Shown: positions 1 to 41,166 of the stretch, piece after piece
Layout: each line of letters opens with the position of its first letter
Position numbering within the stretch: position 1 is the first letter of the stretch
DNA from: Bacteroidota bacterium
GTDB lineage: Bacteria > Bacteroidota > Rhodothermia > Rhodothermales > JANQRZ01
Assembly: GCA_038746285.1 (NCBI GenBank)
Contig: JBCDKT010000035.1
Span: forward strand, 1 to 41,166
DNA: 41,166 nt
Direction: 5' to 3'
The notes under the pieces: generated by a model
Database searches by the model: none
What the model saw: only the letters and a program-made list of their open reading frames with translations
Told to the model about the DNA's origin: nothing
Position numbers and translations under genes: made by a program

Positions 1-36
1 AAACGCTGCTCTGCTACTGTTACCTCCTCACATCGA

Positions 37-109
37 GTCATTCCCGACCCTGATCGGGAATCCAGAAGGCGTACTACAAGCTCTGGATTCCCGCCTGCGC
101 GGGAATGAC
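37..109. repeat. Inverted pair of REP-like palindromes (dRS3-like core)
   Basis: Two related 28-30 bp palindromes lie head to head at 37-66 and 82-109. Each has an ATTCCC...GGGAAT core, and the second copy is the reverse complement of the first apart from the loop. The second has an 8-base spacer inside the core, the form known from the neisserial dRS3 element; the first has 10. Such pairs are typical of dispersed intergenic REP/BIME-type repeats. They lie downstream of the minus-strand lipoprotein gene. Confidence 0.75.
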
Positions 110-126
110 GGCTGTTTTTGAGGAGA

Positions 127-154
127 ACGCTGAGACCTAAACGCTGAGACCTAA
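127..154. repeat. 14-bp direct tandem repeat, two copies
   Basis: The word ACGCTGAGACCTAA occurs twice in exact tandem (127-140, 141-154), just after the stop codon of the minus-strand lipoprotein gene. No function is evident. Confidence 0.8.
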
Positions 155-172
155 CCGAGTCCATAACACGCT

Positions 173-1453
173 CTAGAAAACGGCCACGCCGACAGCCGTG
201 CCCGGAAGCCCACCCACAGTGCCGATGCCGCTGAGCGAGCCGTTGGTGCGTATGCGGTAGGCCGAGACCGTCCCGTCGTTGCGGTTGTGGACGTAGAGGT
301 AGCGCAGCGCGACGCCCATGTCGTGCGGGGCCGCGCCGGTCGCGGCGGTGATGCCGTCCTCGTCGAGCCGCGTCAGCGAGCCGTCGAGCCCGATGCGGAA
401 GCCGGTGACGGTGTTGCTCGCGGTGTTGGTCACGTAGGCGTAGCGGCCGATCACCCGGGTCCAGCAGGCGGCGGTCTCGTTCGTTGGCACGACGCCGTCG
501 AGCACGGCGAGACCGTTGCCGGCGCGCTCGTACGACGAGAGCGAGCTGCCGTCCGGCACCGGGCCGTCCGGCGCGTTAGCCTCGCTGACGAACAGCCGCC
601 CGTACTGGTCGAAGTCGAACCCGAACGGCGTGACGCCTGCCGAGGGGGTGACGCGGGCACCGCTGAGCGTTCCATTGGCCCGGACGTTGTAGGCGACGAG
701 CACGTTGCTCGGGCGGTCGGTCACGAGGAGGGCCCGGCCGCCTGGGGCGAAGCCGAGCTGCGGCGGGGCCATGACGCCTTCGGGGAGCGTGCGGATGCCG
801 CCGGTGACCGGCGTGAGGGTGCCGGCCGGGCTGAGCCGGAAGCCGCTGACGTTGCCCGGCTCGCCCTCGCGCCCTCCGTTGAGCACGTAGAGCAGGTCAC
901 CGCTGAGCGTGAGGCTGAGCGGGAGCGGCCCGCCCGAGGGCACAGAGCCGACCAGTTCCAGCGAGCGGGCTTCCTTCAGGATGCGGAAGACCGAGACCTC
1001 GTCGCTCCCCGCGTTGACGGCGAGCAGGAACGAGCGGCTCGGCGTGACCAGGACGGGGTTGGTCGATCCGGCGATGGCACCGCCGGAGCCGGTACCGCCG
1101 GTGGCGTAGGTGCCGGCGGGCGAGAGCTGGCCGCCCTCGTCCCGGAGGAAGGCGACGACCGCGTTGCCGTTGGCGTCGTCGGTGATCGAGAACGCAGCCC
1201 CGACGATCCGGTCAGCGAAGCGGGCAGCGTCGAGTTCGGAGGAAGCGAGAGCGTCGGCGAGCGGCGCGTCGCTGAGGAGCGTGCGCTCGAGCACGTCCGG
1301 CGCGAGCATCTCCTCGTCGTTCAGGGTCTGGGCGAGGGTGGGCGGAGCGCCATCGGCGTCGGCCGGGTCGGTCGCGGAGTCGCATCCGTTGAGCACGAGC
1401 GCGACGGCGAAGAGCACCGCCATCAGGCGGAAGGGGATGAGGGAGCGGATCAT
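173..1453 (-). CDS. Secreted beta-propeller lipoprotein (YncE/lactonase-like)
   Basis: A 426-residue protein. It begins with a basic, hydrophobic signal peptide ending in a lipobox (LNGC, Cys near residue 24) followed by D and S, so it should be a lipid-anchored envelope protein. The rest consists of repeated blade-like units (for example LLAVNAGSDEVSVFRI, LLVTDRPSNVLVAYNV, YVTNTASNTVTGFRI, YLYVHNRNDGTVSAYRI), the pattern of YVTN-type propellers and the 6-phosphogluconolactonase-like family. Seven such blades would fit the length. Family members either hydrolyse lactones or only bind ligands; no catalytic assignment can be made here, so lactonase activity is not claimed. It is divergent from icmF with a 206-bp gap and shows no operon partner. 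Confidence 0.75.
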   Translation of the reverse strand: MIRSLIPFRLMAVLFAVALVLNGCDSATDPADADGAPPTLAQTLNDEEMLAPDVLERTLLSDAPLADALASSELDAARFADRIVGAAFSITDDANGNAVVAFLRDEGGQLSPAGTYATGGTGSGGAIAGSTNPVLVTPSRSFLLAVNAGSDEVSVFRILKEARSLELVGSVPSGGPLPLSLTLSGDLLYVLNGGREGEPGNVSGFRLSPAGTLTPVTGGIRTLPEGVMAPPQLGFAPGGRALLVTDRPSNVLVAYNVRANGTLSGARVTPSAGVTPFGFDFDQYGRLFVSEANAPDGPVPDGSSLSSYERAGNGLAVLDGVVPTNETAACWTRVIGRYAYVTNTASNTVTGFRIGLDGSLTRLDEDGITAATGAAPHDMGVALRYLYVHNRNDGTVSAYRIRTNGSLSGIGTVGGLPGTAVGVAVF

Positions 1454-1659
1454 GGTGCGGTTGGGTTGGATGAGTAGAGCAGACGCGTGGGATGGCTCAA
1501 CCTAGCCCGCCGCTCGGTTGCCGAGATCACAGGCCTGTTCTCTTCCATTCACGGGCATGTAACGTTTCGGTCACGGCACGCCCCGAGGCCGCGAATCTCC
1601 GGCCCCGGACAGGCGTTTGCTATCTTGCTCCACCCTCCGCAACTCGCTGCCTTGCACCC

Positions 1660-4600
1660 ATGGAAACAACGCCCTACACGCCGACGCACCCCGTCCGCTT
1701 CGTCACCGCCGCCAGCCTCTTCGACGGGCACGACGCCTCGATCAACATCATGCGGCGCATCCTCCAGGCCTCCGGTGCCGAGGTGATCCACCTCGGGCAC
1801 GACCGCTCCGTCCTCGAAGTCGTGAAGACGGCTGTCGAGGAGGACGCCCACGGGATCGCCATCTCGTCCTACCAGGGCGGCCACGTCGAGTACTTCAAGT
1901 ACATGGTCGACCTCCTGCGCGAGCAGGGCTGCGCGCACATCCAGGTCTTCGGCGGCGGCGGTGGGGTGATCGTACCCGAGGAGATCGCCGAGCTCGAGGC
2001 CTACGGCGTGGCGAAGATCTTCTCGCCCGAGGACGGGATGCGGCTCGGCCTCCAGGGCATGATCAACCACATGCTCCGGGTGTGCGACGTGGACCCAGCG
2101 TACAGCGAGCAGAGGGCAGAGGGCAGAGGGATAAGGGGCCAGGGAGGAGAGAGCACAGGCGTGGTCGTGCAGCCTAAGGCGACGGACGCGCGGGCCGTGG
2201 CGCGAGCGCTGACGAGTGTGGAGCAGGGCGGCGGCTCGGCGGGCGATGGGGCGCAGGGTGACCCCGCCTTCCGCGACGCGACGGCCACGGACCACCGCGT
2301 CCCCGTCCTCGGCATCACCGGCACCGGCGGGGCGGGCAAGTCGACCCTCACCGACGAGATCACACGCCGCTTCCTGAGCGACTTCGCCGACATCGAAGTC
2401 GCCGTGCTCTCGGTCGACCCGACGCGGCGGCGGACCGGCGGGGCGCTCCTCGGCGACCGCATCCGCATGAACGCCACCTACGGCGAGCACGCCGACCGGG
2501 TCTACATGCGCTCCTTCGCCACGCGCCAGGCCCACCGCGCCACCAGCCAGGCCCTCCGCGACTCCATCGACGTGTGCCGCGCCGCCGGGTTCGACCTCAT
2601 TATCGTCGAGACCGCCGGCATCGGGCAGAGTGACACCGAGGTCAGCGAGCTCGTCGACGTCTCGCTCTACGTGATGACCCACGACTTCGGCGCGCCGACG
2701 CAGCTCGAAAAGATCGGGATGCTCGACCACGCCGACCTCGTGGCGCTCAACAAGTTCGAGAAGCGCGGCAGCCGCGACGCGCTGCGCGACATCAAGAAGC
2801 AGGTCCAGCGCAACCGCGCGGCCTTCGACCGACCGCCGGACGCCATGCCCGTCTTCGCGACGATGGCGAGCCACTTCAACGACCCCGGCGTCAGCCGCCT
2901 CTACCTCGCCGTCCTCGACCGGCTCCGCCCGCTAGGCTTCGACCGCACGAGCGCGCTCTACGACGCCGACGCGCTCCCCGAGCCGGACCCGTCCGAGCAG
3001 GCCGTGATCCCGCCCAAGCGCCAGCGCTACCTCGCCGAGATCGCCGACCGCTGCCGCGACTACCGATCCTGGGCCGAGGGGCAGGTCGCGCTCGCCCGCA
3101 AGTGGGGGCAGGCCGTCGGCGCCCGGGCGCAAGTCGGGGACTGGCAGCCCGAGGACCAGGAGATGCTGAAGGCGCGGCTTGACGAGATGGCGACGTACTG
3201 GTGGGACAAGCTCGACCCCCGCTGCCGCAACATCATCGGGAACTGGGACGGCCTCGCCGCGAGCTACCGGCAGGACGAGCTCGTCTACGAAGTCCGGGGC
3301 CGCGAAATCCGCCAGCCGCTGACCCACGAGACGCTCTCCGGGACGAAGGTGCCGCGCGTCGCCCTCCCCCGGACCGAGGACCCCGGCGAGCGCCTCCGCT
3401 ACGCGCTTCTCGAAAACCTCCCCGGCTACTTCCCCTTCACCGCGGGCGTCTTCCCGCTCAAGCGCACCGGCGAGGACCCGACCCGGATGTTCGCCGGCGA
3501 GGGCACGCCGGAGCGGACCAACAAGCGCTTCCACCTCGTCTCGCTCGGCCTCCCGGCTAAGCGCCTCTCGACCGCCTTCGACTCGGTCACGCTCTACGGC
3601 CGCGACCCCGACGAGCGGCCCGACATCTACGGCAAGGTCGGCAACGCGGGCGTCTCGATCTGCACGCTCGACGACATGAAGAAGCTCTACTCCGGCTTCG
3701 ACCTCGCCGACCCCAAGACGAGCGTCTCGATGACGATCAACGGCCCCGCGCCGACGATCCTCGCCCTGTTCATGAACACCGCCGTCGACCAGCAGGTCGA
3801 GCAGTTCCTGCGGGCCGAGGGCCGGTGGGACGAGGCCGAAGCCGTGATCGCCGACAAGCTCGGGGACGACCGGCCGGTCTACACGCCGTACGAGGCCGGC
3901 GACCTCCCCGAAGGCCACGACGGCTCCGGCCTTGGTCTTCTCGGCTGCACCGGCCAGGACCTCGCCGACTGGGGCGTGCTCGGCCAGGCCGACTACGACC
4001 GCATCCGCGCCGAGACGCTCAAGGTGGTGCGCGGGACCGTGCAGGCGGACATCCTCAAGGAGGACCAGGCCCAGAACACCTGCATCTTCTCGACCGAGTT
4101 CTCGCTCCGCTGCATGGGTGACATGCAGCAGCATTTCATCGAGCACGACGTGCGCAACTACTACTCGGTCTCGATCTCCGGCTACCACATCGCTGAGGCG
4201 GGCGCGAACCCCATCACCCAACTCGCGCTCACGCTCTCCAACGGGTTCACCTACGTCGAGTACTACCTCAGCCGGGGGATGGACATCGACCGCTTCGCGC
4301 CGAACCTGTCGTTCTTCTTCTCGAACGGGATGGACGCCGAGTACTCCGTCCTCGGGCGCGTCGCCCGGCGCATCTGGTCGGTGGCGATGCGCGACCGCTA
4401 CGGCGCGAACGAGCGGGCGCAGAAGCTGAAGTACCACATCCAGACCTCGGGCCGGAGCCTTCACGCCCAGGAAATCGCCTTCAACGACATCCGCACCACG
4501 CTCCAGGCGCTCGTTGCGATCTACGACAACTGCAACAGCCTCCACACCAACGCCTACGACGAGGCCATCACGACCCCGACCGAGGAGAGCGTCCGCCGCG

Positions 4601-5133
4601 CGATGGCGATCCAGCTCATCATCAACCGCGAACTCGGCCTCGCCAAGAACGAGAACCCGATCCAGGGGGCCTACATCATCGACGAACTGACCGACCTCGT
4701 CGAGGAGGCCGTGCTCGCGGAGTTCGAGCGGATCAACGACCGCGGCGGCGTGCTCGGCGCGATGGAGACGATGTACCAGCGCGGCAAAATCCAGGAAGAG
4801 TCGCTCTACTACGAGCACAAGAAGCACGCGGGCGATCTTCCGGTGATCGGCGTCAACACGTTCACCTCGGGCGACGGGGTGATGGAGGAGACCGAGACCG
4901 TCCCACTCATGCGCTCCACCGACGAGGAGAAGCAGCGCCAGATCGCCAACCTCCGCGCCTTCCAGGCCCGCAACGCCGAGCATGCCGCCGAGGCCCTCGA
5001 CCGCCTGCAGACCGCCGCGCGCGACGGCGGCAACGTCTTCGCCGAGCTGATGGAGACGGCCCAGGTCTGCTCGCTCGGCCAGATCACGACCGCCCTCTTC
5101 GAAGTCGGCGGCCAGTACCGCCGCAACATGTGA
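1660..5133 (+). CDS. icmF: Fused isobutyryl-CoA mutase IcmF (B12 domain, G-protein chaperone, mutase)
   Basis: Adenosylcobalamin-dependent interconversion of isobutyryl-CoA and n-butyryl-CoA; 1157 residues from the ATG at 1660. That start is chosen because the B12 domain begins just after it and the open frame upstream looks non-coding. Domain order is typical: N-terminal B12-binding domain (FDGHDAS, SSYQGGH), a MeaB-like GTPase (Walker [10 protein letters not shown] at about 221-229, [13 protein letters not shown]), then the TIM-barrel mutase. In the mutase, Phe611 (codon 3490, in RMFAGEG) and Gln805 (codon 4072, in QAQNTCIF) match the Phe/Gln pair of isobutyryl-CoA mutases; methylmalonyl-CoA mutase has Tyr/Arg. 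The linker between the B12 and G domains is long, low in complexity and carries a heptamer repeat (2110-2130). The final 46 bp are duplicated at 5664-5709, and the stop codon overlaps the next start (TGATG). Confidence 0.95.
2110..2130. repeat. Heptanucleotide repeat (CAGAGGG)3 inside icmF
   Basis: Three perfect copies of a 7-bp unit lie inside the coding sequence for the interdomain linker of IcmF. The total of 21 bp keeps the frame, but gain or loss of one unit would shift it. Confidence 0.85.
5088..5133 (+). repeat. 3' end of icmF, copy 1 of a flanking direct repeat
   Basis: The last 46 bp of icmF, including the stop codon. An imperfect copy (44 of 46 identical by eye) lies at 5664-5709. 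The two copies bracket the DUF4258 module like the left and right ends of an integrated element. Confidence 0.9.
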
Positions 5134-5456
5134 TGTCTGAGACGCTGGTGCGTATCCAAGCGCTCATCCGCAAACGAAATGTGCGCGTCTCCGCTCACGG
5201 ATACGACGAGTTGGCTGCCGACGATGTCCTCTTCCGGGACGTGCTGACGGGCATGCCCGATGCCGAAATCGTCGAAGACTATCCTGACTACTACAAGGGA
5301 CCGTCCGTGTTAGTGCTGGTCTATGACGACGCGCAGCAGCCGATTCATGTCGTGTGGGGCATCCCGAAAGGGGCCAGCGGACCCGCCGTGTTGGTGACGG
5401 CGTACCGTCCCGACCCCGCTCGGTGGACGGGCGACTTTAGACAGCGAAAGCCATGA
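5133..5456 (+). CDS. DUF4258 domain protein (toxin-like)
   Basis: A 107-residue protein starting at an ATG whose A is the last base of the icmF stop codon. It matches the DUF4258 pattern: an N-terminal helix, then VSAHGYDEL, DAEIVEDYPDYYKGP, a hydrophobic strand VLVLVYDD, PIHVVWGI and a C-terminal VLVTAYRPDPARW. DUF4258 proteins resemble the RelE/HigB-like fold and are often found in two-gene modules that look like toxin-antitoxin pairs. The next gene overlaps by four bases (ATGA), so the two are translationally coupled. A toxin role is inference from family and context. The module sits between two copies of the icmF 3' end and is co-directional with icmF, so it is probably transcribed by read-through. 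Confidence 0.8.
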   Translation: MSETLVRIQALIRKRNVRVSAHGYDELAADDVLFRDVLTGMPDAEIVEDYPDYYKGPSVLVLVYDDAQQPIHVVWGIPKGASGPAVLVTAYRPDPARWTGDFRQRKP

Positions 5457-5665
5457 AGCGGACGACGACGAAGCTGATTCATGAAGGGTCCTATGCCGCT
5501 GAGGTACAGGTAGAGCTTGACGTGACTGATGGCCCCTGGTCGCCTTACCTCGCTCTCGACGAGGCCGAGCGGCTCGACGCAGTCCGAGTCGCACTGCGAA
5601 GCGGGGACGTCCAGACGGCGTCGCAGTATGGACGAGTGTTCCGTCTCAGGCCTGTCGAGGCGTGA
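5453..5665 (+). CDS. Small antitoxin-like partner of the DUF4258 protein
   Basis: A 70-residue acidic protein that overlaps the DUF4258 gene by ATGA. Its sequence (HEGSYAAEVQVEL, GPWSPYLALDEAERLDAVR, ALRSGDVQTAS, RVFRLRPVEA) is of a small conserved type that I recall next to DUF4258 genes, with a beta-strand start and a helical middle. I propose it as the antitoxin or regulatory partner, by position and size only. Its stop codon TGA (5663-5665) overlaps the first two bases of the second icmF-end copy, so the insertion junction lies exactly at the end of this gene. Confidence 0.65.
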   Translation: MKRTTTKLIHEGSYAAEVQVELDVTDGPWSPYLALDEAERLDAVRVALRSGDVQTASQYGRVFRLRPVEA

Positions 5666-5709
5666 CCGCCCTCTTCGAGGTTGGCGGCCAGTACCGCCGC
5701 AACATGTGA
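5664..5709 (+). repeat. Detached second copy of the icmF 3' end
   Basis: 46 bp with two differences from 5088-5133. It retains the last codons and stop of icmF (VGGQYRRNM then stop) but is cut off from the gene by the 530-bp DUF4258 module. It is read here as the original downstream flank of icmF, displaced by the insertion. Confidence 0.9.
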
Positions 5710-5715
5710 GATTCG

Positions 5716-6276
5716 GTGGACCGAACGATTCGGATGGTGCGGGGGCAGACGCTGGCGGATTTCCGCCGGCTGCCCGAGGGCACGCTCGTAGAACTGATCG
5801 GCGGGCATCTCGTCTTTCGGCCAACGCCGCTCGTGCAGCACCGGCGGGTCGTCGGGCAACTGGTCTGGCTGCTGGGGGACTTCGTCGAGAGCCGAGACCT
5901 CGGCGTCGTGGTGAGTTGGATCGATACTCGGCTCTCGGACGCGGATGCTTTTCAGCCAGACCTCGTGTTTGTATCGCACGAGCGGCTCGGCATTCTCGGC
6001 GAGCAGGAGATCGAAGGCGCACCGGACCTCGTGGTGGAGGTCCTCTCGCCGAGCACGGGGTACTACGACCTTACGCAGAAGCGCGAGGCCTACGAACGCG
6101 CAGGCGTGCGCGAATACTGGATCGTAGACCCCGAACGGCAAACGGTGGAGGTGCTGACGCTGGACGAGGGGGCGTACCGGACGGCAGCGAAAGCAGAGCG
6201 AGCGGGGCGCATCGGGTCGGTGCTGCTCGAGGGCTTCGAGACCAGGCTGGAGCGGCTTTTTCTGGCGGTGGGCTGA
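5716..6276 (+). CDS. Uma2 family (DUF820) putative endonuclease
   Basis: 186 residues from a GTG at 5716; an ATG at 5734 in the same frame (MVRGQTLADF) is an equally good start. It shows the Uma2 layout: an N-terminal EL.GGHLVFRP segment, DAFQPDLVFVS, then APDLVVEVLSPST, and the C-terminal KREAYERAGVREYWIVDP. In the PD-(D/E)xK superfamily the PD, the E of VVEV and the later K/Y cluster form the metal site, and they appear intact. The biological role of these proteins is not established. The gene follows the detached icmF tail directly, so before the DUF4258 insertion it probably followed icmF. Confidence 0.85.
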   Translation: MDRTIRMVRGQTLADFRRLPEGTLVELIGGHLVFRPTPLVQHRRVVGQLVWLLGDFVESRDLGVVVSWIDTRLSDADAFQPDLVFVSHERLGILGEQEIEGAPDLVVEVLSPSTGYYDLTQKREAYERAGVREYWIVDPERQTVEVLTLDEGAYRTAAKAERAGRIGSVLLEGFETRLERLFLAVG

Positions 6277-6451
6277 GCGTGCGGCGTGCCGTCTCAGAAT
6301 GCGTCATTCTGCAAAAAATGAAGCAATGACGAAGGCCGTTGAAACAGGGGGGCGACAAAGCCGGTGGCTTATTGCCTTCCCCGGCGCTCTGCACGGACTT
6401 TGCGGGAGGACCCCTGACCAGCTACTCCTTCCTCCTTCCCGCCAACGACTC

Positions 6452-6928
6452 ATGACCTCTCCCGACCGTAAATCTTCTGCCTACGTCGAAGCCATCGTCC
6501 GCGAGGCTGTCGCCCGCGTGCTGCACTCGGTGCGCCGCCCGCTCCGTGCCGCGGGCTACGGCGGGCCGCGCACCCCGCTCGTGCTCTCCGACGTCCAGCA
6601 CGACTTCTTCGCGGGCTACCTCTACGGTGCCCTCCAGCGCCTGCTCGAACTCGGTGAACTGAGCGAGGAGGAAGACATCGGCCGGGCCACGCACCGGCTC
6701 TACTGCGGCCTCTTCGGGTTCGAGGACAACGAGTACGGCCCCTGGCACGTCTGGGTCGTCCGTGAGGGGCTCCATAACCTCCAGCGCCCGCACGTCTTCC
6801 TCGGCTACTGCACCGGACGCAACGACGTCGTCAACCAGCTTCGGCACGGCGGCGCGCACAACGCCCTCGCCGATGCCCTCCAGCACCTCGACAACAACGA
6901 CGGCGAACCCCTGTTCGGCATCGGCTAG
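6452..6928 (+). CDS. Conserved hypothetical protein
   Basis: 158 residues. The ATG at 6452 is preferred over the upstream in-frame ATG at 6299, because the upstream part looks like intergenic sequence and the usual pyrimidine-rich leader (CTACTCCTTCCTCCTTCCC) precedes 6452. I do not recognise the family. Visible features are a basic helical start, a central FFAGYLYGALQRLLELGELSEEEDIGRA helix pair, several conserved-looking aromatic and Cys residues (YCGLFGF, GPWHVWVV, FLGYCTGR), and a polar end with HGGAHNALADALQHL. There is no signal peptide or membrane segment, so it is probably cytosolic. Confidence 0.6.
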   Translation: MTSPDRKSSAYVEAIVREAVARVLHSVRRPLRAAGYGGPRTPLVLSDVQHDFFAGYLYGALQRLLELGELSEEEDIGRATHRLYCGLFGFEDNEYGPWHVWVVREGLHNLQRPHVFLGYCTGRNDVVNQLRHGGAHNALADALQHLDNNDGEPLFGIG

Positions 6929-6952
6929 ACAGCAACGGATCACGCGTACGCG

Positions 6953-8761
6953 TTGGGCGTAGCGGCATTCCCTTCTGCCGCTGCGCCCTTGCTGTTTCCC
7001 CCCGATTCTGTCCTGCTCGACGCCGGCTGGCCCGACGCCTCCGGCCAGGCGTCCGGTGCGCTCCTCTTCACCCGGCCGGAGCGCGTCCTCACGGCGTCCC
7101 GCCTGAGCGAGATCCCGGGCCTGCTTGGGGAACTGGACCGCGTGGCGGCAGCAGGACGGGTAGCGGTGGGCTACCTCGCCTACGAGGCGGGCTACGCCTT
7201 CGAGACGATTGCGGCGCTCAAACCGCACGCCGGGCTGCTGGCGTGGTTCGGGGTCTACCGAGCACCCGAGCGGCTGAGCGAAGAGGACCTGGAGGCGCTG
7301 CTGAGCCAGGCCGGTGCGCACCGCCTCACCGAGACACAGTTCGCCATCGACCGGGCGACCTACCGGGACCGCATCGAGCACATCCGCCATCACATCCGCG
7401 AGGGGGACGTCTACCAGATCAATTTCACCGCGCCGTTCCGGTTCGGGGTCGAGGGCGATCCGGTCGGGCTCTACCGGGCGCTGCGCGAGCGGCAGCGCGT
7501 CGGCTTCGGGGCGCTCCTCCGCGCGGGCGACGACTGGGTGCTCTCGCGCTCGCCTGAGCTTTTTTTCCGGCGCGAGGGCGAGCGCGTCGCAACGCGGCCG
7601 ATGAAGGGCACGGTCCGTCGCGGTGCCACCGCGCGCCTGGACGAAGCCCAGGCCGGCTGGCTCACCGCCGACGAGAAAAACCGCGCCGAGAACCTGATGA
7701 TCGTCGACCTCCTGCGCAACGACCTTGCGGTCGTCGCCGAGCCGGGGTCCGTGACCGTGCCTGCGCTGTTCGAGGCCGAGCGCTACGACACGCTCTGGCA
7801 GATGACCTCGACCGTCGAGGCGAAGCTGCGCCCCAGCACCGGGACCGCTGACCTCGTGCGAGCGCTCTTCCCGTGCGGCTCGGTGACGGGCGCGCCGAAG
7901 ATCCGGGCGATGCAGCTCATCCACGAACTCGAGGCCGCGCCGCGCGGGGTCTACTGCGGAGCCATCGGGCTCGTCGCGCCCGGCCGGGCAGTCTTCAACG
8001 TGCCGATCCGCACCCTCGCGCTGCGCGGCGGGCAGGGGACGATGGGCATCGGCAGCGGCGTCGTGTGGGACTCCGACCCCGAGGCGGAGTACGACGAGTG
8101 CCTCCTCAAAGCCCGCTTCCTGACCGAGCCGCGGGCGGACTTCGCGCTCCTCGAAACCGTCCGGTGGGAGGGAGGCTACGCGCTCCTGGACCTTCACCTC
8201 GGCCGGCTTCGCCGCGCCGCCGCCTACTTCGGCTACCCCTTCGACGAGACCACGCTGCGCGCCCGGCTCGCCAGTCTTGCATTCGAGACCGAGGCCCCGC
8301 ACCGCGTTCGCCTCACGCTCGACCGGCACGGGTGCACCGAGGCTGAGGCGACGCCGCTCGCCGAGGTGCCGCTCGTGCTCCGCCGCGCCGTCGTCTACCC
8401 CGAGCCCGCCGACTCCACCGACCCGTTTCTTCGCCACAAGACAACGCACCGGGGGTTCTACGACCGCGCACTCGCGTGGGCCGAGCCGCGCGGCTTCGAC
8501 GAGGCGATGCTCGTCAACGAGCGCGGCGAACTGACGGAGGGCACGCGCACCAACCTCTTCGTCCGCGAGGGCGGCCGGCTGTGGACGCCGCCCCTCGCGT
8601 CCGGCGGCCTGGACGGCGTCTACCGCGCCCACCGCCTCGCCACCGACCCTGAGGCCGGGGAGCGCGTGCTGCGCCCGGCGGACCTCGTGCGCGCCGACGC
8701 CGTATATCTCGCCAACGCACTTCGTGGTATGCAGGCCGTCACGGTTAGCCTCGATGCGTGA
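6953..8761 (+). CDS. pabB: Fused aminodeoxychorismate synthase component I and lyase (PabB-PabC)
   Basis: A bifunctional enzyme for p-aminobenzoate in folate synthesis: amination of chorismate, then release of pyruvate. About 602 residues from the TTG at 6953; a TTG at 6989 would also serve and there is no ATG, so the start is uncertain. The N-terminal two thirds is a chorismate-binding domain with RPMKGT (Lys about 218), the Lys that marks PabB as opposed to anthranilate synthase. CGSVTGAPK, GAIG, IRT and GSGVVWDSDPEAEY follow. The C-terminal third (from about 398) is a class IV aminotransferase-like PabC with HKTTHR (PLP Lys), FDEAMLVNERGELTEGTRTNLF and a final LANALRGMQAV. The glutaminase subunit PabA is not in the window. 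Confidence 0.92.
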   Translation: MGVAAFPSAAAPLLFPPDSVLLDAGWPDASGQASGALLFTRPERVLTASRLSEIPGLLGELDRVAAAGRVAVGYLAYEAGYAFETIAALKPHAGLLAWFGVYRAPERLSEEDLEALLSQAGAHRLTETQFAIDRATYRDRIEHIRHHIREGDVYQINFTAPFRFGVEGDPVGLYRALRERQRVGFGALLRAGDDWVLSRSPELFFRREGERVATRPMKGTVRRGATARLDEAQAGWLTADEKNRAENLMIVDLLRNDLAVVAEPGSVTVPALFEAERYDTLWQMTSTVEAKLRPSTGTADLVRALFPCGSVTGAPKIRAMQLIHELEAAPRGVYCGAIGLVAPGRAVFNVPIRTLALRGGQGTMGIGSGVVWDSDPEAEYDECLLKARFLTEPRADFALLETVRWEGGYALLDLHLGRLRRAAAYFGYPFDETTLRARLASLAFETEAPHRVRLTLDRHGCTEAEATPLAEVPLVLRRAVVYPEPADSTDPFLRHKTTHRGFYDRALAWAEPRGFDEAMLVNERGELTEGTRTNLFVREGGRLWTPPLASGGLDGVYRAHRLATDPEAGERVLRPADLVRADAVYLANALRGMQAVTVSLDA

Positions 8762-8843
8762 CAGGGCTGACAGCGCAGCCCTCTCCATTCCCCCCACGCC
8801 CTTCCAACTACGAGTGCGGAGCACTCACAACCCCTCTCCCGTC

Positions 8844-9467
8844 ATGGCAGGCATCCTCGACATACTCGGCCCCGCGCTCAGCGGCGGCACCCTCCAGCAA
8901 CTCAGCAGCGCCGTCGGCACCGACGACCAGACCACGCAGCGCGCCGCGATGGCCGCGCTCCCGGTGATCCTCGGCGCGATGAACCGCAACACGAACGACC
9001 CGCAGCAGGCGCAGTCGCTCGCGAGCGCCCTCGAGCGCGACCACGACGGTGGCATCCTCGACAACCTCGGCGGCTTCCTCGGCGGCCTCACTGGGGCGGG
9101 GGCCCCCTCCGACGCGGCTGGCGTCAATGCCCGCGCGGCCAACGGAACCGGCATCCTCGGCCACATCTTCGGCAACCAGCTGTCCCAGGTGCAGCAGGGC
9201 GTCGGCAAGGCGACCGGGCTCGACAGCGGGCAGGTGATGAAAATGATGGTGGCCCTCGCACCGATGGTGATGGGCTACCTCGGGCGCCAGAAGCGCCAGC
9301 AGAACCTGAACGCGGGCGGCCTCTCGGACCTCCTGGGCCGCGAAGCCTCGAACGCCCGCTCCGCCGCGCCGAACGATCTGATGGGCATGCTCGGCGGCCT
9401 CCTCGACCGCGACGGCGACGGCAGCCCGATCGACGATGTGCTCGGCGGCCTGCTCGGCAAGCGGTGA
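8844..9467 (+). CDS. DUF937 domain protein
   Basis: 207 residues from the ATG at 8844, which follows a short pyrimidine-rich leader (CCCCTCTCCCGTC). It has the features of DUF937: an N-terminal helical segment (MAGILDILGPALSGGTLQQL, then SSAVGTDDQTTQRAAMAALPVILGAMNRNT), a glycine-rich GGILDNLGGFLGG loop, the conserved ILGHIFGNQ block, and a helical KMMVALAPMVMGYLGRQK segment. The C-terminal part ends with a DRDGDGSPIDDVLGGLLG segment resembling a calcium-binding loop. The function of the family is unknown. It lies in a co-directional series but 94 bp before the next gene, with a hairpin between. Confidence 0.85.
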   Translation: MAGILDILGPALSGGTLQQLSSAVGTDDQTTQRAAMAALPVILGAMNRNTNDPQQAQSLASALERDHDGGILDNLGGFLGGLTGAGAPSDAAGVNARAANGTGILGHIFGNQLSQVQQGVGKATGLDSGQVMKMMVALAPMVMGYLGRQKRQQNLNAGGLSDLLGREASNARSAAPNDLMGMLGGLLDRDGDGSPIDDVLGGLLGKR

Positions 9468-9491
9468 GGCCTGGAGAAAAGGAAGAGGACC

Positions 9492-9543
9492 GAGAGGAGA
9501 AAGAAGAGAGAGGTGTTCCCTGCTATCTTCTCTTTCTCCTCTC
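9492..9543. repeat. Purine/pyrimidine inverted repeat (long imperfect hairpin)
   Basis: The left arm at 9492-9509 (GAGAGGAGAAAGAAGAGA) pairs with the right arm at 9526-9543 (16 of 18). It lies between the DUF937 stop and the ppk2 start. It could end or attenuate transcription, but it lacks a clean T-run after the stem. Confidence 0.65.
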
Positions 9544-9561
9544 TCTTTTCCCCTTCGCCTC

Positions 9562-10392
9562 ATGACCATCGACCTCGACCGCTACCGCATCGTCCCCGGC
9601 GAGACCCCGCGTCTCGACGAGCGCGACACCGCCGACACGCAGGGGCTCTCCGAAGACCAGGACGAGGACCGCGTCGACGACCAAGTCGAGGACAACCTCG
9701 ACCGGATCGACGACCTCCAGGAGCGGCTCTACGCCGAGAGCGAGCAGTCGCTCCTGATCGTGCTCCAGGCGATGGATGGGGCAGGCAAGGACTCGACGAT
9801 CCGCAGCGTCTTCGGGCCGCTCAACCCGCAGGGCGTCCGCGTGGCGAGCTTCAAAGCGCCGACGAAAGAGGAACTCGCCCACGACTTCCTGTGGCGTGTC
9901 CACCGGCAGGCTCCCGAGGCCGGGCACATCCGCATCTTCAACCGCTCGCACTACGAGGACGTGCTCGTCGTCCGCGTCCACGAGTGGGCCGACGCCGAGA
10001 CCATCGAGCGGCGCTACGACCACATCAACCACTTCGAGGCGCTTCTCGCCGACCGGGGCACATGCATCCTCAAACTGATGCTCCACGTCTCGCCGGAGTA
10101 CCAGCTCGAACGGATGCGCCGCCGCCTCCGCAAGCCCGACAAGCACTGGAAGTTCAACCCCGAGGACCTCGAAGAGCGCAAGCTCTGGGACGACTACCAA
10201 GACGCCTTCGAAGTCGCCCTTGCGCGCTGCTCGACCGAGGCTGCGCCGTGGTACGTCATCCCCGCTGAGGAGCGGTGGTTCCGCGACCTCGTGGTGAGCC
10301 AACTCGTGCTGGAGACGCTGGAGGACATGGATCCCCAGTACCCCGAGCCGTCGTTCGACCCGGCCGATTTTCCACCCGACGAGATCAGCTAG
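9562..10392 (+). CDS. ppk2: Polyphosphate kinase 2 family protein
   Basis: 276 residues from the ATG at 9562, close to the usual length of a single-domain PPK2. It transfers phosphate between polyphosphate and nucleotides in the cytosol. Walker A is AMDGAGKDST (about 70-79), with the lid region and Walker B-like IFNRSHYEDVLVVRVH (about 125-140), then CILKLMLHVSPEYQLERMRRRL and the typical KHWKFNPEDLEERKLWDDYQDAFE and APWYVIPAEERWFRD blocks. These are the diagnostic PPK2 signatures. Whether it prefers AMP, ADP or GDP cannot be decided by eye. The leader contains a TATCTT word and a CT-rich tract directly before the start, and the gene is convergent with the sulfatase. Confidence 0.93.
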   Translation: MTIDLDRYRIVPGETPRLDERDTADTQGLSEDQDEDRVDDQVEDNLDRIDDLQERLYAESEQSLLIVLQAMDGAGKDSTIRSVFGPLNPQGVRVASFKAPTKEELAHDFLWRVHRQAPEAGHIRIFNRSHYEDVLVVRVHEWADAETIERRYDHINHFEALLADRGTCILKLMLHVSPEYQLERMRRRLRKPDKHWKFNPEDLEERKLWDDYQDAFEVALARCSTEAAPWYVIPAEERWFRDLVVSQLVLETLEDMDPQYPEPSFDPADFPPDEIS

Positions 10393-10443
10393 TTGGCTCC
10401 GCTGTGAGGCGGGGAGCACACCGCAGCAGCCGTGCGCAGCGGA

Positions 10444-12180
10444 CTACCGGGCGCGGGTGGCCTTGACGGTGTGCGTGCCGGACGGACTTGCGGCACGGAC
10501 CACGAACGTGCCTGAAGCCGTCGCGGGAAGCGCGAACCGGTAGGTGCTGGCTTCCAGAGGCCCCTCCCATAGCAGGGCAATGCGCCGGCCCAGCAGGTCG
10601 AACACCTCCAGCCGTACGCGCTCCTCCATGCCGAGGGTGAGTTCGACGAACGCATCGCCTGCGCCTGGCCGGGAAGGGTTGGGCGCAACGCGGAGTTCGG
10701 TCTCGGGTGCTCGCACCGCACGCTGCACGGCGGTCTTGGCAGGGGAGTCCATGGCTGTAGGCCGTGCGCCAACCGACTTGCCATAAGGAAGGAGGTCGAC
10801 GAGCATGGCTAGCGTGTCGGGATAGACGGAGGCCAGGTCCGTCACCTCGTTGGCATCGGTAGAGAGGTCGTAGAGCTCCGGCGGGAGGGGCGCGCCCGCC
10901 GCGTCGTACGGGCGCACGAGCTTCCACTGCCTAAGCCGGTAGGCGTCGCCGTGGACGGCGTTGACCGTGGCGATGCCGCCGCGCGAAAACACAGGTCCCC
11001 CCGCGAGGTGATCGCCGAGATCGATCCCGTCGACGGGGTGGTCGAACGGGATGCCTGCGAGGCTGAGCAGCGTAGGTGCCACGTCGATATTGCCGGCAAG
11101 CTGTGCGCTGACGCCGGGAGCGATGTGCCCCGGCCACGATACGAACGAGGGCACCCGGATCCCGCCCTCGTACGGCTCTTTCTTGCCACCGCGAAGCGGC
11201 GCGTTAGAAGCGCCGAGTTCGACGAACCCGCCGTTGTCGGAGATGAACCAGATGACGGTACGGTCGGCCAATCCGTTTCGGTCGAGGGCGTCCATGATGC
11301 GTCCCACCTCGTCGTCGAGGACGGCAACCATGGCGAGGTACCGCTTCCTCAAAATGGTTCGCATGCGGCTACCGCTTATCTCCACGCCGTCGAAGCGGGA
11401 GAGATACTCTTCCTCCTGGCCGATAGGAAGCTGGAGCACACCGGTCCTCGTCATGACGGGGGGCCGTCCAAAATGGGGAGCGGTGAAGGGGAGGTAGAGG
11501 AAGAAGGGAGGTGAGGCCGCGCCCGCTTCGGGACGCTCGTCGATGTACGCCACGGCGCGGTCACCGAAGAGCTGGGTTGCATAGCCGAGGGAGTCCTCCG
11601 GTGCTGGCCGCCGATTCTCCCACCAGTCGAGATACTCGTCGCCGTGCCAGTGAGTATTGTAGTCGATGCCCATGAACGAGCCGTAGAACGAGTCGAAGCC
11701 GTGGTGCAGCGGGTGGAACTGGCTGTCGGTGGTATCGCTCACGAGGACCGAGCCGTGGCCGAGATGCCACTTGCCGATCAGGGCGGTCTGGTAGCCGTTG
11801 GCCTGGAAGGCTTCGGCCAGGGTGCTGTCTCGGTCGTCAATGCCGTTCTCGGTATCGTGCCACACGAGGTGGTTGAGTAGCGCAGGGTTGTCGGCGCGGA
11901 ACGGATAGCGGCCGGTAAGCAGGGCGTAGCGCGACGGCGTGCAGACCGGGCTGCCTGCGTAGAAGTCTGTGAACCGAAGACCCTGCGCCGCGAGCGAGTC
12001 GAGGTGCGGGGTGAGCGCGTCCGTGCTGCCGTAAGAGCCGAGGTCGTCGTAGCCCAGGTCGTCGACGAAGATGAGAATGACGTTGAGCGAGTCGTCTGCG
12101 GTCGGGCGGGCCAGGGGGGCCGCCGCGCAGAAGACCAAGCAGGCGAGGAGCCGCCACGCGCTGACGAATCGGTAGAACAT
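10444..12180 (-). CDS. Secreted type I sulfatase with T9SS-type sorting domain
   Basis: 578 residues. It has a signal peptide (MFYRFVSAWRLLACLVFCAAAPLA), then the alkaline-phosphatase-superfamily start NVILIFVDDLGYDDLGSYG (metal Asp pair) and the sulfatase signature CTPSRYALLTGRYP. The Cys there is the residue converted to formylglycine. GKWHLGHG and WFISDNGG follow as expected. The last 80 or so residues (VAPNPSRP, RVRLEVFDLLGRRIALLWEG, GTFVVRAASPSG) form a Por/T9SS type A sorting domain, so the enzyme is probably exported by the type IX system to the surface or medium. It probably removes sulfate esters from algal polysaccharides; the substrate is unknown. The maturation enzyme is not in the window. 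A TATATTTG box lies 137 bp upstream. Confidence 0.92.
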   Translation of the reverse strand: MFYRFVSAWRLLACLVFCAAAPLARPTADDSLNVILIFVDDLGYDDLGSYGSTDALTPHLDSLAAQGLRFTDFYAGSPVCTPSRYALLTGRYPFRADNPALLNHLVWHDTENGIDDRDSTLAEAFQANGYQTALIGKWHLGHGSVLVSDTTDSQFHPLHHGFDSFYGSFMGIDYNTHWHGDEYLDWWENRRPAPEDSLGYATQLFGDRAVAYIDERPEAGAASPPFFLYLPFTAPHFGRPPVMTRTGVLQLPIGQEEEYLSRFDGVEISGSRMRTILRKRYLAMVAVLDDEVGRIMDALDRNGLADRTVIWFISDNGGFVELGASNAPLRGGKKEPYEGGIRVPSFVSWPGHIAPGVSAQLAGNIDVAPTLLSLAGIPFDHPVDGIDLGDHLAGGPVFSRGGIATVNAVHGDAYRLRQWKLVRPYDAAGAPLPPELYDLSTDANEVTDLASVYPDTLAMLVDLLPYGKSVGARPTAMDSPAKTAVQRAVRAPETELRVAPNPSRPGAGDAFVELTLGMEERVRLEVFDLLGRRIALLWEGPLEASTYRFALPATASGTFVVRAASPSGTHTVKATRAR

Positions 12181-12776
12181 CAGTAGATTATTGTGGAGCC
12201 TAAACGTCGCGGGCCGTCCGCGGAGCCGGGAAGGCCAGTCTGTTCACTAACTGTGCCAACGCGCAGGCCGTCAGAGAGTACGGTGCCTGTTTTGTCCCCT
12301 TGCCTCGCAGGTCCTCCAAATATAAATACGAGCAGACCGTGGAGATGCCTCCAGATGCCAGGCATGCTGACGCGTCATGTATTGGACTGCTGAACGTCGC
12401 CCCACCACGTTTCGGGGGGCATAGTCGGAAGAGGGCTGCCCGGCGCGATTAGGTCCACGGATTCACGTCGCGGGAGGTAGAGCACGGCACGACTCGCTCG
12501 CAGACGGGGGGCTGCCCACGTCTAACACTGGCGACGGTCTGTCGTCTAGGGTCAACAAGCACGACTCGTAGACAGGGCACGGTGTAGACCGAGCACCGGA
12601 AGCGCTTTTCTCTTCCTTCGGGCTTCCAGGCCATCGCACATTTCGCGGAGCCTGCGTGGAAAAATCGACTTACCTGGGGTAGCTTGCGCGCCGTTCGCAT
12701 CCATGCCTGCCCAGCAGGCCCCACCCTCAGCAGGAAGTTCGCTGTGGAACCCCACGATCATCCATCGCTACCCACC
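12181..12776. other. Gene-free divergent intergenic region
   Basis: About 600 bp between the divergent sulfatase and first GH17 genes. Apart from the TATATTTG box and a short A/T-rich patch at 12317-12330, I see no open frame with protein-like composition, no long hairpin and no repeat. Confidence 0.6.
12317..12324 (-). promoter_or_regulatory. TAnnTTTG promoter box for the sulfatase gene
   Basis: On the minus strand this reads TATATTTG, matching the -7 element TAnnTTTG known for Bacteroidota housekeeping promoters. It lies in an A/T-rich island in a GC-rich region, 137 bp before the sulfatase start. No clear -33 TTTG is visible. Confidence 0.45.
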
Positions 12777-13703
12777 GTGCCCAGTTCCAGTGCGCTCGTC
12801 GCGGGGCGCACGAGCGAGTACCGGACCCCGCCCTGGGTCGAGCTTCGCGGCAAGGACTTCTCGGGCATGTCCCGTGCCGACAAGCTCAAACTCTTCCGGG
12901 ATATGCTGGACCGCAAGATTCACGGCATCGCGTTCAGCCCCTACCTCGACGGGCAGCGGCCGGGCGTCGAGATCGGCGAGGCGCAGATCCTCGACCGCCT
13001 CGCCATCATCGAGCCGTACGTCCGCTGGGTCCGCACCTTCTCGTGCATCGAGGGCAACCAGGCCGTGCCGCGCATCGCGCACGAGCGGGGCCTCAAGGCG
13101 ATGGTCGGGATCGACGTGGGGCCGGACCTGGACGACAACGAGGAGCAGGTCGAGAACGGCATCGCCATCGCGCAGGCCGGGCACGCCGACATCCTGGTGG
13201 TCGGCAACGAGAACATGCTGCGCCGCGACCTGAGCGAGCAGCAGCTCCTCGACTACATCGGGCGCGTCAAGGCTGCCGTCCCGGACGAGGTACCCGTCAG
13301 CTTCGTCGATGCCTACTTTCTCTTCGAGCAGCACCCGGCGATTGCCGAGGCGGTGGACGTGCTCCTCGTCAACTGCTACCCGTTCTGGGAGAGCTGCCCG
13401 GCGGAGTACGCGCTCCTCTACATGAAAGAGATGTACCGCCGCGCCGTCAAGGTCGCAAGCGGCAAACGCGTCATCATCAGTGAAACCGGCTGGCCTAGCT
13501 CCGGTACGGCGTTTGGAGCGTCGGTCCCGTCCTACGACAACGCGCTGGAGTACGTCATCAACACCTACCGCTGGGCCGAGGAAGACGGCATCGAGATTTT
13601 CTACTTCGCCGCCTTCGACGAGGCCTGGAAGGTCAGGGCCGAGGGCGACGTCGGGGCCTACTGGGGCCTGTGGGACAGCAGCGGCAACCTGAAATACGAC
13701 TGA
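12777..13703 (+). CDS. GH17-like glycoside hydrolase, copy 1
   Basis: About 308 residues from the GTG at 12777; the start is uncertain (GTG 12744, TTG 12684 and ATG 12868 are in frame). It has a TIM-barrel glycosidase pattern of the beta-1,3-glucanase (GH17) type: GIAFSPYLDGQRPG near the N-terminus, VRWVRTFSC, an acid/base candidate in VVGNENMLRR, VNCYPFW, the nucleophile candidate in IISETGWPSSG, and a C-terminal FYFAAFDEAWKV and YWGLWDSSG. No signal peptide is visible, so it may be cytosolic or start further upstream. The next gene is a diverged paralogue eight bases downstream, so the pair is an operon. Laminarin-type or other beta-glucan is a plausible substrate (family knowledge, not shown). 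Confidence 0.8.
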   Translation: MPSSSALVAGRTSEYRTPPWVELRGKDFSGMSRADKLKLFRDMLDRKIHGIAFSPYLDGQRPGVEIGEAQILDRLAIIEPYVRWVRTFSCIEGNQAVPRIAHERGLKAMVGIDVGPDLDDNEEQVENGIAIAQAGHADILVVGNENMLRRDLSEQQLLDYIGRVKAAVPDEVPVSFVDAYFLFEQHPAIAEAVDVLLVNCYPFWESCPAEYALLYMKEMYRRAVKVASGKRVIISETGWPSSGTAFGASVPSYDNALEYVINTYRWAEEDGIEIFYFAAFDEAWKVRAEGDVGAYWGLWDSSGNLKYD

Positions 13704-13710
13704 GACCACG

Positions 13711-14658
13711 GTGACGAACGACGACGCGCTGAAGCACGTCCTGGGAATCGAGTTCGGTAGCGCGATCTGCTACTCGGGCTACCGCGAGAACCAATCGCCG
13801 GTGACCCAGGCCTACCCGTCCTACGACGAGGTCTGCGAGGACCTGCGCCTGCTCGACCCCAACTGGCAGTACCTCCGCCTCTACGACTGCAGCCGCCACG
13901 CCGAACTCGTCCTCGACGCCGTCCGCGCCGAGGGGTTCGACTTCAAGGTGATGCTCGGGGCCGACATGCGCGCCGAGGTCAGCAACCCGAAGTGCCCGTG
14001 GGGCGCGACCTACCCCGAGGCCCAACTCGCCGCCAACCGGCAGGCCAACAGCGAGGAGATCGACCGGCTGATCGCGCTCGCCAACCGCTACCCCGAGATT
14101 GTCTTCTCGGTGTCGATCGGCAACGAGGCATCGGTCGAGTGGACGGACCACCTCGTGCCGGTCGATCGGCTCGTCGCGTACGCGCGCCGGGTCAAGGCCG
14201 GGGCCGCGCAGCCGGTGACGTTTTGCGAGAACTACGTCCCGTGGACCGGCACGCTCGAACCGCTCGCCGCCGAGCTCGACTTCCTCTCGCTCCACACCTA
14301 CCCGGTCTGGGAGTACCAGACGATTGAGCGGGCGCTCGACTACACGAAGCAGAACTACCGCAGCGTCGCCGACCACTACCCGGACACACCCGTCATTATC
14401 ACCGAAGCGGGCTGGACGACCGGCTCCAACGGGCGCGGCATCGACCCGTGGAATGCCTCGCAGGAGCTCCAGGCGACCTACTGCCGCCAACTCACCGACT
14501 GGAGCCGCGAGCACCGGATTCTGACCTTCGTCTTCGAAGCCTTCGACGAGCCCTGGAAAGGCTCCCCCGACCCGATGGAGCCCGAGAAGCACTGGGGCCT
14601 CTTCACCGTTGACCGCCGGCCGAAGCGGGCGATGCAGGGGCTTTACGCACGTCAATAA
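13711..14658 (+). CDS. GH17-like glycoside hydrolase, copy 2
   Basis: 315 residues from the GTG at 13711, eight bases after copy 1. It contains SAICYSGYRENQSP, YLRLYDCSRHA, the acid/base candidate in VSIGNEASVEW, LSLHTYPVWEYQ, the nucleophile candidate in IITEAGWTTGSNG, and EAFDEPWKG with a final HWGLF. It resembles copy 1 block by block and is a diverged tandem duplicate. No signal peptide is seen. The last 56 bp (LFTVDRRPKRAMQGLYARQ and stop) reappear in diverged form at 15171-15226, on the far side of the HicBA module, which shows that the module was inserted directly after this gene. Confidence 0.85.
   Translation: MTNDDALKHVLGIEFGSAICYSGYRENQSPVTQAYPSYDEVCEDLRLLDPNWQYLRLYDCSRHAELVLDAVRAEGFDFKVMLGADMRAEVSNPKCPWGATYPEAQLAANRQANSEEIDRLIALANRYPEIVFSVSIGNEASVEWTDHLVPVDRLVAYARRVKAGAAQPVTFCENYVPWTGTLEPLAAELDFLSLHTYPVWEYQTIERALDYTKQNYRSVADHYPDTPVIITEAGWTTGSNGRGIDPWNASQELQATYCRQLTDWSREHRILTFVFEAFDEPWKGSPDPMEPEKHWGLFTVDRRPKRAMQGLYARQ
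14603..14658 (+). repeat. 3' end of GH17 copy 2, flanking repeat copy 1
   Basis: The terminal 56 bp of the gene. About 44 of 56 positions match 15171-15226 without gaps, and the encoded peptide is conserved (TVDRRPKRAMQGLYA versus TVDRWPKRAMQSLYA). Confidence 0.85.
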
Positions 14659-14702
14659 TCAGGGCGCGGTGTCCAACAGCGGAACGTGCGGAATGCCCAG
14701 AC

Positions 14703-14942
14703 GTGATAGCGCAAACGCGACGAACTAAGCCGGTGCTTGAGATGACGATGGAGATAGAACGAGAGGACGATGGACGGTGGCTTGCCGAGGTGATGGAGTT
14801 GCCCGGTGTCATGGCCTACGGCTCGTCCCGCGAGGAGGCGGTCGCTCACGCACAGGCTCTCGCGCTTCGGGTCATTGCCGACCGCCTCGATCACGGCGAG
14901 GACGTTCCTGACATTACGCCGCTGTTCGCGGAAGCGGCATGA
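14703..14942 (+). CDS. hicB: HicB family antitoxin
   Basis: 79 residues from the GTG at 14703. A start at the ATG at 14742 would cut into the first strand. It has the HicB partial RNase-H-like fold: MTMEIEREDDGRWLAEVMELPGVMAYGSSREEAVAHAQALALRVIADRL (14742-14888), with the conserved DDGRW, LPGV and G.(S/T).EEA positions. There is no C-terminal DNA-binding domain, so this is the short form. It is followed by HicA with an ATGA overlap. Gene order is antitoxin first, the reverse of E. coli hicAB but common elsewhere. It would neutralise HicA and could autoregulate through the complex. Confidence 0.88.
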   Translation: MIAQTRRTKPVLEMTMEIEREDDGRWLAEVMELPGVMAYGSSREEAVAHAQALALRVIADRLDHGEDVPDITPLFAEAA

Positions 14943-15154
14943 GCCGCTTTGGCTCTGTCAAAGCTCGAAAGCTCTTGCGTGCCCTCCTCAAGATCGGCTG
15001 GCGTATCAAGCGCGAAGGCCGAGGGTCGCATAGGATTCTGGAGCGCGAAGGGTGGCCCGACATCGTCTTCGCGTTCCACGATGGAGACGAGGTCGGGCCG
15101 AAGATGCTCTCCCGTGTGGCGAAGCGAACGGGTTTGAAGCCGTCAGATCTCTGA
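14939..15154 (+). CDS. hicA: HicA family mRNA interferase toxin
   Basis: 71 residues, ATGA overlap with hicB. It is a HicA/YcfA-like small dsRBD-fold protein: KARKLLRALLKIGWRIKREGRGSHRILEREG (14961-15053), with the catalytic His in GSH, then VFAFHDGDEVGPKMLSRVAKRTGLKPSDL (15066-15152). The Gly-Ser-His motif and the GPKMLSRVAKRTGL helix, which corresponds to the usual G.L..I.K..GL, are intact, so an active mRNA-cleaving toxin is predicted. The stop codon lies 16 bp before the detached GH17 tail. Confidence 0.88.
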   Translation: MSRFGSVKARKLLRALLKIGWRIKREGRGSHRILEREGWPDIVFAFHDGDEVGPKMLSRVAKRTGLKPSDL

Positions 15155-15170
15155 GCAACTTGCCCTAGCG

Positions 15171-15226
15171 TCACCGTCGACCGCTGGCCCAAGCGGGCGA
15201 TGCAGAGTCTCTACGCGCAGCGTTAG
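15171..15226 (+). repeat. Detached diverged copy of the GH17 3' end
   Basis: 56 bp that still encode TVDRWPKRAMQSLYAQR and a stop, but with no upstream gene. It is about 79% identical to 14603-14658. With the icmF and kinase cases it marks the right boundary of an insertion after an open-reading-frame 3' end. Confidence 0.85.
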
Positions 15227-15230
15227 GGAG

Positions 15231-15304
15231 GAACAAAGCGAAGGGTACGCCGACGGCCGTAAGAGCCAAGAAAGCCGACGCTTGGGGTCGGCCTACAGCG
15301 GCGG
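15231..15304. repeat. 74-bp dispersed intergenic repeat, copy 1
   Basis: Ungapped alignment with 18648-18721 gives about 55 of 74 identical positions. Shared words are CGCCGACG, GAGCCAAGAA and CAGCGGCGG. An internal GCCGAC/GTCGGC stem is present. It begins four bases after the detached GH17 tail. Confidence 0.6.
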
Positions 15305-15341
15305 ATTCTACAGCCCGAGCACTACGTGAGAGTGTAGTAAC

Positions 15342-15695
15342 TCAGGAGCTTGTAGATGTCGTGGACGCTCCGGCACGGAACGTTTTAACGATTGGCTCGG
15401 CTCGGCTGCTGACCCAAATCTTCAGTTCGGCGTCGAGGTCGAAGTGCCCCTGGCTCTCCTTCGAGAACCGAACAATGCTCTTGTAGGGCACCGACTGATA
15501 CTCCGCCTTCTTTCCGGTCATCCCCTGCTTGTCTACGAAGATTAGCCGTTTGCCGGTGAACACGATGAGGTCGCGGATGAGTTTGTATGCCCGCTTGACC
15601 TCCTCGCCTTCGATCAGGATTGGGTCGAACTCCTCCGACAGCTCGGTTGAGTCGATTTCGGTAGCGTTGCCGAGGAGGCCGTCAAGGAATCCCAT
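15342..15695 (-). CDS. Bacterial PH-domain protein with C-terminal frameshift
   Basis: 117 residues as read. It matches the small bPH_1 (DUF1696/YvbH-like) family: MGFLDGLLGNATEID, EEVKRAYKLIRDLIVFTGKRLIFVDKQGMTGKKAEY, SVPYKSIVRFSKESQGHFDLDAELKIWV and EPIVKTFR. After FR the frame gives the low-complexity end AGASTTSTSS. A different frame continues with SVHDIYKLLSYYTLT and a stop at 15322-15324, which matches the family's C-terminal helix. Restoring one base would give 124 residues, the usual family length. So either the last helix is lost by a recent one-base deletion or there is a sequencing error. The function of the family is not established. Confidence 0.8.
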   Translation of the reverse strand: MGFLDGLLGNATEIDSTELSEEFDPILIEGEEVKRAYKLIRDLIVFTGKRLIFVDKQGMTGKKAEYQSVPYKSIVRFSKESQGHFDLDAELKIWVSSRAEPIVKTFRAGASTTSTSS

Positions 15696-15830
15696 AGGTC
15701 AGGAGAGGTGTGGAGAGTGGAGGCCGTAGAACCCGTGATTGAGCGGACTTTCTACCCTACCCCTCTGTGATGCAGAGGGTGACACAGAGCATCGAGTTTA
15801 CGACACGAGCGCCTGGGCGCGCACGGTCGC

Positions 15831-16095
15831 TCAGGCGGAACGCTGTGCCAGCGCCAGGGCGCCTTCTACGGGGCGGCGCTCGGGGCGGACGATGCGCCAG
15901 CGGGGGAGGTGGCGCAGGAACGCCTCGGCGAGGCATTCGCGGTAGTAGGCCTCCTGCGTCATCCCGCCGGTGAGGACGAGGCGCGGGGTAAGTGCATCGT
16001 TGGCCTGGGCTACGAGCCACGCGGCGCGCTGGGCGAGCGCGTTGGCCTGCGTCTTGATGATCCGGGTCCCCACCCAGTCGTGGTTCTCCCCGGCG
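15831..16095 (-). pseudogene. Detached 3' fragment of a BadF-type kinase gene
   Basis: This stretch is about 93% identical to the end of the intact kinase gene (20810-21074) and encodes the same C-terminus: AGENHDWVGTRIIKTQANAL, then WLVAQAN, LVLTGGMTQEAYYREC, RHLPRWRIVRPERRPVEGAL, ending AQRSA and a stop instead of AQRAK. The upstream part is missing; beyond 16095 the sequence is unrelated. It is the displaced downstream copy of the kinase 3' end and marks the left boundary of the accessory island. Confidence 0.9.
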
Positions 16096-16161
16096 TCGGC
16101 CTCGAAGCGCGGGCTGTACCGCCGTCTTGCAAGGGCTCGCCTTGTCGGGCCGCTCAGCCGA

Positions 16162-16974
16162 CTACCACCCTGGGGGCTCCGTCCACACCGATACGTCGTC
16201 GAGGAAGACCTCGTTTGAGGCCTCATTATTTCCGTTGGCCGTGATCCCGACCTGCATCCGGGTGTACACCGCGTCGGCCCTGGGTAGCGTGACGCCTGTG
16301 CCGTCCAAGACGAGGTCGTCGTCCTGGTACACCCTCAACCGTCCGCCTGGACCGCTGTCGAGCGTCAGGTCGATCCGGACCCGGAGCCACCGCTCGGTTT
16401 CGAGCGTCGCCGCTGGCGCGCGGAAGGTCGCATCGCGGCACCACTTCCCCAGGTCCGACGCGAACGACCTCCCCAGCGGTCCGCTGAGGTACAGCCGACG
16501 CCCGGGGGCGGGGCAGACCGCCGCTGTCCCCTCGGCGGGGCACGACGACTCGTCCGTGCACGTCTCCGGTGCCTCGAGGTCCCACAGGAAGACGTCCCGC
16601 GTGGCCCCGCTCTCGGCCATCCACACCCAGAACTCGACCCACACCCGGTCGCCGTCTCGGAGGCGCAGGCGCTCGAGAACGAGGTCCGCCTTCGACGCTG
16701 TCTCCCCGTCGTACGGTTCGGCCACTAGGCGCACCGACTGACGTCCCGAGCGGCTGCGCGCCGCCGTGAGTTCCACGCGGTTCGAGCCGGAGGTGCGCTG
16801 AAGGTTCGTCCACCGGGAGCCGTCGGAGGCAAAAAGGTCTTCGATCCGCTCGGCCGACTCGAAGTCCTCCGTAAACACCCCGTCGATCACGGGGAAGGGC
16901 TCCGGCGGGGGCACGGTCGGGTCGCAGCCGAGTGTACCTAGAGCGAGCAGGAGTACGGGGAGGCTGCGGCCCAT
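16162..16974 (-). CDS. Lipoprotein with predicted jelly-roll (polysaccharide-lyase-like) domain
   Basis: 270 residues. It starts with a signal peptide and lipobox (LLLALGTLGC, Cys at about 17) followed by DPTVPPPEP, so it is a predicted outer-membrane or surface lipoprotein. The mature part alternates beta-strands (FTEDFESAERIEDLF, NRVELTAARSRSGRQSVRLV, DRVWVEFWVWM, GRLRVYQDDDLVLDG, MQVGITANG and a final VFLDDVSVW). This resembles the concanavalin-A-like fold of the heparin-lyase/alginate-lyase type and of LamG-like carbohydrate-binding proteins. I see no certain catalytic set, so a binding role is equally possible. Four Cys residues in the central insertion may form disulphides. It lies in the island bounded by the kinase 3'-end copies. 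Confidence 0.6.
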   Translation of the reverse strand: MGRSLPVLLLALGTLGCDPTVPPPEPFPVIDGVFTEDFESAERIEDLFASDGSRWTNLQRTSGSNRVELTAARSRSGRQSVRLVAEPYDGETASKADLVLERLRLRDGDRVWVEFWVWMAESGATRDVFLWDLEAPETCTDESSCPAEGTAAVCPAPGRRLYLSGPLGRSFASDLGKWCRDATFRAPAATLETERWLRVRIDLTLDSGPGGRLRVYQDDDLVLDGTGVTLPRADAVYTRMQVGITANGNNEASNEVFLDDVSVWTEPPGW

Positions 16975-17055
16975 GGGGAGGCGGGGTCGAGAAGTGTAAA
17001 GGATGTCGCCGGTCAGAACTGCAAAGAAACTACCCGGCTCCTACAGGCAAGGTAA

Positions 17056-18180
17056 CTACTGCTCGTGGCCGAACACGAAGTGGTCGAGGAACGCCCGGGC
17101 GTACGGGGACCGCTCGGCAGCCGCCCCGTCGAGCGGGTTGTCCCAGTGGACCCCCTCCCCGTTCGCGAGCACGACGAGGGCGAGCCCGCGCGACGGCACA
17201 CGCAGCAGCAGCGACGACGCGCCGGCCTCGTCGTCCCACCCGGCGTGCCACACGAGCCGCTCGCCCCGGTAGTCCTGAACGTACCAGCCGTACGCGTACG
17301 GGAGCGGCCGTCCCTCCCGGTCGAGCGGCGGCGTGGTCAGCTTCTCCATCACGGCGGGCGACGCGAGCGACCCGGCGTCGAGTGCCTCGGCATACCTCGC
17401 GAGGTCGAGCGCGGTCGAGACGACGCCCGCGCCGCCCGCCAGCGCCCGCCCCGGTTGGCGGCGCTGGACGTACTCGCCGTCCACGATCCCGTACCCCCGC
17501 GCCATGTCGTACACCACGTCCATCTTCGAGCGGTCCCACTGGCTCGCCACCGTCCGCGTCATGCCCGCCGGGCCGAGCACGCGCGCTTGGACTTGGCGCG
17601 CGAGTTCGTTCATGCCGCCCTCGATCTCCGTCGAGTCGTTCACGGTCCATTCGAGGTACCGCGAGAGACGAGAGAACATGAGGGGGTTGTAGAAGAAGGC
17701 GTGGCCGAGGTCCCCGTTCGACGTGTGGGTGAGGACAGTCCCGACGGTGATCGGGGCGGCGCAGTCAAGGCCGCGCTTGAACACGAGCGGGGACCGCGAG
17801 AGCCACTCGCAGAACCCGTCGAAACCGGGCACCTCCGCCATCCGGGCGTCGAGGTCCACGACGCCGTCGGCTTCGAGGCCGAGGAACGTGAGGCCGATGA
17901 ACGTTTTCGTCACCGACGCGACCCAGAACGGGGTGTCGGGCGTGACGGGGACCTCTTCGTCCGTGTCGGCGACGCCGAACCCGTCGGCCCAGACGGGCTC
18001 GCCCCTGCGGACGACGGCCACGGCAAGCCCCGGCGTCGGATGGGCGCGCCAGACCGAGTCGAGGGTTGGTCGGAAGGAGTCGAGCGACGGCGGGCGTTCG
18101 AGGCCCTGCGCCTGTGCGACGCGGAGGGCGAGGAGCGACAGCGCGACCAAGCCGAGGCGCCGCACCAGAGGGTTTTGCAT
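17056..18180 (-). CDS. Secreted serine hydrolase, beta-lactamase class C family
   Basis: 374 residues with a Sec signal peptide (LGLVALSLLALRVAQAQ). It is a member of the AmpC/esterase/D-Ala-D-Ala-peptidase-like family (PF00144). Motif 1 is S89-V-T-K92 (WVASVTKTF), and the C-terminal HAG motif is in VWHAGWDDEAG. The Tyr motif is probably in FFYNPLMFS, where the usual Y-x-N is compressed. Long loops (EVPGFDGFCEWLSR, VFKRGLDCA) carry a Cys pair. These proteins act on periplasmic or extracellular esters or peptides, and the substrate cannot be deduced. The gene is not obviously coupled to its neighbours (81 bp and 50 bp gaps) but is co-directional with the whole island. Confidence 0.85.
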   Translation of the reverse strand: MQNPLVRRLGLVALSLLALRVAQAQGLERPPSLDSFRPTLDSVWRAHPTPGLAVAVVRRGEPVWADGFGVADTDEEVPVTPDTPFWVASVTKTFIGLTFLGLEADGVVDLDARMAEVPGFDGFCEWLSRSPLVFKRGLDCAAPITVGTVLTHTSNGDLGHAFFYNPLMFSRLSRYLEWTVNDSTEIEGGMNELARQVQARVLGPAGMTRTVASQWDRSKMDVVYDMARGYGIVDGEYVQRRQPGRALAGGAGVVSTALDLARYAEALDAGSLASPAVMEKLTTPPLDREGRPLPYAYGWYVQDYRGERLVWHAGWDDEAGASSLLLRVPSRGLALVVLANGEGVHWDNPLDGAAAERSPYARAFLDHFVFGHEQ

Positions 18181-18230
18181 GAGCGAGGAGAGAGTGCGGG
18201 CTAACGGAGTGGCGCTTCAGCCGCGCGGTG

Positions 18231-18587
18231 CTAGTGGTGCATTTCTAGTACGACAAGCGAGGCCGCGCCGGACCACCGCCAGCGCGTTGGGTAGTAGAAG
18301 TAGCTGTCCGGGAAGTCACCGAGGTGGTGGCCGTCCTCCGAGGGGTCGGCGAGGTGCGGGCGGACCTCCGACTTCCAGAACTCGAATGTCTCCGATCCCG
18401 GAACCCACCGGAGCGGAGCGCCCACGTTGGCGACGACAAACTGAACGGAGCCGAGGCGGAGCAACTCGCGCAACGTCGCTTCGCTCAGATCTGCCTCTCG
18501 CTCCGTCGCTACGACCTCACCCGCCTCGGTCCACACCTCTGGTAGCGGAGTGCGAGTGACCTGCCGGACGAAGCCAGTCTCAGGCAT
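18231..18587 (-). CDS. Hypothetical protein
   Basis: 118 residues from the ATG at 18587; the open frame upstream of that ATG does not look protein-like. I do not recognise the family. It is mixed alpha/beta: TGFVRQVTRTPLPEVWTEAG, EADLSEATLRELLRLGSVQFVVANVGAPLRWV, FEFWKSEVRPHLAD, then YFYYPTRWRWSGAASLVVLEMHH. The middle segment (LRELLRLGSVQFVVANVG) looks like a helix followed by a buried strand. No signal peptide. It belongs to the accessory island and has normal (high) GC content, unlike the GTPase operon beside it. Confidence 0.5.
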   Translation of the reverse strand: MPETGFVRQVTRTPLPEVWTEAGEVVATEREADLSEATLRELLRLGSVQFVVANVGAPLRWVPGSETFEFWKSEVRPHLADPSEDGHHLGDFPDSYFYYPTRWRWSGAASLVVLEMHH

Positions 18588-19136
18588 GGCGAGAGCGCGG
18601 TAGAACAGAAGGCCGCTCAACCGCGAAGGGCTGAGGGCACAATGACAGAACGAAGCGAAAGTAGCGCCGACGCTCGGACGAGCCAAGAACGCTGGCGCCC
18701 TTCGTCGGCTTGCAGCGGCGGGACGCTTCCAAGAAGGTACGTGCTGCCCTATATTGCTGCTACCCCTGCGTGGCCCGCCGCCGCAAGCCCCACGCATAAC
18801 TGACGCCACAGCTCACGCTTGGCGTCGCCCATCTCGGGAATGGGAAGCGGCGGTGTGCATCGACGAAACGCGTCTGGGATGCGGGCTACGGCCTCCAGCT
18901 GCAGCCCGCCTCACTCGTTGGAGTGAGCGAGCCCGTTGAGGGGTTTGGTCGCCCGTAGGCACCGGGAAGGTGGCCTGCCGGGTACCCTGCATCGACGCAG
19001 AGTGAGCGGCCACGAGAGCGGGGGCGGAGTTGAAGGCGTGCGCGAAGTCTATTGACTGGGGCCAGGCCGTATGCCTGCAGCCCCTTCTCCTACTTGTGTC
19101 AGCCCTACATCAACTTCTTTGAGGGGTTGTGCCGCG
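18588..19136. other. Gene-free stretch inside the island
   Basis: About 550 bp. It holds the 74-bp repeat and a small perfect hairpin at about 18911-18928 (CTCACTC, GTTG, GAGTGAG). I see no convincing open frame. Confidence 0.5.
18648..18721. repeat. 74-bp dispersed intergenic repeat, copy 2
   Basis: Matches 15231-15304 without gaps at about 74% identity. A GCCGACG/CGTCGGC stem closes most of the element. It lies upstream of the 118-residue hypothetical gene. Confidence 0.6.
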
Positions 19137-19751
19137 CTAGTGGAAGCGTGAGGATTGATTAGATAATACCTCAATCATGGACTCAAAATCGGCAAGTCTA
19201 AGCGCCAGTTCAATTCGGGTAGATTCTTTTATGTCAGAATGCTCAATGCTCTGAGAAACCGATCTTGCTAAATTTATCAGGGGGCCTCTCAGGTTCCTGA
19301 ATCTGGTTGCTACTGCTTCGGCTGAGGAGTCGGACAGGGCAGGCCGTCTCGGGTCTCCATCTAGGAATCTTGAGAGACGATCTATTCCAGAGGCCATCCA
19401 CTGAGTGTACTCCTTTAAGAGAGGAATAGCTTGGACTGGGCTGAACACCGATGACTTTCGCTCAATGCGATTCAGAAGGCCCCTAAGTTCAATGAGACGC
19501 ACGCGAGCTTCTAGCCAAGCAGAACTAGAAGGGCCAACCTCATACCTGTCGAGCACATCAGATGCATAGCGCTGTAGCATATCGTACAGCTCATACATGC
19601 TCCTGAATTCCATTCCGTTCTGGAGCAAGTCGGCAGAATCAGAAGCAGCAGACTCGTCTAGGCTAGACCTTAGCTTGTCGTTATACTCCTTCAGTAGAGA
19701 TGACAAACGGTCAAGCTCTTTTCTGGCAAATACGTTTTCCGGCTCGTTCAT
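19137..19751 (-). CDS. Helical partner protein of the GTPase
   Basis: 204 residues, almost all predicted alpha-helix with heptad-like spacing (LDRLSSLLKEYNDKL, EFRSMYELYDMLQRYASDVLDRYE, ARVRLIELRGLLNRIE, YTQWMASGIDRLSRFL, FRNLRGPLINLARSVSQSIEHSDI, LRLADFESMIEVLSNQS). I do not recognise the family. It starts in a 4-bp ATGA overlap with the upstream GTPase gene, so the two are made together and probably form a complex. The base composition (near 50% GC) matches the GTPase gene and is far below the flanking sequence, so the pair was acquired together. No membrane segment is present. Confidence 0.75.
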   Translation of the reverse strand: MNEPENVFARKELDRLSSLLKEYNDKLRSSLDESAASDSADLLQNGMEFRSMYELYDMLQRYASDVLDRYEVGPSSSAWLEARVRLIELRGLLNRIERKSSVFSPVQAIPLLKEYTQWMASGIDRLSRFLDGDPRRPALSDSSAEAVATRFRNLRGPLINLARSVSQSIEHSDIKESTRIELALRLADFESMIEVLSNQSSRFH

Positions 19752-20599
19752 GCTTCCCAGTCTTTAAGTGCAATTAGCGTCTCCCAAAAGCGCTGCAGCG
19801 AGTGCGCTTGGGCGGCCTGATCGTATCCAGCCACTGTCGGGGCGAGCACTTCACCCTTTCCGGTCGTAAAATTATAGATTACCAGTGACACTGGAGTCAT
19901 TTCGTGTCTAAACATTTTGCCACCAAGCGCGCTCGATATGTCGACCACTATTTCTCCAATCGGACCTTCCTCGTAGAAATGAACGACCTCCCTCGACCTG
20001 TCCGACCAAAGATCTTGCTTGGTGACCAAGCTCAGCAGCCAGATTTTCTTGTCACATGACTTGATGAAAGGAGCCAGTCGCTTATAAACGCTGACCTCGT
20101 CGGCCCTACTGCTTTCTAGATACTGGGACATGAATTCAGATTCGTCTCCTGTGTAGAGTCTGTTTTCTTTGTAGCTGTTTCCTAGGCTATGGTAGCCATA
20201 AGCAGTCAGCACAACGATACCCCTATACTCGCCACCTGCGATTCCGGCTTCGAGGTCCGACCAAGTGGAGTCACGCCTGTGTCGCTGGCCTGGAGGGATG
20301 ACAAGCTCTACGTTCTCATCGTCGGCAAGAGGCACTCTTTCAACCCCGAGACTTTCCAGGTACTCAGTTTGAGTATCGAGAAGGGTGTCATGGTCGCCGC
20401 TTAGCAGCCTAGCAGTAGTGGATTTTCCGACGCCACCAGGGCCAATAATTAGCACGCCTCGCTCAACTCCTTCTGCATCCTTCTGAGGGCGAGACAACCA
20501 CTCTCTGATCTTGCCGACCTGCCCAACCAGCCAATCCCTGTTCTTCCAAAGGAAGCTACCAAGCTCAGTCCACACGTTTTTGGCAGGTTCGTCAGTCAT
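19748..20599 (-). CDS. Predicted P-loop GTPase of unknown role
   Basis: 283 residues. Walker A is GPGGVGKST (53-61). A switch-II-like PPGQRHRRDSTW follows (103-113 region), in which the usual Asp of DxxG is replaced (VIPPGQ). The base-recognition motif is TKQD (193-196), in place of NKxD. The N-terminus (VWTELGSFLWKNRDWLVGQVGKIREWL) is amphipathic. The arrangement suggests a Ras/Arf/MglA-like small GTPase fold with extensions; nucleotide specificity is inferred from TKQD only. The low GC content, the tight pairing with a helical protein and the location between direct repeats suggest a mobile accessory system, possibly anti-phage or signalling. That role is speculative. Confidence 0.75.
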   Translation of the reverse strand: MTDEPAKNVWTELGSFLWKNRDWLVGQVGKIREWLSRPQKDAEGVERGVLIIGPGGVGKSTTARLLSGDHDTLLDTQTEYLESLGVERVPLADDENVELVIPPGQRHRRDSTWSDLEAGIAGGEYRGIVVLTAYGYHSLGNSYKENRLYTGDESEFMSQYLESSRADEVSVYKRLAPFIKSCDKKIWLLSLVTKQDLWSDRSREVVHFYEEGPIGEIVVDISSALGGKMFRHEMTPVSLVIYNFTTGKGEVLAPTVAGYDQAAQAHSLQRFWETLIALKDWEA

Positions 20600-20731
20600 G
20601 AGGCGCTGCCCCGATCAGTTTGGGAGGTAAATCTACCACCGCTGCTTGACCCAGACCCACACGAACCCGAGGGCGCGGCATAACTACTACTTCACGAGCG
20701 CGGGCGGCTCGGTAAGGGTCGGAATCGGCCC

Positions 20732-20737
20732 ATTATA
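20732..20737 (-). promoter_or_regulatory. TATAAT -10 box for the GTPase operon
   Basis: A perfect TATAAT on the minus strand in a GC-rich context, about 130 bp before the GTPase start. The -35 region is not clear. A 10-bp inverted repeat (CGCGCTCGCT and its complement) lies just upstream and could be an operator or the terminator of the kinase gene. Confidence 0.45.
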
Positions 20738-20809
20738 CGGCGCGCTCGCTTGCGAAACGTGCCGCTCAGGCGCTTAGCGAGCGCGGAGCTGCATAAGAAC
20801 CGGTTCGAG

Positions 20810-21709
20810 CTACTTCGCACGCTGCGCCAGCGCCAGGGCACCCTCGACGGGGCGGCGCTCGGGGCGGACGATGCGCCAGCGGGGGAGGTGGCGCAGGAAC
20901 GCCTCGGCGAGGCACTCGCGGTAGTACGCCTCCTGCGTCATCCCGCCGGTGAGGACGAGGCGCGGCGCAAGCTCGCCCTCGGCCTGGGTCACGAGCCACG
21001 CGGCGCGCTGCGCGAGCGCGTTGGCCTGCGTCTTGATGATCCGGGTCCCCACCCAGTCGTGGTTCTCCCCGGCCGCGACCGCGAGCGGGGCGAGCGTCTG
21101 GACCGCGAGGTCGCCGCCGTAGACGAACCGGATGAGGTCCTCCGCCGAGGCGAGGCCGTGCTCGTCGGCGAGGAGGTGGCGGAGCGCGGTCGGCTCGCCC
21201 CCGTCGAAGTCGGCGGCGACGGCGGCGAGCACGGCGGTGCCGAGGGCGGTGCCGCTGCCCTCGTCGCCGATGCGCGCGCCCCAGCCCCCGGCCCGGAGCA
21301 GCGCTCCGTCTTCGGTGCGCCCCAGCACGAGCGACCCGGTCCCGACGAGCGCCACGAGGCCACTCTCCCCCCCGAACGCGGCTTCGAGCGCGATCACCCC
21401 GTCGTGCTCAACCACGAGCGGCACGTCCGCGATCTCGGGAAGCCGAGCGCGAAGCCGAGCGGCGAGGTCGGCCTGCTCGTGCGCGCGCCCGGCTCCGGCC
21501 ACGCCGAGGCAGACCCCGCCGACGGCCTCGTGGTCGAGCGCGGCGAGGGCCGTGCGGAGCAGACCGGCCAGCGCGTCGCTGCTCTGCGCGGCTCCGTCGC
21601 GCTGAAGGTTCACCCCGGCCCCACGCCCCCCGGCCTCGGCCCGACCTGCGCGGGCCAGCCACTCGGTCTTCGTCCCGCCCGCGTCGATGCCGATGTAGAG
21701 AGGAGACAC
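20810..21709 (-). CDS. BadF/BadG/BcrA-type sugar kinase (N-acetylglucosamine kinase-like)
   Basis: 299 residues from a GTG start. It is an ASKHA-fold kinase: GIDAGGTKTEWLA (phosphate 1), LVVEHDGVIALEAAFGG, LVALVGTGSLVLG (phosphate 2), GGWGARIGDEGSG, and LVLTGGMTQEAYY near the end (adenosine site). This is the pattern of N-acetylglucosamine/glucosamine kinases of the BadF family, so ATP-dependent phosphorylation of an amino sugar in the cytosol is likely. The last ~265 bp occur again at 15831-16095, on the far side of a 4.7-kb island. The penicillin-acylase gene lies upstream on the same strand, 188 bp away. Confidence 0.88.
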   Translation of the reverse strand: MSPLYIGIDAGGTKTEWLARAGRAEAGGRGAGVNLQRDGAAQSSDALAGLLRTALAALDHEAVGGVCLGVAGAGRAHEQADLAARLRARLPEIADVPLVVEHDGVIALEAAFGGESGLVALVGTGSLVLGRTEDGALLRAGGWGARIGDEGSGTALGTAVLAAVAADFDGGEPTALRHLLADEHGLASAEDLIRFVYGGDLAVQTLAPLAVAAGENHDWVGTRIIKTQANALAQRAAWLVTQAEGELAPRLVLTGGMTQEAYYRECLAEAFLRHLPRWRIVRPERRPVEGALALAQRAK

Positions 21710-21790
21710 GGGTTGCTATCCTCGAGGTGTGACGTTGATGTAACTGCCGCGCTGCGTCTCTGCCATGGCGTTCTTGCACGGACGACCACA

Positions 21791-21841
21791 GACGGCAGAC
21801 CGCGGACGACAGGCAGAGACAACGCCCGGCGGTCTACCGTC
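21791..21841. repeat. Inverted repeat between the acylase and kinase genes
   Basis: GACGGCAGACCG (21791-21802) pairs with CGGTCTACCGTC (21830-21841) with one mismatch. Both arms are made of short recurring words (GACGGCAGAC, CGGACGAC). It follows the stop codon of the minus-strand acylase gene. Confidence 0.55.
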
Positions 21842-21897
21842 CGCCGTCCGTCGTCGAGAGGCTGACGCGCGCGGTGAGCTGAGCAGAAATATCATCC

Positions 21898-23967
21898 CTA
21901 TTCCTCCGCGGGTAGCAGTCGCAGCGTATGCACCGTCTCGGGGGCTTGCCCGACGGGGCGCGGCTGGAGCGGACGCGCCGACGCGAGCGAGCGGGTGCGG
22001 GCGTCGTCGGCGTTCGGGTTGCGGTGGCGGATGCGGAGGTCCGCCGCGCCCGGCACGGTCGCCTGCGCCGACCAGACGGCGCTCGGCTCGGTGCCGGCGA
22101 GGGCCGGCGAGGGCCCCCATGCGAGGGCCGGCGAGGGCCCCCATGCGAGGGCCGTCGGGTGGCCGCCGTCGGGAAGGAGGATCGGCGCGAAGCGGCGGCG
22201 GCCTGCGTCCGTCGTGTCGGTCGTAAAGAGCGGGTAGAGGCGGACGGCCTGCTGCACGTTCTGCCAGCGCCAGCGCGCCCCGTCCGAGCCGTAGGCCGAG
22301 TCTATCGCCGCCACCGCCTGCCGGAGCGACTGCGTGAGCGCCACGGCCGCCGGGTTTGGCATCACCCTGCCCGTCGAGTCGGGCGGCGGCGGGGGTGCCG
22401 ACACTGCGGCCGGATCGGGGAGGGTACCGGTGCGCGCGCGGTGCGTCGCCATCCAGGTCTCGAACACCGAGGCTCCGATCGAGGCAGGATCGTAGCGGAA
22501 GTCCCAGCCCCGGAGGTAGGCCGCCGCGTCGCGGAGATCGGCGTCGATCTCGCCCGGCCCGTCGAGGGCTGCGATGAGCGGCGGGGCGAGAGCCGCCGCC
22601 CACGCACTGTAGGCGTCGGCGAGAAGACCGTCCGGCCCGGTGTCGGTGCTGCCGGCGGCGAGGAGCGCGAGGCGGTCGGCGACGTAGCGGGCCTCGTCGC
22701 TCGACCCGGCGACCACGCCTCCCGGCAGCGACCGGGCGACGGCCGGGCTGCCCAGCACCCGCGCCTGCCCGTCCTCGGCGATCAGGCCCGTTCCGGGGAA
22801 GAGGGCGAACGTCGCGGCCTCGCCTCGCAGCAGCGCGCGCCACGCGCCGAGGTCCGTCGCCGTCCCGAAGCCGCGCCACCGGAGCTGCCACGTCGAAAGC
22901 ACGGGCGGCGCGGAGGCGGAGTCCTGCACGACGGGGGCCGGCGCAGTCTCGTTCGGGGCGAAGAGGTGGAGCGCGTCCGGCGAGCGGTAGACCGTCACGA
23001 GCGTTTCGTCGCCGCTACGGGCCGTGATCCGGTCGTAGCTCGGGACGAGCGCGGCCGAGTCGGTGGGGGCCGAGACGAGGTCGGTGGTTCCGTTCAGGAA
23101 GAGGCTCCACGCCGTGCGGTCGCCGTAGCCCGCCGGGAAGACGAGCGTGCCGGGAACCGAGGCCACCACAGTCTGCCGCCCGCCTTGCCGCAGCGCGACC
23201 TCCTGGAGCAGGGGCAGCGCCGAGCGGCCGTAGACGTGCCGCTGCACGAACTGCGTCCCGGCCGAGTTCTGGACGGCGAAGGCGAGGCTGTGCTCCAGCC
23301 CGCCGACCCGGAGCGTAGCCCGAAACGCCGAGTCCGCCGCGACGAACCGCCCCAGCGATGGGCTCGCCCGGTACGCGTCCTGCGCGAGCGAGTCGGCGAG
23401 GGTCGAGGCGGACGCGGCGAGGTAGGCGACGAGGCGCTCGACCGCGAGCGCGTCCCACGGCTCCCACCGGCGGGCGTCGACGTCGAGGAGCACGAACTCG
23501 TCGCCTTCGCTGAGGCGGTCCCGCTCGAAGGCCCGGTTGACGCCGCGTGCGTAGGCGCCGAGCACGGTCCGGTCGGCCTCGGGAAGCGCGTCGTAGAGCG
23601 TCCGGGCAAGCGCGCCAAACCCGAGCTGCAGCGCGTGTCGGTCGAAGGCGAGCGTCGCCTCGTCGTCGAACCACTGGCTGAGCGAGCCCGTCGCAGCCTG
23701 GCGCCGGAGCGCCATCGGCCATGCGTTGTGGAGCGCGTGCGCGTACCCCAGCCCCGCCATCAGGTCCGCCTCGCTCTGCGCCTCGACGGTGGCGAGCCCG
23801 TCAGCGTCGTGGGTGACCGTGACGGATGCACCGAGGCCGGGCACGCGCACCTCGCCGTCCAGGCTTGGGCCGGTCTCGTAGGCGAGGTACCACGCCGTCA
23901 GCGCCAGCCCGGTCACCGCCAGCAGGACGACGAGGAGGGTGGTGAGAAGGCGACCGAGCAGGGGCAT
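21898..23967 (-). CDS. Divergent penicillin acylase (Ntn hydrolase) family protein
   Basis: 689 residues. A single N-terminal hydrophobic segment (LLTTLLVVLLAVTGLALTAWYLAY) anchors or exports it. GEVRVPGLGASVTVTHDADGLATVEAQSEADLMAGLGYAHAL (23725-23850) is the usual start of a penicillin acylase alpha subunit. The self-processing serine of the family normally lies in a GSNxW motif; the best candidate here is Ser227 in EHSLAFAVQ, where the following Asn is Leu and the Trp is Phe. The autocatalytic site may therefore be altered. The later AWSLFLNGTTDL and the C-terminal WRWQNVQQAVRLYPLF fit the family. A 24-bp tandem repeat near the C-terminus encodes two and a half copies of an eight-residue unit rich in Pro, Ala and Trp. 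Substrates of family members include acyl-homoserine lactones and N-acyl amino acids; unknown here. Confidence 0.8.
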   Translation of the reverse strand: MPLLGRLLTTLLVVLLAVTGLALTAWYLAYETGPSLDGEVRVPGLGASVTVTHDADGLATVEAQSEADLMAGLGYAHALHNAWPMALRRQAATGSLSQWFDDEATLAFDRHALQLGFGALARTLYDALPEADRTVLGAYARGVNRAFERDRLSEGDEFVLLDVDARRWEPWDALAVERLVAYLAASASTLADSLAQDAYRASPSLGRFVAADSAFRATLRVGGLEHSLAFAVQNSAGTQFVQRHVYGRSALPLLQEVALRQGGRQTVVASVPGTLVFPAGYGDRTAWSLFLNGTTDLVSAPTDSAALVPSYDRITARSGDETLVTVYRSPDALHLFAPNETAPAPVVQDSASAPPVLSTWQLRWRGFGTATDLGAWRALLRGEAATFALFPGTGLIAEDGQARVLGSPAVARSLPGGVVAGSSDEARYVADRLALLAAGSTDTGPDGLLADAYSAWAAALAPPLIAALDGPGEIDADLRDAAAYLRGWDFRYDPASIGASVFETWMATHRARTGTLPDPAAVSAPPPPPDSTGRVMPNPAAVALTQSLRQAVAAIDSAYGSDGARWRWQNVQQAVRLYPLFTTDTTDAGRRRFAPILLPDGGHPTALAWGPSPALAWGPSPALAGTEPSAVWSAQATVPGAADLRIRHRNPNADDARTRSLASARPLQPRPVGQAPETVHTLRLLPAEE
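22097..22154. repeat. 24-bp in-frame tandem repeat in the acylase gene
   Basis: Two exact copies (22097-22120, 22121-22144) and ten bases of a third. The unit encodes eight residues (PSPALAWG in permuted order), so copy-number change keeps the frame. Confidence 0.9.
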
Positions 23968-24032
23968 GGAGGGTGGGGAGGGTCAAGAAAAGACGGCCAA
24001 GTTACGAAGGCCCTCGCGCTCCGGGCCGACCT

Positions 24033-24056
24033 GTAGGGGCGAGGCGCGCCTCGCCC
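24033..24056. repeat. GTAGGGGC-type palindrome after polX
   Basis: GTAGGGGC begins at 24033, and 24037-24056 is a perfect 20-bp palindrome. The same opening word and hairpin design occur at 30360-30388. It lies about 95 bp past the polX stop codon on the transcript. Confidence 0.6.
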
Positions 24057-24149
24057 GAGGACTGATGCTTCCCCCTCGTGCCCGGCGCCAACGGTTCTTC
24101 CCTCCAGGCCCTCCGCGCCGGACCGACTCTCCGCGCCGTAGAGAGCGCC

Positions 24150-25820
24150 TCACCCCCTCGCCGCGAGCCAGGCCGCGAAGTCGTCCGCCGACTTCGCGTT
24201 GAGGCACTGGTCGGCGGTCAGCCAGCCCTTGCGCGCCGCGGCGACCCCCCACCGCACGTCGTCGAGCCCGTCGATGGCGTGGGCGTCGGGGTTGATCGAG
24301 ATCAGGACGCCCTGCGAGGTGGCGGTGCGGACCCAGCGCCAGTCGAGGTCGAGGCGGTAGGGGTTGGCGTTGAGTTCGATGGCGACGCCGTGCGCGGCGC
24401 AGGCCTCGATCACGCGGGCGTGGTCGAGGGGGTAGCCTTCGCGGGCGAGCAGGAGCCGCCCGGTCGGGTGGCCGAGGACGTCGACGTGCGGGTTCGAGAC
24501 AGCACGGATGATGCGCTCGGTCGCCTCGGCCTCGGTCATGTTGAAGTGAATGTGGACGCTCGCCACGACGAAGTCGAGGTCGGCCAGCACGTCGTCGGGG
24601 TAGTCGAGGGTGCCGTCGCGGAGGACGTCGCACTCGGAGCCGTGGAAGAGGCGGAAGGCCGAGCCGCTGTCGCCCGCAAACTCGGCGTTGAGTGCGCGGA
24701 CCTCGGCGCCCTGCTCGCGCAGCCGCTCGACCGAGAGCCCGCTGGCGATTTGCAGCGAGCGGCTGTGGTCGCAGATGCCGAAGTACTCCAGGCCCATCGC
24801 TCGCGCGGCCTCGGCCATCTGCCGGAGCGTGTGCGCGCCGTCGCTGTAGGTCGAGTGGTTGTGAAGCGAGCCGCGGAGGTCGGCGACGGTGACGAGGTCC
24901 GGGAGGCTGCCTTCGGCGGCGGCCTCGAGTCCGCCTTCGCCTTCGCGGAGCTCGGGTGTGATGAAAGCGAGGCCGGCCGATGCGTAGATCGCCTCTTCGG
25001 TCTCCTCTGCAGGCTCGCCGTGTGCCTCAGTGAAGGCAGCGACGTGCGCCGCCGACCCCGTCTCGCGCCACCAGATCGCCGCGAACGTCTCGGCGTCGGC
25101 GAGGACGACGCGGAGCCGCAGCCCATCGCCTACCGTGCCGGCGAAGAACGGCCCCGACGCATCGCCTGGCACCGCGTGCTCGGCGAGGACAGCGCGGATG
25201 GCCTCGTCGTCGCCGGAGACCACGAGCGCGGCTTCGCCGACGGTGTCCATCTTCCGGCGAACCTCGCCCGCGACCTCGGCCCGCTCGACCCCCCCCGCGC
25301 TGCGGAGCGCGTCGAGGAGCGGGGCGACGGTGCCGACAGCGTCGCGGTAGCGGCGGCGGGCGCGGTACTGCTTCAGCCGCTCGATGCTGCCCAGGATCGA
25401 GGTTTGCGTCTTGGTCCCGAAGCCGCTGAGGCTAGCGATCTGCCCCGAGGCCGCCGCGGCCTCGAGGGCGTCGAGCGAGGTCACGCCGAGGTCGGTCCAG
25501 AGCGTCCGCACCTTCTTCGGGCCGAGACCCTTGACCCGGAGCACGTCGAGCAGCCCCGGCGGCAGGCTCTCCACGATCCGGTCGAGCGACGGGAGCGACC
25601 CCGTCTCGACGAGCACGTCGATCTCCGCCGCGATGCCTTTCCCGATGCCCTGTACGCCGTTCAGGTCGCCCTGCTCGACAAGTTGGAGCACGGCTTCGTC
25701 CATCCGGTCCACGGCCCGGGCGGCCCCGGCGTAGGCCCGCGCCCGGAATGCGTTGCCGCCGGTCAGTTCGATCAAGTCGGCGGTCTGCTTGAGGCGGCGG
25801 GCGATGTGCTTGTTGGTCAT
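24150..25820 (-). CDS. polX: PolX-like protein: HhH plus degenerate polymerase domain plus PHP domain
   Basis: 556 residues from the ATG at 25820. It has the bacterial PolX layout: N-terminal helix-hairpin-helix segments (GIGKGIAAEIDVL, VKGLGPKKVRTLW, SGFGTKTQTSIL), a nucleotidyltransferase-like domain, and a C-terminal PHP phosphoesterase. PHP metal ligands are present (HNHSTYSDG at 320-328, ICDHS, GSECD, SVHIHF, GHPTGR, NANPYR, NPDAH), so 3'-5' exonuclease or AP-endonuclease activity is expected. In the polymerase domain the usual GS.RR...TVGDxD reads GEVRRKMDTVGEAALVV (185-201). The Ser and both catalytic Asp positions are changed to Glu, Glu and Ala, so DNA synthesis is unlikely. It would act in base-excision or mismatch-related repair. 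It is divergent from a glycosyltransferase gene 61 bp away. Confidence 0.9.
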   Translation of the reverse strand: MTNKHIARRLKQTADLIELTGGNAFRARAYAGAARAVDRMDEAVLQLVEQGDLNGVQGIGKGIAAEIDVLVETGSLPSLDRIVESLPPGLLDVLRVKGLGPKKVRTLWTDLGVTSLDALEAAAASGQIASLSGFGTKTQTSILGSIERLKQYRARRRYRDAVGTVAPLLDALRSAGGVERAEVAGEVRRKMDTVGEAALVVSGDDEAIRAVLAEHAVPGDASGPFFAGTVGDGLRLRVVLADAETFAAIWWRETGSAAHVAAFTEAHGEPAEETEEAIYASAGLAFITPELREGEGGLEAAAEGSLPDLVTVADLRGSLHNHSTYSDGAHTLRQMAEAARAMGLEYFGICDHSRSLQIASGLSVERLREQGAEVRALNAEFAGDSGSAFRLFHGSECDVLRDGTLDYPDDVLADLDFVVASVHIHFNMTEAEATERIIRAVSNPHVDVLGHPTGRLLLAREGYPLDHARVIEACAAHGVAIELNANPYRLDLDWRWVRTATSQGVLISINPDAHAIDGLDDVRWGVAAARKGWLTADQCLNAKSADDFAAWLAARG

Positions 25821-25868
25821 CGGGGGAGGAGCGGAAGAAAGGAAGAGCGGAAGCGGGGATGTGAGGTG

Positions 25869-25876
25869 TAGCTTTG
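25869..25876 (+). promoter_or_regulatory. TAGCTTTG promoter box
   Basis: Matches TAnnTTTG, the -7 box of Bacteroidota promoters. It ends six bases before the ATG at 25882, so the transcript would start at or next to the start codon (leaderless). Confidence 0.5.
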
Positions 25877-25881
25877 CACCT

Positions 25882-26682
25882 ATGCACGAAGCTCCCGCCT
25901 CCGCCGAAGTTCCAGCCGCCGCCACCCGGACGGCCGTCGCCGCGCCGAGGGTCAGCGTCGTCATCCCGACCCTCAACGAGGTGGCCCGGCTCGGCCCACT
26001 TCTGGAGACGTTCACGCCTGCCCGCCGCCGCCGGTTCGGGCTGGAGGTCGTCGTCACCGACGGCGGGTCGACCGACGGTACGGTCGAGGTGGCCGAGCGC
26101 CTGGCAGACCGCGTCGCCGTCCACACCGGAACCGAGCGCCAAACCATCGCTGCCGGCCGCAACGCTGGGGCCGCTGCCGCCGAAGGCCAGACGCTCCTCT
26201 TCTTCAACGCTGACGTCCAGTTTCCCGAGGACACCGACGCCTTCTTCGCTGACCTCATCGCGGCGGCCCAAGACGGAGCCGCGACCTGCCGCGTCGCCGT
26301 CCACCCGTCCGAGGCGACGTGGCCCGACCGGCTCGTGCTCGGGACGTGCAACGTGCTCTTCTACGGGCTCAACCTCCTCGGTGGCGGGATGGGACGCGGC
26401 GAGTGCCACGCGGTCCGCCGCGACGTGTTCGAGGCGCACGAGGGCTACAACGAGGCCTACGTAGCGGGCGAGGACTTCGACCTCTTCCGCCGCATCGCCC
26501 GGGCGCGGCGGCGCGGGGCGGCACCGCACATCACGTTCCTGTGGCGGTGGACGCTCTACGAGGACCCGCGCCGCTACCGGCAGACGGGCTACCTCCGTAC
26601 GATGTGGCAGTGGTTCTGCAACTCGGCGTCGGTCACGTTCCTGGGACGCTCACACTCGGAGACCTGGGAGCCCGTGCGCTAG
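25882..26682 (+). CDS. Family 2 glycosyltransferase
   Basis: 266 residues from the ATG at 25882. GT-A fold signatures: VSVVIPTLNEVARLGPLL, VVVTDGGSTDGTVEVAERL, the metal-binding LLFFNADVQFP (NAD in place of DxD), and GEDFDLFRRIARARRR with the acceptor-side ED. The C-terminus (FLWRWTLYEDPRRYRQTGYLRTMWQWF) is aromatic and basic and may touch the membrane surface. It probably transfers a sugar from a nucleotide donor to a lipid or glycan; donor and acceptor are unknown. A TAGCTTTG box lies just before the start. It stands alone with the divergent polX upstream. Confidence 0.85.
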   Translation: MHEAPASAEVPAAATRTAVAAPRVSVVIPTLNEVARLGPLLETFTPARRRRFGLEVVVTDGGSTDGTVEVAERLADRVAVHTGTERQTIAAGRNAGAAAAEGQTLLFFNADVQFPEDTDAFFADLIAAAQDGAATCRVAVHPSEATWPDRLVLGTCNVLFYGLNLLGGGMGRGECHAVRRDVFEAHEGYNEAYVAGEDFDLFRRIARARRRGAAPHITFLWRWTLYEDPRRYRQTGYLRTMWQWFCNSASVTFLGRSHSETWEPVR

Positions 26683-26697
26683 CGCGCGGCTGGTACC

Positions 26698-27150
26698 TCA
26701 TGCGCCATCGGCGGGGCTCGGCTCCGGCGAGGCGAGCGACCTGCACGGGGAGGCCACCCGCTCCGCAGCGGCTTCGGCCTCGCGCTTGACTGCGGCAGCC
26801 TCCCGACCCGCGCCGAGGCCAGCGCGCACGCTGCGCTCGATAAACATGTCGACACCCATCGCTGCGAGTTCGTACGACTCTTTCGCCACGGTGTACATGC
26901 GGGCCTTCTCCTCGACCTGGCCCGAGAGCAGCCACAGACGGCTCTGCTCCAGCCCTAAGTCCCAGCCTCGTTCCTGGTTCTTCCTAATCCTCTCGCGCAG
27001 CCACTGGTGCATCTGGTCGAGGTCGTCGTCCCAGATGGTGTGGGCTTCCCCGAAGCCTCCACGGGGTTCGGGCGCGGCGGCGCTGCGCGCGCGGATCGCC
27101 TCGGCGATCTGCTCCAGCGTGCGCCGCTCGGACGGTTGGTGCGTAGTCAT
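26698..27150 (-). CDS. Hypothetical protein, mainly helical
   Basis: 150 residues from the ATG at 27150. I do not recognise a family. It has an N-terminal helix (RRTLEQIAEAIRARSAAA), a Gly-rich turn, then IWDDDLDQMHQWLRERIRKNQERGWDLGLEQSRLWLLSGQVEEKARMYTVAKESYELAAMGVDMFIERS (26824-27030), which reads as helical hairpins, and an Ala/Glu-rich tail. It is cytosolic by composition and has the high GC of the core genome. It is convergent with the glycosyltransferase gene (15 bp apart). Confidence 0.55.
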   Translation of the reverse strand: MTTHQPSERRTLEQIAEAIRARSAAAPEPRGGFGEAHTIWDDDLDQMHQWLRERIRKNQERGWDLGLEQSRLWLLSGQVEEKARMYTVAKESYELAAMGVDMFIERSVRAGLGAGREAAAVKREAEAAAERVASPCRSLASPEPSPADGA

Positions 27151-27566
27151 CGGGTAGCCTGAAGAGTAGGGGATGCTCGGCCTAATTTTGGTCTGCGTGT
27201 GCAATCGGCGCTCCTCTCGTGCTGGCACATGCAGGGCACACTAACAGTTGGTTAAGGTGGCTTGACAACGAGGTGCCGAGAAGCCCAGGCCGGCCGGGCT
27301 TGGCAGGGTGTTCGGGCCGCCGGGGGTTTCGGAACGATACCCCGCGATGGCGTCCGAGCGCGTGCCGGATATCGGCTTGGGTGCAGCCGGTTCACACAAT
27401 TCACCTTCGCTTCGCTCGTTCTAGGTCAGCGCGGCCTGGCCGGCCCCCTGCTCGCGCCTCGCCGCGTGCCGGACGAGGCCGGGCAGAACCCCTGCGCGCG
27501 CGGCGGCTTAAAGCCTCTGCTCCGGGCGATGCCGCCTCCTCTTTCTCCACGCTACCTCCAGCCTCG
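27151..27566. other. Gene-free divergent intergenic region before the protease gene
   Basis: About 415 bp between the 150-residue hypothetical gene and ctpA. A TTGACA word occurs near 27262 without a fitting -10. A CT-rich leader directly precedes the ctpA start. No repeat or open frame is convincing. Confidence 0.5.
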
Positions 27567-29264
27567 ATGAAGCTCAGCAAATCTCTCCTCGTCCTCCTCG
27601 CCGTCGTGCTCGGCGTCGCTATCGGCATGCAGGCCCGCGACGTGGCCTCCAGCAACGCCGAGGCCGACAACCTCCGCAAGATCGAGGAGGCGTTCAACTT
27701 CATCGGCCGCAACTACGTCGAGCGCGTCGACTCGGCCAGCCTCTCCGAGGACGCCATCGAGGGCATGCTCAAGGGGCTCGACCCGCACTCGATCTACATC
27801 GACGTCTCCGACATGCGCCGCGTGCGCGAGAACTTCGAGGCCTCGTTCGAGGGCATCGGCATCTACTACGAGTTCCTCGACGGCCCCGACGACCGCGACA
27901 CGCTCGCCGTCCTGATGCCGATCGCCGGGGGGCCGAGCGAGGAGGCCGGGCTGCTCGCCGGCGACCGCATCCTCACCGTCGGCGACACGACGGCCGTCGG
28001 GTGGGAGACGCCCGAGGTGGAGAAGTACCTCAAGGGCCCGAAGGGGACCGAGGTCGAGGTGACCGTGCGCCGCCAGGGCTTCGAGCGGCCCATCGCCTTC
28101 ACCATCACGCGCGACAAGATCCCGCTCCACACCGTCATCGCGAGCCACATGATCGACGAGACGACGGGCTACATCAAGCTCCAGCGCTTCGCCCGGACGA
28201 CCTACGACGAGTTCATGACCGCGCTGCGCGGCCTCGAAGCGCAGGGCATGGAGCGCCTCGTCTTCGACCTCCGCGGCAACGCCGGTGGCCTGATGGAGAT
28301 GGCCATCCGCATCTCGGACGAGTTCCTCCCGGCCGGCGACCTGGTGGTCTACACCCAGAGCCGCCGCGCCGACTTCAACCGCGAGTACCGCGCCCGCGCC
28401 GGCGGGGCCTTCGAGGACCGCCCGGTGATCGTCCTGGTCGACGAGAACTCGGCGAGCGCCTCCGAGATCGTCGCCGGGGCCCTCCAGGACCACGACCGCG
28501 GGCTCGTCGTCGGGCGGCGGACCTTCGGCAAGGGCCTCGTGCAGCAGCAGTTCCAGCTCACCGACGGCAGCGTGCTCCAGATGACGATCTCGCGGTACTA
28601 CACGCCGGCCGGCCGCCTCATCCAGACCCCCTACGAGCAGGGCGAGACCGACGAGGACTACTACGCCTCGAAGGTGGACCTCGTCGAGGCCGACCGCAAG
28701 CTGCTGAGCGGCGAAGACGGGGCCGTGCTCGCGTCGGCGCTCGTCGGCGAGGTGGCTGACTCGCTGCGCTTCACCACCGACGGGGGCCGCACGGTCTACG
28801 GCGGCGGCGGGATCCTGCCGGACTACCTCGTCCCGCTCGACACCGTTTCGGCCGCGCTCCGCACGGTCATCGCCCGCAGCCTCGACAGCGAGTTTGCCCG
28901 GGCCTACATCGACGAGAACGCCTCCCTCCGCGACGCGTGGGAGGACCGCGAGACCGAGTTCGTCCGCACCTACGAGGTCAGCGACGAGACCTTCCGCGCC
29001 TTCGAGGACTACGTCCGCGACCGCGACGTCGAGATCGCCAGCCGCCCGCCCGAAGACGACGCCGACCGGGACAACGTGCTCGTCCGCTCCGAACTCGACG
29101 CCGCCCGGCCCGACATCGAGGTGCGCGTCAAGGCCTACCTCGCCCGCCGTCTCTTCGGCATCGCCGCCTTCCACCCGGTCGTGCATGACATCGACCCGAC
29201 GTTCCTGGAAGCGATGGAGCTGTGGTCGCAGGCCTCGGACCTGGCGGTCATGACCGAGAGGTAG
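27567..29264 (+). CDS. ctpA: S41 family C-terminal processing protease
   Basis: 565 residues from the ATG at 27567; the frame is open upstream but has no signal-like start there. An N-terminal signal anchor (LSKSLLVLLAVVLGVAIGM) exports it to the periplasm. A leading helical region precedes a PDZ domain (about 95-180, with GIGIYYE, AGLLAGDRILTVG, TEVEVTVRR). The S41 catalytic core carries YIKLQRFARTTYDEF, DLRGNAGGLMEMA, the nucleophile block ENSASASEIVAGAL (293-306) and the general-base Lys in GKGLVQQQ (Lys322). The long C-terminal extension (about 400-565) is helical and acidic. These proteases trim C-termini of envelope proteins. A hairpin (29294-29344) follows the stop. Confidence 0.93.
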   Translation: MKLSKSLLVLLAVVLGVAIGMQARDVASSNAEADNLRKIEEAFNFIGRNYVERVDSASLSEDAIEGMLKGLDPHSIYIDVSDMRRVRENFEASFEGIGIYYEFLDGPDDRDTLAVLMPIAGGPSEEAGLLAGDRILTVGDTTAVGWETPEVEKYLKGPKGTEVEVTVRRQGFERPIAFTITRDKIPLHTVIASHMIDETTGYIKLQRFARTTYDEFMTALRGLEAQGMERLVFDLRGNAGGLMEMAIRISDEFLPAGDLVVYTQSRRADFNREYRARAGGAFEDRPVIVLVDENSASASEIVAGALQDHDRGLVVGRRTFGKGLVQQQFQLTDGSVLQMTISRYYTPAGRLIQTPYEQGETDEDYYASKVDLVEADRKLLSGEDGAVLASALVGEVADSLRFTTDGGRTVYGGGGILPDYLVPLDTVSAALRTVIARSLDSEFARAYIDENASLRDAWEDRETEFVRTYEVSDETFRAFEDYVRDRDVEIASRPPEDDADRDNVLVRSELDAARPDIEVRVKAYLARRLFGIAAFHPVVHDIDPTFLEAMELWSQASDLAVMTER

Positions 29265-29293
29265 TGGGGCAACAAGGGCCTGACGAGTGAAAC

Positions 29294-29344
29294 GTGATGC
29301 GTGGGATCGGGGGCCGACTGGCGGCGTCCGGTCTCACGCATCAC
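29294..29344. terminator. Hairpin downstream of ctpA
   Basis: GTGATGCGTG (29294-29303) pairs perfectly with CACGCATCAC (29335-29344), with a GC-rich loop. It lies 30 bp after the stop codon. There is no T-run, so a Rho-independent mechanism is uncertain. Confidence 0.4.
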
Positions 29345-29446
29345 ACGTTAACGCTTCGCGCGCGGGCAACTTTGCCGCGCGCGTCGTGTCTCGGGGAAGG
29401 GCGCGCGTGCCCGGTAGGGTAAAAACGCAGGGCCGTTCACGGTGCG

Positions 29447-29475
29447 TTGACAATATCGTCGGGTTTCCTGATATT
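29447..29475 (+). promoter_or_regulatory. Candidate sigma-70-type promoter of the exb operon
   Basis: TTGACA (29447-29452), a 17-bp spacer and GATATT (29470-29475) in an A/T-rich island about 105 bp upstream of the ExbB start. Confidence 0.5.
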
Positions 29476-29567
29476 AGAGGCTGGCCCGCGCGCCTCCCCT
29501 CGGGGCGCGTCCGACGTCCGCGGCCCCCGTACCCCCACCCTTCTTCTCTCACCCGCATTCTCCTTCC

Positions 29568-29576
29568 GGAGGTGAT
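29568..29576 (+). promoter_or_regulatory. Strong Shine-Dalgarno site of the ExbB gene
   Basis: GGAGGTGAT matches the anti-SD of 16S rRNA, with the GGAGG ending seven bases before the ATG at 29580. It stands out because the other starts in the window that I inspected have CT-rich leaders without an SD. Confidence 0.7.
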
Positions 29577-29579
29577 TCT

Positions 29580-30341
29580 ATGAAGCTCTACTCCCTCGTC
29601 CTCTTGCTCCAAGAAACGGCTGCGGAGACCTCGTTCACGAATGAGCTAGTCCAACGCTTTAACGAAGGCGGTGGCTTCATGTGGCCGGTCCTCATCTGCC
29701 TCGTCATCGGCCTCGCGATCGGCATCGAGCGCATCATCACGCTCAACCTGGCCGACACCAACACGCGCAAGTTCCTGGCCCGCGTCAAGGGCGCGCTCGA
29801 CGAGGGCGGCGTCAGCCGCGCGCTCGAGGTGTGCGAGAACACGCGCGGCCCCGTGGCGAGCGTCTTCCACGCCGGCCTCCTGCGCGCCGACGAAGGGATC
29901 AACGCCGTCGAGAAGGCGGTCGTCTCCTACGGCTCGATCGAGATGAGCTTCCTGGAGCGCGGCCTGGTCTGGCTGAGCCTCTTCATCTCGATCGCCCCGA
30001 TGCTCGGGTTCCTCGGGACGGTGTGGGGCATGGTCGAGGCCTTCGACGCCATCGAGCAGGCGGGCGACATCTCGCCGAGCCTCGTCGCCGGCGGCATCAA
30101 GGTGGCGCTGCTGACGACGGTCGGTGGCCTCGTCGTCGCCATCATCCTGCAGTTCTTCTACAACTACGCCGTCTCGAAGATCGACCGGATCGTGGTCGAG
30201 ATGGAGGAGGCCTCGGTCGAGCTGATCGACTCGCTCGTGCTGATGCAGGGGAGCCGTCCGCTGGCCGAGCCGGTGGCCGCCAAGGCGATCCCGCGCCCGC
30301 CCGTCGACCCCGGGGCCAACCCCGCGCAGACCGACATCTAG
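29580..30341 (+). CDS. exbB: MotA/TolQ/ExbB family proton channel protein
   Basis: 253 residues. The family pattern is clear: an N-terminal membrane segment (FMWPVLICLVIGLAIGIERII), a cytoplasmic helical domain (KFLARVKGALDEGGVSRALEVCENTRGPVASVF, 29770-29868), then two further membrane helices. The signature blocks in those are LSLFISIAPMLGFLGTVWGMVEAF and SLVAGGIKVALLTTVGGLVVAIILQFFYNY (30077-30166). With ExbD it forms a proton-driven motor that energises TonB-dependent transport or envelope maintenance. The C-terminal tail is Pro-rich. It is the first gene of a four-gene run with ExbD-type genes, and has its own strong SD. Confidence 0.93.
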   Translation: MKLYSLVLLLQETAAETSFTNELVQRFNEGGGFMWPVLICLVIGLAIGIERIITLNLADTNTRKFLARVKGALDEGGVSRALEVCENTRGPVASVFHAGLLRADEGINAVEKAVVSYGSIEMSFLERGLVWLSLFISIAPMLGFLGTVWGMVEAFDAIEQAGDISPSLVAGGIKVALLTTVGGLVVAIILQFFYNYAVSKIDRIVVEMEEASVELIDSLVLMQGSRPLAEPVAAKAIPRPPVDPGANPAQTDI

Positions 30342-30359
30342 CCGCCGCCGTTCTCACCC

Positions 30360-30388
30360 GTAGGGGCACACCCGCGGTGTGCCCCTAC
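30360..30388. repeat. GTAGGGGC-type hairpin between the ExbB gene and the small membrane gene
   Basis: Perfect 12-bp stem: GTAGGGGCACAC (30360-30371), loop CCGCG, GTGTGCCCCTAC (30377-30388). It lies 18 bp after the ExbB stop. It is of the same design as 24033-24056 and may limit read-through or protect the upstream mRNA. Confidence 0.75.
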
Positions 30389-30411
30389 GCCACCCAACCT
30401 TCACTTCTGCC

Positions 30412-30696
30412 ATGGAAGGACTCGTCCCCATCGCCATCTGGCTGTCGCTGGCCCTCGTCGCGCTCGGCTTCCTCGTCATCGCCGTCTTCGGCATCAAGAG
30501 CCTGATCGACGGCAAGCACCGCGTCTGGTCGATTGGCGCGATGGTGCTCCCGCTCGCCATCTTCGGCGTCTGCTACGCGCTCAGCCTGGGCACGGCTGAG
30601 CCGGCCACGACCGCGATGATCCTGACGGCGCTCGTGCTCCTCGCCGGCGGCATCGTCGCGATCGTCCTGACCGGCATCAAGGGCGTCTTCAACTGA
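30412..30696 (+). CDS. Small integral membrane protein of the exb operon
   Basis: 94 residues with three predicted membrane helices (IAIWLSLALVALGFLVIAVFGI, WSIGAMVLPLAIFGVCYAL, AMILTALVLLAGGIVAIVLTGI) and short polar loops. The first loop is FGIKSLIDGKHRV. I know of no function. Its place between the ExbB and ExbD genes, with 70 and 37 bp gaps, suggests a role in or near the motor complex, for example as an accessory subunit. That is inference from position. Confidence 0.65.
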   Translation: MEGLVPIAIWLSLALVALGFLVIAVFGIKSLIDGKHRVWSIGAMVLPLAIFGVCYALSLGTAEPATTAMILTALVLLAGGIVAIVLTGIKGVFN

Positions 30697-30733
30697 CCCC
30701 AGCCGCTCTTCCCGCTTCTAACCACTCCCTCCT

Positions 30734-31315
30734 ATGGGTCTGCTCAAGCGCCGCGCCAGCCGCGAGGCCGAAATCCCGACCTCGTCGCTCGCCGACATCG
30801 CGTTCCTGCTCCTGATCTTCTTCCTCGTCACGACCACGATCGACGTGGATACGGGGATCTACATGGAGCTCCCGCCACCGCTCGACGAGGAGACCCCACC
30901 GCCGGAGATCCCGGACCGGAACATCCTCACGGTCCTCGTCAACGCCTCGGGCAACGTGCTCCTCGAAGGCGAGTTCACCGAGATCCCCCAGATCCGCCCG
31001 GCCGTCAAGCGCTTCATCAACAACCGGGGTGCCGACCCGACGCTCTCGGACAGCCCGGACAAGGGAATCGTCTCGTTCAAGACTGAGCGGCAGTCGAAGT
31101 ACGAGCAGTACGTCAAGGTGCTCGACGAGATCAAGATGGGCTTCAACGAACTGCGCGCCGAAGAGGCCCGCCGCCTCGGCTTCCGCGACTACGAGGACTA
31201 CCAGACGCGGCTTCCCCAGGGCGAGGAAGACGCCGTCGCCCAGACCTACCCCTTCCGCATCTCGATTGCCGAGCCGGACGCGACCAACCCGTCGGCCACT
31301 GGCTCTGGAAGCTAG
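30734..31315 (+). CDS. exbD: ExbD/TolR family biopolymer transport protein, copy 1
   Basis: 193 residues. The N-terminal cytoplasmic stub is followed by one membrane helix with the conserved Asp of the proton path (SLADIAFLLLIFFLVTTT). The periplasmic part begins with a Pro-rich stretch (MELPPPLDEETPPPEIPDRN) and the TolR-like domain (ILTVLVNASGNVLLEGE). A long, charged C-terminal extension (KYEQYVKVLDEIKMGFNELRAEEARRLGF, 31096-31182) is larger than in typical ExbD. It is the third gene of the run. Confidence 0.92.
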   Translation: MGLLKRRASREAEIPTSSLADIAFLLLIFFLVTTTIDVDTGIYMELPPPLDEETPPPEIPDRNILTVLVNASGNVLLEGEFTEIPQIRPAVKRFINNRGADPTLSDSPDKGIVSFKTERQSKYEQYVKVLDEIKMGFNELRAEEARRLGFRDYEDYQTRLPQGEEDAVAQTYPFRISIAEPDATNPSATGSGS

Positions 31316-31349
31316 AGGAACCAGCCGCTAACAGCTAAAAGCTAACCCC

Positions 31350-31805
31350 ATGTCCGTCCGCTTTCAGAAGAAGTCCGCCCGCACCAAGCAAGACATCCCG
31401 ACGGCGAGCCTGCCCGACATCGTCTTCATGCTGCTCATCTTCTTCATGGTCTCGACCGTGCTCCGCGAGGTCGACCTCCAGGTGCGCGTCATCCTGCCGG
31501 ACGCCGAGGCGATCCAGAAGATCGAGCAGAAGCGGCTCGTCTCCTACGTCTACATCGGCCCCGAGAAGCTCGAGGGCACCAGCGTCGGCGACAACCGGGT
31601 GCAGATCGACGACGCGCTCGTGCCGGAGATCACCGAGATCCGCCAGCTCATGTTCCGCCGCCTCCAGGACGAGCCGCGCACGATCATCTCGCTCCGCGTG
31701 GACCAGGAGTCGGAGACGGGCATCCTCTACGACGTGCAGCAGGAGCTCCGCGAGGCGGGGACGCTGCGTATCAATTATTCGACAAAGCGGCTCACGCCGT
31801 CGTGA
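31350..31805 (+). CDS. exbD: ExbD/TolR family biopolymer transport protein, copy 2
   Basis: 151 residues. One N-terminal membrane helix with the conserved Asp (SLPDIVFMLLIFFMVSTV), then a periplasmic domain (VDLQVRVILPDAEAIQKIE, LVSYVYIGPEKLEG, RTIISLRVDQESETGILYDVQQELREAGTLRINYS, 31678-31782). It differs strongly from copy 1, so the two probably form a heteromeric stator, as seen in other Bacteroidota operons. The start follows a short repetitive spacer (GCTAACAGCTAAAAGCTAAC). A Rho-independent terminator follows at 31841-31865. Confidence 0.92.
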   Translation: MSVRFQKKSARTKQDIPTASLPDIVFMLLIFFMVSTVLREVDLQVRVILPDAEAIQKIEQKRLVSYVYIGPEKLEGTSVGDNRVQIDDALVPEITEIRQLMFRRLQDEPRTIISLRVDQESETGILYDVQQELREAGTLRINYSTKRLTPS

Positions 31806-31823
31806 GCGCCGCCGCGGCGATTC

Positions 31824-31831
31824 TATCTTTG
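31824..31831 (+). promoter_or_regulatory. TATCTTTG promoter box before the dehydrogenase gene
   Basis: Matches TAnnTTTG, 93 bp before the dehydrogenase start. The exb terminator hairpin lies just downstream, so that hairpin would be at the very start of any transcript made from here. Confidence 0.45.
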
Positions 31832-31840
31832 AAGCGAAGA

Positions 31841-31865
31841 AGCCCTGCCGAGTGCGGGGCTTTTT
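31841..31865 (+). terminator. Rho-independent terminator of the exb operon
   Basis: AGCCCTGC (31841-31848), loop CGAGT, GCGGGGCT (31854-31861), then a T-run to 31865. One G-T pair in an 8-bp stem. It lies 36 bp after the copy-2 exbD stop. Confidence 0.85.
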
Positions 31866-31923
31866 CGTTGGCCCCCGTCCCGCTTTGGCCCCCATTCCGT
31901 TTCCGAGAGCTCTCCACCCCGCC

Positions 31924-32946
31924 ATGTCCTACACCATCACCCTCCTTCCCGGCGACGGCATCGGCCCCGAGGTCACCGACGCCACGCTCCAGGTACTCGG
32001 CGCCACCGGCATCGACTTCGACTGGGACGAGCAGACCGCCGGCATGGCCGCCTACGAGTCCGGCGGCGACCCGCTCCCCGAGACCGTCGTCGAGTCGGTC
32101 CGCCACAACAAGGTGGCGCTCAAAGGCCCCCTCACGACGCCCGTCGGGACCGGCTTCCGCAGCGCCAACGTCCAGCTCCGGCAGGCGCTCGACCTCTACG
32201 CCAACGTCCGCCCGTGCGTCTCGCTGCCCAACACGAAGGCGCGCTACGAGGGCGTGGACCTCATCATCTTCCGCGAGAACACCGAGGGCCTCTACGCCGG
32301 GATCGAGTACTTCGACACCCGCAACCAGATCGCCGACTCGATTGCCCGCGTGACGCGCCGGGGGTCCGAGAAGATCATCCGCTTCGCCTTCGAGCAGGCT
32401 CAGCGGCAGGACCGCGAGCGGCTCACGCTCGTCCACAAGGCCAATATCCTCAAGAAGACCGGCGGTATGTTCCTCGACATTGGCCGCGAGACCGCCCGCG
32501 ACTTCCCCGGCCTCACCTTCGACGACCGGATTGTGGACAACATGGCGATGCAGCTCGTCGTCTACCCCGAGCGCTACGACTGCATCGTGACGACGAACCT
32601 GTTCGGGGACATCCTCTCGGACCTCGCCGCCGGCCTCGTCGGCGGCCTCGGCGTGACGGGCGGGGCCAACATCGGCGACGAGCACGCCGTCTTCGAGGCC
32701 GTCCACGGCTCGGCCCCGGACATCGCGGGCCAGGGCAAGGCCAACCCGACGGCCATGATCCGCTCGGCGGAGATGATGCTCCGCTACCTCGGCGAGAAGG
32801 ACGCCGCCAACGCCGTCCGCTCGGCTATCTTCGAGGTCTACGCCGAGGGCACCCACCTCACGCCCGACCTCGGCGGCTCGGCCTCGACGTCTGAGTTCGC
32901 CGCGCGCCTCGCCGACGCCGTGCAGCAGGTGACGAGCGTCGGATGA
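31924..32946 (+). CDS. NAD-dependent isocitrate dehydrogenase-like enzyme
   Basis: 340 residues from the ATG at 31924. Decarboxylating dehydrogenase of the isocitrate/isopropylmalate family: [14 protein letters not shown], the substrate-binding block [33 protein letters not shown] (32197-32295), [16 protein letters not shown], and the family signature [20 protein letters not shown]. The stretch [16 protein letters not shown] carries Asp at the cofactor site, which points to NAD rather than NADP. The N-terminal part matches short NAD-type isocitrate dehydrogenases better than isopropylmalate dehydrogenases, so a TCA-cycle role is likely. Homoisocitrate dehydrogenase is the main alternative. 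Single gene with its own promoter candidate. Confidence 0.85.
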
Positions 32947-33019
32947 CGAGCACCGGGCGGGCACTGCGCTAGACGGAACGCCCCGCCCGGGACTCCTCGC
33001 TCGCAACTAAACATCCGAC

Positions 33020-33442
33020 ATGATTCAGCGCCTTCAGTCGCTCTACCTCCTGTTCGCGGCGCTCCTCGTGGCGCTGTTCTTCGTGCTCGGCGTGGACTGG
33101 CGAGCGTACGTCGGCACGGTCTACCCGTGGCTGACGCTGACGACACTCGTGCTCGGCGGGCTGGTGATGCTGCTCGCGCTCGTGAGCATCTTCTTCTACA
33201 AGAACCGGTCGAGCCAGGCGAAGGTCGTCCGGGTGGCGCAGGGGCTGGACCTCGCGCTCGTCGCCGTCCTCGTCGGCTGCCTGGTCGCGCTGAGCCTGAA
33301 CGAAGAGGCGGCCGGGCTCGTCCCGACCTCGCTCTACCTGACGCTGATGTGCCCGGTGGCGGCCTACCTCTTCCTGCTGCTCGCCAAGCGAGGCATCGAC
33401 AAGGACATCGCGCTCGTCCGCTCGGTGGACCGGCTGCGGTAA
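33020..33442 (+). CDS. DUF4293 family membrane protein
   Basis: 140 residues with four predicted membrane helices (SLYLLFAALLVALFFVLG, YPWLTLTTLVLGGLVMLLALVSI, LDLALVAVLVGCLVALSL, LTLMCPVAAYLFLLLA). The start MIQRLQSLYLL, the FFYKNRSSQ loop and the C-terminal LLLAKRGIDKDIALVRSVDRLR (33376-33441) are the marks of DUF4293, a family found in Bacteroidota and relatives, which supports the taxonomic assignment. The function is unknown. Confidence 0.9.
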   Translation: MIQRLQSLYLLFAALLVALFFVLGVDWRAYVGTVYPWLTLTTLVLGGLVMLLALVSIFFYKNRSSQAKVVRVAQGLDLALVAVLVGCLVALSLNEEAAGLVPTSLYLTLMCPVAAYLFLLLAKRGIDKDIALVRSVDRLR

Positions 33443-33453
33443 GCGCTGCGCGC

Positions 33454-33536
33454 GGGTTTCTGGTTTTTCGTTTCTAGTTTTTGGTTGATGAGAACGACCG
33501 AGCGCGCTCAACCAGAAACTAGGAACCAGAAACCCC
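33454..33536. repeat. Imperfect inverted repeat spanning the EamA gene start
   Basis: The left arm (33454-33488) is built from GTTTCTGGTT / GTTTCTAGTTT words, and the right arm (33508-33536) is the matching CAACCAGAAACTAGGAACC sequence. The right arm is read as ETRNQKP at the N-terminus of the EamA protein. Confidence 0.7.
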
Positions 33537-34414
33537 GAACGCCTCGCCGGGTCTGGCTCGCGTTGGCCTGTGGCATCATCTCGATCAGCTTCAGCGCGAT
33601 CCTGGTGCGCTACGGCGCGGCGGCACCCGGCCTCGCCCTCGCTGCGTGGCGGACGACGTTCGCGGTGCTGCTCCTCGCGCCCGTCGCGCTGCCCCGCATC
33701 GGCCCCGAGGTGCGGCGCTTCGCCCGGCGGGACTGGACGCTGATCCTCGCGGGCGGCGTCTTCCTCGGGTTCCACTTCATCGCGTGGATCGAGTCGCTCT
33801 ACCACACGAGCGTGGCGAGCGCCTCGGTCCTCGTCACGACGAGCCCGCTGTTCATCGCGGTCCTCGGCTACGCCTTCCTGCGCGAGCGCCTGACGCTGCG
33901 CACGACCGGGGCGATCCTGGTCGCGGTGGCCGGGGCGGTGCTGATCGGCGTGGGCGACGCGGGGGACGAGACGTTTTCGAACGCGTCGTGGGGCAACGCC
34001 CTTGCGCTGCTCGCGTCGCTCCTGATCTCGGGCTACCTCCTGATCGGGCGGGCGGTGCGGCAGCGGGTCTCGCTCCTGGCCTACCTCTTCCCGCTCTACA
34101 CCGTCGCCGCACTCACCATCCTCCTCGTCGCCCTCGCGGCCGAGACCGACCTCGTGCAGCCGTGGCCGATCCTCGGGCTCTGCCTCGCTATGGCGGTCTT
34201 CCCTCAACTCGTCGGACACGGGGCGTTCAACTACGCCGTCAAGTTTCTCCCGGCCGCGCTCCTCGGGCTGCTCTCGCTCTTGGAGCCGATCATCGGCGCG
34301 GGGCTAGCTTACATCCTGTTCGACGAGGTGCCGGGGCCGCTCGCGTTCGTCGGCATGGTGGTCGTGCTCGCGTCCGTCGCCGTCGTCTTCGCGCCGCGCT
34401 CACGCTGGACCTAG
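33488..34414 (+). CDS. EamA/DMT superfamily transporter
   Basis: 308 residues with ten predicted membrane helices in two EamA halves. Landmarks are ISISFSAILVRYGAAAPGLALAAWRTTFAVLLLAPVAL (33572-33685), FLGFHFIAWIESLYHTSVASASVLVTTSPLFIA, LRERLT and GAILVAVAGAVLIGVGD in half one. Half two holds GNALALLASLLISGYLLIGRA, VFPQLVGHGAFNYAVKFLPAALLGLLSLLEPIIGAGLAYILFDEVPG and the final helix. It is an inner-membrane exporter of metabolites or amino acids, substrate unknown. The first 20 or so residues (TERAQPETRNQKPRTPRR) come from the inverted-repeat sequence and may not be native. The 3' end overlaps the convergent glycosyltransferase gene by 15 bp. Confidence 0.85.
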   Translation: MRTTERAQPETRNQKPRTPRRVWLALACGIISISFSAILVRYGAAAPGLALAAWRTTFAVLLLAPVALPRIGPEVRRFARRDWTLILAGGVFLGFHFIAWIESLYHTSVASASVLVTTSPLFIAVLGYAFLRERLTLRTTGAILVAVAGAVLIGVGDAGDETFSNASWGNALALLASLLISGYLLIGRAVRQRVSLLAYLFPLYTVAALTILLVALAAETDLVQPWPILGLCLAMAVFPQLVGHGAFNYAVKFLPAALLGLLSLLEPIIGAGLAYILFDEVPGPLAFVGMVVVLASVAVVFAPRSRWT

Positions 34415-35434
34415 CTGTCTAAACGCGGCCTCGGGCAAGTCGGCGAAGGTTTTCTGGCCGCGCAGGTGGTAGGCCGGGACGATGCTGCCGTCGTAGGGAG
34501 GGAGTACGAGGGGCTCGTCGTCGGATGGCGGCGTGTAGTGGCGGCGGAGCTTCCGAAAGTCGAAATGAGCGCGGCGGATGGCGCCTACCTCGCCGAAGCG
34601 GCCGGCCGCAGCGAAGCGGGCGGCGGCGGCGGTGTCGAGGGCGTAGCGTCCAGCGACGACGCGGCGGAAGTGGCGCGGCGGGAGGTGCTTCCAGAGGAGC
34701 AGGAAGCTGTTGCGAAAGTTGTAGTATGCCTTGCGCGGGCTTCCCTGCGGCAGCGACCCGCCGCCGATGTGGTAGACCGCGCTCCGGGGCTCGACGCGGA
34801 CGCGCCACCCGGCGCGCCACAGCCGCCAGCACAGGTCCACTTCCTCCTGGTGCATCACGAAGCGCTCGTCCAGCAGACCGACTTCGTCGAGCGCGGCACG
34901 GCGGAGGAGGAGGGCGGCCCCCGTTGCCCAGAAGATGTCGCGGGCGTCGTCGTACTGCCCGGCATCCTGCTCCAGCGTCGTGAAGAGGCGGCCCCGGGCG
35001 AAGGGGTAGGCGTAGCGGTCGAGGAAGCCGCCGCTGCCTCCGGCGTACTCGAACCGCGTGCGGTCGTGGTACTGGAGCAGCTTGGGCTGCACGGCGGCGA
35101 CCCCGCTGTCGCTTTCCATCGCCTCGACGAGTGGCGTGAGCCAGCCCGGTGGGACCTCGACGTCGTTGTTGAGCAGGCACACGTAGCGGCCAGTCGTATG
35201 CGGGACCGCCTCGTTGTTGCCCCGGCAGAAAAACCAGTTCTCCGGGTGCCGCACGACCCGGACCGACGGAAACGCCTCGGCTACCCAGTCCGCCGACCCG
35301 TCCGTCGAGGCGTTGTCGGCCAGGACGATCTCGAGGTCGGGGTAGTTCGTGGCGATGACCGACGGGAGGCACTGCCGGAGCAGCGGCAGCGCGTTCCAGG
35401 TGACGACGACGACGGAGACGCGGGGGAGGGGCAT
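34400..35434 (-). CDS. Family 2 glycosyltransferase (rhamnosyltransferase-like)
   Basis: 344 residues from the ATG at 35434, the start that fits the GT2 fold: RVSVVVVTWNALPLLRQCL, LADNASTDGSADWV, FFCRGNNEA, then the metal-binding LLNNDVEVPPGWL and the acceptor region VMHQEEVDLCWRLWRAGW. The C-terminal helices (GSPRKAYYNFRNSFLLLWKH) are those of rhamnosyltransferase-like wbbL enzymes. It probably adds a sugar to a surface polysaccharide. The reading frame stays open upstream to 35605 through two octanucleotide tandem repeats that lie directly before this start, so an expression or frame switch is conceivable. Its 3' end overlaps the EamA gene. Confidence 0.88.
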   Translation of the reverse strand: MPLPRVSVVVVTWNALPLLRQCLPSVIATNYPDLEIVLADNASTDGSADWVAEAFPSVRVVRHPENWFFCRGNNEAVPHTTGRYVCLLNNDVEVPPGWLTPLVEAMESDSGVAAVQPKLLQYHDRTRFEYAGGSGGFLDRYAYPFARGRLFTTLEQDAGQYDDARDIFWATGAALLLRRAALDEVGLLDERFVMHQEEVDLCWRLWRAGWRVRVEPRSAVYHIGGGSLPQGSPRKAYYNFRNSFLLLWKHLPPRHFRRVVAGRYALDTAAAARFAAAGRFGEVGAIRRAHFDFRKLRRHYTPPSDDEPLVLPPYDGSIVPAYHLRGQKTFADLPEAAFRQLGPA

Positions 35435-35440
35435 ACGCGG

Positions 35441-35480
35441 GAGTGTGGGAGTGTGGGAGTGTGGGAGTGTGGGAGTGTGG
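35441..35480. repeat. Octanucleotide tandem repeat (GAGTGTGG)5
   Basis: Five perfect copies of an 8-bp unit, ending six bases before the start codon of the glycosyltransferase on the minus strand (read there as CCACACTC). Confidence 0.95.
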
Positions 35481-35534
35481 GAGGCAAGAAAAACCACGAA
35501 AACTACCGAGGCCGCCGCGCTCTGCGCCAACGAT

Positions 35535-35606
35535 CTTCCGCCCTTCCGCCCTTCCGCCCTTCCGCCCTTCCGCCCTTCCGCCCTTCCGCCCATCCGCCCA
35601 TCCACT
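35535..35606. repeat. Octanucleotide tandem repeat (CTTCCGCC)7 plus variants
   Basis: Seven perfect 8-bp copies (35535-35590) followed by CATCCGCC and CATCCACT. Located about 100-170 bp upstream of the glycosyltransferase start. Confidence 0.95.
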
Positions 35607-35634
35607 CCTGATCCCCGACCCGAGACACTCGACC

Positions 35635-35725
35635 TAAAAAACGCCGGCGCGGTTGGAAGGACCCCCCACCAAGGAAGCCTTCGCCGCGCCGGCTCGTCCC
35701 CAGAACAGTTGGGGACGTCGCTGTC
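35635..35725 (-). ncRNA. Candidate structured small RNA with terminator
   Basis: Read on the minus strand: a hairpin CGTCCCC...GGGGACG (arms at about 35695-35701 and 35712-35718), then a long stem GCCGGCGCGG/CCGCGCCGGC (arms 35684-35693 and 35643-35652) with an inner TTGG/CCAA pair, followed by six T (35641-35636). This is the shape of a small RNA ending in a Rho-independent terminator. A TTGCGT...TAGATG pair just upstream could be its promoter. No protein gene on this strand precedes it. It could also be a 5'-leader attenuator of the glycosyltransferase. Confidence 0.4.
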
Positions 35726-35790
35726 ATCTATCCTCAGGTACTAGACACGCAAGCGCCGGTGGCGTAACCTCTGCCCTCAACTTTTTTCCG

Positions 35791-37773
35791 ATGCCGCGCC
35801 CTGAATCGCCTCCTGCTCAGCCTTCGCCTTCCGTCTCGCGGGACGACGCCGAGGCTGTGCTCCGCGCGCATTGGGGACACCCCAGCTTCCGCCCTGGCCA
35901 GGGCGAGGTCGTCGAGGCTGTGCTCGCCGGCTCCGACGTGCTCGCCGTGCTGCCGACGGGCGGTGGGAAGTCGGTCTGCTACCAGGTGCCGGCGGTGGCG
36001 ACGGGGGGGCTGGCGCTCGTCGTCTCGCCGCTCGTGGCGCTGATGCACGACCAGGTGGCCGGGCTGCGCGCGCGCGGCATCGCGGCGACGTTCATCGACG
36101 GGTCGGTGCCCTACCACGAGGCCGAGCAGCGCTGGACCGACGCCGAGTTCGGTCGCTACCGGCTGCTCTACCTCGCCCCGGAGCGCCTGGAGACGGACAC
36201 GTTCCAGGCCCGCGCCGAGCGCCTGCCGGTCACGCTTCTCGCCGTCGACGAGGCCCACTGCATCTCCGAGTGGGGCCACGATTTCCGTCCCTCCTACCTC
36301 CGCATCGCTGCCGCCGCCGACCTCCTCGGCCGGCCCCCCACGATCGCCGTCACCGCGACGGCGACGCCCCCCGTCCGCCGCGACATCGCCGAGCATCTCG
36401 GGTTACGCGAGCCTGCGGTTATCGTCCGGGGGTTCGACCGGCCGAACGTGGTGCCGAGCATCTTCCGCACCGAGCGTAAGCGGGCGAAGGCGCTGGAGAT
36501 CATGGAGGCCGTGCCGGGCAGCGGAATCGTCTACGCCGGGACGCGGCGCGGGGCCGAGCGCTGGGCCGACGCCTTCGCGCAGGCGGGCGTCGGTGCCGAA
36601 GCCTACCACGCCGGGATGACCTTCGCCGAGCGCGCCGCCGTGCAGGAGCGCTGGCAGCAGGGCGCGACTCGCGTCATCGCCGCCACGAGCGCCTTCGGGA
36701 TGGGGATCGACAAGCCGGACGTGCGCTTCGTGCTCCACGTCGAACTGCCGCCGACGGTCGAGGCGTACTACCAGGAGGCAGGCCGCGCCGGGCGCGACGG
36801 CCAGCAGGCCTACGCCGTCCTCCTCTTCGCCGAGCGCGACGTAGCCGCAGCGCGCTCGTTCGCCGCCGAGGGCCACCCCGATGCGGCGAGCGTGAGGTCG
36901 GTTTACGACGCCGTATGCAGCCTCGCCCAGATCGCGGTCGGGTCGGAGCCGGACGGGCCGGTCGGGATCGACGTGGAGGCGGTGTCAGAAGCGACAGGGC
37001 AGCCGGGACTTCGGGTGCGGGCCTCGGTCGCGGCGCTGGCGCGCGCCGGGGTGTGGGAGGTGCTCGCGCCGCAGGGGCACCGGGGCCTCGTCCGGTTTCC
37101 TCAGCCCGCCGAAGCCGTCCGGGCGTACGCCGACGGGCTGGGTAACGAAGCCCTGGCCGGGTTCGTCCGGGTGCTCCTGCGGAGTGTCCACGCCGAAGCG
37201 TTCAGCGCGTGGTCCGACCTCGACCTCCGCGCCCTCGAGCGCCGCACGGGGCTGGACCGCGCCCGCCTCCTGCGCGGACTCGACTTTCTCGGCGAGCACG
37301 GCCTCGTCGCCTACCACGCGCCGGGCGACGGGCTCCGCGTCGTCTTCGCCGGGCCGCGTGCGGAGCGGGTGCTGCTCGACGCGGACGCGCTCGGGGCGTC
37401 GCGCCACCGGGCGGCGTCGCGGCTGAACGACGTGGTACGCTACGCCCGCTCCGTCACCTGCCGCCGCCACTTTCTGCTCGGCTATTTCGGCGAACGGACT
37501 GGGACGCGCTGCGGCGCGTGCGACGTATGTCTCGGCCGCCACCGCCCCGCCGCCGTCACGCCCGAGGACGAACCGGTCCTCCGCCGGCTCCTCGCCCACG
37601 CCGCACGCGGCGACGACCGCGCCGGCTGGCTGTCCGGGGAGGGACTTCCGCCGCACCGCATCGACGGCCTCGCCGACTGGCTCGTCCACGAAGGCTACCT
37701 CCGCATCGACGACGTGCTGCAAGGCACCTTCGCACTGACCAAACGGGGCGAGAAGTTCAGCGCACGAGGGTGA
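35791..37773 (+). CDS. recQ: RecQ family ATP-dependent DNA helicase
   Basis: 660 residues from the ATG at 35791. The 3'-5' helicase core has RPGQGEVVEAVL (Q-motif region), Walker A VLPTGGGKSVCYQ (about 53-65), DEAHCISEWGHDFRPSY (153-169), ATATPP, the second RecA domain with GIVYAGTRRGAE, ATSAFGMGIDKPDVRFVLH and YYQEAGRAGRDG. A Zn-binding domain follows with four Cys (TCRRHFLLGYFGE...CGACDVC, about 557-580), then a winged-helix end. No HRDC domain is evident. It acts in recombination and replication-fork repair. The stop lies inside the convergent choice-of-anchor-B gene (17 bp overlap). Confidence 0.95.
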   Translation: MPRPESPPAQPSPSVSRDDAEAVLRAHWGHPSFRPGQGEVVEAVLAGSDVLAVLPTGGGKSVCYQVPAVATGGLALVVSPLVALMHDQVAGLRARGIAATFIDGSVPYHEAEQRWTDAEFGRYRLLYLAPERLETDTFQARAERLPVTLLAVDEAHCISEWGHDFRPSYLRIAAAADLLGRPPTIAVTATATPPVRRDIAEHLGLREPAVIVRGFDRPNVVPSIFRTERKRAKALEIMEAVPGSGIVYAGTRRGAERWADAFAQAGVGAEAYHAGMTFAERAAVQERWQQGATRVIAATSAFGMGIDKPDVRFVLHVELPPTVEAYYQEAGRAGRDGQQAYAVLLFAERDVAAARSFAAEGHPDAASVRSVYDAVCSLAQIAVGSEPDGPVGIDVEAVSEATGQPGLRVRASVAALARAGVWEVLAPQGHRGLVRFPQPAEAVRAYADGLGNEALAGFVRVLLRSVHAEAFSAWSDLDLRALERRTGLDRARLLRGLDFLGEHGLVAYHAPGDGLRVVFAGPRAERVLLDADALGASRHRAASRLNDVVRYARSVTCRRHFLLGYFGERTGTRCGACDVCLGRHRPAAVTPEDEPVLRRLLAHAARGDDRAGWLSGEGLPPHRIDGLADWLVHEGYLRIDDVLQGTFALTKRGEKFSARG

Positions 37774-39199
37774 GCGCTTGCGTGGCCCGGAACGTCTCGC
37801 CGGTGGCGCGGACCAGGTAGGCACCCGTCGGCAGTCCGGCTCCGTCGAGCGAAAAGGCCCGCTCCTCGCCGGCTCCCACCAGCCCGTCGTAGAGCACGGC
37901 GACCTCGCGCCCGAGCACGTCGTAGACCGCGACCGTCACCTGCTGCGCCGCGCCCACCGTGAGCGCCACCGTCGCGCGCGACGCGAACGGGTTCGGGTAC
38001 GCCGCGAGCGCGATGCCGCTCTGCGGGGCCGCCTCCGTGTCCAGCGTCTGGCCGACCGTCGGCTGGAAGACGAAGAGGCCCCGGCTCCTGTCTGAGGCGA
38101 TCACGATACCGCTCTCGAAGAACGGGTAGACGCCCCAGAGCGCGCCGTTGACGCCCTCCGGACTCGTGTCGAAGAAGGCGACTTCGGTGAGCGTGCCGCT
38201 GTCGATCTCGGACAGGTCGAGCATGCGGAAGCCCGCTCCGTAGTTGGCCTGGTAGGCGTAGTCGCCCTTGACGAAGAGATTGTGGTCGGTCGCTGCTGTC
38301 TCGGCCTCGTAGGCGAAGGCGAACTCGGGCTCGTCGAGGTCCGACACGTCGAAGACGAGCGTGCGGGTGTTGAAGCCGAACGTGCCCTCGTCGAACTCGT
38401 CGTTCATCAGGAAGTAGCGGCTGTCTTCGGTGAGCCACCCCTGGTGGGTGTAGGCCGCGTTGGGGTAGGGGGCAGAGGAGAGCGACTGCGGGTTCGCCTT
38501 GTCGGTCACGTCGACGATCTCGATCACGCCGTCGGTTCCCGCAGAGCCGAAGCAGAGTTCGCGCCCGGCGTATTCCGTGTCGGGGCCGTCGTAGGTGATG
38601 CAGTGGGCGTCGTGGAAGGCGTCGAACCTCGGCCGGTCGTAGCACCCGGCAAAAGTCGGGTTGACCGGGTCGCGGACATCGACGATGTGGAGCTCGCTGG
38701 AGCAGAGGCCGCCTCCAGGGAGCACGGGGAAGGCAAACCCGCTCTCGGTATCGAGCGTCAGGTTGTGGGCGCGGGATATCCCGTCGTACACCGCGTCGAC
38801 CTCAAAGACCACCGGCGGATTCGCCACGTCGCGGAGCCTCGTCAGGTCGAAGACTAGCATGCCGGGCAGGCCCCCATCGTCCACTACGAACAGGTGGTTG
38901 GCGTAGACGCGCGCGTCTTTCCCCGCGTTGTTGGAGAGGCTGCCGATCTCGACTGGCGCCGTCGGGTCGCTGAGGTCGAAGAACGTCGTGCGGCTGCTCA
39001 GGAAAATGATGGCGTACTCGGTGCCAGTGTCCGGGTCGGTCCAGCCCCAGATGTCGGTGGCGCCCCGGTCGGTCGGCTGCGCGAGGAGGTCTACGTTCTG
39101 GCAGGGGTAGGCCCCCGCGAACCCGTCGACGCAGGGCGTGGGCTGCGCGAGCGCGAGCGCGGGGACGAGCAGCGCGAGGAAGAGGAGACCACGTTCCAT
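37757..39199 (-). CDS. Secreted LVIVD-repeat choice-of-anchor B protein with T9SS sorting domain
   Basis: 480 residues from the ATG at 39199. Signal peptide (MERGLLFLALLVPALALAQ), then a beta-propeller of LVIVD-type repeats (IIFLSSRTTFFDLSDPTAPVEIGSL, 39002-39000 region; LHIVDVRDPVNPTFAGCY; IEIVDVTDKANPQSL; TLVFDVSDLDEPEFA). The YTHQGWLTED and TDHNLFVKGDYAYQANYGAGFRMLDL blocks are characteristic of the choice-of-anchor B family. The C-terminus (ALAAYPNPFASRATVAL, VTVAVYDVLGREVAVLYDG, GAYLVRATGETFRATQALTLVR) is a T9SS type A sorting domain. It is probably surface-exposed; the function is unknown. The next gene upstream is a paralogue with a different ending. Confidence 0.9.
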   Translation of the reverse strand: MERGLLFLALLVPALALAQPTPCVDGFAGAYPCQNVDLLAQPTDRGATDIWGWTDPDTGTEYAIIFLSSRTTFFDLSDPTAPVEIGSLSNNAGKDARVYANHLFVVDDGGLPGMLVFDLTRLRDVANPPVVFEVDAVYDGISRAHNLTLDTESGFAFPVLPGGGLCSSELHIVDVRDPVNPTFAGCYDRPRFDAFHDAHCITYDGPDTEYAGRELCFGSAGTDGVIEIVDVTDKANPQSLSSAPYPNAAYTHQGWLTEDSRYFLMNDEFDEGTFGFNTRTLVFDVSDLDEPEFAFAYEAETAATDHNLFVKGDYAYQANYGAGFRMLDLSEIDSGTLTEVAFFDTSPEGVNGALWGVYPFFESGIVIASDRSRGLFVFQPTVGQTLDTEAAPQSGIALAAYPNPFASRATVALTVGAAQQVTVAVYDVLGREVAVLYDGLVGAGEERAFSLDGAGLPTGAYLVRATGETFRATQALTLVR

Positions 39200-39310
39200 G
39201 ACGGCGGGGGCTGGGTGGAGGTGTCTGGATTTGCAAAGTAAACACAGCCCGCCTGCTAAAAGCAAGGGCACCGTGCGGTGCCCCGGTCCGGGACGTACCG
39301 GGCGGCACAG

Positions 39311-39346
39311 AAAAGCGGCGGCCCGGCACCTTCGCCGAACCGCCGC
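39311..39346 (-). terminator. Rho-independent terminator after the second choice-of-anchor B gene
   Basis: On the minus strand GCGGCGGTTCGGC, loop GAAGGT, GCCGGGCCGCCGC, then TTTT. The 13-bp stem has a central mismatch. It lies 24 bp after the stop codon at 39370. Confidence 0.85.
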
Positions 39347-39369
39347 AAGGTGTTACGGGGAGGTGCAGG

Positions 39370-40869
39370 TTACTCGCCCGCGGTCCCGGCTGGCGAGCCC
39401 GAGGCCATGCCGCTGACAACGGGCTCGCTGAAGACGGTCATGCCGTCGGCGGTAACGGCGCGGAGGCGGAACGTCTGTTCCCCGTCGGCCACGTCCGCGG
39501 CGCGGAAGCGGTAGGTGTCGCGGTCCGGCGACCCTTGGACCATGCCGACCGTCGCCCAGGACGCGCCGCGCTGGTGCTCGATCATGAAGCGCTCGATCTC
39601 GGGCGCGCCGTCTGTCTTCCAGCTCAGGTCCACGGCGCGCTCGGCCGGGAAGGTCGTGAACGACGCGAGCGCGAGCGGCTCGGCGTGCTCCGGCCGCACG
39701 ATGAAGAGGCCGCGCTGCATGTCGCTGATGAGCACCGTCCCGCTGTCGAAGTAGGGGAACGTGCTCCACGCACCGCCGAACTGCCCGCTGTCGTCCGTCG
39801 GGAAGGTGTCGAAGTAGGCCACCTCGTCGAGTTCAGCCTCGGCCACGTTCGTCGCATCCAGAACGCGGAGGCCGGAGCGGTAATTGGCCTCGTAGACCAT
39901 CTCGCCGCGGATGTAGAGGTTGTGGTCGATCGCCGCCAGCTCGCTCATGTGGGTACCGATGAACTCCGGGGCGTCGAGGTCCGACACGTCGAAGATCAGC
40001 GAGCGCGTGTTGTGGCTGAAGCGCTGCTCGTCGAGTTCGTCGTTGGCGATGAAGTAGCGGTAGTCTTCCGTGAGCCAGCCCTGGTGCGTGTAGGCCGGGT
40101 TCGGATAGACCGCCTGCGAGAGCTCGACCGGGTTCTTGCGGTCGGTCACGTCGACGATCGTAACGGTGTCCTCGTTCGAGGCGAGGCAGATTTCGTGGCC
40201 GTCGTAGGGCGCGTCCGGGCCGTGGTAGACGACGCACTGCACATCGTGGGTGTAACCGTCGTCGCCGAAGCAGCCGGCGAAGGTGGGGCTCAGCGGCTCG
40301 GTCACGTCCACGAGGTGGAGGCCGCCGGAGCAGCCCTCGCTCTCCCGGTTGCCGACGATGATGGCGAGGCCGGTCAACTCGTTGAGCGCGATGTTGTGCA
40401 CCTGCCCGACGCGGTCGTAGTGCGCGTCGGCGTCGAACTCGACCGGACCCTGGGTCGGGGCCACGTCGCGGAGGCGGGCCAGGTCGAAGACCTGCATGCC
40501 GTGCCCGTCGGCCTCGCTGACGATAAACGCGTAGTCGCCGTAAACCTTCATGTCGCGCCAGACAGTCGCCACCGTGTGAGTCGGTAGCTTGCCGAGGTAG
40601 ACCGGCGTAGTCGGGTCGGAGATGTCCACGAAGGCCGTGCCGTCGGAGAGGCCCATGAGGGCGTACTCCTTGCCGGTGACCGAGTCGGTCCAGCCCCAGA
40701 CGTCGTTGCCGGCCTGGGCGTTCATCGTCTCCAGCCCTACGTGAGACAGGAGCGTGACATTGCTGCACGGGTAGTCGCCCGCCATGCCCGTATCGTCGCA
40801 GGCGGTGAGCTGGGCCGAGGCCGGCAGGGCAGCGGCGCAGACGGCCGCGAGAAGAAAGAGGTAGCGCAT
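39370..40869 (-). CDS. Secreted LVIVD-repeat choice-of-anchor B protein, paralogue without sorting domain
   Basis: 499 residues from the ATG at 40869. Signal peptide (MRYLFLLAAVCAAALPASAQ). The propeller matches its neighbour block by block: TACDDTGMAGDYPCSNVTLLSH, EYALMGLSDGTAFVDISDPTTPVYLG, LHLVDVTEPLSPTFAGCF, YTHQGWLTEDYRYFIANDELDEQRF, AAIDHNLYIRGEMVYEANYRSGLRVLD (40 residues apart as in the paralogue). The C-terminus is not a standard sorting domain. It is a fibronectin-III-like beta-sandwich (AVDLSWKTDGAPEIERFMIEHQ, TYRFRAADVADGEQTFRLRAV) ending in a Gly/Ser/Ala-rich tail, so anchoring or export may differ. Its own terminator follows. Confidence 0.88.
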   Translation of the reverse strand: MRYLFLLAAVCAAALPASAQLTACDDTGMAGDYPCSNVTLLSHVGLETMNAQAGNDVWGWTDSVTGKEYALMGLSDGTAFVDISDPTTPVYLGKLPTHTVATVWRDMKVYGDYAFIVSEADGHGMQVFDLARLRDVAPTQGPVEFDADAHYDRVGQVHNIALNELTGLAIIVGNRESEGCSGGLHLVDVTEPLSPTFAGCFGDDGYTHDVQCVVYHGPDAPYDGHEICLASNEDTVTIVDVTDRKNPVELSQAVYPNPAYTHQGWLTEDYRYFIANDELDEQRFSHNTRSLIFDVSDLDAPEFIGTHMSELAAIDHNLYIRGEMVYEANYRSGLRVLDATNVAEAELDEVAYFDTFPTDDSGQFGGAWSTFPYFDSGTVLISDMQRGLFIVRPEHAEPLALASFTTFPAERAVDLSWKTDGAPEIERFMIEHQRGASWATVGMVQGSPDRDTYRFRAADVADGEQTFRLRAVTADGMTVFSEPVVSGMASGSPAGTAGE

Positions 40870-41025
40870 GGGATCGGCGATTGGAGAAACCTGAGAGAAG
40901 GGCAGAAGCCGGCGCGTACGAGACGCGGCGCCGAGACGCGAGGCTTGCACGCGATGGCGCTTGAGGCGCACGCGCGCTTCCCCCTGTCAACGCAGCAGAT
41001 CGGAAAACGTTGCGGCGGTGCCGAG

Positions 41026-41166
41026 CTAGCGGGCGATGACGATGCGCTGGGTCTCGGAGAACGTCTCGCCCACGGCGCGCACTACGTAGAGCCCCGCCGG
41101 GCGGCCCGACCCGTCGAAGACCAGCGAGCGCGCCGCCTCCGCCCCGAGCGCGCCCTCGAAGAGCGT
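41026..41166 (-). CDS. C-terminal end of a T9SS sorting-domain protein (partial)
   Basis: The last 46 codons and stop of a gene that runs off the window edge. The peptide TLFEGALGAEAARSLVFDGS and the following GLYVVRAVGETFSETQRIVIAR (41031-41094) align with the end of the choice-of-anchor-B sorting domain at 37757 (LYDGLVGAGEERAFSLDG...AYLVRATGETFRATQALTLVR). So this is another type IX cargo, co-directional with its two neighbours. Nothing can be said about the main domain. Confidence 0.8.
   Translation of the reverse strand, partial: TLFEGALGAEAARSLVFDGSGRPAGLYVVRAVGETFSETQRIVIAR

Follow-up and report, generated by a model that had tools for sequence, protein, structure and literature searches.

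Duplicated gene ends flanking toxin-antitoxin-like cargo in a Bacteroidota genome: probable scars of recombination with related foreign DNA

Arrangements in which a gene, a block of cargo and a second copy of the gene's end follow one another are known from several systems. In rhs genes, an incoming end recombines within the conserved gene together with the genes that follow it, the old end is shunted downstream, and serial events leave strings of fragments. The same order of gene, cargo and partial second end results from single-crossover gene-end duplication and homology-facilitated illegitimate recombination (HFIR); in PMC3240628, partial lacZ duplications were present in 56 of 60 E. coli recombinants, the 14 that were sequenced measured 109-950 bp, and the authors read them as single crossovers. 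T6SS immunity arrays likewise show a gene, cargo and a partial copy of the homologous end (PMC5361080). For restriction-modification systems, insertion with long, variable target duplication has been reported (Nobusato 2000, Furuta 2010, as cited in PMC3031569 and PMC3874152), in which an addictive module lies between directly repeated copies of resident DNA, in the 100 bp range. In Microcystis, a ParE/ParD-like module directly after the MaOC1 gene is enclosed by 152 bp direct repeats (PMC7935541); it alone, among the literature matches listed, comes close to a toxin-antitoxin module with duplications such as those reported below, and others in print are possible. PMC4615327 provides further background.

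The same anatomy is found in E. coli K-12, where the kdpE end and the ybfI pseudogene flank speFL-speF-potE. Here, the duplicated kdpE end measures 144 bp with 130 identical positions (differences at codon positions 1, 2 and 3: 3, 3 and 8), similarity ends at the stop codon, which is kept, and in 4997 of 5426 genomes one place covers 80% or more of the stretch. Among the literature matches listed for ybfI, kdpE and pseudogene, ybfI is not mentioned. The cargo in this case is a metabolic operon, unlike that of the sites presented in the following.

The DNA analysed (the window) comprises 41,166 nt of a Bacteroidota bacterium (GCA_038746285.1, contig JBCDKT010000035.1, positions 1-41,166, forward strand). 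The original prediction placed duplicated 3' ends at icmF, at the second GH17 gene and at a BadF-type kinase. All three are present, with intact host genes and with a stop codon retained on each detached copy, and independent insertion at the three sites is supported. The features are as follows:

1492-5133, plus strand: icmF, fused isobutyryl-CoA mutase, intact host gene (NCBIfam NF045497 equivalog, 1789 bits)
5133-5456, plus strand: DUF4258 protein, putative toxin (Pfam PF14076, E 7e-15, above cut-off)
5453-5665, plus strand: short ORF (70 aa) whose position suggests an antitoxin
5664-5709, plus strand: detached icmF 3' end, stop retained (repeat comparison, 44/46 identical)
5716-6276, plus strand: Uma2 family gene, additional accessory gene past the detached icmF copy (Pfam PF05685, E 1e-35)
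13711-14658, plus strand: second GH17 gene, intact host gene (Pfam PF00332, E 4e-8)
14742-14942, plus strand: putative HicB-like antitoxin (Pfam HicB_lk_antitox, E 6e-4, below cut-off)
14939-15154, plus strand: putative HicA toxin (Pfam PF07927, E 6e-13, above cut-off)
15171-15226, plus strand: detached GH17 3' end with differing last codons and its own stop TAG (87% over 15171-15216)
15831-16105, minus strand: detached kinase 3' end, RSA-stop vs RAK-stop in the intact gene (245/266 identical)
16162-20599, minus strand: kinase-side cargo, five called genes (Pfam and gene calls)
20810-21709, minus strand: BadF/BadG-type kinase, intact host gene (Pfam PF01869, E 9e-23)

At icmF, the last 46 bp (5088-5133) recur at 5664-5709, the ATG of the DUF4258 gene overlaps the icmF stop (TGATG), and the TGA of the 70 aa partner ORF, for which family searches in Pfam and NCBIfam gave no match, extends into the beginning of the detached end. 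In G001, a genome of the same genus, a different gene occupies the interval of the Uma2 gene, and in G002 icmF has separately been hit by an insert of its own. Among 16 DUF4258 loci of the order, including the present one, gene-end-like repeats bracket L078, L082 and L086, and a weak repeat of this kind brackets L088. Of the three duplications, that of GH17 is the least certain (14603-14648 vs 15171-15216, 87% over 46 bp); past this stretch, similarity is weaker up to the two stops (14658 and 15226). The kinase duplication relates 20819-21084 to 15840-16105 on the minus strand and encloses genes with a weak polysaccharide-lyase match, a beta-lactamase family match, no assignment, a weak bDLD3 match and a weak AAA match in Pfam.

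The recurrence of such events was assessed in a sample of the same genome (G000), made up of the window and the first 40 kb of 20 contigs, 841 kb in all out of 4.08 Mb. Reading by eye yielded eleven 3'-end events (three in the window, eight outside) and a single 5'-end event at murJ, where similarity starts exactly at the ATG; relatives contribute four further events. For 544 called genes with a product of 150 aa or more, 60-base pieces were searched against the DNA within 12 kb. Non-paralogous copies numbered 11 for 3' ends and 10 for 5' ends vs 0 and 1 for two interior pieces, so that gene ends stand out. The genome-wide search for duplicated 3' ends proposed originally was run on this sample; before reading, the counts for the two kinds of end hardly differ, and an excess of 3' ends emerges only after reading by eye. 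Several of the 5' matches are dispersed repeats or domains, and one in fact belongs to the LPQR gene's 3' end. Automatic criteria gave 10 3'-outward, 3 5'-outward and 1 3'-inward matches at an identity of at least 75%, and 9, 2 and 0, respectively, at an identity of at least 79% and a length of at most 400 bp; one of these nine (C8:1-65/205-269) was set aside as too ambiguous, and of the two 5' matches, C1:31817 is the 3' terminus of a plus-strand gene that had been missed. By the automatic criteria, 5 events in 0.80 Mb of G000 compare with 5 in 2.03 Mb, a difference without significance (p 0.16). Further repeats were rejected as paralogous domains (C2, C8, C9:9151, C12, C15:29085, C16:1390, C18, G001 C20a, x128, G002 C1, C31) or as intergenic or dispersed (C1:21316, C6, C9:32820, C11, G001 C20b, x129:12240, x129:19516), or were set aside as ambiguous (C8:1-65, C13, x129:1102).

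Short gene fragments near their parent gene are often decayed tandem duplicates. Doubling of host gene and neighbours, with reduction of the second copy to its end, is nevertheless a very unlikely origin of the present sites, since the second copy is the extreme gene end in every curated case and an empty site exists at recG. In G001, the downstream DNA follows immediately on the single recG end, GTGGGCTAG, with no cargo in between, while the intact recG of G000 ends GTAGGGTGA and is followed by GIY-YIG cargo. The detached copy and its downstream DNA match G001 over 747 bp (86%), aligning in one piece from the gene end, with no loss of recipient DNA seen there; HFIR, by comparison, usually deletes recipient DNA (PMC3240628). 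Empty sites of the kind anticipated in relatives were found, cleanly at recG alone; in G032, the aligned ends of PPK2 and the kinase lie 105 bp apart. At the kinase, it is the intact end and about 140 bp past it that resemble G001, and hence the copy that looks resident varies among sites.

Of 16 3' cases, that of E. coli among them, 15 lose the similarity between the paired copies at -10 to +1 bases from the stop (LPQR at 0); the exception is G012, where it runs 16 bases past the stop. Since the initial filtering preferred ends close to a stop, all 41 repeats spaced at least 100 bp apart in four genomes were listed. Besides G012, this list held one repeat combining a called gene end with DNA well past the stop (C9:36372-36501, 53 bases inside and 77 beyond), and partial copies of it on four other contigs mark it as a dispersed repeat. 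In 7 of 15 pairs (recG, MATE, G002 icmF, maoC, kinase, GH17, ppc), the endings differ and both copies keep a stop; 4 of 15 detached copies are without one, and retention of the stop, noted originally for the window (3/3), does not extend to all sites. Their sequences suggest that the paired copies are alleles of the same gene that stem from separate lineages.

These features bear directly on long target duplication within one genome, in which inserting cargo would duplicate a resident target of 30-270 bp, through either a widely staggered break or a template switch during replication, with selection leaving the 3'-end cases. Gross anatomy and length range are as published (order of 100 bp; PMC3031569 and PMC3874152), an empty site in a relative (recG) and a flanking direct repeat of resident target are present, most detached copies look neutrally decayed, and the cargo is addictive, as with restriction-modification systems. 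A target taken from a single genome should, however, often pass the stop, which is clearly so only in G012 (1/16), and neutral decay would not preserve the stop in pairs with different end codons or stops. A contiguous target copied within one genome was not found at the sites here, although G012 could represent one. Moreover, most repeats reach no further than the stop codon and many are allelic, and the cargo is a mixture of putative type II toxin-antitoxin pairs and various small genes, both unlike the restriction-modification cases. Such an origin is therefore regarded as rather unlikely.

Codon positions speak less uniformly. After polarisation with relatives (11 cases, 9 differences left unresolved), changes on the detached copies fall mainly on third positions for the kinase (1, 3 and 10 at positions 1, 2 and 3) and carB (2, 3 and 9), whereas the other nine cases pooled show a nearly even spread (13, 16 and 11). 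This even spread also fits neutral decay after in-genome duplication and thereby counts against recombination with foreign DNA. An initial reading of foreign ends everywhere, based on unpolarised positions (22, 21 and 47; p 7e-4; 12 cases), was reduced to the kinase and carB by polarising. Along the intact genes, no drop in identity towards the 3' end indicative of a foreign tract stands out, save in PPK2 (73% in the last 75 bp).

The original prediction had also proposed a process in which the 3' ends of protein genes serve as attachment sites. If a site-specific recombinase worked in trans on such ends and moved promoterless cassettes, this would agree with the 11 to 1 ratio of 3' to 5' ends after reading, with serial use of one site at sbcC, whose end occurs three times, and with some cargo coding ends abutting the junction (0 bases between at icmF and LPQR, 1 at recG, 4 at carB). 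Other junctions, however, are looser (16 bases at GH17, 14 in G012), 3' and 5' ends were about equal before reading, and G004, G009, G012, G013, G025 and E. coli gave 4 3'-outward vs 3 5'-outward automatic matches, those in relatives including one 3' match in G013 and 5' matches in G004 and G025; survival bias can explain the 3' excess. Comparison by eye detected no common core among the duplicated ends, which belong to different genes, include a 5' case and range from 28 to 266 bp, almost tenfold. A Pfam search of the window's insert proteins gave no recombinase match, inserts elsewhere being scanned in part. With no recombinase match among the window's inserts, no core, varied lengths and copies that are often different alleles ending at the stop, the attachment-site process is not supported, and a recombinase in trans appears very unlikely. 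Co-direction of cargo and host gene, true of all three window sites, does not extend elsewhere: cargo is opposite at 5'-nucleotidase, maoC, ppc, the second sbcC and G002 icmF, and mixed at two more sites.

The toxin-antitoxin character of the cargo noted originally is supported in terms of frequency. A bracketing test (repeats on both sides of small genes), through which alone the ppc-like and LPQR events came to light and which is blind to inserts extending more than 1.6 kb on one side, found gene-end brackets at 3 of 14 toxins and, among the remaining 255 small called genes, at 4 (Fisher p 0.0035), one of which (maoC site) is itself ParE-like; for any bracket, the numbers are 4/14 vs 6/255 (p 0.0008). 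The 14 toxins were family-search matches outside the window (ParE 5, HicA 1, PIN 4, DUF5615 4) and supersede a first count of 7/17, in which modules were known because they were bracketed. None of three Uma2 genes outside the window is bracketed. Toxin genes thus look over-represented among bracketed small genes, perhaps due to punished loss of toxin-antitoxin cargo. One unlikely reading is that small toxin-antitoxin operons in this lineage travel as minimal coding cassettes, read from the host transcript, with conserved gene ends as portable homology arms; if true, a host gene end would double as a recombination handle for such cassettes. A copy of the recG end on another contig (C6:25956-25992, 37 bp, 92%) is the one sign of a travelling handle, but copies elsewhere in the sample show no excess of 3' ends (21, vs 51 for 5' ends and 35 and 20 for interiors), which makes it less likely.

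Overall, the sites are probably scars of additive horizontal acquisition via recombination in a homologous gene end. Incoming DNA from a related lineage would bring cargo preceded by a conserved gene's end, and a crossover inside the resident gene end, either a single crossover of a trimmed, recircularised molecule or one homologous plus one illegitimate end of a linear molecule, would leave the resident gene whole with the cargo now behind it, while the displaced end on the far side joins the resident downstream DNA. Excision between the direct repeats would be punished, whereby toxin-antitoxin cargo would be kept and become over-represented. Similarity ending at the stop and allelic copies are expected from recombination between orthologous genes, and the partial duplication of the homologous end expected from a single crossover of recircularised DNA is present; the original suggestion of such a crossover of circular DNA stands as one option. 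The anatomy is compatible with the homologous and illegitimate junctions of HFIR, where assigning the joints needs a donor. Against recombination in a homologous end stand the failure to find a donor molecule, the missing drop in identity along the intact genes other than PPK2, homologies of 28-46 bp, which are close to the lower limit reported for RecA (PMC2884548), and the variation among sites in which copy looks resident.

The original view that no named system fits is contradicted by long target duplication, rhs displacement and lacZ-end duplication, all in print, and by the E. coli kdpE/ybfI case. Strings of repeated ends resemble those of rhs genes, yet the displaced rhs tip is a variable domain, whereas ends of ordinary genes, differing only by allele, are displaced here. 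The lacZ duplications, at 109-950 bp and from introduced DNA, are unlike the present sites (PMC3240628), and the Microcystis repeats lie outside the gene, 14 bp past the stop, with inverted repeats (PMC7935541). The pattern looks like the footprint of ordinary recombination, a known kind of event in a new setting, and not like a new mobile element.

How toxin-antitoxin modules without a recombinase of their own move between chromosomes is an unsettled question. A displaced gene end beside a module would be a countable scar with which acquisitions can be oriented and counted in any genome, and which allows testing whether direct repeats preserve addictive cargo for longer than they do neutral cargo. 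Such a scar may likewise account for short 'C-terminal fragment' pseudogenes, of which ybfI is one.

The three duplicated gene ends described for the window, those of icmF (a fused isobutyryl-CoA mutase), the second GH17 gene and the BadF-type kinase, are indeed present at the places originally assigned to them. In the icmF insert, the ATG of a DUF4258 gene overlaps the icmF stop codon, while a 70 aa ORF following this gene has a stop codon that runs into the start of the detached icmF end. Hence, this insert is coding from edge to edge. The GH17 insert consists of a HicB-like/HicA pair with a leader of 83 bp, and the kinase insert (4.7 kb) comprises five called genes. No recombinase match was obtained among the window insert proteins scanned. 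Of ten matches to the Uma2 family in the source genome, one adjoins the detached icmF end. A two-gene module at window positions 19137-20599 (minus strand) encodes an AAA-like protein (E 0.005) and a second protein weakly matching a bacterial death-like domain (E 0.003), the two matches falling under curated cut-offs; a PADLOC search of this module gave no match, and it is possibly an unrecognised defence pair. At 35519-35614, the 8-base unit CTTCCGCC is found in head-to-tail copies (nine overlapping 32-base matches) near the start of a predicted ORF (34400-35605, minus strand), for which it could give phase variation.

The window represents the entire contig C35 of a genome of 4.08 Mb in 134 contigs (G000). 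The first 40 kb of each of contigs C1 to C20, plus the window, were searched for stretches of 30-600 bp that recur in direct orientation at most 12 kb away, with a stricter rerun, and matches were then read by eye. After reading, this sample held eleven 3'-end events (cargo between an intact host-gene end and a detached second copy of that end), including the three of the window, and one 5'-end event, at murJ.

Gene-end events in the G000 sample besides those of the window
recG, 3' end: 39 bp; cargo a GIY-YIG gene
sbcC, 3' end, two events: 68 and 64 bp; apparently serial
carB, 3' end: 85 bp; cargo a DUF2442 gene
5'-nucleotidase-like gene, 3' end: 84 bp; cargo two lipoprotein-like genes
maoC, 3' end: 31 bp; cargo a ParE-like pair
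ppc-like gene, 3' end: 28 bp; cargo a DUF5615 pair
LPQR gene (named by its last residues), 3' end: 47 bp; cargo a ParE pair
murJ, 5' end: 94 bp, first base exactly the ATG; cargo a ParE/RelB-like pair

The ppc-like and LPQR events stem from the bracketing test described below instead of the repeat scan. The names ppc, maoC, sbcC, recG, carB, murJ, MATE and 5'-nucleotidase are presumed ones, recognised from protein sequences without a family search. In relatives, events were found at PPK2 (G001), at MATE and icmF (G002) and at one gene of G012, the latter again with DUF4258 as cargo, here with an MqsA-like partner. The icmF event of G002 is a separate one; its cargo differs and lies on the opposite strand. 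Automatic scans gave two 3'-outward matches in 432 kb of G001 (one real), three in 385 kb of G002 (two real), one in 100 kb of G012, one candidate in 213 kb of G013 and none in 300 kb of G004 or in 100 kb each of G009 and G025; G004 and G025 each gave one 5' match.

Gene ends differed from gene interiors in yielding nearby copies, whereas raw counts lend no preference to 3' over 5' ends. Among 544 called genes assessed filter-free, copies at most 12 kb away were obtained for 11 3' ends, 10 5' ends, and 0 and 1 interiors. After reading, the 3' list contained icmF, GH17, maoC, recG and sbcC (twice), and the 5' list murJ; the kinase, carB and 5'-nucleotidase repeats exceed the 60-base probe and are taken as filed among paralogs in this test. 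Distant copies numbered 21 for 3' ends, 51 for 5' ends, and 35 and 20 for interiors. Without an excess of 3' ends among them, a travelling handle would be at most rare. One such copy matches the final 37 bp of recG (92%, E 2.6e-9) in the recG frame and lies at C6:25956-25992, on a different contig from recG itself. It is located about 60 bp upstream of an accessory ORF at 26055-26705 (plus strand; stretches L063 plus L099).

Other repeats were noted as well. Copies of non-coding repeats (GTCATCCCGAGCGGAG..., TGTCATTGCGAGGAGC...; L094 1316-1520 / 2241-2444 and L068 16260-16347 / 16682-16767) flank a PIN gene in one case and a GIY-YIG-like gene in the other. Another GIY-YIG-like gene adjoins the first, and relatives hold partial copies of these repeats. 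A 95 bp repeat with inverted ends (L129 12240-12334 / 13949-14043, 95% identical), which looks like a miniature mobile element, directly follows a gene end at two places in G001; shorter pieces of it occur elsewhere in this genome and in G002.

Three results help to discriminate between the models weighed for the origin of the gene-end events: the recG empty site, the coding limit of similarity and the allele-like ends. An empty site, as sought in relatives, is provided by G001 (same genus), where a single recG end is followed by DNA matching the detached G000 copy and beyond (747 bp, 86%). This match reaches the last codons GTGGGCTAG, while intact G000 recG ends with GTAGGGTGA. At recG, therefore, the resident end is the detached one, and the gene has taken on a different end. 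Across 15 pairs (11 from G000, 4 from relatives) and E. coli kdpE as the 16th, similarity stops between -10 and +1 of the stop codon in 15 of 16 cases (LPQR at 0), a result favoured by the first filter, which required repeats to end at most 20 bases from the gene end; therefore, all 41 repeats with copies at least 100 bp apart in four genomes were listed filter-free. The exception is G012, where similarity runs 16 past the stop. Only a single listed repeat, C9:36372-36501, holds a called gene end and extends far beyond its stop; it was rejected as a gene-end event, being a dispersed repeat with partial copies on four other contigs.

In 7 of the 15 pairs, the ends differ while both retain a stop, which from their sequences is how two working alleles would differ. 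Differing ends include FARVG with TGA/TAG, PPKE/PPKA, MQSTG/MQGTD, QRAK/QRSA and YARQ/YAQR, and in the MATE and G002 icmF pairs the difference is the stop codon. Both copies end identically for icmF, carB, LPQR and G012, and the detached copy has no stop for sbcC (twice), 5'-nucleotidase and PPK2. Recombination between orthologous gene ends, by which the events would have arisen, is favoured since it predicts both the coding-limit stop of similarity and allele-like ends. In-genome target duplication, as an alternative source of detached ends, predicts neither. Long target duplications have been published for restriction-modification genes (PMC3031569, PMC3874152, in the portions cited here). 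The polarised comparison by codon position gave a mixed picture: in eleven cases, detached copies carry 16, 22 and 30 changes and intact ones 3, 3 and 12, with 9 differences assigned to neither. A clear coding signature is seen only in the detached kinase (1, 3, 10) and carB (2, 3, 9) copies; changes in the remaining ones are compatible with neutral decay once the insert was in place, as every model permits. Compared with G001, itself about 12% diverged in these genes, the intact G000 genes show no conspicuous foreign tract.

An identical scan of 400 kb of E. coli K-12 gave two 3' matches and one 5' match; matches to a transposase family and to tRNA genes were dropped. Here, the kdpE end recurs 4.3 kb off as pseudogene ybfI, with speFL, speF and potE in between. 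The two copies (144 bp, 14 differences; codon positions 3, 3, 8) are similar up to the stop codon, and at least 80% of the stretch is covered in one place in 4997 of 5426 E. coli genomes. Isolate L232, one of those falling short of this coverage, lacks speF-potE here, kdpE adjoining pgm, and represents either an empty site or a loss by deletion between direct repeats.

By analogy, the most concrete precedent is an E. coli conjugation experiment, in the cited part of which 56 of 60 recombinants (14 sequenced) carried partial lacZ-end duplications (PMC3240628). Its authors explain these by a single crossover with a circular molecule missing part of the lacZ end, the loss probably having occurred via linearisation, degradation and recircularisation. 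A circular intermediate likewise features in the rhs tip-displacement model, as far as outlined in the cited section (PMC2935791), and one-sided homology is tentatively invoked for T6SS immunity arrays in the excerpt concerned (PMC5361080).

Duplicated gene ends bracket 3 of 14 toxin genes (ParE on C1 and C17, DUF5615 on C15), as opposed to 4 of the 255 remaining small genes called (p 0.0035). The toxin set was derived from a family search of the sampled G000 stretches outside the window; the numbers are small and the gene caller is crude. Such toxin-antitoxin cargo is presumably retained via addiction. Duplicated gene-end inserts are real, recurrent and countable, and of a kind already known; the novelty seems to lie in ordinary conserved genes as handles and toxin-antitoxin pairs as favoured cargo, and there is a small chance that these pairs have evolved to travel by gene ends.

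Follow-up and report, generated by a model that had tools for sequence, protein, structure and literature searches.

A duplicated kinase 3′ end flanking a 4.7-kb island is one of a genome-wide series of gene-tail duplications

In a 41,166-nucleotide stretch of DNA from a Bacteroidota bacterium (contig JBCDKT010000035.1 of assembly GCA_038746285.1; hereafter the window), a kinase gene is followed by an island of about 4.7 kb and then by a second copy of its own 3′ end. We found that this arrangement is not peculiar to the kinase but is part of a genome-wide series of gene-tail duplications. The kinase island probably arose by homology-anchored acquisition of a related lineage's gene tail together with its cargo. 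How chromosomal toxin–antitoxin modules move without a transposase or an integrase is an old question. In this genome every insertion can still be read from its scar, a second allele of the last 28–266 bases of the host gene, which shows where the insert begins and ends and, when a relative can be compared, which side is native.

A kinase-tail repeat around a patchy island

The intact BadF/BcrA-type kinase gene lies on the minus strand at 20810–21709 (Pfam BcrAD_BadFG, E 1e-22; a weak NagK-like NCBIfam match was below the cut-off). Self-comparison placed one repeat copy within its 3′ end (20819–21084, minus strand) and the other in a detached kinase 3′ end (15840–16105, minus strand), which is 92% identical to the intact end and has an in-frame stop. 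Together they form a direct repeat of 266 nt with 92.1% identity, in the same orientation and 4979 bases apart from start to start. Identity is patchy, near 100% for the most part, with the differences in one cluster; the last two codons differ (..AK* in the intact copy, ..SA* in the detached one) and the stops are in register. Over the 11 kb examined in and around the island, the second-longest direct repeat measures 46 nt, so the kinase-tail repeat did not arise by chance. An earlier note on this DNA had described a kinase 3′ end occurring twice around an island of about 4.7 kb, and the repeat is real; the detached copy, which the note put at 15831–16095, lies within 10 bases of that position, and the genes between the copies, said there to share the kinase strand, are five minus-strand genes.

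These genes encode a lipoprotein-like protein (16162–16974; weak Polysacc_lyase match), a serine hydrolase of the Beta-lactamase/esterase family (17056–18180; Beta-lactamase family, E 2e-38), a 118-amino-acid hypothetical protein (18231–18587; start codon chosen in this analysis), a 204-amino-acid protein with no confident family (19137–19751) and a 283-amino-acid P-loop (GTPase-like) protein (19748–20599), the last two genes overlapping. The 204-amino-acid protein gave a weak match to bacterial death-like domain 3 (E 0.003, below the cut-off). Behind the kinase stop, 130 bp that contain a hairpin (20678–20809, minus strand) are conserved in G001 (JANQRZ010000003.1), the nearest relative compared.

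Where the earlier note spoke of a GTPase pair, the 283-amino-acid protein does have a P-loop, but its partner has no confident family. The low-GC cargo that it described is limited to this pair (19137–20599), in which GC is near 0.5, compared with 0.7 in the genome (GC 0.49/0.52 and GC3 0.50/0.56 for the two genes, with a GC3 of 0.56 for the P-loop gene); GC3 is 0.93 in the serine hydrolase gene, 0.87 in the lipoprotein gene and 0.93 in the kinase gene, a clear mixture that supports a patchwork. A search of 39 relatives did not find the GTPase-like gene, and one of 29 relatives did not find the lipoprotein-like gene. With the mixed GC3, this indicates that the island between the kinase-tail copies was acquired and is a patchwork in composition, which supports part of the earlier note's interpretation. 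The idea that several events had built it at one site gained no support: a close kinase orthologue occurs in one relative only, G001 (about 84–85% amino acid identity), and has a single copy of the tail and other downstream genes. The closest relative found for the GTPase-like protein was a GTPase-domain protein on Rhodococcus plasmids (26% identity). We rejected its gene as a known defence gene, as the best PADLOC match reached only E 0.015 and there was no viral relative; it and the gene for the 204-amino-acid protein form a rare two-gene pair, possibly a conflict system.

Two further detached tails lie in the window, both on the plus strand. Self-comparison showed that the last 46 nt of icmF (gene 1492–5133; repeat copy 5088–5133, ending at the stop) recur, stop included, 530 bp downstream at 5664–5709 with 96% identity. 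They follow a cassette (5130–5665) made up of a DUF4258 toxin-like gene (5130–5456; family match) and a gene for a 70-amino-acid partner (5453–5665). The 3′ end of a GH17 gene (gene 13711–14658; repeat copy 14603–14648) likewise recurs at 15171–15216 with 87% identity and an in-frame stop in register, behind a cassette (14703–15154) of hicB (14703–14942; weak matches only) and hicA (14939–15154; family match).

Gene-tail duplications across the genome

We surveyed 1.22 Mb (30%) of the window's fragmented genome, G000 (134 contigs, 4.08 Mb), and its 801 genes called by a simple GC3 rule. A lone downstream second copy of the gene's last 28–266 nt was found for 12 of the 801 genes, at a distance of 0.5–4.8 kb, a count that is approximate because of the fragmentation, the 30% coverage, the simple gene calls and a comparison with one close relative and no donor. 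All 12 copies end no more than about 10 nt from the stop. The kinase is counted among the 12 although the script classed its detached copy, which an open reading frame covers, as a paralogue. Lone 3′ copies ended near the stop in 12 of 13 cases (p about 1e-11), and the 5′ mirror-image control gave one anchored case, a dispersed repeat. The two gene ends of a pair are 80–100% identical, and the host genes are ordinary enzymes; they include icmF and, named from sequence, a pyrophosphatase-like gene, carB, comEC and mutS. Gene pairs that share C-terminal domains (among them C1 165270 onward, C15 1804 onward and C18) were left out as paralogue artefacts. The same arrangement occurs in relatives, at 2 of 293 genes in G001, 3 of 303 in G002 and 1 of 276 in G012. 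Misassembly at the junction between cargo and detached tail may explain single loci; the G012 case, in a single-contig relative, speaks against such an artefact.

Several individual loci add detail. At G000:C1, copies of a minus-strand gene end (..LKLPQR*; 33446–33492 and 34054–34100) flank two small genes in what is probably one more gene-tail duplication; it lies 1 kb from the case at C1 31277, so that two cassettes stand close together. At G000:C16 (13353–13445 and 15786–15869), the intact gene stops early (..HDAR*) and the detached copy runs longer (..HDTVLGDPAAYGVPEQ*). The displaced tail may therefore be the fuller original. In G001, a PPK2 gene beside the kinase region has a detached tail of its own (L032 15353–15400 and 16745–16792), and the two copies enclose an NTF2-like gene (named by eye) and a TetR-like gene; the kinase neighbourhood has thus been invaded independently in both lineages.

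Toxin–antitoxin genes in the inserts

All eight inserts shorter than 1 kb carry toxin–antitoxin-type genes: DUF4258, HicA with a weak HicB, PIN_3, DUF4160, DUF5615 with DUF433 (twice), PIN and a ParE-like gene whose match was below the cut-off. One 4.7-kb insert also contains a FitA/PIN pair. Starting from the cargo, we found a host-tail duplicate within 1.5 kb of 7 of the 31 PIN/DUF433 loci in the whole genome, compared with 5 of 600 random loci (p 2e-7), and an eighth of the 31, the FitA/PIN locus, has a tail duplicate at 4.7 kb. There is overlap between these loci and the 12 genes, so that the two counts are views of one set rather than independent confirmations. GC3 is 0.50–0.73 in the toxin–antitoxin genes and the GTPase pair, compared with 0.92–0.93 in host genes, which points to a foreign origin of the cargo; the hydrolase and lipoprotein genes of the kinase island are the exceptions.

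About two dozen toxin–antitoxin loci in other families of the order had no gene-tail duplicates, which suggests that the habit is enriched in this lineage. A donor search with six cassette proteins in 29 relatives found no genome in which the same host gene was followed by the same cargo (best match 61% amino acid identity), and no gene-tail repeats at the loci tested in other genomes. A PIN-domain gene at L184 (G000:C1, about 21316–22444) lies between two 205-nt direct repeats that are 90% identical; these resemble a miniature element whose ends are GTCATCCCGAGCGGAG / CTCGGGATGAC, and as a type of flank they differ from the gene tails.

Differences between the two copies

Over 11 cases, the two copies differ at 14 first, 14 second and 48 third codon positions, a third-position bias that holds even with a null of 0.43 for third positions (p 3e-4). 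In the kinase, GH17, C1 and C15 cases, the last one to three codons differ and the stop codons are still in register. Similarity between copies usually ends at the stop, where orthologues of G000 and G001 likewise lose similarity. On these three grounds, the copies look like the alleles of two lineages. More changes fall on the detached branch (51) than on the intact one (13), so some pseudogene decay is mixed in.

The copies could instead have been made in place while foreign DNA was captured, whether by replication slippage, by template switching or at a long staggered break, and with no foreign allele. The mutS pair fits this idea, being 98% identical over 59 nt and extending 15 nt past the stop, as does a C1 pair with 31 of 31 positions identical. 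We nevertheless consider it unlikely: the copies differ chiefly at third positions and keep stops in register despite different last codons, and a fresh copy would include non-coding DNA, yet similarity ends near the stop except at mutS.

Comparison with G001 indicates which copy is native. The detached tail and the DNA that follows it are collinear with insert-free G001 at comEC (84% over 1529 nt) and with the G001 empty site at mutS (73% over 272 nt) and at the L200 host gene (72% over 690 nt), so at these three genes the detached tail is resident and a new tail arrived with the cargo. L200 is the weakest of the three, as its C-terminal domain recurs in many genes. In G001, the gene that follows the detached copy at C15 likewise lies downstream of the orthologue, at a distance of 1.3 kb.

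For the kinase, displacement may have run either way, because G001 shares the 130-bp stretch that follows the intact stop but not the sequence past the detached copy. It is possible, if somewhat doubtful, that at this one gene the detached 266 nt came in from outside and that the resident is the intact gene together with its 130-bp flank. Besides the alignment of that flank with G001, the intact ..AK* ending agrees with the last codons in G001 and the detached ..SA* does not. Such a polarity would be the opposite of that at comEC, mutS and L200, and an extra step would be needed to put the cargo between the copies.

Origin of the arrangement

According to the homology-anchored account that we favour, a related lineage would have supplied DNA in which its own version of the kinase 3′ end was followed by the cargo, and this DNA would have recombined with the resident kinase gene. 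The first crossover would be homologous and inside the gene; the second would link the far end of the cargo to the resident gene at a point some hundreds of bases short of the kinase stop. The outcome would be a complete gene with the tail of one allele, then the cargo, then the tail of the other allele as a detached fragment, and the same type of event would have recurred at many genes of this genome, mostly bringing short toxin–antitoxin cassettes. The third-position-biased alleles and the polarity at three genes place one junction in homologous DNA of a different allele. The acquired tail would then be the one now in the intact gene, and the second join was presumably non-homologous or the closure of a circle. 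In homology-facilitated illegitimate recombination, such a join usually falls at a few bases of microhomology; on reading the junctions by eye, we saw no shared motif. Several results count against the homology-anchored account: the G001 match of the kinase flank, the donor search, which found no donor genome, the surplus of changes on the detached branch and the shortness of the detached pieces. These are mostly under 100 nt, and random breakpoints would leave longer ones; we propose that long repeats are preferentially lost. Recombination between direct repeats would be expected to remove cargo, and addiction cargo to withstand such loss. Toxin–antitoxin genes may thus predominate because other cargo is lost between the repeats and cells that loop out a toxin–antitoxin cassette are killed.

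A circular intermediate would lead to the same final anatomy: a circle with a gene tail and cargo would integrate by a single homologous crossover of the Campbell type, and the direct repeats would let the cargo leave as just such a circle. Circular intermediates have been put forward for rhs tips. The circular route is a variant of the homology-anchored account that differs in its second step, and we regard it as not very likely, since neither a circle nor a donor was seen and the origin of so many different gene tails on circles would be unexplained. Another alternative is an integrative element, placed at the 3′ end of the kinase gene by an integrase, with the two copies as attL and attR. 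In its favour, the repeat lies at the stop codon, and islands of this kind classically sit at the 3′ end of a gene and have a direct repeat. Att sites are short and identical, whereas these copies are 266 nt long and 8% diverged; the arrangement recurs at at least a dozen unrelated hosts, with many cassettes of about 0.5–0.8 kb holding toxin–antitoxin-type genes only; and gene and protein-family searches found no integrase, other recombinase or tRNA in or next to the element. We therefore hold an integrase to be very improbable. There was no match to a transposase among the island proteins, and we rejected transposon insertion, for which the repeats are also too variable and diverged (28–266 nt, not a short identical target duplication). 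Integron cassettes, which the direct orientation and GTTATGC-like intergenic motifs had brought to mind, seemed unlikely from a reading of the intergenic sequences by eye. There is also a slim chance that the small toxin–antitoxin units are dedicated mobile cassettes that use the target 3′ end as a homing arm, restore the gene and make their own loss lethal; if so, chromosomal toxin–antitoxin modules would have a way to spread free of any transposase.

Relation to known systems

The architecture is known from Rhs and T6SS tip displacement; the setting is new, and the toxin–antitoxin cargo differs. In Rhs systems, incoming 3′ ends bring downstream genes with them, with homologous recombination as the proposed route, and old 3′ ends are shunted downstream, detached and attached to variable lengths of conserved gene (Jackson et al. 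2009, PMC2935791). Here, too, a detached old 3′ end lies downstream of an intact gene. Rhs tips, however, alter the toxin part, whereas the gene end here is nearly unchanged (80–100%) and gains no new toxin domain; the genes affected (icmF, comEC, mutS, carB) are ordinary ones, and most of the cargo consists of toxin–antitoxin pairs. Displacement of T6SS effector–immunity genes was ascribed to homology-facilitated illegitimate recombination (Kirchberger et al. 2017, PMC5361080; PMC11751169), which, as we propose here, combines one homologous anchor with one non-homologous join. In that system, old 3′ parts and immunity genes are moved downstream, as are the displaced tails here, but the process is confined to secretion-system loci and the present arrangement is spread over the genome.

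Two other cases come close. The portion of PMC2884548 considered here ascribes short variable segments to homology-assisted illegitimate recombination; like the inserts in G000, these are small and without mobile-element genes, and some are flanked by direct repeats, but the repeats are mostly under 30 bp and that portion reports no gene-tail displacement or toxin–antitoxin link. In Microcystis, a toxin–antitoxin module flanked by direct repeats lies behind the orthocaspase gene maOC1 (PMC7935541), similarly just downstream of a gene, but its 152-bp repeats are outside the coding sequence, are identical and have inverted repeats within them, and so are not gene tails.

Other repeats in the window

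Positions 15231–15304 and 18648–18721 of the window are intergenic copies (74% identical) of a dispersed repeat about 75 nt long, which occurs again in the same genome at C27:8149 (86%) and C10:46967 (81%). Within an acylase-like gene (21898–23967), positions 22097–22144 are a perfect 24-nt tandem duplication.
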